A stretch of DNA of 64,000 bases. Source: Stappia sp. TSB10P1A (GTDB lineage Bacteria; Pseudomonadota; Alphaproteobacteria; Rhizobiales; Stappiaceae). The stretch is from NCBI RefSeq assembly GCF_900185725.1, contig NZ_FYAU01000036.1, forward strand, positions 248,001-312,000. The letters are read 5' to 3'. How positions within the stretch are numbered: the first letter of the stretch is position 1; each line of letters begins with the position of its first letter. Below are positions 1-64,000 of this stretch, piece by piece. The notes beneath the pieces were generated by a model. That model made no database searches and was not told the origin of the DNA. It saw nothing but the letters and a program-made list of their open reading frames with translations. The position numbers and the translations under genes were made by a program.

Positions 1-2
1 TG

Positions 3-884
3 TCGCTGCGCGCTGTGCCGGAGAGGCTCTGCGTCGTCGGCGGCGGCTATATCGGCCTGGAGATCGGCACGGCCTTCGCCAAGCTCGGCGCCAAGGTCAC
101 CGTGGTGGAGGCGGCCGAGCGGATCCTGCCGCAATACGACAGCGCCCTCACCCGCCCCGTCCTCAAGTCGCTGCAGGCGCTCGGCATCGAGGTGATGCTG
201 GCGACCAAGGCGAAGGGGCTCGGCGACAAGGGGCTGCTGGTTGAGACCGCCGAGGGCAGTGAGCGCGAGATCGCCGCCGACAAGGTGCTGGTCACCGTCG
301 GCCGCCGTCCGCGCTCCGACAGCGCCAACATCGCCAGCCTGGGGCTGGCCACCGACGGGCCGTTCCTGCGCGTCGACGACCGCTGCCGCACCTCGATGCA
401 GGGCGTCTTCGCCGTCGGCGACGTCACCGGCGAGCCGATGCTCGCGCATCGCGCCATGGCGCAGGGCGAGATGGTGGCCGAGATCATCGCCGGCCACACG
501 CGCAGCTGGGACAAGCGCTGCATCCCGGCGGTGTGCTTCACCGATCCGGAGATCGTCACCTGCGGCCTGTCGCCAGACGAGGCGAAGGCACAGGGTGGGG
601 CGGTGACGACGGGGCAGTTCCCCTTCGCCGCCAATGGCCGCGCCATGACGATGGAGGCCGAGGACGGCTTCGTGCGCGTCGTCGCGCGCAAGGAGGACGG
701 GCTGATCCTCGGGTTGCAGGCGGTCGGCCGCGGCGTTTCGGAACTCTCTGCGGCGTTCTCCATCGCCATCGAGATGGGCGCGCGGATCGACGATATCGGC
801 GCGGTGATCCACGCCCACCCGACCCAGAGCGAGGGCCTGCAGGAAGCCTGCCTCGCCGCGCTCGGCCACGCGCTGCACATCTGA
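3..884 (+). CDS. lpdA: Dihydrolipoyl dehydrogenase, C-terminal part (5' truncated)
   Basis: The frame is open from the left edge, so the true start lies outside the window. It encodes the last ~290 residues of a flavoprotein disulfide reductase. Visible are the NAD-binding glycine motif (GGGYIGLEIG), the FAD-contacting segment VFAVGDV, and the C-terminal HAHPTQSE motif, whose His and Glu form the active-site pair of dihydrolipoyl dehydrogenases. The family reoxidises lipoamide in 2-oxoacid dehydrogenase and glycine cleavage complexes in the cytoplasm. The redox-active CxxxxC disulfide would lie in the missing N-terminal part. Its 2-oxoacid dehydrogenase partners must lie upstream of the window. 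A hairpin terminator follows ~60 bases after the stop. Other members of the family (mercuric or glutathione reductases) are less likely because of the HAHPTxSE signature. Confidence 0.9.
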   Translation, partial: SLRAVPERLCVVGGGYIGLEIGTAFAKLGAKVTVVEAAERILPQYDSALTRPVLKSLQALGIEVMLATKAKGLGDKGLLVETAEGSEREIAADKVLVTVGRRPRSDSANIASLGLATDGPFLRVDDRCRTSMQGVFAVGDVTGEPMLAHRAMAQGEMVAEIIAGHTRSWDKRCIPAVCFTDPEIVTCGLSPDEAKAQGGAVTTGQFPFAANGRAMTMEAEDGFVRVVARKEDGLILGLQAVGRGVSELSAAFSIAIEMGARIDDIGAVIHAHPTQSEGLQEACLAALGHALHI

Positions 885-942
885 CGAGGCGGCGGGCTGT
901 CCGGTAGGACGCCCCTTCTCCGGCTTCGTCCTTGCGGATACG

Positions 943-979
943 AAAATGGCCCGCGCCCCTCTCGGGACGCGGGCCTTTT
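943..979 (+). terminator. Intrinsic terminator after lpdA
   Basis: GGCCCGCG (948-955) pairs with CGCGGGCC (968-975) and is followed by TTTT. It lies between lpdA (plus strand) and the end of the converging dehydrogenase gene. Confidence 0.7.
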
Positions 980-1101
980 CTGCGGCGGGACGGACGGAGC
1001 GGCGGAACCTGCGGCGCGGTTCCGTGACGCCCCTCCCGGCTCGTCGCGATCCGCCGGCCCGCATCTTGCCGGTCCGGCGGGGGAGCTCGTGTGCCGGCGG
1101 T

Positions 1102-1881
1102 CTAAATACCGGCCGACAGAAACCCTCCATCGACCACCAGAATCTCGCCGGTGACGAAGCTGGCGGCCGGCGACAGCATGAAGCCGATGGCCTCGGCCAC
1201 CTCTTCCGGCGCGCCGTAGCGGCGCTGCGGGATGCGGCTGATCCAGGCGTTGCGGGCGGCATCGCTGTGCAGCCCGTCGAGCAGCGGCGTGCTGATCGGC
1301 CCCGGCGCGACCGCGTTGACGCGAATGCCGAGCGGGGCGAGCTCACCAGCCATCACCTTGGTCATCGTCACCACCGCGCCCTTGGAGGCGCCATAGGCGG
1401 TGCGCAGCGAATTGCCGATCAGGCCCGACACGGAGGCGATGTTGACGACGGCGGCATCCGGCTCGCGCTCGGCCGCCACGAAGGCACGCACGGCGAGGAA
1501 GGTCCCGACCACGTTGACGTCGAGCACGGTGCGCATCAGCTCCGCATCGGTCTCGCGGAAGGGCACCGCGCGGGCGATGCCGGCGGAATTGACCAGGCCG
1601 GCGAGCGGTCGGCCGAAGCGCTCCTGGATGCCCTCGAAGGCGAGTTGCAAACTGCCCTCGTCGCGGATATCGGCGCGGGCGCCGAACAGGCGGTCGGACG
1701 CGCCCGCGAACTCGGCGGAGAGGTCGGCGATCGCCTTGTCGAGCGCCTCGCGCGACATGTCGAGCAGCGCCACTTCCGCGCCGCGGGCCAGCAGCCAGCG
1801 GGCGGTCGCAAGGCCGATGCCGGACGCCCCGCCGGTGACGATATAGCAGCGGTCCTCCAGCGACCGGATTGCAAGTGTCAT
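1102..1881 (-). CDS. SDR-family NAD(P)-dependent oxidoreductase
   Basis: A 259-residue classical short-chain dehydrogenase. The cofactor motif TGGASGIG lies near residues 16-23, and the catalytic Ser and the YGASK Tyr-Lys pair lie in the middle of the chain. The C-terminus VTGEILVVDGGF is typical of the FabG/3-hydroxyacyl dehydrogenase-like branch. It is the last gene of a five-gene minus-strand operon (thiolase, CoA ligase, two DUF296 proteins, SDR), only 4 bases after the preceding stop. In this setting it probably oxidises or reduces a hydroxyl/keto group of a CoA-linked or free acid intermediate. The exact substrate cannot be read from the sequence. Confidence 0.85.
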   Translation of the reverse strand: MTLAIRSLEDRCYIVTGGASGIGLATARWLLARGAEVALLDMSREALDKAIADLSAEFAGASDRLFGARADIRDEGSLQLAFEGIQERFGRPLAGLVNSAGIARAVPFRETDAELMRTVLDVNVVGTFLAVRAFVAAEREPDAAVVNIASVSGLIGNSLRTAYGASKGAVVTMTKVMAGELAPLGIRVNAVAPGPISTPLLDGLHSDAARNAWISRIPQRRYGAPEEVAEAIGFMLSPAASFVTGEILVVDGGFLSAGI

Positions 1882-1885
1882 ACGC

Positions 1886-2413
1886 TCATGTCTCCCAGTT
1901 CCCCATGCGTTCGCCCCCCATACGTTCGGCCCCCATGCGGGCGGCCTGCGCCTCGCCGGCCGCCACCGTTCTCGCCAAGACTGTGTCCGCCAGTTCCGTT
2001 TCGCCAGGATGACAGGACCGTGCGCCGTCCGGCAGCCACTCTTCCAGCACCAGTTCGAAGGTCACGCAGACCGGATTGTGGCCGGAGACGAAGCGGCCGC
2101 CGCTGATCGCGCCGTTCGGCTCGGCAAGCACGCCGTGCAGCACCGCGACCGGCGTGCCGTCCGCATCCGCCTCGACCATGCCGCTCATGCCGATCACCTC
2201 CACCGCCGGGCCGCGCACCACCTTGATATGGCCGGAGGAAAAGGCGACGCAGGCATCGGTCAGACTGCCGAGCCCGGCGCGCAGGAAACAATGGGCGAGC
2301 CCCTCGCTGAGGCAGATCTTCTCGACCGCCTGGACGAGATCCTCGTTGGGGTGGACGCGGGCATAGACCGTGCGGCCGGTGCGGCCGCTGACAAGCATCA
2401 CCTCTGCGCTCAT
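1886..2413 (-). CDS. DUF296/PCC-domain protein (second copy)
   Basis: A 175-residue protein that looks like a PPC/PCC (DUF296) domain, the small fold shared by plant AT-hook proteins and prokaryotic proteins of unknown function. The family pattern can be seen in FLRAGLGSLTDA, in VLHGVLAEPNGAISGG and in the following GH. The usual LHxH metal-binding motif of the neighbouring paralogue is reduced here to a single LH. The C-terminus is Met/Gly-rich (repeated ERMG). Its ATG overlaps the stop of the upstream DUF296 gene as ATGA, so the two are translationally coupled. They may form a hetero-oligomer, because characterised PCC proteins are trimers. Function unknown. Confidence 0.7.
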   Translation of the reverse strand: MSAEVMLVSGRTGRTVYARVHPNEDLVQAVEKICLSEGLAHCFLRAGLGSLTDACVAFSSGHIKVVRGPAVEVIGMSGMVEADADGTPVAVLHGVLAEPNGAISGGRFVSGHNPVCVTFELVLEEWLPDGARSCHPGETELADTVLARTVAAGEAQAARMGAERMGGERMGNWET

Positions 2414-3006
2414 TGTCCCCCTCCTGAACGATCCAGCGGCCGGAACAGGGTGTGGTTGGTCTCCGCGTCGGGAAGCTGGCGGATGTCGAACCCGTCGAAC
2501 ACCGTCATGCGGACCCGAACGCCCTCGCCGCCGATGCGGCTGGCGGCCGTGTCGAGATGGCCGCCGAACACCCGGCCCTCATGCGGTTCGGCGAACCAGG
2601 CATGGCAATGCAGCAGCGGCGCGCCGTCGGCGCCAATGCCCAGCGTCGCCGCCCCGCCGAAGAGGCGAACAGTGCCGGCGTCCCGCATCGGCGTGTAGGT
2701 CACCACCCGCGCGCCGCCGGGATCGGGTGCGGCAAGGCAGTAGATGCAGGGCTCCAGCGCCCCCGACAGCAGCTCGAAGGCGGCCGGCCGCCACTCCCCG
2801 CCGGTTGCCGCGCGCATCGCCGCCACGAACGCCTCGACCAGCGGCGCGCCGGGGGCAAGGCGCACCAGACTGGAGCGCGCGCCCTGCCTGGCATCGCGGC
2901 CGAGGGTGATCCGTTCCCGCGCCACCGGCCCCGGCTGGCGCAGCAGGCGCGCGGCGGCGGGAAGGCCCCGGGTAAGTCCAGGAGCAAGACCGGCGGGCGC
3001 CCTCAC
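2410..3006 (-). CDS. DUF296/PCC-domain protein (first copy)
   Basis: A 198-residue protein from a GTG start at 3006 that overlaps the TGA of the ligase gene (GTGA). I chose this start because upstream codons in this frame lie inside the ligase. The domain spans about residues 50-185 and contains LLHCHAWFAEPHEGRVFGGH. Its three His residues sit where PCC-domain structures bind a metal. The final gene overlap with the second copy is ATGA. The role is unknown. The setting between a CoA ligase and a dehydrogenase argues for an enzyme or metabolite-binding function rather than DNA binding. Confidence 0.7.
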   Translation of the reverse strand: MRAPAGLAPGLTRGLPAAARLLRQPGPVARERITLGRDARQGARSSLVRLAPGAPLVEAFVAAMRAATGGEWRPAAFELLSGALEPCIYCLAAPDPGGARVVTYTPMRDAGTVRLFGGAATLGIGADGAPLLHCHAWFAEPHEGRVFGGHLDTAASRIGGEGVRVRMTVFDGFDIRQLPDAETNHTLFRPLDRSGGGQ

Positions 3007-4613
3007 CTCGCCCCCTCCAGAACCGGCGCTTCGGCAAGTCGGCTTTCCAGCAGCTCGCGCACGGTCTTCTTGGTGATCTTGCCGTAGCCGGAGCGCGGCA
3101 GCGCGTCGAAGACGACGAAGCGCTTGGGGATCTTGTAGCCGGCGATGCGGGTCGCAAGATCGGCCTTGAGCTGCTCCGGCGTGATCTCGGCGCCCGGCTG
3201 CAGCACGATGGCGGCAACGCCGACCTCGCCCCATTTCTCGTCCGGCATGCCGACGACGCAGGCCTCGGCGATGGCCGGATGGGCGACCAGCTTTTCCTCG
3301 ATCTCCAGCGGATAGATGTTGGAGCCGCCGGAGATGAACATGTCCGAGGCGCGCCCGGTGATGAACAGGAAGCCGTTCTCGTCGAAATGGCCGATGTCGC
3401 CGGTGCGGAACCAGCCGTCGCGGAAGGCCTCCGCATTGGCCTTCTCGTTGCGGTAGTAACCGTTGAACACCGCCGGGCCGATGACGCAGATCTCGCCGTT
3501 TTCCAGCGGCGGCAGCGGTTTGCCGTCCATGTCCTGGATCTCGATCTGCATGCCGGTGCGGGCATAGCCGCAGGTGCCGACGCGCACGCCCGGCCCATCT
3601 TCCGGGTCGTGCAGATGCGGCGGCAGCACGGTGATGTTGCCGGTCACCTCGCCAAGGCCGAAATACTGCACCAGGCAGCGGCCGAGCTTGCGCAGGGCCG
3701 TCTTCTGGTGCTCGCGCAGCATCGGCGCGCCGGCATAGATGACATGGCGCAGCGAGGAGTGGTCGTAGCGGTCCACCGCCGGGTCGCTGACCAGCGCGGT
3801 CAGGATGCTCGGCACGGTGAACATGTTGGAGACGCGGTGGCGCTCGATCAGGCGGAACGCCTCGTCGGCATCGAGGCTGCGCGAGGCGGTCAGCACGGTG
3901 GTGACGCAGCGCGCCACCTGGATGAGCTGGTGAATGCCGGCGCCATGCGACAGCGGCGCGACGACCAGCGAGGCATCCTCCGAGGTGGTGCCCGGCATCA
4001 GGTCGGCGAGATGATTGGTGATGACGAAAGCCATCTGCCCGTGGGCGAGCACCGCCGCTTTCGGCTTGCCGGTGCTGCCGGAGGTGAAGAAGAACCAGCA
4101 GGGATCATCCCGCTCGACGGGCGCTGCCCGCAAGGGCGCGCCGCGCCCCGCCGCCACCAGATCGGCATGGACATGCTCGCCGTCGCGCCCCTCGCCGATG
4201 CAGATGACGATCCGCGCCCCGGCGTCCCGCGCCGCATCGGCATGGGCGGCGAATTCCGGCTCGTAGATGATGGCTTTCGCCTGCGAGGAACTGGCGATAT
4301 GGGCGACGTCGTCCGGCAGAATGCGGAAATTCGTCGGCACCCAGACGGCGCCGAGCTTGAACACCGCGAACATCGTCTCGAACATCTCGACCGAGTTGCG
4401 CGACTGGACGATGACCTTGTCGCCGAAGCCGAGGCCGAGCCCGGCAAGCGCACGGGCGAAGGCATCGACGCGGGCATTCATCTGCGCCCAGGTCACGCTG
4501 CGCTCGCCATGCACCACCGCCAGCCGCTCCGGATGGCGGCGGGCGGCCTCGGTGAGCAGGTCGCCGAGGTTCATCACCCGGTTGGACATGCGCTCGGCGC
4601 CTTCCACCCTCAT
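3003..4613 (-). CDS. AMP-dependent acyl-CoA synthetase (ANL superfamily)
   Basis: A 536-residue acid-CoA ligase. Start ATG 4613 overlaps the thiolase stop as ATGA. The longer open frame to 4721 runs inside the thiolase gene and is rejected. The P-loop-like motif TSGSTGKPKA lies near residue 185, YFGLGEVTG stands where the YGxTE motif belongs, WFRTGDIG follows, and the C-terminal SGYGKITK holds the Lys that works in adenylation. It should convert a carboxylic acid, ATP and CoA to acyl-CoA, AMP and pyrophosphate in the cytoplasm. Its partners, a thiolase and an SDR, suggest that it activates the entry substrate or an intermediate of a short degradation route. Chain length or ring preference cannot be inferred. 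Confidence 0.85.
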   Translation of the reverse strand: MRVEGAERMSNRVMNLGDLLTEAARRHPERLAVVHGERSVTWAQMNARVDAFARALAGLGLGFGDKVIVQSRNSVEMFETMFAVFKLGAVWVPTNFRILPDDVAHIASSSQAKAIIYEPEFAAHADAARDAGARIVICIGEGRDGEHVHADLVAAGRGAPLRAAPVERDDPCWFFFTSGSTGKPKAAVLAHGQMAFVITNHLADLMPGTTSEDASLVVAPLSHGAGIHQLIQVARCVTTVLTASRSLDADEAFRLIERHRVSNMFTVPSILTALVSDPAVDRYDHSSLRHVIYAGAPMLREHQKTALRKLGRCLVQYFGLGEVTGNITVLPPHLHDPEDGPGVRVGTCGYARTGMQIEIQDMDGKPLPPLENGEICVIGPAVFNGYYRNEKANAEAFRDGWFRTGDIGHFDENGFLFITGRASDMFISGGSNIYPLEIEEKLVAHPAIAEACVVGMPDEKWGEVGVAAIVLQPGAEITPEQLKADLATRIAGYKIPKRFVVFDALPRSGYGKITKKTVRELLESRLAEAPVLEGAR

Positions 4614-5779
4614 TTCAGCCGCTCCAGGATCGAGACATAGTTGGCGACGGCGGCGCCGCCCATGTTGAAGACGCCGGCAAGCTCCGCGCGGGGAAGCTGC
4701 ATGTCGCCGGCCTCGCCGCAAAGCTGCATCGCCGCCATCACATGCTGCGAGACGCCGGTGGCGCCGATCGGATGGCCCTTCGACTTCAGCCCGCCGGAGG
4801 GGTTCACCGGCAGGCGGCCGCCGAAGGCGGAAATGCCCTCGTCGATGATCCGGTGGCCCTCGCCCTCGCGCGCCAGACCCATCGCCTCATATTCCAGCAG
4901 TTCGGCGATGGTGAAACAGTCATGGGTCTCGACGAAGGAGAGATCGGCGACGCCGACCTTGGCCCGCTCATAGGCGGAATTCCAAGCCCGTGCAGCGCCT
5001 TCGAAGGATGTCTTCGAGCGGCGGCTGAGCGGCAGGAAGTCGTTCACATGCTCGGCGGCGCGGAAATACACCGCGCGCGGGGCGGTGGTCAGCGCGGTGT
5101 CGGTGTCGGCGATCACCATCGCCGCCGCCCCGTCGGAGATGAGCGAACAGTCGGTGCGGCGCAGCGGGCCGGCGACGATCGGGTTCTTCTCCGAGACCTC
5201 GTTGCAGAAGTCGAAGTCGAACGGCTTGCGCATATGGGCGTAAGGATTGGCCATGCCGTTGGCGTGGTTCTTGGCGGCGATCCGGGCAAGGCTGGCGCGC
5301 CGGTCGCCATGGGCCTGGAAATAGGCCTGGGCGATGTTGGCGAAGACGCCGGCAAAGCCGCCCTCCACCTCCGCCTCCTCCTTGCGATAGGAGGCGCCGA
5401 GCAGGATGTCGCCGACCTCGGGCGTCGGCGTCGCGGTCATCTTCTCGACGCCGACGACCAGCACGCGGCGGGCGCGGCCGCTCTCGATCTGGCGGAGGCC
5501 GGCATGGATCGCGGCCGAGCCGGTGGCGCAGGCGTTTTCCACCCGCGTTGCCGGGGTGAAGCGCAGCTCCGGCACCGCGAGGGCGACCAGCGAGGCCTGG
5601 AAATCCTGTTTCGCAAAGCCATTGTTGAAGGTGCCGAGGAAGATCGCGTCGATCTCCGAGGGACCGACATCAGCATGCCGGAGACAGTCGCCGACGACTT
5701 CGGCAATCAGCTCCTCCGCCCCTGCCGCATCCGATTTGCCGAACCTGGAATGGGCCCAGCCGATCATGCAGGCTGCCAT
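4610..5779 (-). CDS. Thiolase-family acetyltransferase (SCP-x/non-canonical type)
   Basis: A 389-residue thiolase-fold protein and the first gene of the operon. Cys84 in ENACATGSAA is the nucleophile position, and GHPIGATG near the C-terminus supplies the catalytic His. The second Cys motif of classical thiolases is replaced by a FNMGGAAVANY segment. This is typical of the SCP-x/lipid-transfer-like branch, which often works with a separate DUF35 partner (none is seen here). It would cleave a 3-oxoacyl-CoA or catalyse the reverse Claisen condensation. A divergent Lrp/AsnC regulator starts 135 bases away and probably controls the operon. Confidence 0.85.
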   Translation of the reverse strand: MAACMIGWAHSRFGKSDAAGAEELIAEVVGDCLRHADVGPSEIDAIFLGTFNNGFAKQDFQASLVALAVPELRFTPATRVENACATGSAAIHAGLRQIESGRARRVLVVGVEKMTATPTPEVGDILLGASYRKEEAEVEGGFAGVFANIAQAYFQAHGDRRASLARIAAKNHANGMANPYAHMRKPFDFDFCNEVSEKNPIVAGPLRRTDCSLISDGAAAMVIADTDTALTTAPRAVYFRAAEHVNDFLPLSRRSKTSFEGAARAWNSAYERAKVGVADLSFVETHDCFTIAELLEYEAMGLAREGEGHRIIDEGISAFGGRLPVNPSGGLKSKGHPIGATGVSQHVMAAMQLCGEAGDMQLPRAELAGVFNMGGAAVANYVSILERLK

Positions 5780-5821
5780 CGCGCTCCTCCCTGCGACATT
5801 TCACCAGCATCTTCACTATAG

Positions 5822-5837
5822 AGCCGGAATTCCGGCT
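5822..5837. promoter_or_regulatory. 16-base perfect palindrome between thiolase and Lrp genes
   Basis: AGCCGGAATTCCGGCT is its own reverse complement. It sits in the 135-base divergent spacer, where an Lrp/AsnC regulator would normally bind to control both itself and the thiolase operon. That this protein binds it is inference. Confidence 0.5.
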
Positions 5838-5841
5838 GATC

Positions 5842-5869
5842 TTGTCTTTTTGAGCCGCCCGAATAGACT
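5842..5869 (+). promoter_or_regulatory. Possible sigma-70 promoter for the Lrp-family gene
   Basis: TTGTCT (5842-5847) and TAGACT (5864-5869) are separated by 16 bases, directly beside the 16-base palindrome and about 45 bases ahead of the ATG at 5915. The match is moderate. Confidence 0.3.
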
Positions 5870-5914
5870 ATCGCGCATGAAACTCGCGCCCTGTCGCGCA
5901 GCCGGAGCTGAACC

Positions 5915-6376
5915 ATGCAGCCGCTCGACGATACCGATCTGAAGATCCTCCGCGTGCTGCAGCAGGACGGCTCCCTCTCGGTGACCGAAGTGGCCGAGCG
6001 AGTCGGCCTGTCGCAGTCGCCCTGCTCGCGCCGCATCAACCGGATGATCGAGGACAAGGTCATCCTCGGCCGCTCGATCATCCTCGACCGCCGCAAGCTC
6101 GGTTTCGACGCCACCATCCTGGTGCGGATCAAGCTGTCCGGCCACGGGCGCCAGTCGATCTCGGTGTTCCAGGAAGCGGCGCTGAAGATCCCGGAAATCC
6201 AGGTGGTGCAACTGATGCTCGGCGAGTTCGACTTCAACCTGCGCGTCGTGGTGCGGGACATGGATCACTTCCAGACCCTGTTGCGCGAAAAACTGGTGAT
6301 GCTGCCGGGCCTGCACGAAATCCAGAGTACGGTGATCCTGGAAGAAACCAAATACACCACGCATCTGCCAATATGA
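5915..6376 (+). CDS. Lrp/AsnC-family transcriptional regulator
   Basis: A 153-residue protein of normal Lrp length. The N-terminal helix-turn-helix is at about residues 20-45 (LSVTEVAERVGLSQSPCSRR), followed by the RAM/ligand-binding alpha-beta sandwich, ending STVILEETKYT. The family senses amino acids or related acids and binds as octamers or dimers. It is divergent from the thiolase-ligase-DUF296-SDR operon and is the natural candidate for its local regulator. The ligand is unknown. Confidence 0.88.
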   Translation: MQPLDDTDLKILRVLQQDGSLSVTEVAERVGLSQSPCSRRINRMIEDKVILGRSIILDRRKLGFDATILVRIKLSGHGRQSISVFQEAALKIPEIQVVQLMLGEFDFNLRVVVRDMDHFQTLLREKLVMLPGLHEIQSTVILEETKYTTHLPI

Positions 6377-6522
6377 CTGCCGAATATCGGGCCCCGAACG
6401 CCCGATTAGCCACTTTTAATATTATATATATTGATATCATTATTATAATTGAACTCTGAACAGCAGGGCAATAAGGTCTCTCTACAGGAACGGTGCAGCG
6501 AAACACGCTCCGGAACACCTGC

Positions 6523-6596
6523 GGCCTCGTGGCGGAATGGCGACGCAAGGGATTGCAACTCCCTAAATCCTGGTTCGACTCCAGGCGAGGCCTCCA
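6523..6596 (+). tRNA. tRNA-Cys (GCA)
   Basis: A 74-base cloverleaf. Acceptor GGCCTCG (6523-6529) pairs with CGAGGCC (6586-6592). The anticodon stem AGGGA/TCCCT encloses TTGCAAC, with anticodon GCA. The T-arm is CCTGG-TTCGACT-CCAGG. Discriminator T and an encoded CCA end follow; U73 is usual for tRNA-Cys. An AT-rich stretch (about 6410-6455) precedes it. It marks the left edge of the biosynthetic locus. Confidence 0.95.
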
Positions 6597-6650
6597 CTCC
6601 CTTCCCTTGCAACGATCTCCTTGCACAGCTCTCCCTGCGATGATCCCGGC

Positions 6651-8270
6651 TCAGGCGGGCTGCGGCGTGCGCTCCTCGCAGGCGTCCTCCTGCCGCCGGC
6701 GCAGGGCCTGGCGGTCGATCTTGCCGGTCGAGGTGCGCGGCAGCAGGTCGACTGGCACGAAGCGCTCCGGCACCATGTAGTTGGGCAGCAAGGCGAGGCA
6801 GTGCCGCTTCAGCGCGCGCGCGTCCGGCGCCTCGCGCTCCGCGATGAAACAGGCGGTCAGCGTGCGGGTGCCTTCCGCGTCGAGTTCGTCGATCACCGCG
6901 ACCTCGCTGATGGCGTCGTGGCGCAGCAAGGCCTCCTCGACCTCGCCGATATTGACGCGGAAACCGCGGATCTTCACCTGGGAGTCGCGGCGACCGACAT
7001 AGTGCAGCGTGCCGCCCTCGCCGATGCGCACCAGATCGCCGGTGCGGTAGATCGGATCGGGATAGAGGTCGTGGCGCGGGTCCTGGACGAACTTCGCCGC
7101 CGTCATCGCCGGATCGCCCCAATAGCCCTTCGCCAGCGTCGGTCCACGGGCGCAGAGCTCGCCGACGGCGCCCTCCTCCGACAGCACCTCGCCGGCCTCG
7201 CCCAGCACCAGCACATCCATATGGGCGCAAGGCACGCCGATGGGCAGCGGACCGTCGCCCGGCAGGCCGGTCAGCGCGTGGCAGGTGACGTCGTTGATCT
7301 CCGTCGCGCCATAGATGTTGTGATAGCGCGCCTTCGGCAGGCGGGACATGAGATCGCGCAGTTCCGCCGGCGGATAGGGTTCGCCGGCAAAGAAGATCAG
7401 CCGCAACTGGTCGAATTCCGGACCCGGATCGCCGAGCTGGCGGGCGATCATCCGCAGCACGGACGGGACGGACTGCCATACGGTCACGCGGCTTTCGGCG
7501 ATGAAGCGCACCAGATCCGTCGCCATGAAGGACAGGCCCTGCGGCACCAGATGCACGCAGGCGCCATGCGCCAGCGCCGTCCACACGTCGAACAGCGACA
7601 GGTCGAAATGCAGCGGCGAATGCGAGGCGACCCGGTCCTGTGCCTGAAGCTCGAAATACGCCCCCGCCCAGTCGGAAAAGGCGACGATGGCGCGGTGGCT
7701 GATCATCACGCCCTTGGGGCGGCCGGTCGAGCCGGAGGTGTAGAGGATATAGGCAAGGTCCTCGTCGATGATCTTCGACGGCGGCGGCGCGGCCGCCTCG
7801 CCCCTTTCCTCGCCTTCCGGCTCCAGCATCACCGAAGCGATGCCGCGCGCCTCCGCCGAGAGCACGAGCGGCACGCCGCCCGTCACCAGCACCGGCGGCA
7901 GTTCGCACCCCTCCGCCGCCAGCGCCTCCAGCCGCTTGGCCTTGGTCCCTGAGGAGATCAGCATCGACGGTTCGCAGTCCTGCAGGATGCCGGCAAGCCG
8001 CGGCGCCGGCCCGGTCGGGTCGAGCGGCACGCAGATCGCGTCGGCCATCATCACGCCGAGCAGTGCGCCAACCGCCTCCGGCGACTTGTCGAGCCAGACC
8101 GCGACCCGGTCGTCGCGGCGCACGCCACCGGCATGGAGGGCGCGGGCGATGCGGACGGCAAAGTCCTGCAGCTCCGCCCGCGTCCAGGTCGTGCCCTCGA
8201 AGACGATGGCGGCGGCCTCCGGTGCCTGCCGCGCCAGAGCCTCGAGCAGTCGCGGAATGATGCGCGCCAT
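6651..8270 (-). CDS. Free-standing amino-acid adenylation enzyme (A domain)
   Basis: A 539-residue single-domain NRPS-type adenylation protein from ATG 8270. Core motifs are in order: LYTSGSTGRPKG (A3), HFDLSLFDVW with the Asp that binds a substrate amino group (A4), NIYGATE (A5), YRTGDLV (A7), VKIRGFRVNIGEVE (A8) and the C-terminal TSTGKIDR Lys (A10). No carrier or condensation domain is attached, so it must load a separate carrier, most likely the ACP at 19193. Size and motif style resemble prolyl-AMP ligases of the PltF/RedM/AnaC kind and also DltA. The amino acid is therefore inferred, not read. It is the last gene of the dctPQM-yggS-kinase-like unit. Confidence 0.85.
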   Translation of the reverse strand: MARIIPRLLEALARQAPEAAAIVFEGTTWTRAELQDFAVRIARALHAGGVRRDDRVAVWLDKSPEAVGALLGVMMADAICVPLDPTGPAPRLAGILQDCEPSMLISSGTKAKRLEALAAEGCELPPVLVTGGVPLVLSAEARGIASVMLEPEGEERGEAAAPPPSKIIDEDLAYILYTSGSTGRPKGVMISHRAIVAFSDWAGAYFELQAQDRVASHSPLHFDLSLFDVWTALAHGACVHLVPQGLSFMATDLVRFIAESRVTVWQSVPSVLRMIARQLGDPGPEFDQLRLIFFAGEPYPPAELRDLMSRLPKARYHNIYGATEINDVTCHALTGLPGDGPLPIGVPCAHMDVLVLGEAGEVLSEEGAVGELCARGPTLAKGYWGDPAMTAAKFVQDPRHDLYPDPIYRTGDLVRIGEGGTLHYVGRRDSQVKIRGFRVNIGEVEEALLRHDAISEVAVIDELDAEGTRTLTACFIAEREAPDARALKRHCLALLPNYMVPERFVPVDLLPRTSTGKIDRQALRRRQEDACEERTPQPA

Positions 8271-8290
8271 TGTGGTCGTCTCCTGATTTT

Positions 8291-9643
8291 CTAAATGTCG
8301 TAGCGGCCCATCAGCCAGGCGAAATACTGGAAGCGGGGGCCCAGGAAGCGCTCGGCCTTGCCCCACATCTCGTCGTCGGTGATGTCGCTGGGATACTTGC
8401 GCCCGACGGCGCTGCGCTCGAACAGCGGCCGCAGCAGGGTCAGCGCCAGGATGTAGAAGAGATCGTGGTCCATCTTGTAGGACTTGCGCCGGTCGCCGTC
8501 CCAGCCGCCGAGAATGTCGTCCCGGTGCTTGGTGAGCAGCGCCAGATGCGGGATGAAATAGCCCCACATCCGGCGGGAGATGGCGCGGATCTCGGCCTCC
8601 GGCACGTCCGGGAAATAGCCGGCGATCTTCGCGGCGATCGGATCGAACTCCATCAGGTTGTCAATCGTGTACTTGCCGAGCGCGGTCGGATAGCCGAGCT
8701 TGCCGACCATCCGGTAGATGGCGCTGGCGAGGTCGCGCCAGGCCTGCATCGCCTTTGCCGCCTCCGGCAGGTGGTTGATGTCCTGCACGGAATCGAGGTC
8801 GATCAGGAACAGCCGCTTGCTCTCGACCGAGTAGACGAAATTGCCCCAGTCGCCGGAATAGCGGTAGAGCTCGGCCAGCGAGAAATCGTGCAGCAGCTTG
8901 CCGGCCTCGCGGGCGAGCTTGCAGATGACGGCAAGGCGGACGCGCTCGTCGTCCGGATCGCCCTCGATCCCGAGCGCTTCGCGGATGTCGTCGTAATGGG
9001 CGTCGAAGGCCGGGTCGCTGCCGCGCGCCATGCCGGCGCCGAACAGGATCTCCGAGATGCGATAGGCGGCGGCGCCGGGCGACAGCGTCAGCACCGCGCC
9101 CATCGGCTGGCCCTGGAAGGTCAGGTTGCCGCCATACTCGATCACCGCCAGCGGCGCGATGGTCGGCACGCCGTGGCGCACCAGCCGCTCGGCCGACCAG
9201 AACTCGCGATGCGCCCGCTCGTGGACGATGCCGCCGATCGGGCTCGGCGAGCTGTAGGCGTATTTGTACTCGCCCTCGTTCGAGATGCCGAAATGCGGAT
9301 AGGTGACGAGATATTCCAGGAGGTCGGTCAGCGGCGGCACCGGATCGTTGCCGGCATCGTCATGCAGCTTGTTGGAATATTCCGCGTCGCCCGGCAGGAT
9401 CGGGTTCCACAGGCCGACGCCCTTCAGCTTCGCCGCATGGAAGGTGACGGTGGGATCGTCCTTCAGCGCGATCGGCTCGTTGAGGCTTTCCCAGGAGCCG
9501 CGGCCGCGCCGGGTGAAGGTCGGCACATGGCCGTTCCAACTGGCGATGTCGAGCAGGCGCTGGAACTCGCCGTCCGAAATGGTCAGTCCGTCGAACTGGT
9601 GGGTGATCCGGTAGTCCAGCTTCTGGTGAGCGTTGATGTTCAT
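8291..9643 (-). CDS. Unknown protein with protein-kinase-like fold features
   Basis: A 450-residue protein I do not recognise. ATG 9643 is preceded by AGGA at good spacing; an in-frame ATG at 9685 is possible. Several parts look like the kinase/aminoglycoside-phosphotransferase fold. There is a Lys near residue 72, a helix with Glu147 leading into a PLAVIEYGG strand, and a catalytic-loop-like stretch with His252, Gly267-Asn268 (GDWGNF) and the acidic IDLDS at 281-285. No signal peptide or membrane segment is visible. It lies 20 bases before the adenylation gene and follows yggS, so it may phosphorylate a small precursor or a protein of the pathway. Function is inference. Confidence 0.6.
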   Translation of the reverse strand: MNINAHQKLDYRITHQFDGLTISDGEFQRLLDIASWNGHVPTFTRRGRGSWESLNEPIALKDDPTVTFHAAKLKGVGLWNPILPGDAEYSNKLHDDAGNDPVPPLTDLLEYLVTYPHFGISNEGEYKYAYSSPSPIGGIVHERAHREFWSAERLVRHGVPTIAPLAVIEYGGNLTFQGQPMGAVLTLSPGAAAYRISEILFGAGMARGSDPAFDAHYDDIREALGIEGDPDDERVRLAVICKLAREAGKLLHDFSLAELYRYSGDWGNFVYSVESKRLFLIDLDSVQDINHLPEAAKAMQAWRDLASAIYRMVGKLGYPTALGKYTIDNLMEFDPIAAKIAGYFPDVPEAEIRAISRRMWGYFIPHLALLTKHRDDILGGWDGDRRKSYKMDHDLFYILALTLLRPLFERSAVGRKYPSDITDDEMWGKAERFLGPRFQYFAWLMGRYDI

Positions 9644-9691
9644 CGAATAGCGTCCTGAATGAAAAGGAAAAGCCGGGTCAGGCATAGGCGA

Positions 9692-10369
9692 TCAGGCATA
9701 CGTCCTTGCGCCGAAGATGGCCGAGCCGACGCGCACGCTGGTGGCGCCGTAGATCACCGCCTTCTCGTAGTCGCCCGACATGCCCATGGAGCGGCGGGAA
9801 AGGCCGGCCTTGTCGGCAAGCGCGGCCAGCAGCTCGAAATGCGGCGCGGGATCCTCGCCTGCGGGGGGAATGCACATCAGCCCCTCGATGGTCAGCCCAT
9901 ACTCGTCGCGGCAGCGCGCGACGAAGGCGATGGCCTCATCCGGATCGATGCCGGCCTTCTGCGGCTCGCGCCCGGTATTGACCTGCACATAGAGGCGCGG
10001 GCTGCGGCCCTGGCGGGCGATCTCGCGGGAAATCTCGGCGGCGATCTTCTCCCGGTCGACGGACTCAATCACGTCGAACAGGGCGACCGCGTCGCGCGCC
10101 TTGTTGGACTGCAGCGGCCCGAGCAGGCGCAGCTCGATATCGGGATATTCGGCCTTCAGCGCCGGCCATTTCTCCTGCGCCTCCTGCACCTTGTTCTCGC
10201 CGAACACCCGGGCCCCGGCAGCGATCACCGGGCGGATCGCCTCCGCGTCGAAGGTCTTGCTGACGGCGACCAGCGTCACCGGGCCGGGATCGCCCTCGCG
10301 CACTTCCTCCGCCGCCGCGATCTTCTGCAAGACCGCCGTCAGCCGCTCCACCGATTGATCCTTGGTCAT
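9692..10369 (-). CDS. YggS/PROSC-family PLP-binding protein
   Basis: A 225-residue alanine-racemase-N-fold protein from ATG 10369. It has VAVSKTF with the PLP Lys (about residue 36), GENKVQEAQEKW, the LGPLQSNKAR segment in place of the usual IGxLQxNK, VNTGREPQKAG, GLMCIPP, and SMGMSGDYEKAV near the C-terminus. The family has no known catalysis and buffers pyridoxal phosphate and amino/keto-acid pools. It usually sits beside proC or cell-division genes. Here it lies between a TRAP permease gene and an unknown protein in a biosynthetic operon, which suggests a pathway-dedicated copy. Confidence 0.9.
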   Translation of the reverse strand: MTKDQSVERLTAVLQKIAAAEEVREGDPGPVTLVAVSKTFDAEAIRPVIAAGARVFGENKVQEAQEKWPALKAEYPDIELRLLGPLQSNKARDAVALFDVIESVDREKIAAEISREIARQGRSPRLYVQVNTGREPQKAGIDPDEAIAFVARCRDEYGLTIEGLMCIPPAGEDPAPHFELLAALADKAGLSRRSMGMSGDYEKAVIYGATSVRVGSAIFGARTYA

Positions 10370-10407
10370 GGTCGTCACTCTCTGTGTCGGTTGTGGATAA
10401 GAAGGCC

Positions 10408-11691
10408 TCACACGCCCACGCCGAACAGGCGCGGCACCAGCAGCGTCAGGATGGGAAACAGCGCGCACAGCACCACGATCACCACATGGGCGAAGGCGAA
10501 GGGCAGCGACTCGCGCACCGCGCTCTCGTAGGGGGCGTTGGCTATTCGCGCGGCGGTCATCAATGTCAGGCCGACAGGCGGGGTGATGTTGCCGAGGTTC
10601 AGCGCCAGCAGCATCACCATGCCCGCATGCAGCGGGTGGAAGCCGAGCTCGACCAGCGCCGGGGCGAGCACCGGCACGGCGATGATGATCGCCGGCAGCA
10701 CGTCGATGAACATGCCGATGACGACGAGCAGCGCTGCGACCGCGAGGATCTGCACCACCGGGTTGTCGCTCATGGTGGCGATGGTCTCGGCCGCATGGCG
10801 GGCGATGCCGGAGCGGGTGACGAACCAGCCGAGCACATTGGAGGCGCCGAGCAGCAGGAACACCACGCCGCTGAAGCTGACGGTGGAGACCAGCGACTCC
10901 CACAGGTCCTGCCGGGTCAGCCGGCGATAGGCGAAGCCGCCGAGCGCGAGCGCATAGATGCAGGCGATCACCGAGGCCTCGGTCACCGTGGTCAGGCCGG
11001 TCAGCACGCCGCCGAGAATGACCAGCGGAATGCCCATGGCGGCGAGCGCGCTGATGCCGGTCGAGACGATCACCGAGAGCATCACCCGCTGATGGCTGGC
11101 ATAGCCGCGCTTCCACGAGATGATGCCGCTGACGATCAGCATGGCGAGGCCCATCATCAGCCCCGGCACGATGCCGGCGGCGAACAGGCCGAGGATCGAG
11201 ATGTCGCGCAAGGTGGCGGCATAGGCGATCATGATGATGCTGGGCGGGATGATCGGCCCGACGATGGCCGAGCAGGCGGTGACGGCGGCGCAATAGGCGG
11301 CGCTGTAGCCCTCCTTGCGCATGGAGGGGATCAGCGTGCGCCCGATCGCCGCCGTCTCGGTCACCGCCGCGCCGGTCAGCCCGGCGAACATCAGGCAGGT
11401 GGTGACGTTGACATGCGACAGCGCGCCGGGCACCCGGCCGAACAGCGAACTGGCGAAGGCGATCAGCCGCTCGGTCAAGCCGGCGCGGTTCATGATCTCG
11501 GCGGTGATGATGAAATAGGGCACGGCGATCAGCACGTAGCCGGAGACGCCGGAATAGAAGCGGTCGGCAAGGATGCCGAGGAAATCCGCCCCGCCGATGG
11601 AATAGGCGCCGATCATGCCGGCCGCGGTCAGCACCAGGCCGAGCGGCAGGCCGATGAACATCAGCACGACGAAGGCGAGAGAGGCGCTCAT
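10408..11691 (-). CDS. TRAP transporter large permease (DctM)
   Basis: A 427-residue, very hydrophobic protein with about 12 membrane spans. It has the family motif GPIIPPSIIMIAYA and a C-terminal LNLGNITPPVGL repeat of it. Start ATG 11691 overlaps the DctQ stop as ATGA. With DctP and DctQ it forms a sodium-driven tripartite uptake system for a small, usually acidic, organic compound across the inner membrane. It is 38 bases upstream of yggS on the same strand, so import is probably co-expressed with the adenylation unit. Confidence 0.92.
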   Translation of the reverse strand: MSASLAFVVLMFIGLPLGLVLTAAGMIGAYSIGGADFLGILADRFYSGVSGYVLIAVPYFIITAEIMNRAGLTERLIAFASSLFGRVPGALSHVNVTTCLMFAGLTGAAVTETAAIGRTLIPSMRKEGYSAAYCAAVTACSAIVGPIIPPSIIMIAYAATLRDISILGLFAAGIVPGLMMGLAMLIVSGIISWKRGYASHQRVMLSVIVSTGISALAAMGIPLVILGGVLTGLTTVTEASVIACIYALALGGFAYRRLTRQDLWESLVSTVSFSGVVFLLLGASNVLGWFVTRSGIARHAAETIATMSDNPVVQILAVAALLVVIGMFIDVLPAIIIAVPVLAPALVELGFHPLHAGMVMLLALNLGNITPPVGLTLMTAARIANAPYESAVRESLPFAFAHVVIVVLCALFPILTLLVPRLFGVGV

Positions 11692-12404
11692 CCGGCGACC
11701 TCCGCGACGCGGCGCGCCGGCGTCGGTCCGGCCGCTTCCGCCAGGCTCGGCGGCGATATGCCCGCCTCGGCCGGTCCGTCGCCGTAATCCAGCCCCGCCT
11801 CGGCGGCCTCGACCTCCTCCGCCGCCGCGCCGATGGCACCGCGCTCTTCCAAAAGGGCCATGCCGTCGACGAGGTGCAGGCACAGGATCGCGCCGGCCAC
11901 CGGCACGGAGGCCGCCGTCCAGTGATGCGCCACCTGCAGGCTGGAGGAGATGATGTAGAGGTTGCTCGCCTCGCGGAAGAAGCCGAACCCGTACCACAGC
12001 AGCGCCAGGGCGAAGAGGCCGATGGCGGCAAGGTTGATGCCCTGCGCCAGCCGCGCGGCCCAGCGAGGCAGCATCCGCGCCACCGCGAGGATGGCGATAT
12101 GCTCGCCATACTTGAAGGCGACGGTGATGCTGAGCATGCCGAGCCAGGGCAGGAACAGGCGGAACAGCGAGGGTCGGGTATTGGCATAGGCGAAGGCGAG
12201 CGGGCCGCTGTCGAACAGCGAGGCCTGGCCGAGCCGGTGGGCCAGCGCCAGCCCCATCTCCAGCACGATGCCCGCCGCCGAGACGACCAGCATCACGGCG
12301 AGCAGCAGGGCGCAGACGACGATGGTCGCACGGTTGACCGCGTCGCTGGCCCGGCGCAGGGCGCCGACAAGCGCTCCCGGCCCAAGGGTGGAAGTCGTGC
12401 TCAT
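11688..12404 (-). CDS. TRAP transporter small permease (DctQ)
   Basis: A 238-residue protein with about four membrane spans and a soluble, acidic, Ala-rich C-terminal tail of ~60 residues (EEVEAAEAGLDYGDG) that is longer than usual. Start ATG 12404 (MSTTSTLG) was preferred to the upstream ATG at 12485 because the extra 27 residues are Pro/Arg-rich filler. It bridges the DctP-DctM complex. Overlap with dctM is 4 bases. Confidence 0.88.
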   Translation of the reverse strand: MSTTSTLGPGALVGALRRASDAVNRATIVVCALLLAVMLVVSAAGIVLEMGLALAHRLGQASLFDSGPLAFAYANTRPSLFRLFLPWLGMLSITVAFKYGEHIAILAVARMLPRWAARLAQGINLAAIGLFALALLWYGFGFFREASNLYIISSSLQVAHHWTAASVPVAGAILCLHLVDGMALLEERGAIGAAAEEVEAAEAGLDYGDGPAEAGISPPSLAEAAGPTPARRVAEVAG

Positions 12405-12508
12405 GGGGTGTCTTCCCGGTCGGCTCGGCTGAAACGGGCGCGGCGCGGCGGTGGCCGGCCGCGACGGGCGGGGATGCGCGGGCACGCCCGGCCTCCCCGC
12501 CCTTTCGA

Positions 12509-13681
12509 TCAGTCGAGATAGATCTCGATCGCGGAGCGATTCAGGTCGGCATGGATGCGCTCGACCTCGGCGCGCAACTCGTCATAGAGCGCCGCCTTCT
12601 CGCCGAATTCCTTCACCAGCCACTCGCGATAGATCGGCTGCGCGATCTCCCGCATCCGCTGCTTCTCGGCATCGGAGAGGATGTGGCACTGCTCGAACTT
12701 CTTGCAGGAGTTGACCCAGCCGACGACGGTGATCTGCGCGGCGATGCCATGCGCCATGGCGACCGCCTCGCGCGCGGCGGCGACGATGATCCTCTGGTAG
12801 TCTTCGGGCAGTTGCGAGAACCAGGCCTCGCTGACGCTCCAGGTGATGGTGTTGTAGACGTGGCCGCTCCAGGTGGTGAAATTGGTCACGTCGTAGAGCT
12901 TGAAGATGTCGTTGACGCCCGGCGCATGGAAATGGCCGTCGACGAGGCCGGTGGCAAGGCCGGTCTGCAACTCGCCCCAGGGCAGCGGCGTCGGCGAGGC
13001 GCCGAGCGCGCGCATGATCGTCATATGCGCCTGGTTCTCCTCGACGCGGATGCGCAGGCCCTGCAGGTCCTCGACCTTGGTGATCAGCCGCTTGTTGTTG
13101 GCGAAGGCGACGAAGCCGCCGCCGTCGTCGAGCGTGCCGAGGTAGCGCAGCCCGCTTTCCTTGACCATCGGCTTCATGAACTCGGCGAACCACGGGCTGT
13201 CGAAGAAGGTCCAGGCCGTCCGGTAGTCCGGGAACAGGAACGGCGAGGTGATCATCTCGTAATTGCGGTAGAAGGAGGCCTGCGTGCCCGAGCCGAGCAT
13301 GACCGACTGGATGGTCTTGCCGGCGCGGGTCTGCTGCGCCGCCTCGACCTCGCCGCCGAGCGCGCCGTTGCCGAAGACCTGCACGTCGATGTCGCCATTG
13401 GTGGCGCTTTCCACCAGTTGCTCGAAATGCTTGAGGGCCGGCGCTGTCTCGTTGTTGGTGAGATCGTCCGGATAGAGATGGGCGATGGTCATGGTGTAGC
13501 GGGCGGCCTCGGCCGGGCTGGTCCAGCCAGCCGCGAGCGCCAGCGCCAGGACGCCGGTCAGCAGCAGTCCGCGCAGACCGGCGCGGCCGGACGAGCTGCC
13601 TTGCGCGCGGCTGCGAATTGCCTGCGCCGTACCCTTGTTACTTATACGTGGGAAGCAACAACAACAGTCTCCGACCGACAT
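12509..13681 (-). CDS. TRAP transporter substrate-binding protein (DctP)
   Basis: A 390-residue periplasmic binding protein. ATG 13681 has a strong AGGAGG five to six bases upstream. The N-terminus carries four consecutive Cys before a normal signal core (LLLTGVLALALAAG, about residues 41-54) and an AEAA cleavage region. The mature part shows the family features TIAHLYPDDL, GGEVEAAQQTRAG, GLRIRVEENQ with the carboxylate-binding Arg, and PWGELQTGLATGLVDG. The ligand is unknown; the family binds mostly carboxylates. It is the first gene of the left-arm operon. Confidence 0.9.
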   Translation of the reverse strand: MSVGDCCCCFPRISNKGTAQAIRSRAQGSSSGRAGLRGLLLTGVLALALAAGWTSPAEAARYTMTIAHLYPDDLTNNETAPALKHFEQLVESATNGDIDVQVFGNGALGGEVEAAQQTRAGKTIQSVMLGSGTQASFYRNYEMITSPFLFPDYRTAWTFFDSPWFAEFMKPMVKESGLRYLGTLDDGGGFVAFANNKRLITKVEDLQGLRIRVEENQAHMTIMRALGASPTPLPWGELQTGLATGLVDGHFHAPGVNDIFKLYDVTNFTTWSGHVYNTITWSVSEAWFSQLPEDYQRIIVAAAREAVAMAHGIAAQITVVGWVNSCKKFEQCHILSDAEKQRMREIAQPIYREWLVKEFGEKAALYDELRAEVERIHADLNRSAIEIYLD

Positions 13682-13861
13682 AATTCCCCTCCTCAAGCGA
13701 ATATTATTCTATTCGATTGTAAGGCGAGGATATGAAGCGGCCTTTTGCCGGTCTAATTCTATTTTTCTATTTCTTGTGAGTGTCGTAACGTAAATGGAAG
13801 ACAGCGCGACAACGCCAGCGGCCGGGGCCTTGCGACCCCGGCTCGACGTCCGGTCTCCGGC

Positions 13862-13910
13862 GTCCGGTCCATGATGTCCGGTCCATGATGTCCGGTCCAT
13901 GACGTCCGGT
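13862..13910. repeat. 14-base tandem repeat (3.5 copies)
   Basis: Unit GTCCGGTCCATGAT repeats at 13862, 13876 and 13890, with a partial copy at 13904. Diverged GTCCGGTC pieces lie just upstream from 13847. It sits in the ~400-base gap between dctP and ilvD and codes for nothing recognisable. The copies are directly adjacent without spacers, so it is not a CRISPR array. Confidence 0.85.
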
Positions 13911-14098
13911 CTGCACTCTCTCCAGGCGCCGGCAGCCTCGCCGCGCCTGCGAAAACCGGCCCGTCCGGCCTCCTGCACCCTCCTCCCATCAAAACGGGGT
14001 GCGGAAACCGGACGGGCGGCCCCCATGGGGCTGGGGTGGGGGCTGGGGCTGGGTTGGGTTGGGGCGGAAGCCGGGCCGAGGTCGGGGCCGGCGGCGCC

Positions 14099-15772
<1,674 letters not shown>

Positions 15773-16135
15773 CCGCAATCCTCCCTGGACATCCCGCGGC
15801 GCCGGTCCGCCGCCGTCCCGGCCCTCCCGCGGGCCGGCTCCCGATCCAGATGCGCACCGCCGGTCCGGCCGGACTTGCCGGAACAGTGCCGGAGATCGGC
15901 GCAACCGCCTCAAATCCCACGCTGTTTCCCATCCGGATAAGGTGTGCCCATCAGCCTCCAGGCGACGGTATCGCCTCGTCATTCATTTCAGAAATATATT
16001 TCTGAGAGGGTATTAAGACGTTTTTCGACCTAATCGCGCTGCGTTCCGCCCCCGCCGACAGCGGCGGCGCCGACCCTCCCGAGCCGGCGCCCCCGTGTGC
16101 TGCTTGCGCGTTCGAATTGCAAAAGGGCGGCCGCT
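15773..16135. other. Spacer between ilvD and the LysR gene with 18-base palindrome
   Basis: TCAGAAATATATTTCTGA at 15988-16005 is a perfect palindrome in otherwise GC-rich DNA. It precedes ilvD by about 215 bases and follows the LysR gene. No gene was seen in the gap. Confidence 0.6.
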
Positions 16136-17176
16136 TCAGTCGATCCGGCCGGCGTGACCGTGGCCCTGGCCGTTGAGGTCGTGGCGGGCCTGCACCATCG
16201 CCGCCTCGGGCAGGCCGAGACCGGGAGCGCCCCCGCCCCGGCCCTGGCCGATCCCGCCGTCCTCGTCGCCGGCATGCTCGCCGAGGCCGCGGGCGATCTC
16301 GACCAGGCGCAGCACCGTCGGCGAGGGGTCCTCCTTGCGCCAGACGAGGCCGGTCTCGATCACCGGCGGCTTGCCCTCCAGGCCGACATAGCGCACCCCC
16401 ATGCGGCCCAGCCGGCGCAGCGAGCCGGGCACCAGCGCGAACCCCATCCCGGCCGAGACCAGGCTGATGATGGTCTGCATCTGGATGGCTTCCTGGCCGA
16501 TCACCGGCTCGATGCCATGGGACGCGAAATAGGTGGTGATGATGTCATGGAAGGCCGGGGCCGAGCGCCGCGGGAACAGCACCAGCGGCTCCTCGGCGAC
16601 ATCCTCGATCTTCAGCCGGCCGCTGACGATCTCCACGCGCCCGGCCCGCACCCACTCCTCCGGCACCGCCGCCACCAGCGGCTCGTGCAGCAGCGGCAGG
16701 TAGGACAGCGAGGCATGCAGGGTCTGGTGCATGGGGATGATCAGGCCGGCATTGATCTCGCCCTGCATCAGGGCCTCGACCTGCAGGTCGCTGGTCATCT
16801 CCTTCAGCGTCACCTTCACCTCCGGATAGGTGGCGCCATAAAGGCTGATCAGTTCGGGAAGCAGGTTGTAGTCGGCGGTCGTCACGAAGCCGAGCTTGAG
16901 CGAGCCGATCTCGCCGCGGGCGAGCTGACGCGCCAGCGCCGGCAGGGCCTCCACCTCCTGCAGCAGCTTGCTCACATGCGACAGAAGGTGCTCGCCGACC
17001 GGGGTCAGCGCCACGTTCCGCTTCGTCCGCTTGAACAGCGTGACGGACAATTCCTCCTCCAACGCCAGAATGGCCTGACTGAGCGGAGGTTGCGTCATAC
17101 AGAGCCGCTCCGCGGCCCTGCCGAAATGCAACTCCTCCGCAACCGTTACAAAGAACTTGAGCCTTCTCAGATTCAT
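16136..17176 (-). CDS. LysR-family transcriptional regulator
   Basis: A 346-residue regulator from ATG 17176 (MNLRRLKFF). The N-terminal winged helix (FGRAAERLCMTQPPLSQAIL, residues about 21-40) is followed by the LysR co-inducer domain. The last ~40 residues form a Gly/His-rich tail (GQGRGGGAPG, GQGHGHAG) not usual in the family; a shorter protein would end near residue 305. It is divergent from the acyl-CoA-dehydrogenase gene across a 555-base spacer, so it is the most likely local regulator of the right-arm genes. Confidence 0.88.
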   Translation of the reverse strand: MNLRRLKFFVTVAEELHFGRAAERLCMTQPPLSQAILALEEELSVTLFKRTKRNVALTPVGEHLLSHVSKLLQEVEALPALARQLARGEIGSLKLGFVTTADYNLLPELISLYGATYPEVKVTLKEMTSDLQVEALMQGEINAGLIIPMHQTLHASLSYLPLLHEPLVAAVPEEWVRAGRVEIVSGRLKIEDVAEEPLVLFPRRSAPAFHDIITTYFASHGIEPVIGQEAIQMQTIISLVSAGMGFALVPGSLRRLGRMGVRYVGLEGKPPVIETGLVWRKEDPSPTVLRLVEIARGLGEHAGDEDGGIGQGRGGGAPGLGLPEAAMVQARHDLNGQGHGHAGRID

Positions 17177-17731
17177 TGCTTGCCTTCTGCTCCCTAGGAT
17201 TGGCCGATTTTTGCTGTCCCCAAAAATTCGAACGCAAACCTTTATATGGCAAAAATATATATTTCTCGACACGAACGGAAAGTTGTATTTCGGTTGTAAT
17301 TAAAATTAGTTTCTCGTCCTACGCGATAGTGCAATAAAGGAACTAGTTTTTGTCGCCAAGAAGGCCGAAACGGGAGGACACCATGACATATGAATTTCAT
17401 ATCTGTACCACCGAGAACTCGACCTTAAGCTTGAGATACGGGTAATCGCTCCAATACTGTCACGATTACCAATGTTGTTTTCGTCAGCGAGCAACACCCG
17501 GCCGCGGGCACGACCCGGCTCCGCGGAGGCGCCGGCACGGGCCGGGTTTCGCGCCCGCGCCTTTCCCGACGACCCGTCCCCGCCATCCAACCACCTGCCG
17601 GGGCGGCGCGCAAACGGCACGCCCCGCAAGGCATCGGCCGGCATCGGCCGCCGGACCTGATCACACCACCCACCGCACCACCCCGACGCAAAACCCCGAC
17701 GCAAAACCCCAACGCAAAACGAGGAGCGCAG
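17177..17731. promoter_or_regulatory. Divergent control region between LysR and dehydrogenase genes
   Basis: The 555-base spacer has no convincing gene. It holds an AT-rich palindrome AAATATATATTT (17253-17264) close to the LysR start and three 13-base direct repeats just before the dehydrogenase start. LysR proteins usually bind in such spacers; the site itself is not identified. Confidence 0.45.
17681..17719 (+). repeat. Three 13-base direct repeats in the dehydrogenase leader
   Basis: CCCCGACGCAAAA at 17681 and 17694 and CCCCAACGCAAAA at 17707 are adjacent and end 4 bases before the ribosome-binding site GAGGAG of the gene at 17732. Confidence 0.85.
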
Positions 17732-18880
17732 ATGGACTTCAGCTTCACTCCCGAGCAGGAGGCCTTCAAGGAGAAGGTCGTCCGCTTCGCCAAGGACGAG
17801 CTCAACGAGGGCGACCTCAAGCAGCGCGATGCCGAGTGCATCCTCTCGCGCGACCTGTGGCGCAAGATCGCCGGCTTCGGCATCCTCGGCCTGCCCTTCG
17901 AGAAGGCCTATGGCGGCGCCGAACAGGACATCATCACCACGGTGCTGGCGATGGAGGCGCTGGGCTATGGCTGCCGCGACAACGGCCTGCTGTTCAGCAT
18001 GAACGGCCAGATGTGGACCGTGCAGATGCCGATCGCCCAGTTCGGCACGCCGGAGCAGAAGGAGAAGTATCTGCGCGGGCTGATTTCCGGCGAGCTGATC
18101 GGCGCCCACGGCATCACCGAGGCCGAGGCCGGCTCCGACGTGATGAGCCTCGGCACCACCGCGACCCGCGACGGCGACCATTATGTGCTGAACGGCGCCA
18201 AGGTGTTCTGTACCAACGGGCCGGTCGCCGACGTCTTCGTCATCTTCGCCACCGTCGACAAGAGCGCCGGCTCGCTCGGCCTCACCGGCTTCGTCGTCGA
18301 CCGCGACACACCGGGCCTGACGGTCAGCCCGAACCGCCGCAAGATGGGCCTGCGCACCTCGCCGATGGCCTGGCTGACGCTGGAGGACTGCCGGGTGCCG
18401 GTTGCCGCGCGCATCGGCAAGGAGGGCCAGGGCGGGCGCATCTTCAACAATTCGATGGAGTGGGAGCGCAGCTCGATCCTCGCCAATCTCGTCGGTGCGA
18501 TGGAGCATCAGGTCGAACAATGCGTCGCCCATGCCAACAAGCGCACCCAGTTCCGCAAGCCGATCGGCAAGTTCCAGTCCGTGTCCAACCGCATCGTCGA
18601 CATGAAGCTGCGGCACGAGACCTCGCGGCTGCTGCTCTACAAGGTCGCCTGGCTGAAGAAGAACAAGGGCAGTTGCCCGATGGAGGCGGCGCTCGCCAAG
18701 CTCTACCTGAGCGAGGCCTGGGTCGCCTCCTGCCAGAACTCCGTCGTCATCCATGGCGGCTACGGCTACATGGCCGACTACGAGGTGGAGCGCGACTTCC
18801 GCGATGCGGTCGGCAGCCTGCTCTATTCCGGCACCTCGGACATCCAGCGCACCATCGCCGCCCGCGCCCTCGGCCTGTGA
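17732..18880 (+). CDS. Acyl-CoA-dehydrogenase-like enzyme, possibly aminoacyl-carrier (prolyl-ACP) oxidase
   Basis: A 382-residue FAD enzyme of the acyl-CoA dehydrogenase family with GITEAEAGSD, the FAD-binding region, and C-terminal HGGYGYM and LYSGTSDIQR. The usual catalytic Glu of medium/short-chain enzymes (in YEGTxxIQ) is Ser366 here. Glu243/Glu245 in SMEWERS lie where isovaleryl-CoA dehydrogenase and the prolyl-carrier oxidases (AnaB, PltE type) keep their base. Together with the separate adenylation enzyme and the ACP 300 bases downstream, this supports oxidation of a carrier-bound amino acid such as proline. An ordinary fatty acyl-CoA role is the alternative. Confidence 0.8.
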   Translation: MDFSFTPEQEAFKEKVVRFAKDELNEGDLKQRDAECILSRDLWRKIAGFGILGLPFEKAYGGAEQDIITTVLAMEALGYGCRDNGLLFSMNGQMWTVQMPIAQFGTPEQKEKYLRGLISGELIGAHGITEAEAGSDVMSLGTTATRDGDHYVLNGAKVFCTNGPVADVFVIFATVDKSAGSLGLTGFVVDRDTPGLTVSPNRRKMGLRTSPMAWLTLEDCRVPVAARIGKEGQGGRIFNNSMEWERSSILANLVGAMEHQVEQCVAHANKRTQFRKPIGKFQSVSNRIVDMKLRHETSRLLLYKVAWLKKNKGSCPMEAALAKLYLSEAWVASCQNSVVIHGGYGYMADYEVERDFRDAVGSLLYSGTSDIQRTIAARALGL

Positions 18881-19009
18881 GGAGCGTCCCGTCCGGCCTC
18901 CGCGCCGGACGGGGCCGCACTCGCCACCCCAAAGCCCGCCTGTCACTTCTGCGGATATCGCCTGCTGGAATACATATAACTCAATAGAAATTCAGTAATA
19001 CCGGCGATA

Positions 19010-19037
19010 TTGACTTGCCATATTTGCTCAATAAGCT
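19010..19037 (+). promoter_or_regulatory. Possible promoter ahead of the ACP gene
   Basis: TTGACT (19010-19015) and TAAGCT (19032-19037) are spaced by 16 bases in an AT-richer part of the 312-base gap between the dehydrogenase and ACP genes. The remaining gap holds no recognisable gene. Moderate match only. Confidence 0.3.
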
Positions 19038-19192
19038 CCTTCCGTTAGGAAAATTTCCCAAATTTCAAAGACTATCTTTTCAGTCACTGTGCATATCACA
19101 AGGGCGAGACTGCAAAAGCGGCCGCCCGAACGGAGTTGCCAACCGTCGCCGTGTCCCATGCCGGGCGCGCGACAGCCTGAGGAGGAAGGCTC

Positions 19193-19465
19193 GTGACTGC
19201 AATCGACCTGATGAGCGTACACAACACCCTGCTCGCCTATCTGCTGGAAAATTCGGGCGTCAACGTCTCGGGCGGCATCGACCCGGAGGAGAACCTGCTG
19301 GACAGCGGCATTCTCGACTCGCTCGGCATCGCCGAGATCACCGAATACATGGAGAAGGAATTCGCCATCGTCATCGACGAGGACGAGATCACCTCGCAGA
19401 ACTACAAGACGCTCAGCGCGCTCTCCGGTTTCTGTCACAGCAAGATCACGTCGGCCGCGGCGTAA
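19193..19465 (+). CDS. Stand-alone acyl/peptidyl carrier protein
   Basis: A 90-residue acidic carrier protein. GTG 19193 is preceded by a strong GAGGAGGAAGG. The phosphopantetheine site is the Ser in GILDSLGIAEI (about residue 43), followed by acidic helix III, a complete four-helix layout. It should be activated by a phosphopantetheinyl transferase encoded elsewhere. It is the obvious partner for the free adenylation enzyme and the dehydrogenase, and for the KAS III-like proteins downstream. It starts the run ACP-radical SAM-KAS-KAS-hydrolase-MFS. Confidence 0.9.
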   Translation: MTAIDLMSVHNTLLAYLLENSGVNVSGGIDPEENLLDSGILDSLGIAEITEYMEKEFAIVIDEDEITSQNYKTLSALSGFCHSKITSAAA

Positions 19466-19499
19466 GGACCCTGTCCTTCCCTGCCACGGCGTCCGAGGA

Positions 19500-21230
19500 A
19501 TGGCGACCATGACACGCATCAAGGCTGACCTGATCCTGGTCCATGCACCGGCGATCTTCGACTTCCGCAACCGGGACGACTTCGTTCTCGGCTGGTATGC
19601 CAGCCAGGAGAGCAGCAACGTCACCCCGATCTTCGAAATGCACCCGCTCGGCTTCCTGTCGATCAAGAGCTTCCTGGCCGAGCGCGGGCTGGACGTGAAG
19701 ATCGTCAACCTGGCCTCGCTGATGCTGAAGCATCCGACGCTCGACGTGGAGAAGCTGTTCCAGCATCTCGACGCCCCCGCCTTCGGCATCGACCTGCACT
19801 GGCTGCCCCATTGCCAGGGCTCGATCGAGGTCGCCGGGGTGCTGAAGAAGGTGCACCCGGAGAGCTTCGTCGTCTTCGGCGGCATCGTCTCCACCTATTA
19901 TGCCCGCGAGATGATGCAATACCCGCAGATCGACGGCGTCATCCGCGGATACGACACGCTGGAGCCGCTGGCGGACCTCGTCGGCCAGCTCAAGCGCGGC
20001 GTGCGCGGGCGCCTCGACGTCCAGAACATGGTCTACAAGGACAAGGGGGAAGTCGTCGACAACGGCCATTCCTACACGCCCGACGTGCTCAACGACGTGG
20101 CGATCGACTGGTCGAAGATGTTCCCCAAGACCGACAACCTGCTGAACATGCCTAACCTGATGGTGCTGCCGAACACCGGCTGCCAGCAGAGCTGCGGCTG
20201 GTGCTCCGGCTCGCGCTGGGCCTATCAGCGGATGATGAATGTGGAGAAGAAGACCGTCTTCCACCGCCGCTCGGAACAGCTCGCGCGGGAGATCACCACC
20301 TTCCCCAAGACCGAGTCGCCGCTCAGCGTCTACACGCTGCAGGCCTATTCGGAATCCGCCCCGCGCCTGCTTTCCTACCTGGAGGCGGTCAACGACAGCG
20401 GCGTCGTCAGTTCGGTCTCCTTCGAGCAGTTCCGCCTGACCAAGCCCTCGGTGCTCAAGCAGATGACCGAGGTCGCGCCGAACCTCGACATCTATATCAA
20501 CCTGTCGCCGCAGTCGCATGACGTGGAGATCAGCCGGCTGACCGGGCGCGGCACCTATACCAACGAGGAGATGGAGGACTGGATCGCCGCCGCGCTCGAT
20601 GTCGGCATCAAGGGCTTCTATCTCTGGTACACGATCGGCATGCCGAAGCAGACCCATGCCTCGGTCATGGAGACGGTCGCCTATTCGCGCCGGCTGATGC
20701 AGCGCTTCCCCAACGACAAGGTGATCCCGACGATCTTCGGCATGGTGCCGTTCCTCGATCCGGGCTGCCAGTGGTTCGAGCAGCCCGAAGAGCACGGCTA
20801 CACGGTGTTCCACCGCGATCTTGAATCCCATCGCAAGTCGCTGACCCAGCCGCGCTGGCGCGACGCGATGAACTACGAGACCAGGTGGATGAAGCGCGAC
20901 GAGTTCCTGCCCAGCATGTACGAGGCGATGCAGGTCATGGCCAACGACAAGGCGGAATTCGGCCGCATCACCAAGCGCTCGATCAGAATCGTCAACGACC
21001 GCATCGACCACCTGCGCCACCTCACCGGCTCCATCGACCGGGCCTATGAGCTCGACGGCGGGCTGCCTGCCTCGCTGCGCCAGGAGATCGGCCGGCACAA
21101 CGACGAGATCCTCTCCTACGCGGCCGATGTCGCGCTGGTGAAGAAGCCGCTGTCGGGCCGCTGGTACGACGATCACACGGTGCCGGCGGAGATCATCGAG
21201 GCCTGCACCGGCACCGCCCGGGCCGCCTGA
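19500..21230 (+). CDS. Radical SAM enzyme with N-terminal cobalamin-binding-like domain
   Basis: A 576-residue protein. Cys228, Cys232 and Cys235 (CQQSCGWC) form the CxxxCxxC 4Fe-4S motif. The ~200 residues before it resemble the Rossmann-like B12-binding domain of BchE/methyltransferase-type radical SAM enzymes (MHPLGFLSIKSFLAERG; VVFGGIVSTYYA). The last ~100 residues are helical. Reaction unknown; methylation or rearrangement of a carrier-bound or free intermediate is possible. The ATG at 19500 has its GAGGA almost touching it, so ATG 19509 may be the real start. A GC-rich hairpin region follows the stop, before the next gene at 21379. Confidence 0.82.
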   Translation: MATMTRIKADLILVHAPAIFDFRNRDDFVLGWYASQESSNVTPIFEMHPLGFLSIKSFLAERGLDVKIVNLASLMLKHPTLDVEKLFQHLDAPAFGIDLHWLPHCQGSIEVAGVLKKVHPESFVVFGGIVSTYYAREMMQYPQIDGVIRGYDTLEPLADLVGQLKRGVRGRLDVQNMVYKDKGEVVDNGHSYTPDVLNDVAIDWSKMFPKTDNLLNMPNLMVLPNTGCQQSCGWCSGSRWAYQRMMNVEKKTVFHRRSEQLAREITTFPKTESPLSVYTLQAYSESAPRLLSYLEAVNDSGVVSSVSFEQFRLTKPSVLKQMTEVAPNLDIYINLSPQSHDVEISRLTGRGTYTNEEMEDWIAAALDVGIKGFYLWYTIGMPKQTHASVMETVAYSRRLMQRFPNDKVIPTIFGMVPFLDPGCQWFEQPEEHGYTVFHRDLESHRKSLTQPRWRDAMNYETRWMKRDEFLPSMYEAMQVMANDKAEFGRITKRSIRIVNDRIDHLRHLTGSIDRAYELDGGLPASLRQEIGRHNDEILSYAADVALVKKPLSGRWYDDHTVPAEIIEACTGTARAA

Positions 21231-21378
21231 GCGGGCCCCTTTCGAAGGGCCGCCCGAGCGGCCCCGCGCCCCCACCGGCCGCGCCGCCCTTCCCGACCTT
21301 GCCCGCCGGCCGTCAGGCCTTGCGGGCAAGCGGCCGGCGGCGCGGCGCGCCCCTCTCTCCCAGCCAGGAGCCGGAGCC

Positions 21379-22419
21379 ATGACCCGCGACAGCGCCAGAG
21401 ACAGCATTAGAGACAGCATCAGAGACCACTCCACAGAACCCGTCGGCCTGCTTGCCGCCGCCCACCATCTGCCCGAGCGCATCTGCACGCTCGACGAGAT
21501 CGTCGCCCGCGAGACGGGGCCGGTCGATGTCACCGCCGCCGCACGGCTCGGCGTCGGCAGCGTCCATGTCTTCGAAGGCGAGAGCCCGACCGACATGGCC
21601 CTTGCCGTATCCCGCAAGGTGCTGGAGGCGGCCGGCCTCTCGCCCCTCGACCTCGATGCGATCATCGACTTTTCGATAATGCCGCAGCGCTATGTCGAGC
21701 CGGCCTGGTCGATGAGCAACGAGCTGCAGGCCGAGCTCGGCGCCAAGCGCGCCTTCACGCTCGGCTATAGCGGCGGCCATTCGTCGAACCTGCATGCGGC
21801 GATCAAGTTCGCCCGCGCGCTGATCCTCGCCAATGACGACGTCAACCGGGTGCTGCTGGTCGCCGCCGACCAGGCGATCGCCGGCAACCGGGTGATCGCC
21901 GGTCTGGACGCACCGCTCACCGTGCTGGGGGATGGGGCCAGCGCCGTCATCGTCGCGCGCGGCGCGGGCCGCGCCGCCATCCTCGGCACCGCCCTGCGCT
22001 CGACCGGCGCGCTGCACGACGTGCTCAACATTCCCGGCGGCGGCATGAAGCATCCGACCCGGCTCGACCTCTACCGGCTGACGCTGGATGCGGCCAAGCA
22101 TGAGCGCGCCGACCGCACCAATGAGCTCAAGGGGTTGGTCGACAGGCTGCTCGCCCGCCACGGTCTGTCGGGCGGCGACATTTCCCGCACCCTCACCGCC
22201 AACATCTCGGCGGCGGACGCGCAGGCGGTCGGCGACAGCCTTTGCACCGGCGCGCGGCTGGTGCCGGCGGGCTTTGCCTCGCGCGGCCACCTGCACGGTT
22301 CGGACCTCGTCCTCAACCTGCTGGAGCTGGAGGAGGAGGCGCCGCCCGCCGGCAGCCATGTGCTGCTGGCGACCCACGGCCACGGCTTTCTCTACGGCGC
22401 CACCTTGCTGCAATACTGA
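21379..22419 (+). CDS. KAS III-like protein lacking the active-site Cys
   Basis: A 346-residue thiolase-fold protein of the 3-oxoacyl-ACP synthase III/HMG-CoA synthase group. At the nucleophile position the adjacent paralogue has Cys (TGGCASYH), whereas this one has His134 (SGGHSSNLH). RGHLHGSD near the C-terminus matches RGHVQESD of the paralogue. The N-terminus is a repeated RDS(A/I) stretch of about 16 residues that is probably disordered. AGGAG lies upstream of ATG 21379. As with KS-beta/chain-length-factor subunits, it may be a non-condensing partner of the next gene product. Alternatively it is a ligand-binding or acyl-transfer variant. Confidence 0.75.
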   Translation: MTRDSARDSIRDSIRDHSTEPVGLLAAAHHLPERICTLDEIVARETGPVDVTAAARLGVGSVHVFEGESPTDMALAVSRKVLEAAGLSPLDLDAIIDFSIMPQRYVEPAWSMSNELQAELGAKRAFTLGYSGGHSSNLHAAIKFARALILANDDVNRVLLVAADQAIAGNRVIAGLDAPLTVLGDGASAVIVARGAGRAAILGTALRSTGALHDVLNIPGGGMKHPTRLDLYRLTLDAAKHERADRTNELKGLVDRLLARHGLSGGDISRTLTANISAADAQAVGDSLCTGARLVPAGFASRGHLHGSDLVLNLLELEEEAPPAGSHVLLATHGHGFLYGATLLQY

Positions 22420-22432
22420 CAGGGAGATCCAG

Positions 22433-23443
22433 ATGGACCACGTCGGCATCCTTTCCGAAGCCTTCTACCTGCCGCCCGGCAAGAAGCTGGTGGCGGACGT
22501 CTTCCGCGACGAGGACGTGCCCTTCGGCACCCTGTCGAAGAACATCGACTTCCAGCGCGACATCGGCATCCACGACATCCATGTCACCGACGAATTGCCC
22601 TCGGTGCTGGCGGTCGAGGCCGCGCGCCGCGCCCTCGACCAGGCCGGGATCGCCCCCGGTGAGGTCGACCTCGTCGTCGACTTCACCTCGATCCCGGAGG
22701 ATTATGTCGGCCCGACCTGGTCGGCTGCCGGCCTGGTGCAGCAGGAGCTGGGGCTGGACAATGCCTTCGCCACCGCCGTCAACACCGGCGGCTGCGCCAG
22801 CTATCATCTGGCGCTGAAGACCGTCGTCTCCCTGATGCTGGCCGACGACGACGTGTCGACGGCGCTGCTCTTTGCCGGCGACCGCACGCCGGACCTCAAC
22901 AAGACCTATTACCCGATCACCGTGGCGAGCGACGGCGGCAGCGCCCTCGTGCTGCGCAAGAACGCGGCCCGCGCCCGCATTCTCGGCGTCGAGACCATCT
23001 CCATCGGCCGGCTGCACGACGTGTGGTACGTGCCGGGCCTGCAGAACCGCCAGCCGAACGAGGAAGTCACCGAGCGGCTGCTGCACATGTATGCCAAGAT
23101 GGACAAGTTCAACGAGGGCGTCATCCCGATCAACTTCCGCATGTTCGGCAAGGTGATGACCCAGTTGCTCGACAAGCTGGGCCTCACCTTCGACGACGTC
23201 GACTATTACGTCTATCCGACCTTCTCGACCTGGGATCAGGCCTATTTCATGAAGAAGTTCGGCCTGCCGAAGGAAAAGGTCTACACCAGCGCGCTGAAGC
23301 ATCGCGGCCATGTCCAGGAAAGCGACATGGTCATCAACTATGCGGAAGCGGTGGAGCAGAACCTCATCCGCACCGGCGACAAGGTGATGGTTGTCTCCAA
23401 TGGCGCGGGCTTCGCCTGGTCGGCGGCCCTGATCCACCATTGA
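22433..23443 (+). CDS. KAS III-like condensing enzyme or acyltransferase
   Basis: A 336-residue protein of the same fold with Cys121 in NTGGCASYHLAL as the predicted acyl-accepting residue. The usual His and Asn of KAS III (GNTSAAS-type motif) are not conserved: the region reads YPTFSTWDQA and HRGHVQESD. Chemistry may therefore differ from decarboxylative condensation with malonyl-ACP. A GGGAG ribosome site precedes ATG 22433, and the gene is 13 bases after its Cys-less paralogue. Possible roles are extending or transferring the acyl group held on the ACP at 19193. Confidence 0.78.
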   Translation: MDHVGILSEAFYLPPGKKLVADVFRDEDVPFGTLSKNIDFQRDIGIHDIHVTDELPSVLAVEAARRALDQAGIAPGEVDLVVDFTSIPEDYVGPTWSAAGLVQQELGLDNAFATAVNTGGCASYHLALKTVVSLMLADDDVSTALLFAGDRTPDLNKTYYPITVASDGGSALVLRKNAARARILGVETISIGRLHDVWYVPGLQNRQPNEEVTERLLHMYAKMDKFNEGVIPINFRMFGKVMTQLLDKLGLTFDDVDYYVYPTFSTWDQAYFMKKFGLPKEKVYTSALKHRGHVQESDMVINYAEAVEQNLIRTGDKVMVVSNGAGFAWSAALIHH

Positions 23444-24492
23444 GCGCCGCCGCGCCGCCGGACGGCGACCTCCTCGTCCGGCGGCAGGGCCGCGCCGGGC
23501 GGATCACGCTGAACCGCCCCCGCGCCCTCAACCTCTTGAGCGAGGCGATGCTTGCCGGCATCGCCTTAGCGCTTCAGGACTGGCGCGCCGACCCGGCCAT
23601 TGACCTCGTCGTCATCGATGCAGTCGGCGGGCGGGCCTTTTGCGCCGGCGGCGACATTGCCGCCGTGCATGGCCGGATCGCCCTCGGCGACATCGAGGGC
23701 GCGCGCGGCCACTGCCTTGCCGAATACCGTCTCGACCTTGCCCTGGCACGCTACCCCAAGCCCGTCGTCACCCTGATCGACGGCGTCGCCATGGGCGGCG
23801 GGCTGGGTCTCGCGCTGCACGCCAGCCACCCCGTCGCCAGCGAACGGGCGAGCTTCGCCATGCCGGAATGCGGCATCGGCTGGATCCCCGATTCCGGCGC
23901 AACGCATCTTCTCAGCTCCCTGCCCGCTCCGCTCGCCGCCTTCATTGCCCTGACCGGCGAGAAGCTCAGTGCGGAGGCCGCCGCCGCGCTCGGCTTCGTG
24001 CGCTACCGGATCGCCTCGGCCGACCTGCCGGCGCTGGCCGAGGCGCTGTGCGAAGACGGCATCGACGCCCTGCCCGCGTCCCTAACGGAGAGCGCTGCCG
24101 CCCTGCCCGGCTTCGGCCCGGACCTGGAGCAGGCCTTTGCCGCGCCCGACGTGGCGGAGATCCTCGCCCGGCTGGAAACCGGCGGCGAGCCTTGCGCGCG
24201 TGCGGCAAAGGCACTCCTCAAGGCCTCGCCGCTGGCGCTGGCGCTGACCTTGGAGGCGCTCGCTCGCGCCCGCCGGCACGGCAGTCTGGAGGCCGCGCTG
24301 GGGTTCGAATACGCGATTATAAGCCGGCTCATGATCCATGCGGATTTTTCGGAAGGCATCCGCGCCGCGATGATCGACCGCGACCGCCGCCCGGCCTGGA
24401 CGCATGCCGCGACGCACCGCTTTTCGGCCGCCGAGCTCGCGCCGTTCCTGCCCGCTGCCGGCGCGCCTTTGCTGCTGCCCGGCCCCCCTTGA
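23440..24492 (+). CDS. Enoyl-CoA hydratase/3-hydroxyisobutyryl-CoA hydrolase-like protein
   Basis: A 350-residue crotonase-fold protein. TTG 23440 overlaps the previous stop as TTGA; no later ATG or GTG keeps the first strand, so I take this start. FCAGGD (67-72), GGGLGLALH (119-127) and MPECGIGWIPDSG (141-153) are as in 3-hydroxyisobutyryl-CoA hydrolases, including the catalytic Glu of the PEC motif. In valine breakdown that enzyme hydrolyses a thioester. In this cluster it could release the product from CoA or the carrier protein. Coupled translation with the KAS gene supports a shared pathway. Confidence 0.8.
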   Translation: MSAAAPPDGDLLVRRQGRAGRITLNRPRALNLLSEAMLAGIALALQDWRADPAIDLVVIDAVGGRAFCAGGDIAAVHGRIALGDIEGARGHCLAEYRLDLALARYPKPVVTLIDGVAMGGGLGLALHASHPVASERASFAMPECGIGWIPDSGATHLLSSLPAPLAAFIALTGEKLSAEAAAALGFVRYRIASADLPALAEALCEDGIDALPASLTESAAALPGFGPDLEQAFAAPDVAEILARLETGGEPCARAAKALLKASPLALALTLEALARARRHGSLEAALGFEYAIISRLMIHADFSEGIRAAMIDRDRRPAWTHAATHRFSAAELAPFLPAAGAPLLLPGPP

Positions 24493-24536
24493 AAATCAGT
24501 CGCAAAGGCACCTGAACCCTGCGGAATTATATATTT

Positions 24537-24552
24537 CCCCCGCCTCCGGGGG
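24537..24552 (+). terminator. Weak hairpin after the hydrolase gene
   Basis: CCCCCG (24537-24542), loop CCTC and CGGGGG form a stable stem. No clear T-run follows, so termination is uncertain. GGAATTATATATTTCC (24523-24538), an AT-rich inverted repeat, abuts it. Confidence 0.35.
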
Positions 24553-24745
24553 GGCTTTAGATTTCTCCTGCAAGGTGCAGAAAATCCAACAACGATACGG
24601 GGTTGCACCCGGATCGCCGTCGCTCGCGCGCGGTGTTCCGGCGCACGCCCGCCCCTTCCCGCCTTGCCGTCGTTTCACGGCATTTCGCCGAGGGAAGCCT
24701 CGTCAACCGGCGACCGTTTCCGCAAACGCATTCGGGAAACAGACA

Positions 24746-26320
24746 ATGACCTCAGTCCAATCGACACAACGTTCCTCCTTGATGGACAACTGGCCGACGC
24801 TCGCGGTCGCCGCGCTCGGCTCGTTCCTCGTCATTCTCGACGTGACGGTGGTCGCCATCGCGCTGCCCTCCATCGAGCGGGACCTGAAGGCGAGCTTCTC
24901 CGAGCTCCAGTGGATCATCAACGCCTACAACATCGCCTATACCTCGGTGCTGATCGCCGTCGGCGCCCTTGCCGACTGGTTCGGCCGCCGCCGAGTGATG
25001 GTGATCGGCCTCGCGCTGTTCGGCGCCACCTCGCTGATCGTCGGCCTCGCCGATACGCCGACAGCCCTGATCTGGGGCCGCGTCGCGCAAGGGCTCTCGG
25101 CCTCGGCCATGCTGATCCTCGGCGTCGCGCTGATCTCCAACGCCTTCCAGGGCTCCGACCGGGCCCAGGCCTTCGCGCTGTGGGGCGTGTCGATCGGCTG
25201 CGGCGCGGCCTTCGGCCCGATCGTCGGCGGCATTCTCGTCGACCTCTTGAGCTGGCGCTGGATCTTCCTGCTCAACGTGCCGATCGTCGCGGTGCTGATT
25301 GCCCTGTGCTACTGGCGGGGGGGGGAATCCTCCGACGACAATGCAGGCGGCCTCGACTGGCCGGGCATCCTCACCTTCACCGGCGCGCTGGCGTGCCTCT
25401 CCTACGCGGTGATCGAGGGCGGCGAGCGCGGCTGGGACAGCAACACCATCGTCGCGGCGATGGCCGGCGCCGTGGTGCTGTTCCTGCTGTTCGTGTGGAT
25501 CGAGACCAGCGTCAGGAAGCCGGCCTTCGACCTGCGCCTGTTCCGCATCCCGACCTTCACCGGCATCCAGCTCGTCTGCGTGCTCAACAGCATCACCTTC
25601 TGGGTCATGCTGGTCTACCTGCCGATCTACTTCCAGGTGGTGCATGACATGTCGGCGTCCTCGGCCGGCCTGATGCTGCTGCCGATGACGGTGCCGCTGC
25701 TGCTCGTCGCCCCGCTCGGCGCCCGCCTTGCCTCGCCGGAGCGGTTCGGCGTGCGCGGGCTGATCGCCTTCGGCTGCGCGCTGATCGCCGCCGGCTTCCT
25801 GTGGCTGGCCATCGCCCCGCCGGCCGAGGTGGTGCTGTGGGTCGTCGCCTTCGTGCTGCTCGGCATCGGCACCGGCCTCATCAACGGTGAATTGTCCAAT
25901 GTCGCCACCGCCGTCGTGCCGCCGGAGCGGGCGGGCGTCGCCTCCGGCGTCAACATCACCTTCCGCCACGGCTCCTTCACCCTGTCGATCTCGGTGTTTG
26001 GTGCCATCCTGCTGTCGGCGATCACGCTGCAGCTCGGCGGCACGGGCGAGCTTGCCGCCGGGCTCGGCGACGGCCTCGCCAATACGGCGAACTTCATCGC
26101 CCGCGGCGACTTCGCCGGCGCCGTTGCCAATGCGCCGGTCGAGGTCCAGCCGGCACTCACCGAATTCGGCCGGGCGAGCTTCGCCTCCGCCTTCTCGGTG
26201 CTGATGTGGATCGTCGCCCTGCTTTCGGTTCTTGCCATCGTCATCTCTGGTCTGATGATCCGGCGGCGCGACTTGCTGGCGGGCCCGGAGGCCCAGGCAG
26301 CCGCGGCGGCGGGCGAGTAA
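24746..26320 (+). CDS. MFS multidrug/siderophore-type exporter (DHA2, 14 TM)
   Basis: A 524-residue EmrB/QacA-type transporter from ATG 24746, with about 14 membrane segments. DHA2 motifs include LDVTVVAIALPSI in helix 1, GALADWFGRRRVM (loop 2-3), GRVAQGLSASAML and the GAAFGPIVGGILVD motif C of antiporters. It most likely exports the locus product using the proton gradient. A run of nine G at about 25317-25325 lies within the gene. It is separated from the hydrolase by 253 bases and ends at a good terminator. Confidence 0.9.
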   Translation: MTSVQSTQRSSLMDNWPTLAVAALGSFLVILDVTVVAIALPSIERDLKASFSELQWIINAYNIAYTSVLIAVGALADWFGRRRVMVIGLALFGATSLIVGLADTPTALIWGRVAQGLSASAMLILGVALISNAFQGSDRAQAFALWGVSIGCGAAFGPIVGGILVDLLSWRWIFLLNVPIVAVLIALCYWRGGESSDDNAGGLDWPGILTFTGALACLSYAVIEGGERGWDSNTIVAAMAGAVVLFLLFVWIETSVRKPAFDLRLFRIPTFTGIQLVCVLNSITFWVMLVYLPIYFQVVHDMSASSAGLMLLPMTVPLLLVAPLGARLASPERFGVRGLIAFGCALIAAGFLWLAIAPPAEVVLWVVAFVLLGIGTGLINGELSNVATAVVPPERAGVASGVNITFRHGSFTLSISVFGAILLSAITLQLGGTGELAAGLGDGLANTANFIARGDFAGAVANAPVEVQPALTEFGRASFASAFSVLMWIVALLSVLAIVISGLMIRRRDLLAGPEAQAAAAAGE

Positions 26321-26413
26321 CCGAAAGGCCGTCCGCCGCTTCAGCGGAGCCCGGTCCGCTTTGCCAAAAGCGGGCCGGGTTGCGGCGGAAGGCTCCTCCC
26401 CGAAACAAACTTA

Positions 26414-26447
26414 GGGCGCGTCTTCATCTCGAAGGCGCGCCCCTTTT
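26414..26447. terminator. Terminator between converging MFS and oxygenase genes
   Basis: GGGCGCG (26414-26420) pairs with CGCGCCC (26436-26442); the inner CTTC/GAAG extends the stem. It is followed by CTTTTC on the plus strand, at the meeting point of two converging transcripts. Confidence 0.6.
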
Positions 26448-26476
26448 CATTCCGGCAAGACGGTGCAGTGGGTTCG

Positions 26477-27250
26477 TCAGCTCCAATAGGTCAGCGGCTG
26501 GTCGTCGCCGCGATAGCCGACGAAGCAGGACATCGTCACCCGGCGCGCGCCGACGCCCGGCGTCACCCCGTGGATCAGCAGCGAGTTGAACAGCACCAGG
26601 TCGCCGTTCTGCGGCCGGATCACCAGCCGCGGCTCGCCCAGCACCTCGCGGTCGAGCCCGTCGCGGGTCTCCTGCTCCTTGTCCTGCTCCGGCGTCGGCT
26701 CGCTCAGCCACAGTTCCAATTCGCCCCCCTCCGGCGGCATGTCGAGATAGATGTTGACCGCGAGCTGGCCGGTCAGGTCCGACGTGCCGCTGGTCAGCAT
26801 CCGCGCCAGCCGGTCGTTATGCGGCAGCATCTTGGCGCCCGGATCGATCACCCGGCAGGTGCCGACGAAGCTCTTGCGCCCGTCGATCGACTGGATGGTG
26901 GCGCCGGCCGGCCAGACCTCCTCCAGCAGCAGACGGAAATGGTCGAGCGGCGTCAGCCTCGGATAGATCAGGTCGCGGATGCCCCAGATCGAGCGCAGCG
27001 CCTCGCTGTGATAGCGTTCGGCATTGTCCGCGTCCTTGCCGACATCGACATAGCCCATGCCGAGCCGCTTCAGCGCGTTCTGCACCTTGTAGGCTTCGAG
27101 ACCCGCATCGCCGGCGACACGGTCGGCGAAGGTGGCCGCCAGATCCTCCGGATAGAAGCCCGGCACGTGGATCGCGTCGATGTTCTTGGCGATCAGCTTG
27201 CGAATGCTGTCCGCGTTAAGCTCCTTCGAAATCTCAACAGCCTTCAACAT
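26477..27250 (-). CDS. Fe(II)/2-oxoglutarate-dependent oxygenase
   Basis: A 257-residue jelly-roll oxygenase. The metal triad is His144-x-Asp146 (MLPHNDR) and His227 (NSLLIHGV), and an Arg at 236/237 is placed to bind 2-oxoglutarate. The HxD form argues for hydroxylation or a related oxidation and against a halogenase, which would have Gly/Ala in place of Asp. It is the last gene of the distal arm, 155 bases after the NIS synthetase gene. It probably hydroxylates an amino-acid-derived precursor or the assembled product. Substrate unknown. Confidence 0.82.
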   Translation of the reverse strand: MLKAVEISKELNADSIRKLIAKNIDAIHVPGFYPEDLAATFADRVAGDAGLEAYKVQNALKRLGMGYVDVGKDADNAERYHSEALRSIWGIRDLIYPRLTPLDHFRLLLEEVWPAGATIQSIDGRKSFVGTCRVIDPGAKMLPHNDRLARMLTSGTSDLTGQLAVNIYLDMPPEGGELELWLSEPTPEQDKEQETRDGLDREVLGEPRLVIRPQNGDLVLFNSLLIHGVTPGVGARRVTMSCFVGYRGDDQPLTYWS

Positions 27251-27405
27251 CGTATTTCCCTTCCCGGATAGGCAGAAATGACGAGCCGTTTTCTTTCGAG
27301 AAAGGCTCGAAAGACGGCACGCCTCCAGTATTCCAGAGAGGGTTTCTTGTCACAAAGTCCGTTTTCATATCTGCGCAACCAGCACGAGACAGAAGAAAAC
27401 AGGCC

Positions 27406-29307
27406 TCAGCCGGGGCCGAGGAAATAGGTGCCGATATGCCCCATCGCCCGGCGCAGCATGCCGGGCTGCGCGCCGTCGCTGCCGCCCGTCAGCGGATTGG
27501 GCAGCGTGCCGGCATATTCGAACCCCTTGTCGGGGTCGTTGGGGTCGAGAAGCTGCTGGTTGTCGCGCAGTTGCAGCCGGTTGATGCAGTTGCGTGGGAA
27601 CTCCGGCACGAAGACATCGTGGCGGGCGAACTTCTCGGCATAGTGCGGTTGCGCCGCCTGATAGGCGCGCACGCAGTCGCCGACCAGCGCCCAGAACCTT
27701 GCCTCGGGCAGCACCTGCCGTTCGTCGAGGATCGCCGCCAGATGGCGGAAATAGCAGTCGAAGACATCGGTGAAGATGCCGTCGAGCCGCACCGCGTCGT
27801 CCAGCACCACGCAGTTGCGCCGCACCACCGGCGGCAGCGTCGCGCCGCTGTTGAGGATGCGCATTTCCTCCGCCAGGTCCTTCATGACGATGCGCGTCGG
27901 CGCGTCGTTCTCCAGAATGAGGATGACGTTCTCGCCATGCGGCATGAAGATGATGTCGTAGGCGTAGTAGCAGTGCAGCACCGGCGCCAGATACGCCTTG
28001 AGATAGCGGCGGATCCACTCCTCCGCCCCCAGCCGCGAGCGCTCGATCAGGCTCGCCGTCAGCGCGTCTCCCTGCGGGTCGAGATGCAGGAGCGCTGCCA
28101 TCGTCATCAGCCGTTCGCCGGGGCGGATCAGGTTGACCGGGCTTTCCCGCCACAGGGCGGCGAGCACGTGCTTGTAAGGAGAATCCGCCGCCAGCCCTTC
28201 CTCGTAATAGGGGTTGCGGTAGCTGATCGTCGCCTGTTCGCAGATCAGGCAGAAGCCGTTGTCCTGCAGGTAGCGGTCGCGCGCCAGTAGGTTGCGCAGC
28301 CACTCGTTGATCTCCGGCGTCGTCTGCATGTCCTCCGGCGACAGGCCGCGCTGCAGCATGAAGCCCATGTTGAGGATCGACAGCGCCATCTTGACGTAGC
28401 GCTTCGACGGCGCCGAGGCATTGAAGAAGGTGCGGATCGACTGCTGCGGCTGGTAGAGGTCGCGCGACAGGCCGAGATAGACGATGTTGCGCCGGGCGAT
28501 CTCCGGGGCAAAGCTCATCGAGATGCGGTTGAACCACTGCCAGGGATGCACCGGCATGAAATAATAGCGCTCGGGGTCGAGCCCCTCGCCGGCAAGCTGC
28601 GCCCGGTAGTCGGCGACCGTTTCCGCCCCCAGTTCCTCGCTCATCAAGCGGTCGTGGTCGATGCCGGCCATCGCGGTGAAGCGGGCATGCTCGCGGGAGA
28701 CCGCGATCCAGACGATGGAGAGCGGACCGGCCGCCTCCGGCGCATAGAGCGGATAGTCGGCCGTGTCGAAGCCGAGCCGGCCATTGTTGGCGACGAAGGA
28801 GGGATGGCCCTCGGTCATGCCGGTCTCGATGGTCTGGAAATCGGCGCCGGCAAGATCGGAGGCGCGGTGCGGCCTGGTCGCCGCCTTGTAGGCGCTGCCA
28901 TAGAGAATGCTGCTGATCTCGTCGAGATAGACCGGCATCATCGCATCGCGAATGCCGAGCTCCTTTTTGAACTCGATGATAAACTTCAGCGCGTCGAGCG
29001 GCGCCGGCTTGCCCCTCACCCGCTTCTCGATCGAGTGCGCATCCACCTGCCAGTGGTCGAGCCGCATCCGCCTTGCGCGGAAGGTGTACTCGATGCCGAG
29101 CCCCGGCTGCTCCAGCACGTAGCGGCTGGCCGGGCCGGCGCCCGCCGGCTCAATCTCCCGGGGGCCAAGCAGCAGTTCGTGGGCGAACTCGGAGATCGCC
29201 TTGCGCACCAGCAGCCGGTTGGCCCACAGCCAGCGGTCGCTTTCCAGATGCGCCACCGCCCGCTCGTGCGGCGGCATGGTCTGCAACGCGGCGGTCATCG
29301 CGTCCAT
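27406..29307 (-). CDS. IucA/IucC-family (NIS) siderophore synthetase
   Basis: A 633-residue NRPS-independent siderophore synthetase. It has EGHPSFVANNGRLGF (166-180), HPWQW (254-258), QQSIRTFF (288-295), KRYVKMALS (302-310) and the C-terminal HGEN segment. It should use ATP to join a carboxylate, through an acyl-adenylate, to an amine or hydroxylamine. The VANNGR style resembles the type that self-condenses N-hydroxy-N-acyl diamines (DesD, DfoC, AlcC) more than citrate-using IucA. This class call is from memory of the motifs. It is 12 bases after the N-hydroxylase gene, a standard pairing for hydroxamate siderophores. No receptor or uptake system follows. Confidence 0.88.
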   Translation of the reverse strand: MDAMTAALQTMPPHERAVAHLESDRWLWANRLLVRKAISEFAHELLLGPREIEPAGAGPASRYVLEQPGLGIEYTFRARRMRLDHWQVDAHSIEKRVRGKPAPLDALKFIIEFKKELGIRDAMMPVYLDEISSILYGSAYKAATRPHRASDLAGADFQTIETGMTEGHPSFVANNGRLGFDTADYPLYAPEAAGPLSIVWIAVSREHARFTAMAGIDHDRLMSEELGAETVADYRAQLAGEGLDPERYYFMPVHPWQWFNRISMSFAPEIARRNIVYLGLSRDLYQPQQSIRTFFNASAPSKRYVKMALSILNMGFMLQRGLSPEDMQTTPEINEWLRNLLARDRYLQDNGFCLICEQATISYRNPYYEEGLAADSPYKHVLAALWRESPVNLIRPGERLMTMAALLHLDPQGDALTASLIERSRLGAEEWIRRYLKAYLAPVLHCYYAYDIIFMPHGENVILILENDAPTRIVMKDLAEEMRILNSGATLPPVVRRNCVVLDDAVRLDGIFTDVFDCYFRHLAAILDERQVLPEARFWALVGDCVRAYQAAQPHYAEKFARHDVFVPEFPRNCINRLQLRDNQQLLDPNDPDKGFEYAGTLPNPLTGGSDGAQPGMLRRAMGHIGTYFLGPG

Positions 29308-29319
29308 CGTCCGGCCCCG

Positions 29320-30681
29320 TCAACCGCCGGCCGAGGCGGCGGCGGTGACCCCGTCCGCCGGCGCGGCGAAGCGCTGGAAGGCAAGGCTGCGCTCGATCGG
29401 ATAATAGTCCTTGCCCAGCACCTCGCGGATGATGATCGAGTTGCGGTAGCAGGACTGGCCGAGATCCGGCGGCAGGTAGCTGTCGGCATGGATCTCCGCG
29501 TTCTGGACGAAGATCTCGCCGCCCTCCTTGTCGATGCTGCAATTGCGCGCCACCGCAAAGCGGCCCTCGCCGCACCAGTTGATGCGCTCCGAGATCGGCG
29601 CCAGATAGTCCGGCACGCGGAAGCGGTAGCCGGTGCCGAGGATCAGCGCCTCGGTCTCCAGCTCGAAGGTCCGGTCCTCCTCGACCTGGCGGAAGGTGAC
29701 GCGGAAGCTGTCGCTCGCCGCGTCATGGGCGCAGGCCTCGACCTGCGAGTTGGAGATCAGCATCATGTCGACCTCGCCGCCGAGCAGCTTGCGATAGCGC
29801 AGGTCGTAGATGTCGTTGATCAGGGACGGATTGACGCCCTTGAAGATCGCCTGCATCGCCCGCACCAGCTCCTCGCGCTTCCCGCGCGAGAGCGAGAAGA
29901 AATAATCGGCATAGTCCGGCGTCGTCATCTGCAGGGTGAACTTGGTGAGTTCGCGCGGCACCAGGCGCGTCGAGCGCGTCACCCAGTTGAGCCGGTAGCC
30001 GTAGCGGTCGATGTCGCCGAGCAGGTCGTGATAGACCTCGGCCGCGCTCTGGCCCGAGCCGACCACGGTGATCGACCGCTTCTGCCGCACCGCCTCGCGG
30101 TTGCGCATATAGTCGGCGCTGTGCAGCAGCTTGTCGCGCAGCGGCTCGCAAGGGGCGGGATAGGCCGGCGACATGCCGGAGCCGAGCACGATGCGGCGGG
30201 CGCGCAGCACCTTGCGCTGGCCCATCCTGGTGTTGAGGCAGGTCACCCGGTAGTGGCCGGCCGCTTCGTCATACTCGACCGCCTCCACCTCGCGGTTGAA
30301 CACCACGTTGTCGAGACGGCTCGCCGCCCAGCGGTAGTATGTGTTGAACTCGTTGCGCAGCAGGAAGAAGTTTTCCGTGTCCAGCAGGAACGCATAGAAG
30401 GCGTAGATCCGGCCGGTCTGCTTCAGGTAGTTGAGGAAGCTGAACGCGCTGGTCGGATCGGCCATCGTCACGAGATCGCACAGGAACGGCGTCTGCAGCG
30501 TCGCCGTTTCCAGCAGGGTTCCCTCGTGCCAGTTGAACTGGTCCTTCGCCTCCAGGAACAGGCAGTCGAGATCGCGGATTGGCTGGGTCAGGCAGGCAAG
30601 CCCGAGGTTGAACGGACCGATGCCGATGCCGATGATGTCGAAGACCTGGCCTTCGGCGCTTTGCACGGATTGCGACGTCAT
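29320..30681 (-). CDS. Lysine/ornithine/diamine N-monooxygenase (siderophore type)
   Basis: A 453-residue flavin N-hydroxylase. ATG 30681 has a clear AAGGAG 6-7 bases upstream. GIGIGPFNLGLA (about residues 18-29) binds FAD, VVGSGQSAAEVY binds NADPH, and the substrate region includes LQTPFLCDLVT and DPTSAFSFLNYL, as in IucD, PvdA, AlcA and DesB. It hydroxylates a terminal amine with NADPH and oxygen, giving the hydroxylamine for a hydroxamate. The substrate (lysine, ornithine, putrescine or cadaverine) cannot be chosen. No decarboxylase or N-acyltransferase gene is nearby. Confidence 0.9.
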   Translation of the reverse strand: MTSQSVQSAEGQVFDIIGIGIGPFNLGLACLTQPIRDLDCLFLEAKDQFNWHEGTLLETATLQTPFLCDLVTMADPTSAFSFLNYLKQTGRIYAFYAFLLDTENFFLLRNEFNTYYRWAASRLDNVVFNREVEAVEYDEAAGHYRVTCLNTRMGQRKVLRARRIVLGSGMSPAYPAPCEPLRDKLLHSADYMRNREAVRQKRSITVVGSGQSAAEVYHDLLGDIDRYGYRLNWVTRSTRLVPRELTKFTLQMTTPDYADYFFSLSRGKREELVRAMQAIFKGVNPSLINDIYDLRYRKLLGGEVDMMLISNSQVEACAHDAASDSFRVTFRQVEEDRTFELETEALILGTGYRFRVPDYLAPISERINWCGEGRFAVARNCSIDKEGGEIFVQNAEIHADSYLPPDLGQSCYRNSIIIREVLGKDYYPIERSLAFQRFAAPADGVTAAASAGG

Positions 30682-30766
30682 TGAAACTCCTTCCGGCGAC
30701 GCCAACCGGGACGCGGACGGCATCCGCGGCGGACGAAAAGACCTTAGCGACCCGGCAAAAGCAGTT

Positions 30767-30782
30767 GAAATATATTATATTC
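30767..30782. promoter_or_regulatory. AT-rich element upstream of the N-hydroxylase gene
   Basis: GAAATATATTATATTC, an imperfect inverted repeat in GC-rich DNA, lies ~85 bases before the ATG at 30681. It resembles AT-rich palindromes at 15988, 17253 and 24523 and may be a promoter or a shared operator. Confidence 0.3.
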
Positions 30783-30955
30783 GGCCCATTGGGTGGCTTG
30801 GCGACTGATTGCCCCCGAACCTCGGCCCGCCTTGTCTGAGACGCTTTCCAGCGCGCCGGATGGCGTGATTTGCGAGAACCGGAGCGCAGCGTACGTTCGG
30901 GTACGTGAACCGGAAGCGCAGAAAATCGCGCCAGGCGGCCGCTGGAGGGCGTCTC

Positions 30956-31699
30956 TCAATACGAAGACGGCCGGCCGCCGGAAAAGTCATGCGCCTCATG
31001 CCCCTCGATGGCGGGGCTGAAGATGCTGAGGCAGATCGCGGCATCGCGCACCACCATGCGGTGGGCGTCGTTGCGGTTCATGATGAAGGCGGTTGCCCGC
31101 GCGCCGTTGGTGTCGATCGGGTGGCTGCCGCTCTCCCAGACATATTCGCCGGTGCCCGAGACATAGTAGCAGCTCTCGAAATGGTGGCGGTATTGCAGCG
31201 GCGAGTCCGTATTGGCATTGCCGAGCGTCTGGCACAGGGCGAAGCCGAAGCCGTCGGCCTTGACCAGGAGCCGCCGGCTCTGGCCATTGCCCCAGAAGAC
31301 GTCGCGCTCGGTGCCGATGAACTCGTCGACATGGCGCACCAGGGCCTCCGCGCGGATCGCCTCCTGCGGCCCCTCGCCGCCGAAGACGGTACAGATGCGC
31401 ATCTCGGTCTCGGCGACGAAGCTCACCTCGACCTCGGCGCGCGCGGCGACCAGCGTGCCGGGCGACACCCTTTCGCTGCGGCCGCCGACGGTCACCGTGC
31501 CGCTGCCGGCGAGGCAGAAATGCGCCTGTGCGGGAAACTCGCCGGCGGCATCGCGCGCCACCGTGTCGGCGGCGCCGGCGGCCAGCGTCGTGTCGTAGAC
31601 CGCATGGCCGACCTGGTCGGTGCGCGCCACCACCTCGCGGGACACGGCATAGCGGAAAACCGGCGCATCGCCGGCGGCCTTGTAGGTACGGACGATCAC
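30956..31699 (-). CDS. Double-cupin protein related to ectoine synthase
   Basis: A 247-residue protein. GTG 31699 is preceded by GGGAGGG and gives an EctC-like VIVRTY start; the longer frame to 31882 has no support. Residues 1-115 form one cupin (PAQAHFCLAGSGTVTVGG). Residues 125-247 strongly resemble ectoine synthase: YRHHFESCYYVSGTGEYVW, then DAH, then FSPAIEGHEAH. Of the iron ligands reported for EctC, Glu175 and His213 match, but the Tyr position is Phe205. It may be a cyclodehydratase acting on an N-acyl diamine, or a non-ectoine variant. No ectA, ectB or ectD is present. It lies 274 bases upstream of the N-hydroxylase on the same strand. Confidence 0.75.
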   Translation of the reverse strand: MIVRTYKAAGDAPVFRYAVSREVVARTDQVGHAVYDTTLAAGAADTVARDAAGEFPAQAHFCLAGSGTVTVGGRSERVSPGTLVAARAEVEVSFVAETEMRICTVFGGEGPQEAIRAEALVRHVDEFIGTERDVFWGNGQSRRLLVKADGFGFALCQTLGNANTDSPLQYRHHFESCYYVSGTGEYVWESGSHPIDTNGARATAFIMNRNDAHRMVVRDAAICLSIFSPAIEGHEAHDFSGGRPSSY

Positions 31700-32000
31700 G
31701 TTGGAGCCCTCCCGAAGCCCTCCGGCCGCCCCTTTACCGGAGCGCGCCGGATCTGTTAGGCAACGGTATCGCGCTCGCCGCAAAAGGTATAAATCTAGTT
31801 TCGTCTTAGTCTTGTCTTGGAATCCTATCGGATACCGCTCATCCCCAAGGACAAGGTGAAATAATTCGCAAAACATCTTCAAGGCGGCGGCCCGCGATAT
31901 CGAAGAGGCACCACCGTCGCCCCATCCTCGGCTGTCACCCGGCCGCCGTCATGCCGCCGCCGTCGCCCCTTCCGCCGCCGTCATGCCGCCGCCATCGCCC

Positions 32001-32095
32001 CATCCACAGGCCGTCACCCCGGCCGCGCGCAGCGCAGAGCCGGGGCCTATTGGCTCCCAGAGCGGCGGCGGCGACGCGCCCGCGCGAACCCAACA
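32001..32095. repeat. Dispersed repeat A, copy 1
   Basis: About 95 bases beginning CATCCACAGGCCGTCACC. It is nearly identical to copy 2 at 32519 and diverged at 47527. Confidence 0.85.
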
Positions 32096-32212
32096 CACGG
32101 AGTGTCGTCGCCGCGCTCCTCCCTCTCCCCGCGTCATCCCGCGCTCCTCCCCCTCCGGCGTCATCCCGCGCACCGCCCTTCCCCGCGTCATCCCGCGCTC
32201 CTCCCTCTCCCC

Positions 32213-32451
32213 GCGTCATCCCGCACGAAGCGAAGCGGAGATGCGGGATCGGAGAGCCGAGGGCCTATGGGGCGCGCTCCCGAACGAACCCGCAACCGCC
32301 GTGGCTCCCCGGTCCCGGATCTCGCGATGCTCGTCCGGGAAAACGCAAGGAGAGGCCTCCCGCCCCACGCCGACTGAGGGTGCCAATGGGTCCCGGATCT
32401 TCGGCCTTCGGCCTCGTCCGGGACGACAGCCGAGAGGCAAGCACGGCCTCG
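32213..32451. repeat. Dispersed repeat B, copy 1
   Basis: About 240 bases starting with CGTCATCCCGC. An ATCCCGC/GCGGGAT stem comes early, and GGATCTTCGGCCTTCGGCC near the end. Related stretches occur at 47324-47475 and 47926-48141. Confidence 0.8.
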
Positions 32452-32518
32452 CCCCACCCACCGCCGTCATGCCGCCGTCATCGCCCCTTCCGCCGCCGTC
32501 CTCCCGCCGCCCTCGCCC

Positions 32519-32613
32519 CATCCACAGGCCGTCACCCCGGCCGCGCGCAGCGCAGAGCCGGGGCCTATTCGTTCCCAGAGCGGCGGCGGCGACGCACCCG
32601 CGCGAACCCCATA
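32519..32613. repeat. Dispersed repeat A, copy 2
   Basis: Differs from the copy at 32001 at only a few bases, for example TATTCGTTCCC for TATTGGCTCCC. Confidence 0.85.
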
Positions 32614-32718
32614 CAAAGAATGCCCTCCCGCGCCCTCCCCCTCCCGCGCCCTCCCGAGAAACCGGCGCGCAAGGGCGGGGTGAGCGGCGGCGCCATCCCC
32701 GCCGCGGGGCGCTCGCCT

Positions 32719-32838
32719 CTAGCGCAGCGCGAAGGCGAGGATGCCGACGGCGAGCACCGCGTTGAGCGCCCAGAACAGGGCGAGCCGGCGCAGGCGGGCG
32801 GTGCGCGGACGTGATATCGAGGCGCGCGGCTCAGTCAT
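32719..32838 (-). CDS. Small membrane protein, 39 residues
   Basis: ATG 32838 overlaps the 3' end of the ferric-reductase-like gene by 8 bases (its TGA is at 32831-32833) and the frame ends at TAG. The protein begins MTEPRASISRPRTARL, then has a single predicted membrane helix (LALFWALNAVLAVGILAFAL) and ends in Arg. A basic N-terminus followed by one helix fits a single-pass inner-membrane protein. Coupled translation suggests a small partner or stabiliser of the reductase. I do not recognise a family. A chance frame cannot be excluded, but overlap and hydrophobicity support it. Confidence 0.5.
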   Translation of the reverse strand: MTEPRASISRPRTARLRRLALFWALNAVLAVGILAFALR

Positions 32839-34150
32839 GCTGGAACCTTTCGCTGATGATCCGCCGAGGTGCGACACCGAGGCCGAGCAGCGCCGCCTCC
32901 ACCGTCTCCATCATCGCCGGAGGGCCGCACAGCACATAGAGCCAGTCGCGGTGGCGGGGCTCGGCGAAGAGGCGGGCGATCAGCGCCGCGTCGACCATGC
33001 CGCGCTCGCCCTGCCAGTCGTCCGGCGGTTCGGAGAGCACCTGCACCACCTGCGTGCGATGCTGCCGGCGCAGGCGGGCGAGATCCTCCGTGCAGGCGAT
33101 TTGGCCGGCATGGCGGTTGCCATAGACCAGCACCGTCGGGCGCGGGTCGGCGTCGAGTTCCAACTGCCGCAGCAGCCCCAGCATCGGCGCGATGCCGACG
33201 CCGCCGGCGATGCAGGCAATGCCCGTGCCACCGCGCCCCTCCAGCACCAGGTTGCCGTGCGGCCCGTCGACATAGGCCGTGGTGCCGAGCGGGATGCCGC
33301 TGAGCGTTGCGGTGAAGTCGCCGAGTTCCTTGATGACGAAGCGCAGATCCCGCCCCTCGCCCGGCGCCGAGGCGATGGAGAACGGGTTCTCGCGCAGCGA
33401 GACGGCCGGCGCGCCGATGCGGATCCAGGCGAACTGGCCGGCGCGATAGGCGATGCCGTCATGTCCGCTCGGGCTCAGCACCACCTCCCAGGTGCGCTCG
33501 GCGAGCTTGCGCAGGCCCGTCACCCGCCACGGCCGGCGCAGCGCCAGCAGCGGCTTCACCACATAGACATGCAGCAGCGACAGCGCCGCGATCGCGGTCA
33601 GCACCGCCCACAGGCCGGAGAGCAGCGGGTCGGCGCTGTAGCGGCCGGCGTGGCGGGCATGGATCAGCACCAGCAGCGCGATGACCAGCGCGCCGAGACC
33701 ATGGGCGAGCCGCCAGGTCTCGTAGCGCCAGCCGATGCGGTCGCGGGCGATCGACAGCAGGACGAAGGCGGGCAGCAGCACGAAGGCCAGCACCCCGGTC
33801 ACCAGCCCTTCGGCGGCGAAGGTCAGCGTCAACTGGCGGGTGGGGTCGAAGGGCAGCGGCCGGGCGAAGGGCAGCGTGTAGAGGAAGGGATGCAGCAGCG
33901 CCAGCGCCAGCGCGGTGCGGGCGAAAAGCTGGTGAAAGCGCATGGTGACGTCGAGCCCGACGCGCCCGGAAATGCTGCGGAAGCGGCCCGACAGCACGAA
34001 TTCGACCAGGAGGATGGCGAAGGCGACCATCGCCATGGCGCTGGCGATCTCGTCCATCACCGGGCGCGGCGGCCGCCCGCTGGCGGCGGCCAGGGCCAGC
34101 GGCGCCAGCGCCAGCACCACATAGGTCAGGATCAGCACAAAGGCAGGCAT
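32831..34150 (-). CDS. Ferric-reductase-like membrane flavoprotein
   Basis: A 439-residue protein. The first ~215 residues hold about six membrane helices with paired His residues in two helices (MRFHQLF, LLHPFLY; RLAHGLG, LIHARHAG), the b-type haem arrangement of the ferric reductase/NOX domain. The rest is a ferredoxin-NADP-reductase-like unit: NPFSIASAP for FAD, GGVGIAPMLGLLR for NAD(P) and the terminal CGPPAMM. It passes electrons from NAD(P)H to an acceptor across the membrane, often Fe(III)-siderophore or oxygen. Its position next to siderophore genes makes ferric reduction attractive, but 1 kb of repeats separates them. ATG 34150 has GAGAGGGAG upstream. Confidence 0.85.
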   Translation of the reverse strand: MPAFVLILTYVVLALAPLALAAASGRPPRPVMDEIASAMAMVAFAILLVEFVLSGRFRSISGRVGLDVTMRFHQLFARTALALALLHPFLYTLPFARPLPFDPTRQLTLTFAAEGLVTGVLAFVLLPAFVLLSIARDRIGWRYETWRLAHGLGALVIALLVLIHARHAGRYSADPLLSGLWAVLTAIAALSLLHVYVVKPLLALRRPWRVTGLRKLAERTWEVVLSPSGHDGIAYRAGQFAWIRIGAPAVSLRENPFSIASAPGEGRDLRFVIKELGDFTATLSGIPLGTTAYVDGPHGNLVLEGRGGTGIACIAGGVGIAPMLGLLRQLELDADPRPTVLVYGNRHAGQIACTEDLARLRRQHRTQVVQVLSEPPDDWQGERGMVDAALIARLFAEPRHRDWLYVLCGPPAMMETVEAALLGLGVAPRRIISERFQHD

Positions 34151-34331
34151 CGCGGCTCCCTCTCCGACGTGTCGATGATAGAGGTCCGGCGCCGCCGGGC
34201 AATGCGCGAAAACCGCTATCGCCGGCATTTCGCCGTGAAACTTGAAATCCGCGCCAACACCTCGACACAATGCGGCGCAATCACTGCTGGCAACGCCGCC
34301 CGCCGGCGGATTCGTTCAGGAGATTTGACGC

Positions 34332-35699
34332 ATGCCGGTTTTCCGTTCCCTTGCCACGGCTGCGCTTGCGGTCGCGGTCGCTCTTGCCGCTCCGGCGGCC
34401 GCCGCCATGGAGATGCGGACGGAGCTGATCGAGATCCCGCGCGGCGAGCCCGGCACCCAGGTCTCCGGCATGGTCACCGGGGCGGAGTTCATCGAATACC
34501 TGCTGCCGGTGCTGGCCGGGCAGGAGGTCAGCATCGCCCTGTCCTCCTCCAGCCGCGCGCTGCACATGGGCATCGCCGAGCCGGGCGGCCGGCGCGAGGT
34601 CTTCGACGGCGCCCGCGAGGGCGCCAAGTTCGACGGCCGCGCCGAGCAGTCCGGCGACTACCGCATCCGCGTGCGGCTTGCCGTCGACGGCGTCGCCCGC
34701 AACGAGCGGGCGCGCTTCGTGCTCACCGTCGCCTCCGTCCGGCCGGGCGCGACCCGTCCGCAGCCGCAGCAGCCCGGACGAGAGCCCGGTCGGGAACCGG
34801 GCCGCGATCCGGGCCGCGAAACCGGCCGCAATCCGGGCGAGCCGGAGTTCTGGCAGGTCACCGGCGTCGGCGCCCGCGACACGCTCAACATCCGCAGCGG
34901 CCCCAACACCGGCAATCCGGTGGTCGCGCGCGTCGCCGAGGGCGAGGTGCTGCGCAATCTCGGCTGCTACGCGATCAGCGGCCAGCGCTGGTGCCAGGTC
35001 GAGCGGGTAAACGGGCGCGACGGCGGCTGGGCCTCGGCCACCTATCTGCGCGAGGCCAGCCTTCGCCCCGGCCGTCCCGGCGACGACCGTCCCGGCCGAC
35101 CGACCAGCCCGACCAGCCCGACCATCGTCATGGAAGACGGCGGCCCGGATTTCTGGCAGGTGACGGGCATCGGCGGGCGCGACTATCTCAACGTGCGCAG
35201 CGGTCCGGGCACCGGCCACCCGATCGTCGCGCGCCTGTCGGATGGCGATGTGCTGCGCAATCTCGGCTGCGGCCGGCTGGCGGGCGAGCGCTGGTGCCGC
35301 ATCGAGCGGCGGGGCGGCGGGGACACCGGCTGGGTCGTCGGCAGCTTCCTGCGCGAGGCGAGCGTGCGGCCGGCGCCGCCGATCGCCGACCGCCCGACGC
35401 GTCCCGATATCGGCGGTCCCGACATCGGCCGGCCGGGCCGGCCGGAGCGCCAGAGCTATTTCGAGGTGACCGGCCTCAGCGCCAACGGGCTGCTCAATGT
35501 GCGCGGCGGTCCCGGCACCCAGTTCCCGGTGCTCGGCCGCGTCGCCAATGGCGACGTGCTGATCGACCGGGGTTGCCGCGCCGTCGGCGGCCAGACCTGG
35601 TGCCGGATCGAGCTGATGAACGGCGAGGACAGCGGCTGGGTCTCGGCCACCTATGTGCGCCAGACGCGGCTGCGGCAGGGGCGGAGCCGCTGGCGGTAA
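34332..35699 (+). CDS. Secreted protein with three bacterial SH3 domains
   Basis: A 455-residue protein with a signal peptide (residues 1-25, cut after PAAAA). An N-terminal beta domain (about 28-135) resembles inhibitor/g-type-lysozyme-associated PPC-like folds. A Pro/Gly/Arg linker with repeated GREPGRDPG follows (149-170). Then come three SH3b domains (about 172-241, 273-342, 375-445), each with an LN(V/I)R(S/G)GP motif, a conserved Cys pair (GC...WC) and a GW turn. SH3b domains bind cell wall or peptides. No catalytic domain is visible. It is divergent from the ferric-reductase gene and stands alone. Confidence 0.8.
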   Translation: MPVFRSLATAALAVAVALAAPAAAAMEMRTELIEIPRGEPGTQVSGMVTGAEFIEYLLPVLAGQEVSIALSSSSRALHMGIAEPGGRREVFDGAREGAKFDGRAEQSGDYRIRVRLAVDGVARNERARFVLTVASVRPGATRPQPQQPGREPGREPGRDPGRETGRNPGEPEFWQVTGVGARDTLNIRSGPNTGNPVVARVAEGEVLRNLGCYAISGQRWCQVERVNGRDGGWASATYLREASLRPGRPGDDRPGRPTSPTSPTIVMEDGGPDFWQVTGIGGRDYLNVRSGPGTGHPIVARLSDGDVLRNLGCGRLAGERWCRIERRGGGDTGWVVGSFLREASVRPAPPIADRPTRPDIGGPDIGRPGRPERQSYFEVTGLSANGLLNVRGGPGTQFPVLGRVANGDVLIDRGCRAVGGQTWCRIELMNGEDSGWVSATYVRQTRLRQGRSRWR

Positions 35700-35726
35700 A
35701 AAAAGGCTGGCGGATCACCGCCAGCC
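35697..35726 (-). terminator. Terminator of the phosphoglycolate-phosphatase-like gene
   Basis: On the minus strand GGCTGGCGG and CCGCCAGCC form a 9-bp stem followed by seven T. It overlaps the stop of the converging SH3 gene. Confidence 0.8.
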
Positions 35727-35761
35727 GGCACGGAATGAAAGACGACCTCGGCGCCCGGGCC

Positions 35762-36466
35762 TCACGCCCGGGCGTCGGCCGTTTCGGCAAGGTGCTTCAG
35801 CGCGCCGAACAGGTGGTCGAGCCTGTCGATGACGAGGTCGGCGCCCAGCTCCTCCACCGGCACCGCCGTGTAGCCGCCGCGCACCAGCACCACCTTCATG
35901 CCGGCGGCCCGCGCGCTGGCGACATCGGCGCCGCTGTCGCCCACCATCACCGTCGTCGCCGGCACCGCACCGAGCTGGGCCGCCGCATGCAGCAGCATGT
36001 CCGGCTCCGGCTTGCGCGCCGCGCAGGTGTCGCCGCCGACCACCACCGGCACCACGGCGTCGAGGCCGAAATGCGCCAGGATCGTGCGGGAAAAGCCCTC
36101 CGGCTTGTTGGTGACGACGGCAAGGCCGAGCCCGGACGCCGCGCCCTCTGCCAGCACCTCCATCGCGCCGGGCAGCAGCGACGTGCGCCCCGTCAGGTTG
36201 TCGCCGTAGAAGTCCATCATCCGCGCCACCAGCACCGCCAGCGCCTCAGCGTCCAGCGTCCGGCCGCGCGCGGCCAGCGCCCGTTCCACCAGCTTGGGGA
36301 TGCCGTGGCCGATCATCCGGCGCACCTCGTCGACCTCCAGCGCCGCGTGGCCCTCGCTGTCCAGCAGCAGGTTGGTCGCCGCCGCGATGTCGGGAACGCT
36401 GTCGACCAGCGTGCCGTCGAGATCGAAAAGCAGGGCCGTCAGCCCCGAAACGTCCTGAATGCCCAA
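35762..36466 (-). CDS. gph: HAD phosphatase, phosphoglycolate phosphatase-like
   Basis: A 234-residue HAD protein. The nucleophile motif is LLFDLDGTLVDS, motif II is VTNKP, the Lys is in RKPEPDML, and motif IV is VGDSGADVASARAAGM. All are typical of Gph, which removes phosphate from 2-phosphoglycolate made by Rubisco oxygenation or DNA repair. The only start with a good ribosome site (AGGGAGG) is TTG 36466, which gives the normal family length; the longer frame to 36580 is unsupported. It stands alone downstream of the polyol operon. Confidence 0.82.
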   Translation of the reverse strand: MGIQDVSGLTALLFDLDGTLVDSVPDIAAATNLLLDSEGHAALEVDEVRRMIGHGIPKLVERALAARGRTLDAEALAVLVARMMDFYGDNLTGRTSLLPGAMEVLAEGAASGLGLAVVTNKPEGFSRTILAHFGLDAVVPVVVGGDTCAARKPEPDMLLHAAAQLGAVPATTVMVGDSGADVASARAAGMKVVLVRGGYTAVPVEELGADLVIDRLDHLFGALKHLAETADARA

Positions 36467-36646
36467 GGCACCCCTCCCTTGCCGGTTTATTCGAGGCGCA
36501 GAGACAAGCACGAACCGGCGGCGGGGTCGAGAGCCCCACCTGTCGCACCACGGGAAATGCCCGGAAAAGCTCCCCAGCAAGACACCGACGGCGCGGCGGA
36601 GGGAGGTGCTCCGCCGCGCCGCCGTGTTCGGGCGGATATCGCGCGC

Positions 36647-38218
36647 TCAGCCTCCCGCCACACCGCTGTCGATGTAGCGGGAGAGCACCGGGCGCACGCC
36701 CTCCGCCCACAGCGCGCCGAGGTCGCGCGCGAAGGCATCGGCAAAGGGCCGCTCGCGGCCGAGATCGCCGAAGACCGGCGTGAAATCGAGGAAGGCCTGC
36801 GGCGTACCGCGCGCTTCCAGCGCCCGCCGGGTCAGCTCGGCGGCGCGCTCGTCGGCGATCTCGATGGGACTGCCGTCCTCCGCCGTGCCGGCGCAAGTGC
36901 GGCACCACAGCGCCACTTCCAGGGCGAGGCCCGACAGATCGGCCTTCGCCTCCAGCCGGTCGCGCACCGTCGGCAGGATGAATTTCGGCTGCCGGTTCGA
37001 TCCGTCGAGGCACAGGCGCGGGATCGTGTCGCCGACCTCAGGGTTGGAGAAGCGCGCGGCGATCAGCTCGAAATAGGCGGCGAAGTCGACGCCCGCGATC
37101 GGCGGCACCGTCGGGATGATCTCCGCATGAGCGAGCTTTCTCAGGAAGCCGGCGATCAGCGGATCGGCCATCGCGTCATGGACGAACTGGTAGCCGAGCA
37201 GCGCCGACGGATAGGCAATCGCCGCATGGCCGCCATTGAGGATCCTGAGCTTCATCAGCTCGTAGGGCGCGACATCCTCGACGAACTCGACGCCCACCTC
37301 CTCCAGCCGCGGCCGGCCGGCGGAAAAGCGATCCTCCATCACCCATTGGCGGAACGGCTCGCAGGCGACGGGAGCTTCATCCTCGATGCCGAAGCGCTCG
37401 CGCAGCAGGGCCATCTCGCGCTCCGAGGTCGCCGGGGTGATGCAGTCGACCATGCTGCTCGGGAAGGCGACGGTCTCCGCCACCCAGTCAGCGAGGTCGG
37501 GATCGCTCATCCGGGCAAGGCCGAGCACGGTGGTGCGGGCGACATGGCCGTTTTCCGGCAGGTTGTCGCAGGACATCACGGTAAAGGGCGCGGTGCCGGC
37601 GGCGCGGCGGCGGCGCAGCGCCTTCAGCAGGATGCCGAACACCGTCGCCGGCGCGTCCGGGCTTGCCGCATCGGCGGCCATCTCCGGATGGGTCGCATCG
37701 AAGCCGCCAGTGGTGGCGTCGACATAATAGCCGCCTTCCGTGATCGTCAGCGAGACGATGCGGATTTCGGGCCGCTCCAGCACCGCGACGATGGCGGCCG
37801 GGTCGACCTCCGCGAAGTCGATCATCGCGCCGGTGACGCGCGCCGTCAGCCCGCCGGGATCGAGCTCGACCACGGTGGAGAGCCAGTCCTGGCGCTGCAG
37901 CCGCGCGCGCATCGCCGCGTCATGCGGCTTGACGCCGGCGCCGATCACCGCCCAGTCGCGGTCGAGGCCGCGGTTGAACAGGCGGTCGAGATAGACGATC
38001 TGATGCGCCCGGTGGAAATTGCCGACGCCCAAGTGCACGATGCCGGCCGAAAGGTCTTCGCGGGCATAGGCCGGCACATCCGCCCCGGCAATCTCGGACA
38101 GGGTCGATAGGGACAGGCTGGTGGTCGCTTTAATCACTGGGGCCTCAGGGTCATGCTCTCTGGTGCCGGCGCGCGGGAGGGCGCGCGGCGCTGCGTGTTC
38201 GCTCATCGGTCTCGTCAT
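36647..38218 (-). CDS. mtlK: Mannitol 2-dehydrogenase
   Basis: A 523-residue long-chain polyol dehydrogenase. It has the NAD motif GVGNFHRAHQ near residue 65 and the catalytic KLRILNGGHA (Lys, Asn, His). It oxidises D-mannitol to D-fructose with NAD; fructuronate reductases are close relatives, but the gene order smoE-F-G-K-smoS-mtlK matches the Rhodobacter polyol operon. The ATG at 38218 gives ~27 N-terminal residues of weak similarity. GTG 38137, preceded by TGAGG, is an alternative start. It is the last gene of the operon. Confidence 0.85.
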   Translation of the reverse strand: MTRPMSEHAAPRALPRAGTREHDPEAPVIKATTSLSLSTLSEIAGADVPAYAREDLSAGIVHLGVGNFHRAHQIVYLDRLFNRGLDRDWAVIGAGVKPHDAAMRARLQRQDWLSTVVELDPGGLTARVTGAMIDFAEVDPAAIVAVLERPEIRIVSLTITEGGYYVDATTGGFDATHPEMAADAASPDAPATVFGILLKALRRRRAAGTAPFTVMSCDNLPENGHVARTTVLGLARMSDPDLADWVAETVAFPSSMVDCITPATSEREMALLRERFGIEDEAPVACEPFRQWVMEDRFSAGRPRLEEVGVEFVEDVAPYELMKLRILNGGHAAIAYPSALLGYQFVHDAMADPLIAGFLRKLAHAEIIPTVPPIAGVDFAAYFELIAARFSNPEVGDTIPRLCLDGSNRQPKFILPTVRDRLEAKADLSGLALEVALWCRTCAGTAEDGSPIEIADERAAELTRRALEARGTPQAFLDFTPVFGDLGRERPFADAFARDLGALWAEGVRPVLSRYIDSGVAGG

Positions 38219-38230
38219 CCGTTAGCCGGC

Positions 38231-39004
38231 TCAGCTCATCCAGTTGCCGCCGTCGACGTTGTAGGTCTGCGCCACGACGTAGTCGCTCTCCGGCCCGGCG
38301 AGGAAGATCGCCATGCCGGTCAGGTCCTCCGCCGTTCCCATCCGCCCGTAAGGCACGGCCGCGCCGACGAGGCGCTTCTTCTCGCCGGGCGCCCGGCCCT
38401 CGTATCTGGCGAAAAGCGCGTCCACCCCGTCCCAGTGCTCGCCGTCGACGACGCCCGGCGCGATGGCATTGACGTTGATGCGGTGGCGGATCAGGTCGAG
38501 CCCCGCCGACTGGGTCAGGCTGATCACCGCCGCCTTGGTGGCGCAGTAGACGGCGACCAGCGGCTCGCCGCGCCGCCCGGCCTGGCTCGCCATGTTGATG
38601 ATCTTGCCGCCGCGCCCGCGCGCGATCATCGCTCGCGCCACCGCCTGCATGGTGAACAGGCAGCCCGCCACATTGACCGAGACCAGCCTGTCGAAACTCG
38701 CGCGGGTGATCTCGACGATCGGCGCGAGATCGAACAGCGCGGCGTTGTTGACGAGAATGTCGATGCCGCCGAGCGCCGCGTCGACTTCCGCCACCGCGCG
38801 CTCGATGGAGGCCTGGTCGGCGACGTCGAGATGCACGGCCATCGCGCCGTTGCCGATGGCCTCGGCCGCCTGCCGCGCGCCATCGAGGTTGATGTCGGCG
38901 ATGGCGACCCTGGCGCCCTCGCGGGCATAGGCTTCGCCAAAGGCGCGGCCGATGCCGCGCGCCGCGCCGGTGATCAGGGCGCTGCGTCCTTCCAGCCGTC
39001 TCAT
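38231..39004 (-). CDS. smoS: Sorbitol dehydrogenase, SDR family
   Basis: A 257-residue short-chain dehydrogenase of SmoS length. Motifs are [18 protein letters not shown], and YCATKAAV with the catalytic Tyr and Lys, and it ends [10 protein letters not shown]. It should oxidise D-sorbitol to fructose (also galactitol or L-iditol in relatives). ATG 39004 overlaps the ABC ATPase stop as ATGA, and mtlK follows 12 bases after its end. Confidence 0.88.
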
Positions 39005-40002
39005 CGCAGCGCCAGCCCGTTGGCGTCGAAGCGGTGCAGGTGTTCGGGAAGCGGCGCAAGCGCCACCTCGTCGCCGTGGCGCCAGGCCGCCTCGCCGGCC
39101 ACCCGCACCGTCAGCGGGTCCTGCCCCTCGACATGCACATGCAGGAACGTGTCGGAGCCCAGATGCTCGGCGACGCCGACCCGGCCGCGCCACAGCCCGC
39201 CGCTCTCGGTGATGGCGAGGTGCTCGGGGCGGATGCCGATGGTATGGGCGCCGAGGCGGCTCGCCTCCTCGCCTGTGATCACGTTCATCTTCGGCGAGCC
39301 GATGAAACAGGCGACGAAGAGATTGGCCGGGTTGCGGTAGAGCTCCAGCGGCGAGCCGACCTGCTCGATATGGCCGGCCCGCAGCACCACGATCTTGTCG
39401 GCCATGGTCATCGCCTCGACCTGGTCGTGGGTGACATAGATCATCGTCGTCTTCAGCGACTGGTGCAGTTCGGAGATTTCCAGCCGCATGTTGACGCGCA
39501 AGGCCGCATCGAGATTGGACAGCGGCTCGTCGAACAGAAAGGCCTCCGGCTCGCGGACGATGGCGCGGCCGATGGCGACGCGCTGGCGCTGGCCGCCGGA
39601 CAACTGCCCCGGCCGCCGGTCGAGATAGTCGGTGAGGTTCAGCGTCTTCGCCGCCGCCAGCACCCGCCGTTCCTGCTCGGCCGGGTCCATCTTCGCCATC
39701 TTCAGCGGGAAGGCGATGTTCTTGCGCACGCTCATATGCGGATAGAGCGCGTAGGACTGGAACACCATGGCGAGCCGTCGCCGCGCCGGCGGCAGGTCGG
39801 TCGCCGGCTTGCCGTCGATGACGATCTCGCCGGACGTGACGTCTTCCAGCCCGGCGATCAGCCGCAAGAGGGTCGACTTGCCGCAGCCGGAGGGGCCGAC
39901 AAAGACGACGAATTCGCCGTCCTCGATCTCCAGGTCCAGCGGCGGGATCACCGCCACGTCGCCGAAGCTCTTGGTCACCTTGGAAAGGGTAATCCTGCCC
40001 AT
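39001..40002 (-). CDS. smoK: Polyol ABC transporter ATP-binding protein
   Basis: A 333-residue MalK-like ATPase. It has Walker [10 protein letters not shown], the Q-loop [10 protein letters not shown], the signature [14 protein letters not shown], Walker [13 protein letters not shown] and the H-loop YVTHDQ. A C-terminal TOBE/regulatory domain of ~100 residues follows (IGIRPEHL). It powers the SmoF/SmoG permease pair. It is 11 bases after smoG. Confidence 0.93.
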
Positions 40003-40013
40003 CGTTCGGGTCC

Positions 40014-40844
40014 TTACTTGACTGCGCCGAAGGTGAGGCCGCGCACCAACTGCTTCTGGCTGAACCAGCCGAGGATCAGGATCGGCGCGATGGCGAGCGT
40101 CGAGGCGGCGGAAAGCTTGGCGTAGAACAGCCCTTCCGGGCTCGAATAGCTGGCGATGAAGGCGGTCAGCGGCGCTGCCTTTGCCGCCGTCAGGTTCAGC
40201 GTCCAGAAGGCCTCGTTCCACGCCAGGATGATGTTGAGCAGCAGCGTCGAGGCGATGCCCGGCACCGCCATCGGCGTCAGCACATGCACCACCTCGTCCC
40301 AGAGCGAGGCCCCGTCCATGCGCGCCGCCTCCAGGATCTCGCCGGGGATCTCCTTGAAATAGGTGAACAGCATCCAGACGATGATCGGCAGGTTGATCAG
40401 GGTCAGCACCACGATCAGGCCGATGCGGGTGTCGAGCAGGCCGAAGTCGCGGAAGATCAGGTAGATCGGCACCAAGACGCCGACCGGCGGCAGCATCTTG
40501 GTGGAGAGCATCCACATCAGGATGTCCTTGGTCCGCTTGGCCGGCACGAAGGCCATCGACCAGGCGGCCGGAATGGCGATCAAGAGGCCGAGCAGCGTCG
40601 AGCCCAGCGAGATCACCACCGAATTCATGAAATGCAGGAAGTAGTCGGAGCGCGCGTTGACCTCGACATAGTTTTCCAGCGTCCAGCGGAAGGCAATGAG
40701 CGAGGGCGGCGAGGCGATGGCCTCGGCCTCCGTCTTGAAGCTGGTCAGGATCGTCCAGAGGATCGGGAAGAAGATCGCGAGCCCGACGCTCCAGGCAGCG
40801 AGCGTGACGAGGATCTTGCGGGTGCCGGTGGCTCGACGCGCCAT
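40014..40844 (-). CDS. smoG: Polyol ABC transporter permease
   Basis: A 276-residue inner-membrane protein with about six helices, of the MalG type. The EAA loop [14 protein letters not shown] contacts the ATPase. It is two bases downstream of smoF and completes the sorbitol/mannitol importer. Confidence 0.9.
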
Positions 40845-40846
40845 GG

Positions 40847-41719
40847 TCAGGCCTCCAGGTTCTTGCCGATCATCCGCATCAGGAAGATCGCGACGATGTT
40901 GGCGAGGATCACGGCGACGATGCCGCCGGCGGAGCCGCCGCCCACGTCGAACTGCAGCAGCGACTGGGCGTAGACGAGGTAGGTGATGTTGGTCGAGGCG
41001 TAGCCCGGCCCGCCATTGGTGGTCACCAGGATCTCGGCGAAGACCGACAGCAGGAAGATGGTCTGGATCAGGATCACCACGGTGATCGCCCGCGACATGT
41101 GCGGCAGCACGATGAAGCGGAAGCGGTCGAGCGCGCTCGCCCCGTCCATTTCCGCCGCCTCAAGCTGCTCCTTGTCGAGCGATTGCAGCGCGGTCAGCAG
41201 GATCAGGGTCGCGAAGGGCAGCCACTGCCAGGCGACGATCAGGATGATCGAGGCGAGCGGGGCATGGGCGAGGAAGTCGAAGGGCGGCAGCCCCAGCGCC
41301 TTGGCCAGATGCGCGAAGAGCCCGTTGACCGGGTTCATGAACATGTTCTTCCACACCAAGGCGGAGACGGTCGGCATGACGAAGAACGGCGCGATCACCA
41401 GCACCCGGACGATCCCCTGCCCCCACATCGGCTGGTCGAGCAGCAGGGCAAGGCCGACGCCGCCGACGATGGTGATGACCAGCACCCCGCCGACCAGCAG
41501 CAAGGTGTTGACCAGCGCCTCGGTGAAGGCGGGATCGGACAGGAAGAACTCGTAATTGCCGAAGCCGATGAACTCCTCCATCCCCGGCATCAAGAGGTTG
41601 TAGCTGAGGAAGGAGAAGTAGACCGTCATCGACAGCGGGACGATCATCCAGCCGAGCAGCAGGATCACGGCCGGCGAGATCATCACGCGGGCGGCGGCAC
41701 GCGAATGGGCGGTAGCCAT
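40847..41719 (-). CDS. smoF: Polyol ABC transporter permease
   Basis: A 290-residue MalF-type permease with six helices and the EAA loop [16 protein letters not shown]. It lies 86 bases after smoE, the usual place for a weak hairpin that lets the binding protein be made in excess, although no clear terminator was seen. Confidence 0.9.
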
Positions 41720-41805
41720 CGGTTCAGCCCCGGGTCAGGTGGTCTGTTGTCGGGAAGGGCGGACCGGCCCGCATGCGCGCGCCGGTCCTCGTCCTTGGCG
41801 CAGGC

Positions 41806-43119
<1,314 letters not shown>

Positions 43120-43145
43120 GAACTCCTCCCAGATGCCTCATGGGC

Positions 43146-43168
43146 ATTTGCTATGATTGCGGGCAAAT
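43146..43168. promoter_or_regulatory. Candidate SorC-family operator ahead of smoE
   Basis: ATTTGC (43146-43151), 11 bases, and GCAAAT (43163-43168) form a perfect inverted repeat just upstream of smoE. The same half-sites recur ahead of the HAD-sorC pair at 45252. Confidence 0.5.
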
Positions 43169-43373
43169 ACTCACAAAATGGGCAGGAGCCGTCAAGCAGG
43201 CGCGGTGCTTCCCGCGCCAACTTTCGTTGCTGCGCCGCAAAAAATATTTTGGTTTCAAGGATTTGTATCGCGCTTCCGCACGGGCAGACGGCGCGCGCGA
43301 AGCCCTTTGCGCGCTGCAACCGCGGCCGCGCGCGCTCCGGATCTGTCAGGGAGCGACGGATCTTGCGCCGCGC

Positions 43374-44330
43374 TCAGCGCGCCAGCAGGCGCTCGGCGGT
43401 CAGTTCGTTGGTGATCAGCCCGTTCAGCAATTCGCCGCGCAGCGCGCCGAGGATCGCCTCGACCTTGGCCTCGCCGGCGGCGATGCCGATCACCGGCTTG
43501 TCGCGCGCCTTGCCGAGCGGGGCGCTGGCGACGAGATCGTTGGTCAGGCCCTCGATCAGCGCGCCGTTCCGGTCGTAGACCCAACTGGTGATCTCGCCGA
43601 CGGCCCCGGCCGCCGTCAGCGCCGCCATCTCGTCGCGGCTGATGAAGCCGTCGACGAAGAGCGGCGCGCTCTCGCCCATGTTGCCGACGCCGACGAAGGT
43701 CACGTCCGCGTCCTTGACCAGTTCCAGGATGTTGTGCACCGGCTCCTGGTTGTGCAGCAGCGCCCGCTCGGCCCTCGACCGCGCGAACACCGGCAGCGGC
43801 ATCGGATAGTGGCGGGCGTTGACCCGGTCGGCCATGCGGATGATGACGTTATAGGCCGAGGCCGACCCGTCCGACATCATGTTGCCGAGCAGCGAGACCA
43901 CTTTGTGCTGCGGGCAGTCCATGGTCGGCAGTTGGTCGACCGAGGCGCGCAGCGCCCGTCCGGTGCCGAAGGCGATGATCTTCGGCGCGCTCGACTTCAG
44001 GTGCCGCTCCATCTCGGCCGCCGCCGCCTGGGCGATGCCGACGATGGAGGCGGGCGTCGCCGGATCGCTCGGCACCACCTCGCAGATGCGCAAGGCGAAG
44101 CGGTCGGCGAGATTGGCGGCCAGTTCCATGCAGCGGGCGATCGGGTGGTCGAGCCGCACCTTGATCAGCCGCTCGCTCACCGCCAGCGACACGAGGCGCT
44201 GCGCCGACTGGCGCGAGACGCCGAGCTTGCGGGCGATCTCGTCCTGGGTGTTGCCGGCGACATAGTAGAGCCAGCCGGCCCGCGCCGCCTCGTCGAGGCG
44301 GCTGACATCCGCATCGCCCTTGCCCGCCAT
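43374..44330 (-). CDS. smoC: SorC-family sugar-binding transcriptional regulator
   Basis: A 318-residue SorC/DeoR-type regulator from ATG 44330. The N-terminal helix-turn-helix is NTQDEIARKLGVSRQSAQR (about 26-44). The large effector domain has GTGRALRASVDQLP and VGVGNMGESAPLF, as in phosphosugar-binding SorC proteins. It is transcribed towards smoE from upstream of the operon and is the evident polyol regulator. The gene is 5 bases after the HAD phosphatase. The open frame extends far upstream to 47675, but that part is not coding. Confidence 0.88.
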   Translation of the reverse strand: MAGKGDADVSRLDEAARAGWLYYVAGNTQDEIARKLGVSRQSAQRLVSLAVSERLIKVRLDHPIARCMELAANLADRFALRICEVVPSDPATPASIVGIAQAAAAEMERHLKSSAPKIIAFGTGRALRASVDQLPTMDCPQHKVVSLLGNMMSDGSASAYNVIIRMADRVNARHYPMPLPVFARSRAERALLHNQEPVHNILELVKDADVTFVGVGNMGESAPLFVDGFISRDEMAALTAAGAVGEITSWVYDRNGALIEGLTNDLVASAPLGKARDKPVIGIAAGEAKVEAILGALRGELLNGLITNELTAERLLAR

Positions 44331-44335
44331 TCGCC

Positions 44336-45091
44336 TCAGCTCCCCTGCCCGGCCGGCTGCGGCGCCGTTGCCCGCCCGAGCGCCGGCGCCATCTCGAAAA
44401 ACGCGCTCCACCGGTCGAACACCGGCAGCGGCGGCTCGCCGGGCGCGGCATCGCCCGCGTCCAGATGGCTGCCGCCGATGAAGTGCCACACCGCCATCTG
44501 TGCCGCCCGCGCCGCCTCCAGCCCCGGCAGGCTGTCCTCGATGACGAGGCAGCGCTCCGGCGCGACGCCGCACTCGGCCGCCGCATGGAGGAAGAGATCC
44601 GGCGCCGGCTTGCCGCGCGCCACCTGCGAGGCGGTGAAGACGGCCTCGCCGAAATAGCGGTCGAGCCCGGTCAGGTGCAGCGAGCGGCGCGCCCGCGGCG
44701 GGCTGCTGCTGGTGGCGACGCAGGCACCGACCGCCAGCCGGTCCAGCACCTCGAACACGCCGGCGACCGGCTTCAGCTCCGCCTCGAAGGCGACAAGCAG
44801 CCGCTCGCGATAGTCGCTTTCGAAGCTCTCCGGCAGGGCCACACGGAAGTCGTCGCGGATGCTCTGGGCAACGCGCGGAAAGCTGCGGCCGAGGAAATGC
44901 GCCTTGAAATAGGCGTGGTCGACGGCAACGCCGGCCTCCTTGAGCGCGGCCAGCAGCACGCGTTCGCTGATCGGCTCGCTGTCGACCAGCACGCCGTCGC
45001 AGTCGAAGATGACGAGGGCGATGTCGCGCCCGGCCAGCGGGTCGCCAAATCGCGAAGAAGTCGTGTCGATCGTCTGCACGCGGTGCGGCAT
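44336..45091 (-). CDS. HAD-family sugar-phosphatase-like hydrolase
   Basis: A 251-residue HAD subfamily IA protein. Motif I is VIFDCDGVLVDSEP, the cap domain spans about residues 40-100, the TSSSPP motif II follows, then the KPAPDLF Lys and the motif IV VIEDSLPGLEAARAAQM. It resembles beta-phosphoglucomutase/sugar phosphatases that dephosphorylate toxic sugar phosphates. It forms a two-gene unit with the SorC regulator, so a role in polyol metabolism is likely. Confidence 0.82.
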   Translation of the reverse strand: MPHRVQTIDTTSSRFGDPLAGRDIALVIFDCDGVLVDSEPISERVLLAALKEAGVAVDHAYFKAHFLGRSFPRVAQSIRDDFRVALPESFESDYRERLLVAFEAELKPVAGVFEVLDRLAVGACVATSSSPPRARRSLHLTGLDRYFGEAVFTASQVARGKPAPDLFLHAAAECGVAPERCLVIEDSLPGLEAARAAQMAVWHFIGGSHLDAGDAAPGEPPLPVFDRWSAFFEMAPALGRATAPQPAGQGS

Positions 45092-45251
45092 CCCGTGTCA
45101 TAGCCGCTTGTTGCGGCCTCCTGTCCGTTCTTCCTGACGATGCCGGGGCGGCCAAGTCAAGAGCCGGTGCCATTGCGGGCCGGCCTGCGGCGCGCCTGCG
45201 GCAGCCGCGGCGAATCTCCAAATCCATCACAACACATTGAAATTCATGATA

Positions 45252-45272
45252 ATTTGCGGCATCGCCGCAAAT
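45252..45272. promoter_or_regulatory. Candidate SorC-family operator ahead of the HAD-sorC unit
   Basis: ATTTGCGGC (45252-45260), loop ATC, GCCGCAAAT (45264-45272): a perfect 9-bp inverted repeat sharing half-sites with 43146-43168. It lies ~160 bases upstream of the HAD start, which suggests autoregulation. Confidence 0.5.
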
Positions 45273-45480
45273 ATGCCACATTGCCCTTGCCGACCGGGGA
45301 TGCGCGAGCAGGCCCGGTCCCGCTTTTGGAGCAAGATCAGGGCCCGCGCAGATCGGGCACTTCCAGCTCCCGCCGTTCGCCCGGATCGTCCGGGCGGCTG
45401 CTTTGCAACCCCGCATGCCGGCCGCGGCCGGATCCGTGGTTCCTTGCCGGACGCAAGGGCCTCTTGCGGGTGCGAGCCAG

Positions 45481-45518
45481 ACCTGTGGGCCCAGACCTGT
45501 GGGCCCAGACTTGCGGGC
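45481..45518. repeat. 14-base direct repeat, about 2.7 copies
   Basis: ACCTGTGGGCCCAG at 45481 and 45495, then diverged ACTTGCGGGC. It lies within the 586-base gap between the HAD gene and the BCCT transporter. No gene was found in that gap. Confidence 0.75.
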
Positions 45519-45677
45519 GATGTCGCCGGCAAGCCGGATCAGGTCGCACCGGACACCCTTTGGTGTGGTCGCTCGCAAATACAATCCGAACGGGTCGCAA
45601 GGCCCGCAAGACGTCAGGCATGTCCGGCAAGCGGCTTCCGTCGCGGATCGGCCGTGCCGCAACGACAGGAACACACC

Positions 45678-47318
<1,641 letters not shown>

Positions 47319-47323
47319 GGCTC

Positions 47324-47475
47324 GGCTCCCCGGTCCCGGCTCGGCGCTGGCGCGCCGTCCGGGAAGACGCAAGGAGAGGCATCCTGCTTCACACCTGCCG
47401 AGGGTGCCAATGGATCCCGGATCTTCGGCCTTCGGCCTCGTCCGGGACGACATCCTGAGAGGGGGCACGGCCTCG
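47324..47475. repeat. Dispersed repeat B, partial copy 2
   Basis: Starts GGCTCCCCGGTCCCGG right after the BCCT gene and includes GGATCTTCGGCCTTCGGCC, matching 32295-32451. Confidence 0.8.
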
Positions 47476-47526
47476 CGCTCCTCCGCTGCTGCGCGCGGGC
47501 GCTTGGGATGGGCGCGGCCCCCGCCC

Positions 47527-47628
47527 CATCCACAGGCCGTCACACCGGGCAAGGCGAAGCCGCGACCCGGTGCCCATTGGCTGCCAGAGCAGCAGTGAGA
47601 ACACGCCCGCGCGCGTCCACACACAGAG
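47527..47628. repeat. Dispersed repeat A, diverged copy 3
   Basis: CATCCACAGGCCGTCACACC with the later GCCAGAGC and CGCCCGCGCG segments aligns with 32001-32095, with many differences. Confidence 0.65.
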
Positions 47629-47925
47629 TGACGTCCCGGTTTCGGCGCAGCCGAAGACCGGGATCCGGTAACCACGAACGGTTCGGCTCAAGCCTCGGCG
47701 TTGCCGCGAGCGAGGCTCGGCGAGGCTGGGGTTGCCGCCGTCACGCCACCACCAGCTCCGGCGGATACTGGATGCCTGCCTTCGCAGGTATGACAGCCGA
47801 GAGTGGGATGAGCGCCTTCCATCTCATGCCTGCCGATCGGCCACTCCTGTCCCGCGCTTCTGCCTCTCTCCAGCGTCATTCGCGCGCAGGCCCCTCTTTT
47901 CGTCATCCCACACGCAGCCCCCTCC

Positions 47926-48141
47926 GGCGTCATCCCGCACGCAGCGCAGCGCAGATGCGGGATCGGAGAGCCGAGGGCCTCGCGGCAACGCTCCCGAAGG
48001 ACGCCGCAACCGCCGGGGCTCCCCGATCCCGGCTCGGCGCTCGCGCGCCGTCCGGGAAGACGCGAGGAGGGGTCTGCGCCACAAACACCCGCTGCGGGCA
48101 CCAATGGTCCCCGGATCTCCGGCTTCGCCGCGTCCGGGGAT
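47926..48141. repeat. Dispersed repeat B, copy 3
   Basis: CGTCATCCCGCACGC and ATGCGGGATCGGAGAGCC form the same stem as in copy 1. The rest follows the same order to CCGGGGATGG. The remainder of 47319-48212 has no recognisable gene. Confidence 0.75.
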
Positions 48142-48212
48142 GGCGCGAGCAGAACAGGATCGGACGAAAATTGATCTTGTCACGCCAACGCCCCGCCCTC
48201 TAGCATCGCAAC

Positions 48213-48396
48213 CGATGGTTCCCGCGTGGCAAAGCCGGACGCGGGTGAAAAGGGAACACGGTGCGGCGTACCCAACAGGGGCCAAGACCGTGGCTGCCCC
48301 CGCAACTGTGAGCGGCGAGCGCTGTCCGAATGCCACTGGCCCTGCGCCGGGAAGGCGGACAGGCGCGAGGAACCGCGAGCCAGGAGACCTGCCATC
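48213..48396 (+). ncRNA. Cobalamin (AdoCbl) riboswitch
   Basis: Conserved elements are in order: a 5' stem region with GGTTCCCGCG, AAAAGGGAAC, the B12-box-type core GCTGCCCCCGCAACTGT, then GCCACTGG, CCGGGAAGG and the closing GAGCCAGGAGACCTGCC. It ends ~80 bases before the CbiM-like gene and should switch off metal/B12-related uptake when cobalamin is plentiful. Confidence 0.93.
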
Positions 48397-48474
48397 GATC
48401 ACGGCGCGTCGGGGGGCCCCTCGCGCCATCCTGTCCCTGGCTTCGCGCACGGTGGGTGCGCCAAGGAGGCTTGC

Positions 48475-49158
48475 ATGCATATCGAACCCGGCGTCGTCGA
48501 CGGCGCCAAGATCCTTCTCAGCGTGGCGACCGCCGCCGCCTCCGTCGGCCTGATCGGCAAGATGTCGCTCGACACGATCCGCCGCGACGGCGGCCTGGCC
48601 GCCCTCCTCGTCCGCTCGGTGATCGCCACCGCGCTGGTCTTCTGCTTCTTCGAGGTGCTGCCGACCAAGCCGGTCGGCGTCTCCGAGGTCCATATCATTC
48701 TCGGCTCGACGCTCTACCTGATGCTCGGCGCCGGGCCCGCCGGCATCGGCCTGGCGCTCGGCCTGCTCACCCAGGGCCTGTTCTTCGCGCCCGACGACCT
48801 GCCGCAATACGGCATGAACCTGACGACGCTGATCGTGCCGCTGTTCGCCATGAGCCTCCTGGCGCGCCGCATCATCCCGGCCAGAACCGCCTACAAGGAT
48901 GTCAGCTACAAGCAGGCGCTGGCCCTTTCCACCAGCTACCAGGGCGGCATCGTCGCCTGGGTGGCGTTCTGGGCGTTCTATGGCGGCGGCTTCAGCGCCG
49001 AGAACCTTGCCGATGTCGGCAGCTTCGGCCTCGCCTATCTGACGGTGATCATCATCGAGCCGCTGGTCGACCTTGCCGTGCTCGCCGGCGCCAAGCTGCT
49101 CGACAAGGCCCGCACCGGCCTCGTCTTCCAGCAGCGCCTCTACCACGCCGCCGCCTGA
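48475..49158 (+). CDS. CbiM-like ECF cobalt/nickel transporter S component
   Basis: A 227-residue membrane protein that starts MHIEPG; a Met-His-Ile start is the metal-binding N-terminus of CbiM/NikM proteins. AAGGAGG lies five bases before ATG 48475. Six or seven hydrophobic segments follow, with GVSEVHIILGSTLYLMLG and GAGPAGIGLALGLLTQG typical of the family. It lies directly behind a cobalamin riboswitch, so cobalt uptake for B12 synthesis is the likely job. No ATPase or CbiQ gene follows in the window. Confidence 0.87.
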   Translation: MHIEPGVVDGAKILLSVATAAASVGLIGKMSLDTIRRDGGLAALLVRSVIATALVFCFFEVLPTKPVGVSEVHIILGSTLYLMLGAGPAGIGLALGLLTQGLFFAPDDLPQYGMNLTTLIVPLFAMSLLARRIIPARTAYKDVSYKQALALSTSYQGGIVAWVAFWAFYGGGFSAENLADVGSFGLAYLTVIIIEPLVDLAVLAGAKLLDKARTGLVFQQRLYHAAA

Positions 49159-49335
49159 CGGCGCGCGTCGCCGGCCGCATCTTGCGGCCGGCGACCTGCC
49201 AAACTGCCAAACTGCCAATCTGCCTGACTGAAAACCTGCCTAAAAAGCCTGCCTGACTGAACGACTGACAGGACCTGAAGCAATGGCGCGACCCATTCCG
49301 GGGCGCCGGATCGACTTGAGAAAAGGATCGACTGC

Positions 49336-49947
49336 ATGACGAGGTTCACTTTTGCCCGGCGCGCCGCCGCCTTTGCCGCGACCTCCGCCGCCCTGGCGCT
49401 CACCGCGACGCCCGCCCTTGCCCATCTCCATCCGGGCGAGCACGGGTCCTTCGCCGCCGGCTTCAGCCATCCGCTGTTCGGCGCCGACCACATCCTGGCG
49501 ATGGTCGCCGTCGGCCTGTGGGCCTGGCAGATCGGCGGCCGCGCCGTCTATATCGTGCCGGCCGCCTTCGTCGGCACCATGCTGCTCGGCTTCGCCCTGG
49601 CGCTGGCCGGCATCGCCCTTCCCTTCGTCGAACCGGCGATCCTCGCCTCGGTCGTCGCGCTCGGCCTGCTGGTGGCGCTCGCCGTGCGGCTGCCGGTTGC
49701 CGGCTCGGCCGCCGTCGTCGCCGCCTTCGCCCTGTTCCACGGCCATGCCCATGGCGGCGAGATCGGCGCGGCAACTGAGTTCGCCTATGGCGCCGGCTTC
49801 GCCCTCGCCACCGCCCTGCTGCATGCCGCCGGCATCGCGCTCGGCTATGGCCTCGGCAAGCTCGCCTCCTCGCGCGGCCAGACCCTGACGCGGGTGCTCG
49901 GCGGCCTGACGGCTCTTGCCGGTGCCGCGCTCGTCCTCGGTGGATAA
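49336..49947 (+). CDS. HupE/UreJ-family metal permease
   Basis: A 203-residue protein with a signal-like N-terminus (residues 1-29, ATPALAH) and the family motif HPxxxGxDHILAMVAVG near residues 45-60, rich in His. A second His cluster is FHGHAHGGE (about 135-143). The remaining five or six segments are hydrophobic. HupE proteins move nickel or cobalt. It is 177 bases after the CbiM-like gene and probably shares its riboswitch, so cobalt is favoured. No hydrogenase or urease genes are nearby. Confidence 0.88.
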   Translation: MTRFTFARRAAAFAATSAALALTATPALAHLHPGEHGSFAAGFSHPLFGADHILAMVAVGLWAWQIGGRAVYIVPAAFVGTMLLGFALALAGIALPFVEPAILASVVALGLLVALAVRLPVAGSAAVVAAFALFHGHAHGGEIGAATEFAYGAGFALATALLHAAGIALGYGLGKLASSRGQTLTRVLGGLTALAGAALVLGG

Positions 49948-50083
49948 ACCAGTCCGGGCGGCGGGGACAACCTCGCCCCGCCTGCCCCACCTGCCCCGGC
50001 GAGGTGCGAAAATCGCCGCGTGAGCCGGCGTGACCACGGGTTTTCTCGATATTGAGAGGCCCGTCTCGAAATCCGGGCCGTTT

Positions 50084-50110
50084 GAGACGGAATTTTGCAA
50101 AATCCGTCTC
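50084..50110. repeat. Near-perfect palindrome between hupE and iolB
   Basis: GAGACGGA and TCCGTCTC flank ATTTTGCAAAA. Nearby partial GTCTCGAAAT copies (50063 and 50106) make a small cluster of half-sites. It could be an extra transcription end or a protein site; undecided. Confidence 0.5.
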
Positions 50111-50136
50111 GAAATTTCTCAAAAACGGCACCACGG

Positions 50137-50176
50137 AAAACGCCCGGACGAGCAGAACCTCGTTCGGGCGTTTTTC
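50137..50176. terminator. Bidirectional terminator between hupE and iolB
   Basis: AAAACGCCCGGACGAG (50137-50152) pairs with CTCGTTCGGGCGTTTT (50159-50174), with one G-T pair. T-runs lie on both strands. Confidence 0.8.
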
Positions 50177-50200
50177 TATTTAGAAACCAGTATCTTACAC

Positions 50201-51007
50201 CTAAGCTCTGGCGTCGCGCTGCGCGATCCAGTCGTGGTCGGGATGGTTCTTGAAGCGCCACTTGCGCAAGGGGCCGGCCATCACGTTCAGATAGTACATC
50301 TGGTAGCCATAGGGCGCGCCGCAGGGATGGTGCCCTTTCGGCACCAGCACCACGTCGCCGTCCGACACCGCCATCGTCTCGTCGAGGTTGCCGTCCTCGG
50401 TAAAGACGCGCTGGATGCCGAAGCCCGTCGCCGGGTCGAGACGGTGGTAATAGGTCTCTTCCAGATAGGTCATGTCGGGATAGTTGTCCTCGTCATGCCG
50501 GTGCGGCGGATAGGACGACCAATGGCCCTGCGGCGTGAAAACCTCCGTCACCAGCAGGCTGTCGGCGACATCCTTGTCCTCCATCGCGATGGGGTGGATA
50601 TAGCGGGTATTGGTGCCCTTGCCGCGCGTCTCGAAACCGATGTTTTCGATCATCCCGGCCGCGTGCCCACCGCTGCCCGGCGCGGTGCACACGGCCAGCG
50701 TCAGCTCGGTCGTCGCCCTCGCCTCCCAGGTCGAGCCGTTCGGCACGTAGAGGCAGTGCGGCGGCTTGCGCTCGAAGACGCTCAATCGCTCGCCCCGCTC
50801 GCCGAAGGAGACCCCGCCGGCGCTGAGTTCGGCCCGCCCCTCGACCAGCACCAGGATCGCCTCGCGGTCGCCCGTCGCCTCGCCCGCGCTCTCGCCCGGC
50901 GCCAGCCGGTAGAGCGTGAACCCGACATAGGACCAGCCGGCGCTTTGCGGCGTGATGTCGTGCACCTTGCCGTGCTTAGCCTTTGGTTTCACGAGCAGAT
51001 CGGCCAT
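50201..51007 (-). CDS. iolB: 5-deoxy-glucuronate isomerase
   Basis: A 268-residue bicupin of the IolB family. Metal-binding PPHRHDE (about residues 167-173) and the VPKGHHPCGAPYGYQMYYLNVMAG signature near the C-terminus can be seen. It converts 5-deoxy-glucuronate to 5-dehydro-2-deoxy-gluconate in myo-inositol breakdown. It is the last gene of the minus-strand iolC-iolD-iolE-iolB operon and is followed by the terminator. Confidence 0.93.
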   Translation of the reverse strand: MADLLVKPKAKHGKVHDITPQSAGWSYVGFTLYRLAPGESAGEATGDREAILVLVEGRAELSAGGVSFGERGERLSVFERKPPHCLYVPNGSTWEARATTELTLAVCTAPGSGGHAAGMIENIGFETRGKGTNTRYIHPIAMEDKDVADSLLVTEVFTPQGHWSSYPPHRHDEDNYPDMTYLEETYYHRLDPATGFGIQRVFTEDGNLDETMAVSDGDVVLVPKGHHPCGAPYGYQMYYLNVMAGPLRKWRFKNHPDHDWIAQRDARA

Positions 51008-51053
51008 GGCATCGCTCTCCCTGGTTGTCTGTGTCGGGGCTCTTTAGCCCCTG

Positions 51054-51953
51054 TTATCCCCGGTCGAGACCAGTCTCGCGGGCCATTGCTTTGAGCGCCT
51101 TCAGGCCCATCGACTGGTAGGTGACGGGATCGCGAACCTCCGGGTCCTGCTCCGCCTCGATGACCAGCCAGCCCGAATACTCGTGCTTCGCCGCGGTCTT
51201 CAGCACCGGCGCGAAATCGACCCCGCCTTCGGGGTCGCCCGGCACGGTGAAGACGCCCCGCCGCACGCCTTCGAGGAAGCTCAGCCCCTCCCCGCGAACC
51301 TCGCCCATCACATCCGGGCGCACGTTCTTGGCGTGGATATGTGAAACGCGGCCCATATGCTTTTCAGCGAGCCGCGCCGGATCGCCGCCGCCGAAATAGG
51401 CGTGGCCGGTGTCGAGCAGCAGCCGCGTCGCCGGGCCGGTCTGCGCCATCAGCGCGTCGATTTCCTCTTCACTTTCAACGATGGTGCCCATGTGGTGATG
51501 GTAGACGAGGGGCACGCCTGCGGCCCCGCAATGGGCCGCGACCTGCTCCAGATCGGCGCAAAAGGCAGCGAATCGCTCCCGGTCGAGACGGGGCCGGTCG
51601 TTGACCGCGACGGTATCGTTGCCGTGGATAGCGTTGGAGGTCTCGCAGGCGATCAGCACCGGCGAGCCCATCGCCTTCAGCCGCGCCAGATGCGCGCCGA
51701 TCGCCTCGATCTCGGCCTCGGCCGAGCGGGTCAGCAGTTGCAGCGAGTACCAGGCCGAGACGAATTTCAGCCCGTGCGGCGCCAGCGTTGCGGCCAGTTC
51801 CGCCGGGTCGGTAGGAAACTTGTGGCCGTTCTCGATGCCGTCGAAGCCGATCTCGGCGGCCTGCGACAGGCAGGTTTCAAGCGAAATATGGGCGCCGAGG
51901 CTCTGGTCGTCGTCGTTGGACCAGGCAATCGGATTGGTGCCGTAGAGGATCAT
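51054..51953 (-). CDS. iolE: Inosose dehydratase
   Basis: A 299-residue TIM-barrel enzyme. ATG 51953 has GAAGG eight bases upstream; the frame can extend to a TTG at 51968. It has [29 protein letters not shown] (metal-binding His), [10 protein letters not shown] and AKNVRPDV as in IolE. It dehydrates 2-keto-myo-inositol to the diketone used by IolD. It needs Mn or Co, which fits with a cobalt uptake system next door, though a link is only conjecture. Confidence 0.93.
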
Positions 51954-51989
51954 CTGTTGCGCCTTCAAAGGGTCGAAGAGAGGTGAAGA

Positions 51990-53825
51990 CTAGTCGACAA
52001 GGTTCTGTTTCTTCAGGGCATTTTCATAAGACGCGCGAGCCGAGCGGACCGCATCCCTAGGCGAGACCTCCGGCACCGCAACGTCCCACCAGTGGCCGCC
52101 GGCCTCGGTCGTCGCCAGCGGATCGGTGTCGATGACGATGACATGGCTGCGCTCCGACGCCCGCGCCCGCACAAGCGCGGCCTCGAGCCCGGCGATGTCG
52201 TCGACCTTCTCGGCGATGGCGCCCATCGATGCGGCGTGGGCGGCGAAGTCGATGTCGCTCGGCACCACATGGCGGGCGGTGTCGAGCAGGTTGTTGAAGC
52301 TCTCGCCGCCCGTCGCCCGTTGCAGGCGGTTGATGCAGCCGAACCCGCGATTGTCGAGCAGCACGACAATGAGCTTCTGGCCCAGCATCACCGAGGTCGC
52401 GAGCTCGGAATTCATCATCATATAGGAGCCGTCGCCGACCATGACGACGACCTCGCGCTCGGGCTGCGCCATCTTGGCGCCGAGCCCGCCGGCGATCTCG
52501 TAACCCATGCAGGAGAAGCCGTATTCCATGTGATAGCCCATCGGCCAGGAGGCCTTCCAGAGCTTGTGCAGCTCGCCCGGCAGGCCGCCGGACGCGCAGA
52601 AAACCACAGCGTTTTCAGCGACATTGCGCTGGACGGCGCCGATCACCTGGGCATCGCTCGGCAGCGCGTTGCCGTCGGGCGGCGGGGCTGTCGCGGCATC
52701 CACAGCCGCGATCCACTCACGCTTGAGGTCGGCCGGCGGGGCCGCGAAACGCCTGTCGCCAAGCGCCCGGCTGAGGGCCTCCAGCCCGTCGCGCGCATCG
52801 GCGCACAGCGGCACGGCGCCGTGCTTGGCCGCATCGTAGGGCGTGACATTGAGGCTGACGAGCTTGCGGCCCGGCCGGGCGAACAGCGACCAGGAGCCGG
52901 TCGTGAAGTCCTGGAAGCGCGTGCCGACGCCGATGACCACATCGGCCTCGCGAGCGACCGCATTCGCCGCCGAGGAGCCGGTGACGCCGACCGAGCCGAG
53001 ATTGAGCGGATGGTCCCAGGCGAGCGCCGACTTGCCGGCCTGGGTCTCGACGACCGGGATGCCATGCGTCTCGGCAAACCTCAGAAGTGCCTGATGCGCA
53101 AAGGAATAATGGACGCCGCCGCCGGCGACAATGACCGGCCGCTCGGCTGAGGCGAGCAGGCCCACCACGTCCTTCAGCTCGGCCGGGTCCGGCTGCGGCC
53201 GGCGCATCCGCCAGACCTTCGGCGCAAAGAAGCTTTCCGGCCAGTCGAACGCCTCGGTCTGCACGTCCTGGCAGAAGGCCAGCGTGACCGGGCCGCACTC
53301 GGCCGGGTCGGTCATCGTGCGGAAGGCGCGCGGCAGCGCGGTCAAGAGCTGCTCGGGCCGGGTGATGCGGTCGAAATAGCGCGAAACGGGGCGGAAGCAG
53401 TCGTTGACGCTCAAGGTGCCGTCGCCGAAGTCCTCCAATTGCTGCAGCACCGGGTCGGGCGCACGCCCCGCGAAGACGTCGCCGGGCAGGAACAGCACCG
53501 GCAGCCGGTTGACATGGGCCATCGCCGCGGCGGTCAGCATGTTGGTGGCGCCGGGGCCGATGGAGGAGGTCACGGCCATCGTCCGGCGGCGGCCGAGTTG
53601 CTTGGCATAGGCGATGGCCGCATGGGCCATGCCCTGCTCGTTGTGGCCGCGCCAGGTCGGCAGCTCGTCGCGCACGCCGTAGAGCGCCTCGCCGAGGCCG
53701 GCGACATTGCCGTGGCCGAAGATCGCCCAGACGCCGGCGATGAAGGGCACCCCGTCCTCGTTCATCTGCCGGCAGAGATAGCGCACGGTGGCCTGCGCCG
53801 CCGTCAGCCGGATGGTGGTGGTCAT
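51990..53825 (-). CDS. iolD: 3D-(3,5/4)-trihydroxycyclohexane-1,2-dione acylhydrolase
   Basis: A 611-residue thiamine-diphosphate enzyme from ATG 53825, which overlaps the iolC stop as ATGA. The ThDP motif GDGSYMMMNSEL...LLDNRGFGCIN lies in the last third, and the N-terminal domain has IFGHGNVAGLGEAL. It opens the inositol-derived ring to 5-deoxy-glucuronate. Length and order match other alphaproteobacterial iol operons. Confidence 0.94.
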   Translation of the reverse strand: MTTTIRLTAAQATVRYLCRQMNEDGVPFIAGVWAIFGHGNVAGLGEALYGVRDELPTWRGHNEQGMAHAAIAYAKQLGRRRTMAVTSSIGPGATNMLTAAAMAHVNRLPVLFLPGDVFAGRAPDPVLQQLEDFGDGTLSVNDCFRPVSRYFDRITRPEQLLTALPRAFRTMTDPAECGPVTLAFCQDVQTEAFDWPESFFAPKVWRMRRPQPDPAELKDVVGLLASAERPVIVAGGGVHYSFAHQALLRFAETHGIPVVETQAGKSALAWDHPLNLGSVGVTGSSAANAVAREADVVIGVGTRFQDFTTGSWSLFARPGRKLVSLNVTPYDAAKHGAVPLCADARDGLEALSRALGDRRFAAPPADLKREWIAAVDAATAPPPDGNALPSDAQVIGAVQRNVAENAVVFCASGGLPGELHKLWKASWPMGYHMEYGFSCMGYEIAGGLGAKMAQPEREVVVMVGDGSYMMMNSELATSVMLGQKLIVVLLDNRGFGCINRLQRATGGESFNNLLDTARHVVPSDIDFAAHAASMGAIAEKVDDIAGLEAALVRARASERSHVIVIDTDPLATTEAGGHWWDVAVPEVSPRDAVRSARASYENALKKQNLVD

Positions 53826-55759
53826 GCCGCTCTCCCGTCTGCCGCCCTCGCCCGGTCCCAGGCCGCGCAAAGGATCTGGTATTTCGATGCCATCAGCGCG
53901 ATCGCGCCCTCGTCGTCAAGCGTGCCGCTCAGCCAACCCCGCGCCGCCTCGAAGAAGATGGTGCGTCCGACGGCAAAGCCCTTGACCAGCGGAAAGCGGG
54001 CGGCCTCGGCGAAGCTCGCCTCCAGCTCCTCCAGCGGCGCGTCGAGACCGAGCACGACGATGCCGCGAACATACGGATCATTCTCGGAAATCGCCGCGCA
54101 GGTGGCGGCCCAGGCGGCGGCGGAGACGGACGGCTCCAGCTTCCACCAGTCGGGATAGACGCCGATCTCGTAGAAGCGGCGAATGAGGGCGGCGGTGGTG
54201 TCGTCGCCGACCGGCCCGACCTTCGACGGGATCACCTCCAGCAGGAATTCAAGACCGTTGGCGCGGGCCGCCCGCGCCAGCCGCAGCACTGTCGCTTCCT
54301 GACCCGCGCGCATCGCCTCGTCGTCATCCGGATGGCAGAAGCACAGGACCTTGACCACATGGTCGGCCGGCCATTCGGCAAGGCCGGTGCCGTAATCCGG
54401 GCCGATCTCCAGTTCCAGCGGCCGCGAGCCGGGCAGTTCCACCGGACGGCCGATCCAAAGGCCGGTGCCGGCGGCGGCGAACAGCGCCGCCTCGCCGAGC
54501 CGGCCGTCGCTCAGGATGCCGTAGCCGGGCCGGCCGGCCTGCACCCGGCGGGCGGCGGCAAGGCAGAGCGTCTTGAAGGCGGGAATGCGGGAGGCGTCGG
54601 CGCCGAGCTCGGCGGCGAGATCCTCAAGCTGCTTGCGATGGTCGAAGGCGAAGACGCGCATTTGCGGCCAGTCGCCCTTGCGGGTGGTCGACCAGTGGAT
54701 CTGCTCCAGCTCCGCGTCCTTGCGCAGCGCCGGCACGCGCACGCCGCGCTGCAGGAAGAAACACAGCTCCTCCCAGCTCGGATAGGACGGCGTGCAGCCG
54801 TGCCGCGAGACGGCGAGCGCGCCGCAGGCATTGGCATAGGTGAGCGCCCGCTCCCAGCCCTCGTCGCGCAGCCAACCGCGCAACAGGCCGGACATGAAGC
54901 CGTCGCCGGCGCCCAGCACGTTGAACACCTCGATGGGAAAGCCGGGGCCGGAGACGCCCTTGTCGAGATCGTCTGCAATATCGCCCTCGAAGGCGACGGC
55001 GCCCATCGGCCCGCGCTTGCACACCAGCGTTGCAGCCGAGATCGCCCGCACGGCACGGAGGGCCGCCAGCGTGTCGGTGCTGCCGCCGGCGATGTGAAAC
55101 TCCTCCTCCGTGCCGACGATCAGGTCGAAGAGAGGAAGATGCGACTGCAGCTTGGCGGTGACGGCGCGCGATTCGATGAAGCGGCTTTCGCCGGCACCGT
55201 GCCCGGCAAGGCCCCAGAGATTGGGCCGGTAGTCGATGTCGAGCGCGGTGCGGGCGCCGTTCTGGCGGGCAAGGCGCAGGGCCTTCAGCACCGCCGCCTC
55301 GGTGCGCGGGTTCGACAGATGGGTGCCGGTGACGGTGACGCAGCCGGCCTCAGCGATGAAGGCCGGGTCGATGTCGCCTTCCTCCAGTGCCATGTCGGCG
55401 CAGTTCTCGCGGTAGAAGATCAGCGGAAACTGCTCGCGGTCGCGAATGCCGAGGAGCACGAGCGCAGTCAGCCGCTCGGGATCGGTCTTGACGCCGCGCA
55501 CGTCGACGCCCTCGCGCACCAGTTCCTCGCGGATGAAGCGGCCCATGTGCTCGTCGCCGACGCGGGTGATCAGCGCGGAGCGCAGGCCGAGCCGGGCGGT
55601 GCCCGCCGCCATGTTGGTGGGCGAGCCGCCGATATACTTGGCGAATCCGCGCATGTCCTCCAGCCGGCCGCCGACCTGGGCGCCGTAGAGGTCGACCGAG
55701 GCGCGGCCGATGGTGATGACATCGAGCGGCCGCGCGTCCCGGCCCTGCTGCGAACTCAT
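53822..55759 (-). CDS. iolC: Bifunctional 5-dehydro-2-deoxygluconokinase / DUF2090 aldolase (IolC-IolJ fusion)
   Basis: A 645-residue fusion. Residues 1-320 form a PfkB kinase (GGSPTNMAAGTARLG; GAGDGFMSGLLRGWL with the catalytic Asp). Residues ~330-645 form a DUF2090 barrel as in IolJ-type aldolases (VFAFDHRKQLEDLA; FLLEVIPSK). It phosphorylates 5-dehydro-2-deoxygluconate and probably cleaves the product to malonic semialdehyde and dihydroxyacetone phosphate. ATG 55759 was chosen over 55804 because GAGAGG lies before it. First gene of the operon. iolG, the semialdehyde dehydrogenase and the iolR regulator are not in the window. Confidence 0.92.
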   Translation of the reverse strand: MSSQQGRDARPLDVITIGRASVDLYGAQVGGRLEDMRGFAKYIGGSPTNMAAGTARLGLRSALITRVGDEHMGRFIREELVREGVDVRGVKTDPERLTALVLLGIRDREQFPLIFYRENCADMALEEGDIDPAFIAEAGCVTVTGTHLSNPRTEAAVLKALRLARQNGARTALDIDYRPNLWGLAGHGAGESRFIESRAVTAKLQSHLPLFDLIVGTEEEFHIAGGSTDTLAALRAVRAISAATLVCKRGPMGAVAFEGDIADDLDKGVSGPGFPIEVFNVLGAGDGFMSGLLRGWLRDEGWERALTYANACGALAVSRHGCTPSYPSWEELCFFLQRGVRVPALRKDAELEQIHWSTTRKGDWPQMRVFAFDHRKQLEDLAAELGADASRIPAFKTLCLAAARRVQAGRPGYGILSDGRLGEAALFAAAGTGLWIGRPVELPGSRPLELEIGPDYGTGLAEWPADHVVKVLCFCHPDDDEAMRAGQEATVLRLARAARANGLEFLLEVIPSKVGPVGDDTTAALIRRFYEIGVYPDWWKLEPSVSAAAWAATCAAISENDPYVRGIVVLGLDAPLEELEASFAEAARFPLVKGFAVGRTIFFEAARGWLSGTLDDEGAIALMASKYQILCAAWDRARAADGRAA

Positions 55760-55838
55760 GGCAACCTCTCCCCGCCTGACCGATCCGGCCGATCGTCTCC
55801 GCACAGGTCCCGTCGTCCGACGCCGGCAGAGTCAAAAC

Positions 55839-55852
55839 GGAACATAAATTCC
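55839..55852. promoter_or_regulatory. Candidate IolR box 1
   Basis: GGAACATAAATTCC fits the GGAA-N6-TTCC pattern known for rhizobial IolR (RpiR family). It lies 80 bases upstream of the iolC start. Confidence 0.55.
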
Positions 55853-56167
55853 ATTTTTGCCGTTCGCAACCGCTTTGTCGAGCGAATGCCACGCGGCGGA
55901 TAGGTGGCAAAGCGCGGACGCCGCAGGCAAGGACGGCGCGGGCGGACATCGCTCCTTGAGGTTTTCCAGTTTGTTCCCAACATCCTAAGGAGATCCGCCG
56001 ATCACACTGGCGCGCCCCCGCCGGCGGCGTGGCTGCACTGGCGGATCGTCTCGGGCGGCGGCGGTGGCGAACGGGAGGATCTGGCCGGCACACCGGTTTT
56101 CCGCTGGCAAAGACCCAGGCGACCGAGGGCACTCGCCCGCTTGCACAGGCGTGCAGCGTCTTCATAT

Positions 56168-56181
56168 GGAATTTTTGTTCC
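56168..56181. promoter_or_regulatory. Candidate IolR box 2
   Basis: GGAATTTTTGTTCC, the same pattern, 329 bases from box 1. The distance would allow looping, or it may serve another promoter. Confidence 0.5.
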
Positions 56182-56489
56182 AAATCGTATCGATCCTTTC
56201 TGGACACGGTCCCGACGGCGATTTTCGTTGCATCGCAACATCAAACGTGGTCTATGCGTGGCAACGGCGTCCGCGTGGAGACACGAGCCTTTCGTGACCG
56301 GCGCCCCGACGCAACCTTCCTCCCGATCGTTGCCGACACCAAGCGCTGCTATCCGAGCGGCGGGCGACAAGGCCCGTTTCCGATGCCGGCGCCCCTCAAG
56401 GCAGCTCATCTGCGCAAGCTCCCTTCCCGACTGACACGGACCGCGACCGCGCGCCCATGATGGCGTGCCGGCGCGAGCAAGGAGTCCGC

Positions 56490-57923
56490 TTGACCACGTT
56501 CAACGACCTCGGCCTCGCCGAGCCGATCCTCAAGGCCCTTGTGGCCGAGGGCTATACCTCCCCGACGCCGATCCAGGCGCAGGGCATTCCCGCAATTCTG
56601 TCGGGCGCCGACGTGCTGGGCCTCGCCCAGACCGGCACCGGCAAGACCGCATCCTTCGTGCTGCCGCTGCTCCACCGCATCGTCGAGCAGGCCAGCCGAC
56701 CCGAGCCGAAGACCTGCGGCGCGCTGATTCTCGCGCCGACGCGCGAGCTCGCCGCCCAGATCGCCGACAGCATCCGCGCCTATGGGCAGAAGGTGCGCCA
56801 TTCGGCCACCGTCGTCGTCGGCGGCGTCCGTCCCTTCCCGCAGGTGCGCAACATGGCGCGCGGCGTCGACATTCTCGTCGCAACGCCGGGCCGCCTGATC
56901 GACCACATGCAGGGCGGCGCCATCCGTCTCGACAAGACCACGACCGTGGTGCTGGACGAGGCCGACCACATGCTCGACCTCGGCTTCCTGCCGGCGATCC
57001 GCCAGATCCTGGCGAGCCTGCCGCGCGACCGCCAGACGGTGCTGCTGTCGGCGACCATGCCGAAGCCGATCCGCGCGCTGGCCGAGGACTTCCTGAACAA
57101 CCCGCAGGAGATCGCGGTGGCTCCGGCCTCCAAGCCGATCGAACGCATCGAGCAGAAGGTTCTCCTGATCGAGCGCGACGCCAAGCGCCAGGCGCTGGTC
57201 GACGTGCTGCGCGACGACGAGATGGACCGCGCCATCGTCTTCACCCGCACCAAGCATGGCGCTGACAAGGTCACCAAGCAGTTGGAGCAGGCCGGCATCC
57301 AGGCCGCGGCGATCCATGGCAACAAGAGCCAGAGCCAGCGCCAGAAGGCGCTCGACAACTTCCGCTCCGGCCGCACGCCGGTGCTGGTGGCGACCGACAT
57401 CGCCGCGCGCGGCATCGATGTCGACGGCGTGTCGCATGTCGTCAACTACGAGCTGCCGAACGTGCCGGAGGCCTATGTGCACCGGATCGGCCGCACCGCG
57501 CGCGCCGGCAAGAGCGGCATCGCCGTCTCGTTCTGCGACCGCGAGGAGCGTCCGTTCCTGCGCGACATCGAGAAGCTGATCGGCAAGGTGCTGGTCGAGC
57601 GCGAGGACGACGGCCCGGCACCGCGCAAGCAGTCGCGCGGCGGCGGCGGCCGTGGTCAGCAGCAGCAGCAGCGCCAGCCCTTCCGCCCGCGCGGCGAAGG
57701 CGGCGGCCGTGAGGACGGTCGCGGCGAGGCCCGTGGCTTCCGCGGCAATGGCAACGGCAATGGCGGTGCCCGCAAGGACAAGCCGGCCGGCCATGGCCAG
57801 CATGAGGGCCGCAGCGACGGCTTCCGTGGCGGCCAGCAGCAGCGCAACGCCCGCCCGCAGGGCGCCAAGCCGCGCGACCACAGCGGCGAGCGCGGCCGTG
57901 TCCGCTCGTTCCAGCCCGCGTAA
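56490..57923 (+). CDS. DEAD-box ATP-dependent RNA helicase
   Basis: A 477-residue helicase. TTG 56490 with AAGGAG six bases upstream gives the standard TTFNDLGL N-terminus; ATG 56457 in the same frame has no good ribosome site. Motifs are the Q-motif with PTPIQ, AQTGTGKT (I), PTRELA (Ia), TPGR, LDEADHML (II), SAT (III), ARGIDVD (V) and HRIGRTAR (VI). The last ~95 residues are Gly/Arg/Gln-rich (RGEARGFRG), an RNA-binding tail as in RhlE-type helicases. It unwinds RNA in ribosome assembly or mRNA decay and cold adaptation. Confidence 0.92.
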   Translation: MTTFNDLGLAEPILKALVAEGYTSPTPIQAQGIPAILSGADVLGLAQTGTGKTASFVLPLLHRIVEQASRPEPKTCGALILAPTRELAAQIADSIRAYGQKVRHSATVVVGGVRPFPQVRNMARGVDILVATPGRLIDHMQGGAIRLDKTTTVVLDEADHMLDLGFLPAIRQILASLPRDRQTVLLSATMPKPIRALAEDFLNNPQEIAVAPASKPIERIEQKVLLIERDAKRQALVDVLRDDEMDRAIVFTRTKHGADKVTKQLEQAGIQAAAIHGNKSQSQRQKALDNFRSGRTPVLVATDIAARGIDVDGVSHVVNYELPNVPEAYVHRIGRTARAGKSGIAVSFCDREERPFLRDIEKLIGKVLVEREDDGPAPRKQSRGGGGRGQQQQQRQPFRPRGEGGGREDGRGEARGFRGNGNGNGGARKDKPAGHGQHEGRSDGFRGGQQQRNARPQGAKPRDHSGERGRVRSFQPA

Positions 57924-57956
57924 CGCGGCAACGCCGAACCACGCTTGAAAAACGAA

Positions 57957-57989
57957 CGCCGGCGCGGGAGCCTCCCGCGCCGGCGTTTT
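57957..57989 (+). terminator. Terminator after the helicase gene
   Basis: CCGGCGCGGGA (57959-57969), loop GCC, TCCCGCGCCGG and GCGTTTTG. Two tandem copies of CGGCGTTTTGCGTTT follow. Confidence 0.8.
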
Positions 57990-58045
57990 GCGTTTCGGCG
58001 TTTTGCGTTTCGGCGGCTTTGGTCCAGGGGCCACCCCTCCCCGCT

Positions 58046-58894
58046 TCAGTCGGCGGCGCGCACGAGCTGAGTCTGGGTGCCGAGGCCATCGATGCCGAGC
58101 GCCAGCCGGTCGCCGGCTTTCAGATAGACCGGCGACGGCTTGATGCCCATGCCGACGCCCGGCGGCGTGCCGGTGGAGATGACGTCGCCCGGATGCAGGC
58201 TCATCATCTGCGACAGATAGGAAATCACCTTGGCAACGCTGAAGATCATGGTGGCGGTGGAGCCGGTCTGCATGCGCGTGCCGTTGAGATCGAGCCACAG
58301 CGACAGCGCCTGCGGGTCGGCCACCTCGTCGCGGGTGACGAGCCAGGGCCCCAGCGGGCCGAACGTGTCGGCCGACTTGCCCTTGGTCCACTGGCCGGCG
58401 CGCTTGATCTGGAAATCGCGCTCGGACACGTCGTTGGCGACGCAGTAACCCGCGACATGGGAGAGCGCCTCGGCCTCCGACACGTATTTGGCATGGCGGC
58501 CGATGACGACGGCAAGCTCCACCTCCCAGTCGGTGGCGACCGAACCGCGCGGCAGTTCGATCCCGTCGTCGGGGCCGCAGATCGCCGAGGTCGCCTTCAT
58601 GAAGACGATGGGCTCGGGCGGTACGTCGAGGCCGGATTCGGCCGCATGGTCGGAATAGTTGAGGCCGATGCAGACGAACTTGCCGACCCCGCCGACGCAG
58701 GGACCGATGCGAGCCCCCTCCTCGACCAGCGGCAGCGCGGCCGGATCGAGCGCGGCGATGCGGGCCAGCCCCTCGTCGGAAAGGGTCGCGCCGGCGATAT
58801 CCTCGACATGGGCGGACAGGTCGCGGATGCGGCCTTGCGCATCGACAAGGCCGGGGCGCTCAGCACCGGCGGGTCCATAGCGGACGAGTTTCAT
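58046..58894 (-). CDS. Fumarylacetoacetate-hydrolase-family protein
   Basis: A 282-residue FAH-fold enzyme. ATG 58894 has GAGGAG upstream. Metal and catalytic motifs are GLNYSDHAAE, DWEVELAVVIG (Glu pair), GYCVANDVSERD and the final STGTPPGVGMG. The family includes acylpyruvases, ureidoglycolate lyase, and 2,4-diketo-3-deoxy-sugar-acid hydrolases that split a C-C bond. No sugar-acid genes flank it, so the substrate is open. It converges on the helicase gene. Confidence 0.87.
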   Translation of the reverse strand: MKLVRYGPAGAERPGLVDAQGRIRDLSAHVEDIAGATLSDEGLARIAALDPAALPLVEEGARIGPCVGGVGKFVCIGLNYSDHAAESGLDVPPEPIVFMKATSAICGPDDGIELPRGSVATDWEVELAVVIGRHAKYVSEAEALSHVAGYCVANDVSERDFQIKRAGQWTKGKSADTFGPLGPWLVTRDEVADPQALSLWLDLNGTRMQTGSTATMIFSVAKVISYLSQMMSLHPGDVISTGTPPGVGMGIKPSPVYLKAGDRLALGIDGLGTQTQLVRAAD

Positions 58895-58981
58895 CAAAGG
58901 TCTCCTCAAGTGAGCGTGCAAACGGCGTCGCGCGATCATAGGCGGTTGAGGCAAAACGGCAATCGCCGCACGGGCCCGATC

Positions 58982-60109
58982 TCAGCGGCGCTCCGGCAAG
59001 GCATCCGGCGGGACCAGCGAATAGCTGGTCGAGCGGCCGCCGCCGGGATCGCGCGCAAGGATGCCGCGGGCGACGAGGTCGGTGATGTCGCGCAGCGCCG
59101 TATCGGGCGAGGTCTTCGTCAGCCTCGCCCATTTCGACGAGGTGAGCTTGCCGTCGAAGCCGTCGAGCAGCCGGTTCAGCACCTTGCGCTGGCGTTCACT
59201 GAGAGGCTCGCCGGCCAGCGCCTGCCAGAACGCCGCCTTGCGCAGCACGTCCTCGAGAATGCCGGCGGACTCATCGAGCGCGCGGTCGAGACAGGCGAGA
59301 AACCACAGCAGCCAGGGCGTGATGTCGAGGTCGCCCTTCTGGGTGCGCTCGAGGATCTCGTAATAGCCCTTGCGGTCCTGGCGGATCTGCGAGGAGAGGC
59401 TGTAGAAGCGCTGGCCGCTGCCTTCGGAGCGGGCGAGCGCCATGTCGCCGATGGCGCGCGCGATGCGGCCGTTGCCGTCCTCGAAGGGATGGATGGTGAC
59501 GAACCACAGATGCGCGAGCGCGGCCCGCAGGACGGGATCGAGCGGGTCCGGGCTCTCGAACCAGTCGAGGAAGGCCTCCATCTCGGCCGCGACACGGGCA
59601 GCGGGCGGCGCCTCGAAATGGACCTTCTCGCGGCCGAAGGGGCCCGAGACGACCTGCATCGGCCCGGCCGCCTCGTCGCGCCAGCGGCCGACGGCGATGC
59701 GCAGCATGCCGCTGCGGCCCGTCGGGAACAATGCCGCATGCCAGGCAAACAGGCGCTCGCTGGTCAGCGGCGCCTCGAACGCGCCGACCGCGTCCAGCGT
59801 CATCTCGACGACGCCCTCGACAGTGCGGTCGACCGGCGGCAGGCCGCCGATATCCATGCCGAGCCGGCGGGCGATGGAGGAGCGGACCTGACTGCGCTCC
59901 AGGATCTCGCCCTCGATCTCGCTCGACTTGACGACATCGGCCGTCAGGGTCTCCAGAACCGCCTCGGCGCGCAGTGCGAAGCCGAGCGCGTCCATGCGCC
60001 CGGTGAGCCGGCCCTGCCGGTGACGGACCGCCGCCAGCGGGCCGGAGACCGAAGCATGGTCGAAGCGAAACGTTGGCCAGTCGCCGAGCTGATGGATATA
60101 GGTCGCCAT
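58982..60109 (-). CDS. Fic-family protein (DUF4172-Fic-winged helix)
   Basis: A 375-residue protein. An N-terminal DUF4172-like region holds an inhibitory-helix motif S62-x3-E66-G67. The catalytic Fic motif HPFEDGNGRIAR (207-218) is complete with His207. Residues ~300-370 form a winged helix (SSKWARLTKTSPDTALRDI). Fic proteins transfer AMP from ATP to hydroxyls of target proteins; this layout is of the self-inhibited N-terminal-helix class. AAAGGA precedes the ATG. Three GCGGCGAAT half-sites upstream suggest that the winged helix controls its own promoter. No antitoxin gene is adjacent. Confidence 0.9.
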   Translation of the reverse strand: MATYIHQLGDWPTFRFDHASVSGPLAAVRHRQGRLTGRMDALGFALRAEAVLETLTADVVKSSEIEGEILERSQVRSSIARRLGMDIGGLPPVDRTVEGVVEMTLDAVGAFEAPLTSERLFAWHAALFPTGRSGMLRIAVGRWRDEAAGPMQVVSGPFGREKVHFEAPPAARVAAEMEAFLDWFESPDPLDPVLRAALAHLWFVTIHPFEDGNGRIARAIGDMALARSEGSGQRFYSLSSQIRQDRKGYYEILERTQKGDLDITPWLLWFLACLDRALDESAGILEDVLRKAAFWQALAGEPLSERQRKVLNRLLDGFDGKLTSSKWARLTKTSPDTALRDITDLVARGILARDPGGGRSTSYSLVPPDALPERR

Positions 60110-60123
60110 TTACCGCATCCTTT

Positions 60124-60169
60124 GCGGCGAATATACCGCGCATTCGCCGCAGGCGCAATTATTCGCCGC
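60124..60169. promoter_or_regulatory. Candidate operator upstream of fic
   Basis: GCGGCGAAT (60124-60132) and ATTCGCCGC (60142-60150) form a perfect inverted repeat with a 9-base gap; a third ATTCGCCGC lies at 60161-60169. All are within 60 bases of the fic start. Confidence 0.5.
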
Positions 60170-60310
60170 GAAACTTGCGGAGATAAGATCTCCTAATCAC
60201 CGCAAGAGCAGGGCGTGCGGATCCCCGCACCACCCTTGCGAGTGATCGCCGCGACCTGCATTGTAGCCGGGCGAAACCCAAAGACCCCCGACAGCGACAG
60301 GGCCCCGCAG

Positions 60311-60703
60311 ATGACCAGAGCACTCACCCACCTGATGTTTCAAGGCCATGCTCGCGCGGCACTCCGAACCTATGAGGCGGTGTTTCCGGATTTCACCATC
60401 GAAATGCTGGAACTCAACGACGAGAACACCGCTGCGGCCGGAACGGTGCGCATGGCAAAGGTATCGTTTGCCGGCCAGCGCCTCATCGTGATCGACAGCC
60501 CGATCCCGCACGACTTCGACTTCACGCCGTCCATGTCGCTGTTCGTCGAGATGGATAGCGTCGACGCACTGGACGGGGCCTTCGCCCAGCTTGCTGACGG
60601 CGGCACGGTCTTGATGCCGCCGGACAATTATGGCTTCAGCGACCGTTTCGGCTGGCTGACGGACCGGTTTGGCCTCTCCTGGCAACTGTCCCTGCCGCTA
60701 TGA
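60311..60703 (+). CDS. PhnB/VOC-family protein
   Basis: A 130-residue glyoxalase/bleomycin-resistance-fold protein of the PhnB (3-demethylubiquinone-methyltransferase-like) subfamily. It starts THLMFQGHARAALRTYEAVF and ends with the typical DRFGWLTDRFGLSWQLSL. The name of that Pfam family is historical and no methyltransferase activity is implied. The function of most members is unknown. ATG 60311 was chosen at the family start. Confidence 0.85.
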   Translation: MTRALTHLMFQGHARAALRTYEAVFPDFTIEMLELNDENTAAAGTVRMAKVSFAGQRLIVIDSPIPHDFDFTPSMSLFVEMDSVDALDGAFAQLADGGTVLMPPDNYGFSDRFGWLTDRFGLSWQLSLPL

Positions 60704-60807
60704 AGCACTCGGCCAAAGATTGCGAAGCAGCCCACCGGGCAACGCTGCCGCAGCGAGGCGGCCAAAGAGAGGGGCAGAGAGGACGGCAGAGCGGGCGGAG
60801 ATGTGAG

Positions 60808-60939
60808 ATGCCTGTTCTTGTCTTCGCAGTGTCGCTGCTGCTCGCCGCCTGCGCCTCGCCGCCGCCTGCAGACACCCATGTCTGTACCGAGACCCCGACC
60901 GGGCTGGCCGAATGCCACCTGATCGAGCCGGCGCCGTAG
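60808..60939 (+). CDS. Small predicted lipoprotein, 43 residues
   Basis: ATG 60808 follows GCGGAG. The sequence MPVLVFAVSLLLAACASPP is a lipoprotein signal with lipobox LAAC, and the mature part is only ~29 residues with two more Cys (HVCTETPTGLAEC). The frame extends upstream to 60700, but those residues are Arg/Gln filler. It resembles small entericidin-like or orphan lipoproteins in form only; no family is recognised. Confidence 0.55.
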   Translation: MPVLVFAVSLLLAACASPPPADTHVCTETPTGLAECHLIEPAP

Positions 60940-60988
60940 GGCGAGATTTCCAGCCCGACGCGAACGGCAGGCGAGAAGGGTCGGCGCG

Positions 60989-61201
60989 TCAGCCGCGCTG
61001 GCGGCGGCCGAGATAGATCAGAAACACGCCCAGGGCGACCGGCAGAAACAGATACTCGACCGTCTCCAGGGTGAAGCGCGGAAGAACCCTGCTGCAGCCG
61101 CTGGTGTTCATCTCGCAGCCGAAGCGATCGAGAAGCCACCAGATCCCGATGGAGGCAACGATGATGCCGATGCCGATGATCCGCAGAATACGCCGCCCCA
61201 T
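60989..61201 (-). CDS. Small two-helix membrane protein, 70 residues
   Basis: ATG 61201 has AGGAG five bases upstream. Two hydrophobic segments (IIGIGIIVASIGIWWLL and YLFLPVALGVFLIYLG) flank a loop with two Cys (GCEMNTSGC). It ends in basic GRRQRG. No family recognised; an inner-membrane protein with a possibly disulfide-linked periplasmic loop is plausible. Confidence 0.55.
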   Translation of the reverse strand: MGRRILRIIGIGIIVASIGIWWLLDRFGCEMNTSGCSRVLPRFTLETVEYLFLPVALGVFLIYLGRRQRG

Positions 61202-61369
61202 GTCCGCTCCTATGTCCGCTCGTCCTTGACCGGTGACTGACAGGCCCACCGGACCCGCGCAAGGAAGGCCGGCCCCTCCGCCGGGCCACGTCCACATCCC
61301 CAATGCGGGACCGTGCAGCAAAAGAGGCAATCCGACAAGGGGTTCGCCCGGGCGCCTGCGCCGCGCCGG

Positions 61370-62860
61370 CTATGCGGCCGGGCGCGGCGGGCCGATGCCG
61401 GAGGGCTCTGGCGAGGCTGGCTCCGCCGGACCGGTGGCAAACCATGTCCGGCCGCGCCCTTCCCGCTTCGACCGGTACAGCGCCTCGTCGGCACTGCGGA
61501 TGACCGTTCTGGAGGTCAGCGCATCGTCCGGCCACCAGGCAACGCCGATGCTGGCGCCGACAGTGGCGCTGCCGCCCTCGAAGACGATTTCCGAACAGAT
61601 GCCGGCAACGATGCGCTCGCACAGCGCCAGCACCGATCCAGGGTCGAGGCCCTCGCGCAGCAGCACGATGAACTCGTCGCCGCCGACCCGCGCGGCCATG
61701 CCGCGATCCCCGACTGCCGCCAGGATGCGACTGGCGACGGTCCGGATCACCAGATCGCCGACCGGATGGCCCCAGGTGTCGTTGACCTCCTTGAAGCGGT
61801 CGAGGTCGATGCACAGGACCGCGCAGCGTTGCTGCTCGCTGTGCTGCAGCACCTGTTCGATCTCGCGTTCGAACTGCGCCCGGTTGGGCAGGCCGGTCAG
61901 GGCATCGTGATGGGCGAGAAAGCGGTTGCGCTCCTCGCTCTGCTGCAGCCGCAGAAGGCTGCTGCCGAACCGCAGGGCGACGAAGCCGAGGGCGATGGCG
62001 ACCAGCAGCAGCCCCCCGGCGAGAAGCGGCAGCGCCTGACGCCAGATCACCGATGAGGGATAGGTCCGCATCCAGGTCACGGCGATTGCATCGGCGCCCC
62101 TGCTGCGCCCGACCCGGATCCAGTCGGCATCGGCCGGCACGTCGGCTGCCGGGAGAATGGCGAAATCCTGCAGGCCGAGCTTGCGGCCGATCTCCGAAAG
62201 GATCGGAGCGGACAGCGGCTTGAAGGTCAGCAGAATGTTGGCGTGGCCGTCAGGCAGCAGCGCGTCGTCGTCGGGCACGATGGCCTGGGCGACGATCATG
62301 GTGAGTTGGCCGTCGACGGGACGGATATCCGACACGAAGAGCGGCTGGTGGGACCGCACCGGATTGTAAGCCACCCTGAAGCCGCCGCCGGCCGGCTGCC
62401 GGTGCGTCTTGTAGGCGTCCCGCGCGAGCGCGACCAGGTCGGCGGCCAGTTCCACATACTTCACCGCCTCCGCCTCGGCGCGGACGTCTTCCTCGAAGAT
62501 CAGCAGGCGAGGATTGCCGTCCGGCCCGACGATGACCGTGGTCTGGATGCCGAAATCCTCCCAGTGCCACTCGATGATCTCGTCGCGGACGAAGTCCCAG
62601 TCGATATGCGCGATCAGCGCGCGCACCGCCTCATCCCAGTGGGAGATGCGTGCCTGATCGAACACCAAGATCTCGACCTGGCGGTCGATCTCGTTGCGCA
62701 CCAGATGGCGCTCGTCCCCGGCGCGCACGTCGTCGGCAATGCGTCCGGCGCTGCCGAGCGTATGGGTGTTGGACAGCGCGAAGGCGATGACGACGGTCAC
62801 GCAAAGGAGATAGACCGCAACCTTGAGGTTGCGTTTCCCCGTGTCCAGCCAGTGCGCCAT
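61370..62860 (-). CDS. Membrane diguanylate cyclase (CHASE4-like sensor + GGDEF)
   Basis: A 496-residue protein. A helix at about 13-30, a periplasmic sensor of ~220 residues similar to CHASE4 ([25 protein letters not shown]), a second helix ([19 protein letters not shown]) and a GGDEF domain ([21 protein letters not shown]). The active-site GGDEF is intact, so it should make cyclic di-GMP from GTP in response to an external signal. The RxxD inhibitory site normally five residues before GGDEF is absent. ATG 62884 is an alternative start eight codons upstream. Confidence 0.87.
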
Positions 62861-63056
62861 TGATGGATTTCCCGTATTCTGCATGCGGCGACACTGGCAG
62901 GAAGACTTGAATCTTCGGCTAACCGACGTGGTTCCCGCCTCGTTAACGGCATCGCAACTGCGTCGACGTTGGAGCTTGATCTCGCGCAACGCGGGTCCTG
63001 CCTTGCTGTTCCACAATGTCGCCCGGCTGGGAAGGAACACGGCAACGGGGAGTCCA

Positions 63057-64000
63057 ATGGGAAAGACGATGAAAGCCGCTGTGGTGCGCGCCTTCGGCGC
63101 GCCGCTCGACATTTGCGAGGTGACCAAACCGGAAGTGGCGCCCGGTAAGATCCTGGTGAAGATCGCCGCCAGCGGCGTCTGCCACACCGACCTGCACGCG
63201 GCCGAGGGCGACTGGCCGGTCAAGCCGCAGCCGCCCTTCATCCCGGGCCATGAGGGCGTCGGCACGGTCGCCGCCGTCGGGGCCGGCGTCACCAGCGTCA
63301 AGGAAGGCGACCGGGTCGGCGTGCCGTGGCTGCACACCGCCTGCGGCCATTGCCGACATTGCGTCGGCGGCTGGGAAACCCTGTGCTGCGACCAGCAGAA
63401 CACCGGCTACAGCGTCAATGGCGGCTTCGCCGACTATGTGCTCGCCGATCCGAACTATGTCGGCCACCTGCCGGACGGGCTCGCCTTCGCGCCGGCCGCT
63501 CCGGTGCTGTGCGCCGGCGTCACGGTCTACAAGGGGCTGAAGGAGACCGAGGCGAAGCCCGGCCAGACCGTCGTCATCGTCGGTATCGGCGGGCTCGGCC
63601 ACATGGCCGTGCAATATGCCAAGGCGATGGGAATGCATGTCATCGCCGTCGACATTTCCGAGGAGAAGCTGGCGCTGGCCCGCGCCCTCGGCGCCGACAT
63701 GGCGTTCAACGCGCTGACCGAGGATGCGGTCGCCGAAGTGCAGAAAGGCGGCGGCGCGGAAGGCGTGCTGGTGACGGCGGTGTCGCCGAAGTCGTTCAGC
63801 CAGGGCTTCGCCATGCTCGGGCGCGGCGGCACGATGAGCCTCGTCGGCCTGCCGCCCGGCGACTTCCCGCTGCCGATCTTCGACACCGTGCTGACGCGCA
63901 AGACGATCCGGGGCTCCATCGTCGGCACCCGCAACGATCTCTCCGAAGCGCTGGCCTTCGCCGCCGAAGGCAAGGTCGCCGCGCATTACTCCACGGATCG
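63057..64000 (+). CDS. Zinc-dependent alcohol dehydrogenase, N-terminal part (3' truncated)
   Basis: ATG 63057, with GGGGAG upstream, opens a frame that runs off the right edge without a stop (about 314 codons present). The catalytic zinc site includes the Cys of SGVCHTDLH and GHEGVG. The structural zinc site is [15 protein letters not shown]. The cofactor motif is [17 protein letters not shown]. This matches AdhP/AdhA-type medium-chain dehydrogenases (~340 residues) that interconvert ethanol or related alcohols and aldehydes with NAD. A start at the ATG 63069 is also possible. Confidence 0.9.

Follow-up and report, generated by a model that had tools for sequence, protein, structure and literature searches.

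Why does an amino-acid-modifying assembly line share a locus in marine Stappia with a pair of desferrioxamine-type siderophore enzymes, and do the two parts make one small molecule? The window, the 64,000-nucleotide stretch of Stappia sp. TSB10P1A analyzed here, holds this combination as a set of ~19 genes. Gene calls were made by ORF, GC3 and Pfam/NCBIfam analysis of the window, and every part named in an earlier note on this DNA proved to be present and correctly identified. That note had passed over ~9.5 kb between the adenylation and dehydrogenase genes, a stretch that encodes P451, YggS, DctM/DctQ/DctP, IlvD and LysR proteins. The arrangement does not reflect chance, because 11 further Stappia genomes preserve the gene order and the genes recur, rearranged, in Mesorhizobium. 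We read the locus as one co-inherited biosynthetic cluster composed of a core plus a siderophore module that is separable from it, a reading whose chances we put just short of even; that both arms lead to one shared product we regard as about evenly balanced.

The Core Encodes a Predicted Aminoacyl-Carrier System

The stand-alone amino-acid adenylation enzyme (6651-8270, minus strand) contains the Pfam AMP-binding and C-terminal domains and scores 375 bits against TIGR01733 (cut-off 317). Its specificity code, read against a PheA segment and with Val331 taken from a separate alignment, is DLFQFAIDVK; it hardly varies among the 11 Stappia genomes whose adenylation gene is complete and differs from the usual proline codes. 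Judged by this code, the substrate is apparently an amino acid other than proline. However, the closest stand-alone PDB relative is the L-proline ligase 6o6e (273 bits), which speaks against that reading. The acyl-CoA-dehydrogenase-like protein (17732-18880, plus strand) is a predicted aminoacyl-carrier oxidase. Its best NCBIfam matches, PigA (418 bits, cut-off 500) and RedW (396 bits, cut-off 650), fall under their cut-offs, and it is therefore not a proven equivalent of either. Its top PDB match (439 bits) is the prolyl-ACP dehydrogenase 4irn, and the two have in common a SMEWER stretch, the Glu of which we take to be the catalytic base; match and stretch together place the enzyme in the prolyl-carrier subgroup with a catalytic Glu. 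The free carrier protein (19193-19465, plus strand; PF00550, 34 bits) harbors a DSLG motif, its Ser is conserved in 12 Stappia genomes, Mesorhizobium and a Salinarimonadaceae MAG, and a PF00550 search of the window's own genome located a single carrier domain inside the window coordinates (C49:267229). The three genes had been described as the loading/oxidation module of pyrrole and pyrroline products. That description holds for the presence of all three and for the dehydrogenase, which is most like prolyl-carrier oxidases, but is less certain for the adenylation enzyme, which lacks the usual proline code, so that a pyrrole or pyrroline product is no more than possible.

The B12-binding radical SAM enzyme (19500-21230, plus strand) matches PF02310 with 52 bits, lies just below the PF04055 cut-off (28.6 bits against 29.5) and scores 397 bits with TIGR04190 (cut-off 500). 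Its CxxxCxxC motif is formed by C228, C232 and C235, which are invariant in the four aligned sequences. Two KAS III-like proteins, a (21379-22419) and b (22433-23443), both on the plus strand, score 99 and 150 bits with PRK06840 (cut-off 315). In an alignment read by eye, the nucleophile position of protein a is Ser in 11 of the 12 Stappia and Cys in G003, Mesorhizobium and the Salinarimonadaceae MAG; in protein b it is Cys in all 12 Stappia and both outside carriers. The PDB matches of protein b include 4xs7, CerJ, ChlB3 and PqsC amid ordinary FabH enzymes. A HIBCH-like (crotonase-fold) thioester hydrolase (23473-24492, start approximate, plus strand) exceeds the PRK05617 cut-off (301 bits against 274).

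P451, Transport and IlvD Genes

All genes of the stretch that had been passed over lie on the minus strand. P451 (8291-9646) is a 451-residue protein of no recognized family; profile searches of Pfam, NCBIfam and the PDB gave nothing above chance. It tracks close radical SAM homologs, being present in all 14 genomes in which such a homolog (80% or more) was found and absent from G818, where the radical SAM homolog is at 37%. It is followed by a YggS-family PLP protein (9692-10369; TIGR00044, 158 bits, cut-off 106) and a TRAP transporter. The DctM-like subunit (10408-11691), assigned by eye from sequence and position, has orthologs in the 11 other Stappia loci and in Mesorhizobium; the probable DctQ subunit (11688-12485, start provisional) is an ORF placed between DctM and DctP, and the solute-binding protein DctP (12509-13696) is supported by PF03480 (193 bits) and by PDB DctP matches. 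The dihydroxy-acid dehydratase IlvD (14099-15982; TIGR00110, 730 bits, cut-off 618) is cluster-specific: orthologs of 85-88% occur in all four carriers compared, and G009 and G013 have weaker homologs only. A LysR-type regulator gene (16136-17272; PF00126/PF03466) is divergent from the dehydrogenase gene.

A Putative Siderophore Gene Pair Is Nested between Cupin and Oxygenase Genes

The NIS synthetase (27406-29307, minus strand; PF04183/PF06276) is of the AlcC/DfoC/DesD kind. Its best NCBIfam match is SbnF (188 bits, cut-off 900), and its PDB matches are the alcaligin protein 2x0o (687 bits), presumably AlcC, 5o7o DfoC (686 bits) and DesD (652 bits). The N-hydroxylase (29320-30681, minus strand; PF13434) matches TIGR04439, histamine N-monooxygenase, best among NCBIfam models (366 bits, cut-off 700), and in the PDB 5o8p (481 bits) and 6xbb (454 bits), which we take to be DfoA and DesB, and the putrescine N-hydroxylase 7us3 (423 bits). 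At the family level, the two would thus correspond to enzyme D of an HSD-type cluster, which joins N-hydroxy-N-acyl diamines, and to the diamine N-hydroxylase, enzyme B, the latter closest to the desferrioxamine type. A predicted DHA2-like MFS exporter (24746-26320, plus strand) matches PF07690 (182 bits) and TIGR00711 (216 bits, cut-off 230). HSD-siderophore clusters as a rule also encode decarboxylase and acyltransferase functions (PMC6164419, passage concerned). The Pfam hits across the region include neither an amino-acid decarboxylase (enzyme A) nor a CoA-dependent acyltransferase (enzyme C), and the core may therefore supply the acyl unit. An acyltransferase search across genomes, which covered the PF13523 family, found no member over the cut-off in three of the five NIS carriers tested (G002, G004, G010). 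Outside the locus, PF13523 genes occur once in the window genome (G000), beside a gene read by eye as hslU, and twice in Mesorhizobium (G816).

The Fe(II)/2OG oxygenase (26477-27250, minus strand; PF22814 and PF13640) contains an HxD...H motif that by eye is a hydroxylase-type triad. The EctC-like protein (30956-31699, minus strand; PF06339; PDB 5onn) joins an N-terminal cupin-like half to a C-terminal EctC domain. It scores 119.8 bits with PRK13290, just below the cut-off of 128, and in alignment with EctC its Glu and His match, with Phe where EctC has Tyr; we take these three EctC positions to be ligands and the Tyr to be an iron ligand. EctA (TIGR02406 over cut-off) is encoded elsewhere in four of the eight genomes searched (G004, G007, G010, G011) and was not found in G000, G002, G008 or G816; ectoine by the known route is ruled out as the product in these last four. 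The presence of the EctC domain and the printed label "Ectoine and desferrioxamine relative" for Stappia 28M-7 (PMC12997852, Table 3) would suit the reading that the antiSMASH label suggests, namely an ectoine cluster next to a desferrioxamine one. The four genomes without EctA, the fused cupin-like half, the score under the PRK13290 cut-off and the Phe substitution argue against this and make it highly improbable. Genome mining has probably mislabeled the EctC-like enzyme as ectoine biosynthesis.

Distribution of the Core and the Module

Of 14 Stappia genomes, 12 have the core, namely the window genome and the 11 others (in G003 the locus is split over two contigs, and in G006 a contig end falls inside the adenylation gene); the radical SAM gene and P451 occur in the same 12. 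Orthologs of the siderophore pair, N-hydroxylase and NIS synthetase, were found in 10 of the 12 core carriers and in neither of the two core-less Stappia. Across the 87 Stappiaceae genomes searched, orthologous N-hydroxylases (69-100%) are confined to these 10, all core-bearing, and none at 69% or more occurs without the core. In G007 and G011 the NIS and N-hydroxylase genes are missing, with MFS missing (G007) or a remnant (G011). G011 retains about 230 bp of MFS and a short 3' fragment of the NIS gene, and the module was therefore lost there, whereas no remnant was seen in G007. Because 2 of 12 carriers manage without the module, the core must have a use of its own. The expectation that the arms always occur together thus stands in one direction, the N-hydroxylase ortholog being found in these genomes only with the core, and fails in the other. 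The inheritance of the locus as a set is borne out across Stappia and in Mesorhizobium. In contrast, the arm boundary drawn earlier is wrong: G007 and G011, which lack NIS, N-hydroxylase and an intact MFS, still carry the 2OG oxygenase and the EctC-like cupin alongside the core. Indeed, the NIS and N-hydroxylase genes are nested between the EctC and 2OG genes rather than flanking them. Core distances and module distances between pairs of taxa correlate with r = 0.99 (11 taxa), a correlation that within a genus plain vertical descent also gives.

Two carriers lie outside Stappia, and both have the radical SAM gene and P451. In Mesorhizobium Root554 both arms fall within about 34 kb, rearranged, with an Lrp-type gene and four bkd genes between the adenylation and MFS genes. 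On the Salinarimonadaceae contig an aldehyde dehydrogenase gene adjoins IlvD, and no adenylation, LysR, HIBCH or module gene was found. The TRAP and IlvD genes accompany the core in the Stappia loci and both outside carriers. This, the bkd operon and the aldehyde dehydrogenase are what a catabolic or precursor-supply locus for branched-chain acids would show, with TRAP, IlvD and HIBCH processing an imported hydroxy acid on which the dehydrogenase acts. We consider such a locus improbable: catabolic loci do not usually encode a free carrier protein, an adenylation enzyme, a B12 radical SAM enzyme or two KAS III proteins, the dehydrogenase most resembles prolyl-carrier oxidases and HIBCH was not found on the Salinarimonadaceae contig. 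The tracking of the core by the cluster IlvD could also mean that it is a resistant second dihydroxy-acid dehydratase and that the product inhibits this enzyme, as aspterric acid, a natural inhibitor found via its self-resistance gene, does (PMC11528067, passage concerned). A precursor-supplying IlvD fits equally, and Mesorhizobium has bkd genes close by; resistance seems quite improbable.

One Cluster or Two

The principal alternative is two adjacent pathways, in which the core with the 2OG and EctC-like enzymes makes its own compound, and an ordinary siderophore like bisucaberin or putrebactin comes from NIS synthetase, N-hydroxylase and MFS together with an acyltransferase and a decarboxylase encoded elsewhere. 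The module-less cores of G007 and G011, the close PDB matches of the pair (the alcaligin protein, DfoC, DesD and desferrioxamine-type N-hydroxylases), the MFS gene of the bisucaberin B cluster (PMC6164419, passage concerned) and the PF13523 genes elsewhere in two genomes would agree with it. Further points against a single cluster are the Lrp/bkd genes between the adenylation and MFS genes, the 6o6e match, the lack of a TonB-receptor family among the 30 window ORFs profiled, the lack of a genus-wide conserved block upstream of EctC (judged by eye) and the module-less Salinarimonadaceae contig. However, two pathways would not predict the nesting of the pair between EctC and 2OG, an N-hydroxylase never found without the core, three NIS carriers without PF13523 over the cut-off or the joint presence of both arms in Mesorhizobium, and we hold them possible but unlikely. 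The single co-inherited cluster is favored by these same features and by the conserved order, the shared radical SAM/P451 distribution, r = 0.99, the G011 remnants and the missing acyltransferase and decarboxylase.

For a single cluster, we infer the reactions, the acyl hand-over and the product class as follows. The adenylation enzyme would charge the free carrier protein with an amino acid, apparently one other than proline; on the carrier, the AnaB-like flavoenzyme would desaturate the aminoacyl group and the B12 radical SAM enzyme would probably methylate it. The Ser/Cys KAS III-like pair could transfer (or condense) the acyl group, which the HIBCH-like enzyme could free. The N-hydroxylase would yield an N-hydroxy-diamine, to which the KAS III-like pair would pass the core's acyl unit directly, replacing the missing CoA-dependent acyltransferase. 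The AlcC/DesD-like synthetase would then join the units through amide bonds, the 2OG oxygenase would hydroxylate, the EctC-like cupin would cyclize by dehydration, and MFS would export the resulting hydroxylated, cyclic-amidine hydroxamate metallophore. In this full form, with direct acyl transfer onto the N-hydroxy-diamine and a hydroxylated cyclic-amidine product, the new hydroxamate route is speculative and rather unlikely. Were there one product, carrier-protein and NIS siderophore chemistry would meet in a single small-molecule pathway, and a KAS III-type acyltransferase would stand in for the customary hydroxamate acyltransferase. The two arms are co-inherited in most carriers and may make one small molecule, with the siderophore part sometimes missing; S. 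stellulata DSM 5886 (G011), without the module, and SN27-3 (G004), with it, offer a natural comparison.

Comparison with Known Systems

Among the best matches listed from open-licence papers, none was a described cluster with this gene content, in agreement with the earlier note. The dehydrogenase recalls the anatoxin-a starter module, since 4irn, its closest solved relative, is presumably AnaB of that module; in contrast to that system, the window cluster has no polyketide synthase, and its adenylation code differs from the usual proline code. In the clorobiocin/coumermycin module CloN1-CloN7, an adenylation enzyme, carrier protein, dehydrogenase, radical-type methyltransferase and separate acyl-transfer proteins work on a carrier-bound amino acid (PMC11218499, PMC10849742, passages concerned). 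The window has a comparable functional set, compared by description for CloN2, CloN6 and CloN7, with its B12-binding radical SAM enzyme a candidate counterpart, by enzyme class, of the CloN6-type methyltransferase. Here, however, the transfer proteins are a KAS III pair and a crotonase-fold hydrolase, the adenylation code again departs from the usual one for proline, and there is one carrier protein, with no second (CloN1-type) as in the clorobiocin 5-methylpyrrole module.

The same locus looks to be in print as an unanalyzed antiSMASH hit, BGC 6 of Stappia quadratibracata 28M-7, of 14.3 kb and labeled PKS-like, ectoine and NRPS-independent siderophore (PMC12997852). These labels are the rule matches expected from the window's KAS III, EctC and NIS genes, and the identity is drawn from labels rather than sequence, BGC 6 being listed without gene table or product in the section concerned. 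Finally, the HSD siderophore clusters (desferrioxamine, alcaligin, bisucaberin, putrebactin) encode the same kind of N-hydroxylase and NIS synthetase, judged by best PDB matches, and that of bisucaberin B has an MFS exporter as well (PMC6164419, passage concerned). Unlike them, the window cluster has no recognized decarboxylase or CoA-dependent acyltransferase; instead, carrier-protein, radical SAM, KAS III, 2OG and EctC-like genes surround its pair.

Gene Content and Surroundings of the Locus

ORF and profile-family analysis of the window (67.7% GC, in a genome of 5.1 Mb) recovered every gene that the earlier note had listed, namely those for an adenylation enzyme, a dehydrogenase, a carrier protein, a radical SAM enzyme, two KAS III-like enzymes (KAS a and KAS b), the hydrolase HIBCH, an MFS exporter, an N-hydroxylase, an NIS synthetase, an Fe(II)/2OG oxygenase (2OG) and an EctC-like cupin (EctC). 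That list was incomplete, however, as it omitted YggS, a TRAP transporter, IlvD, LysR and P451, a 451-aa protein without known family (8291-9646, minus strand), all located in the stretch from the adenylation gene to the dehydrogenase. Searches with P451 revealed no Pfam, NCBIfam or PDB relative, giving only two chance-level matches (E 0.99 and E 0.16). A resemblance to a kinase motif, noted by eye, is not put forward as an assignment. Here, NIS, N-hydroxylase and MFS are termed the module, and the genes from adenylation enzyme to HIBCH the core.

A tRNA-Cys gene (6523-6596, plus strand) directly adjoins the adenylation gene; in Mesorhizobium sp. Root554, the gene immediately past HIBCH, at the opposite cluster end, encodes a class I cysteinyl-tRNA synthetase (L108:4255-5844). 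Past EctC in the window is a ferric-reductase-like gene (32831-34270, minus strand). One also follows EctC in the Stappia genomes G002, G008 and G012 and in the NIS-less G007; the sequence inspected from G001, G004, G006, G010 and G011 showed none. A 1789-codon open frame (32741-38110, plus strand) was rejected as an antisense shadow of other-strand genes because of its GC pattern (GC1 0.88, GC3 0.70). A CbiM-like cobalt-uptake gene (48226-49158, plus strand), ~17 kb away from the cluster, may deserve attention, given the B12 domain of the radical SAM enzyme. Inspection by eye upstream of EctC showed no genus-wide conserved block that might represent an iron box.

Distribution and Module Loss in Stappiaceae

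The radical SAM gene is present in 12 of 14 Stappia genomes and P451 in the same 12, the latter being found in 12 of 87 Stappiaceae genomes, the 14 Stappia included. P451, conserved at 74-97%, occurs wherever a close homolog of the radical SAM enzyme does, in 12 Stappia, Mesorhizobium and a Salinarimonadaceae MAG. Whether both arms always occur together, a check proposed in the earlier note, received a divided answer: orthologous N-hydroxylases (69-100%) are found in 10 of the 87 genomes, all within the 12 with P451, but G007 and G011 (S. stellulata DSM 5886) contain the core, 2OG and EctC and lack NIS, N-hydroxylase and a full MFS. These two genomes speak for two adjacent pathways, a reading that we regard as rather unlikely; the confinement of the N-hydroxylase to P451 carriers speaks for one product. 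G011 retains ~230 bp of the MFS gene and a short stretch from the 3' end of NIS, and therefore lost the module; no remnant was seen in G007. Because G011 is sister to the module-bearing G010 in the core tree and G007 branches apart, the data suggest two separate losses. The two core-less Stappia genomes, G009 and G013, have distant N-hydroxylases (32%), around which only weak MFS and dehydrogenase matches (27-35%) lie.

IlvD in the cluster is a copy of its own: all four carriers examined (G007, G011, Mesorhizobium and the Salinarimonadaceae MAG) have an ortholog at 85-88%, and G009 and G013 show nothing beyond weaker homologs. It may supply a precursor; a role as a resistant target copy is less likely and ranks below precursor supply.

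Occurrence outside Stappia

The core and siderophore arms are together in a second genus, with an altered arrangement. In the 60 kb stretch from Mesorhizobium sp. Root554, a first block, HIBCH-KASb-KASa-radical SAM-carrier-dehydrogenase, is followed by a second TRAP set; a second block, LysR-IlvD-TRAP-YggS-P451-adenylation enzyme, by an Lrp-type gene and a bkd operon (E1 alpha, E1 beta, E2, E3); and past this operon lies the third, MFS-2OG-NIS-N-hydroxylase-EctC, for a cluster total of ~34 kb. Identity to the window is 76-82% for dehydrogenase, radical SAM, KAS b and P451 (79-86% in G001, the most distant Stappia), 43-59% for HIBCH, adenylation enzyme, KAS a and carrier (49-62% in G001) and 58-70% for MFS, 2OG, NIS, N-hydroxylase and EctC (64-82% in G001). 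Pairwise distances for core and module correlate (r = 0.99, 11 taxa), which stems partly from vertical descent inside the genus.

Contigs of named-species genomes were scanned with just two patterns of seven residues, which could overlook distant relatives; the scan returned 10 loci, consisting of seven Stappia, Mesorhizobium sp. Root554, the Salinarimonadaceae MAG and one distant homolog, 37% identical to the radical SAM enzyme, in a genome without P451. This homolog resides in a Thermodesulfobacteriota MAG (L104:5703-7271), on a 7.5 kb stretch that carries no further gene of the cluster. The Salinarimonadaceae contig harbors IlvD, TRAP, YggS, P451, dehydrogenase, carrier, radical SAM, KAS a and KAS b; the adenylation enzyme, LysR, HIBCH and module genes were not found on it. 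In a phylum sample, 36 of 398 genomes match the radical SAM protein at E <= 0.001, and only the window's own genome exceeds 44 bits. Among 397 genomes sampled from the order, only four other Stappia have close 2OG orthologs (89-92%), the remaining matches being two own-genome paralogs (35-36%) and weak ones (<=44 bits). KAS b is uninformative, matching 390 of the 397 genomes, outside Stappia nearly all at ordinary FabH-like levels. Plasmid searches gave no match for the radical SAM protein and 1823 records for NIS, all <60% identical.

Core Enzymes

The closest PDB match of the dehydrogenase is the prolyl-ACP dehydrogenase 4irn (439 bits), which we take to be AnaB and which shares an SMEWER stretch with it; the protein falls under the NCBIfam cut-offs of both PigA and RedW. 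An NCBIfam profile assigns the adenylation enzyme to the amino-acid-activating type. Its code, DLFQFAIDVK, with Val at position 331 read from the alignment of Stappia sequences, is near-constant across the 11 Stappia genomes whose copy is complete, even though identity over the whole enzyme drops to 55-57% among the most distant of them. This code differs from what we presume to be the proline code. Counting against a non-proline reading, however, the closest stand-alone PDB relative is the L-proline ligase 6o6e (273 bits); the multidomain linear gramicidin synthase scores 432.

The radical SAM enzyme contains a CxxxCxxC motif beside its B12 domain. KAS b keeps Cys at the nucleophile position, and its PDB relatives include 4xs7 (presumably DpsC), CerJ and ChlB3, which are acyltransferases or loading enzymes, amid ordinary FabH enzymes. 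The possibility that KAS a lacks a nucleophile was rejected, as 11 of 12 Stappia have Ser there and the twelfth, G003, has Cys, as do Mesorhizobium and the Salinarimonadaceae MAG.

Siderophore Enzymes and Proposed Acyl Supply

In PDB matches, the NIS enzyme groups with the alcaligin, DfoC and DesD synthetases and the N-hydroxylase with desferrioxamine and putrescine N-hydroxylases; the best NCBIfam models, SbnF and histamine N-monooxygenase, respectively, are far under cut-off. The EctC-like protein has an additional cupin-like N-terminal half and has Phe in place of an EctC Tyr, presumably an iron ligand. The HxD...H residues of the 2OG enzyme are all present, which favors a hydroxylase, and a halogenase role for this WelO5-like oxygenase was thus set aside. 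Two tandem 2OG-oxygenase paralogs, 34-36% identical to the cluster enzyme, lie elsewhere in the genome (G000:C49:464040-465606; L124:9041-10607), adjoined by genes that by eye resemble cobalamin-biosynthesis genes.

In described clusters for such siderophores, the NIS enzyme is generally encoded together with a decarboxylase, an N-hydroxylase and an acyltransferase that uses succinyl-CoA (PMC6164419). Neither the decarboxylase nor the acyltransferase was recognized among the cluster's Pfam matches. A profile search for the acyltransferase family PF13523 gave nothing above cut-off in G002, G004 and G010, one protein in the window's genome, beside a gene read by eye as hslU, and two in Mesorhizobium. 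This PF13523 pattern, together with the nesting of NIS and N-hydroxylase between EctC and 2OG, is the main argument from which we infer an acyl group supplied by the core. We give a single product from both arms, as the earlier note had proposed, an even chance; the interest lies in a possible hand-over from carrier protein to NIS.

Comparison with Known Systems

The cluster is real and conserved. Ectoine made by the known route was rejected for the window's genome, G002, G008 and Mesorhizobium because a profile search found no EctA above cut-off in these four. In searches of the open-licence PMC literature, covering the best-ranked matches where result sets were large, no cluster of such make-up was found described. 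A paper on Stappia quadratibracata 28M-7 (AEM 2026) lists a region of 14.3 kb, typed as "PKS-like, ectoine, NRPS-independent-siderophore" and termed "Ectoine and desferrioxamine relative" (PMC12997852). Judging by this published description, we take the 28M-7 region to be the same locus as the cluster in the window.
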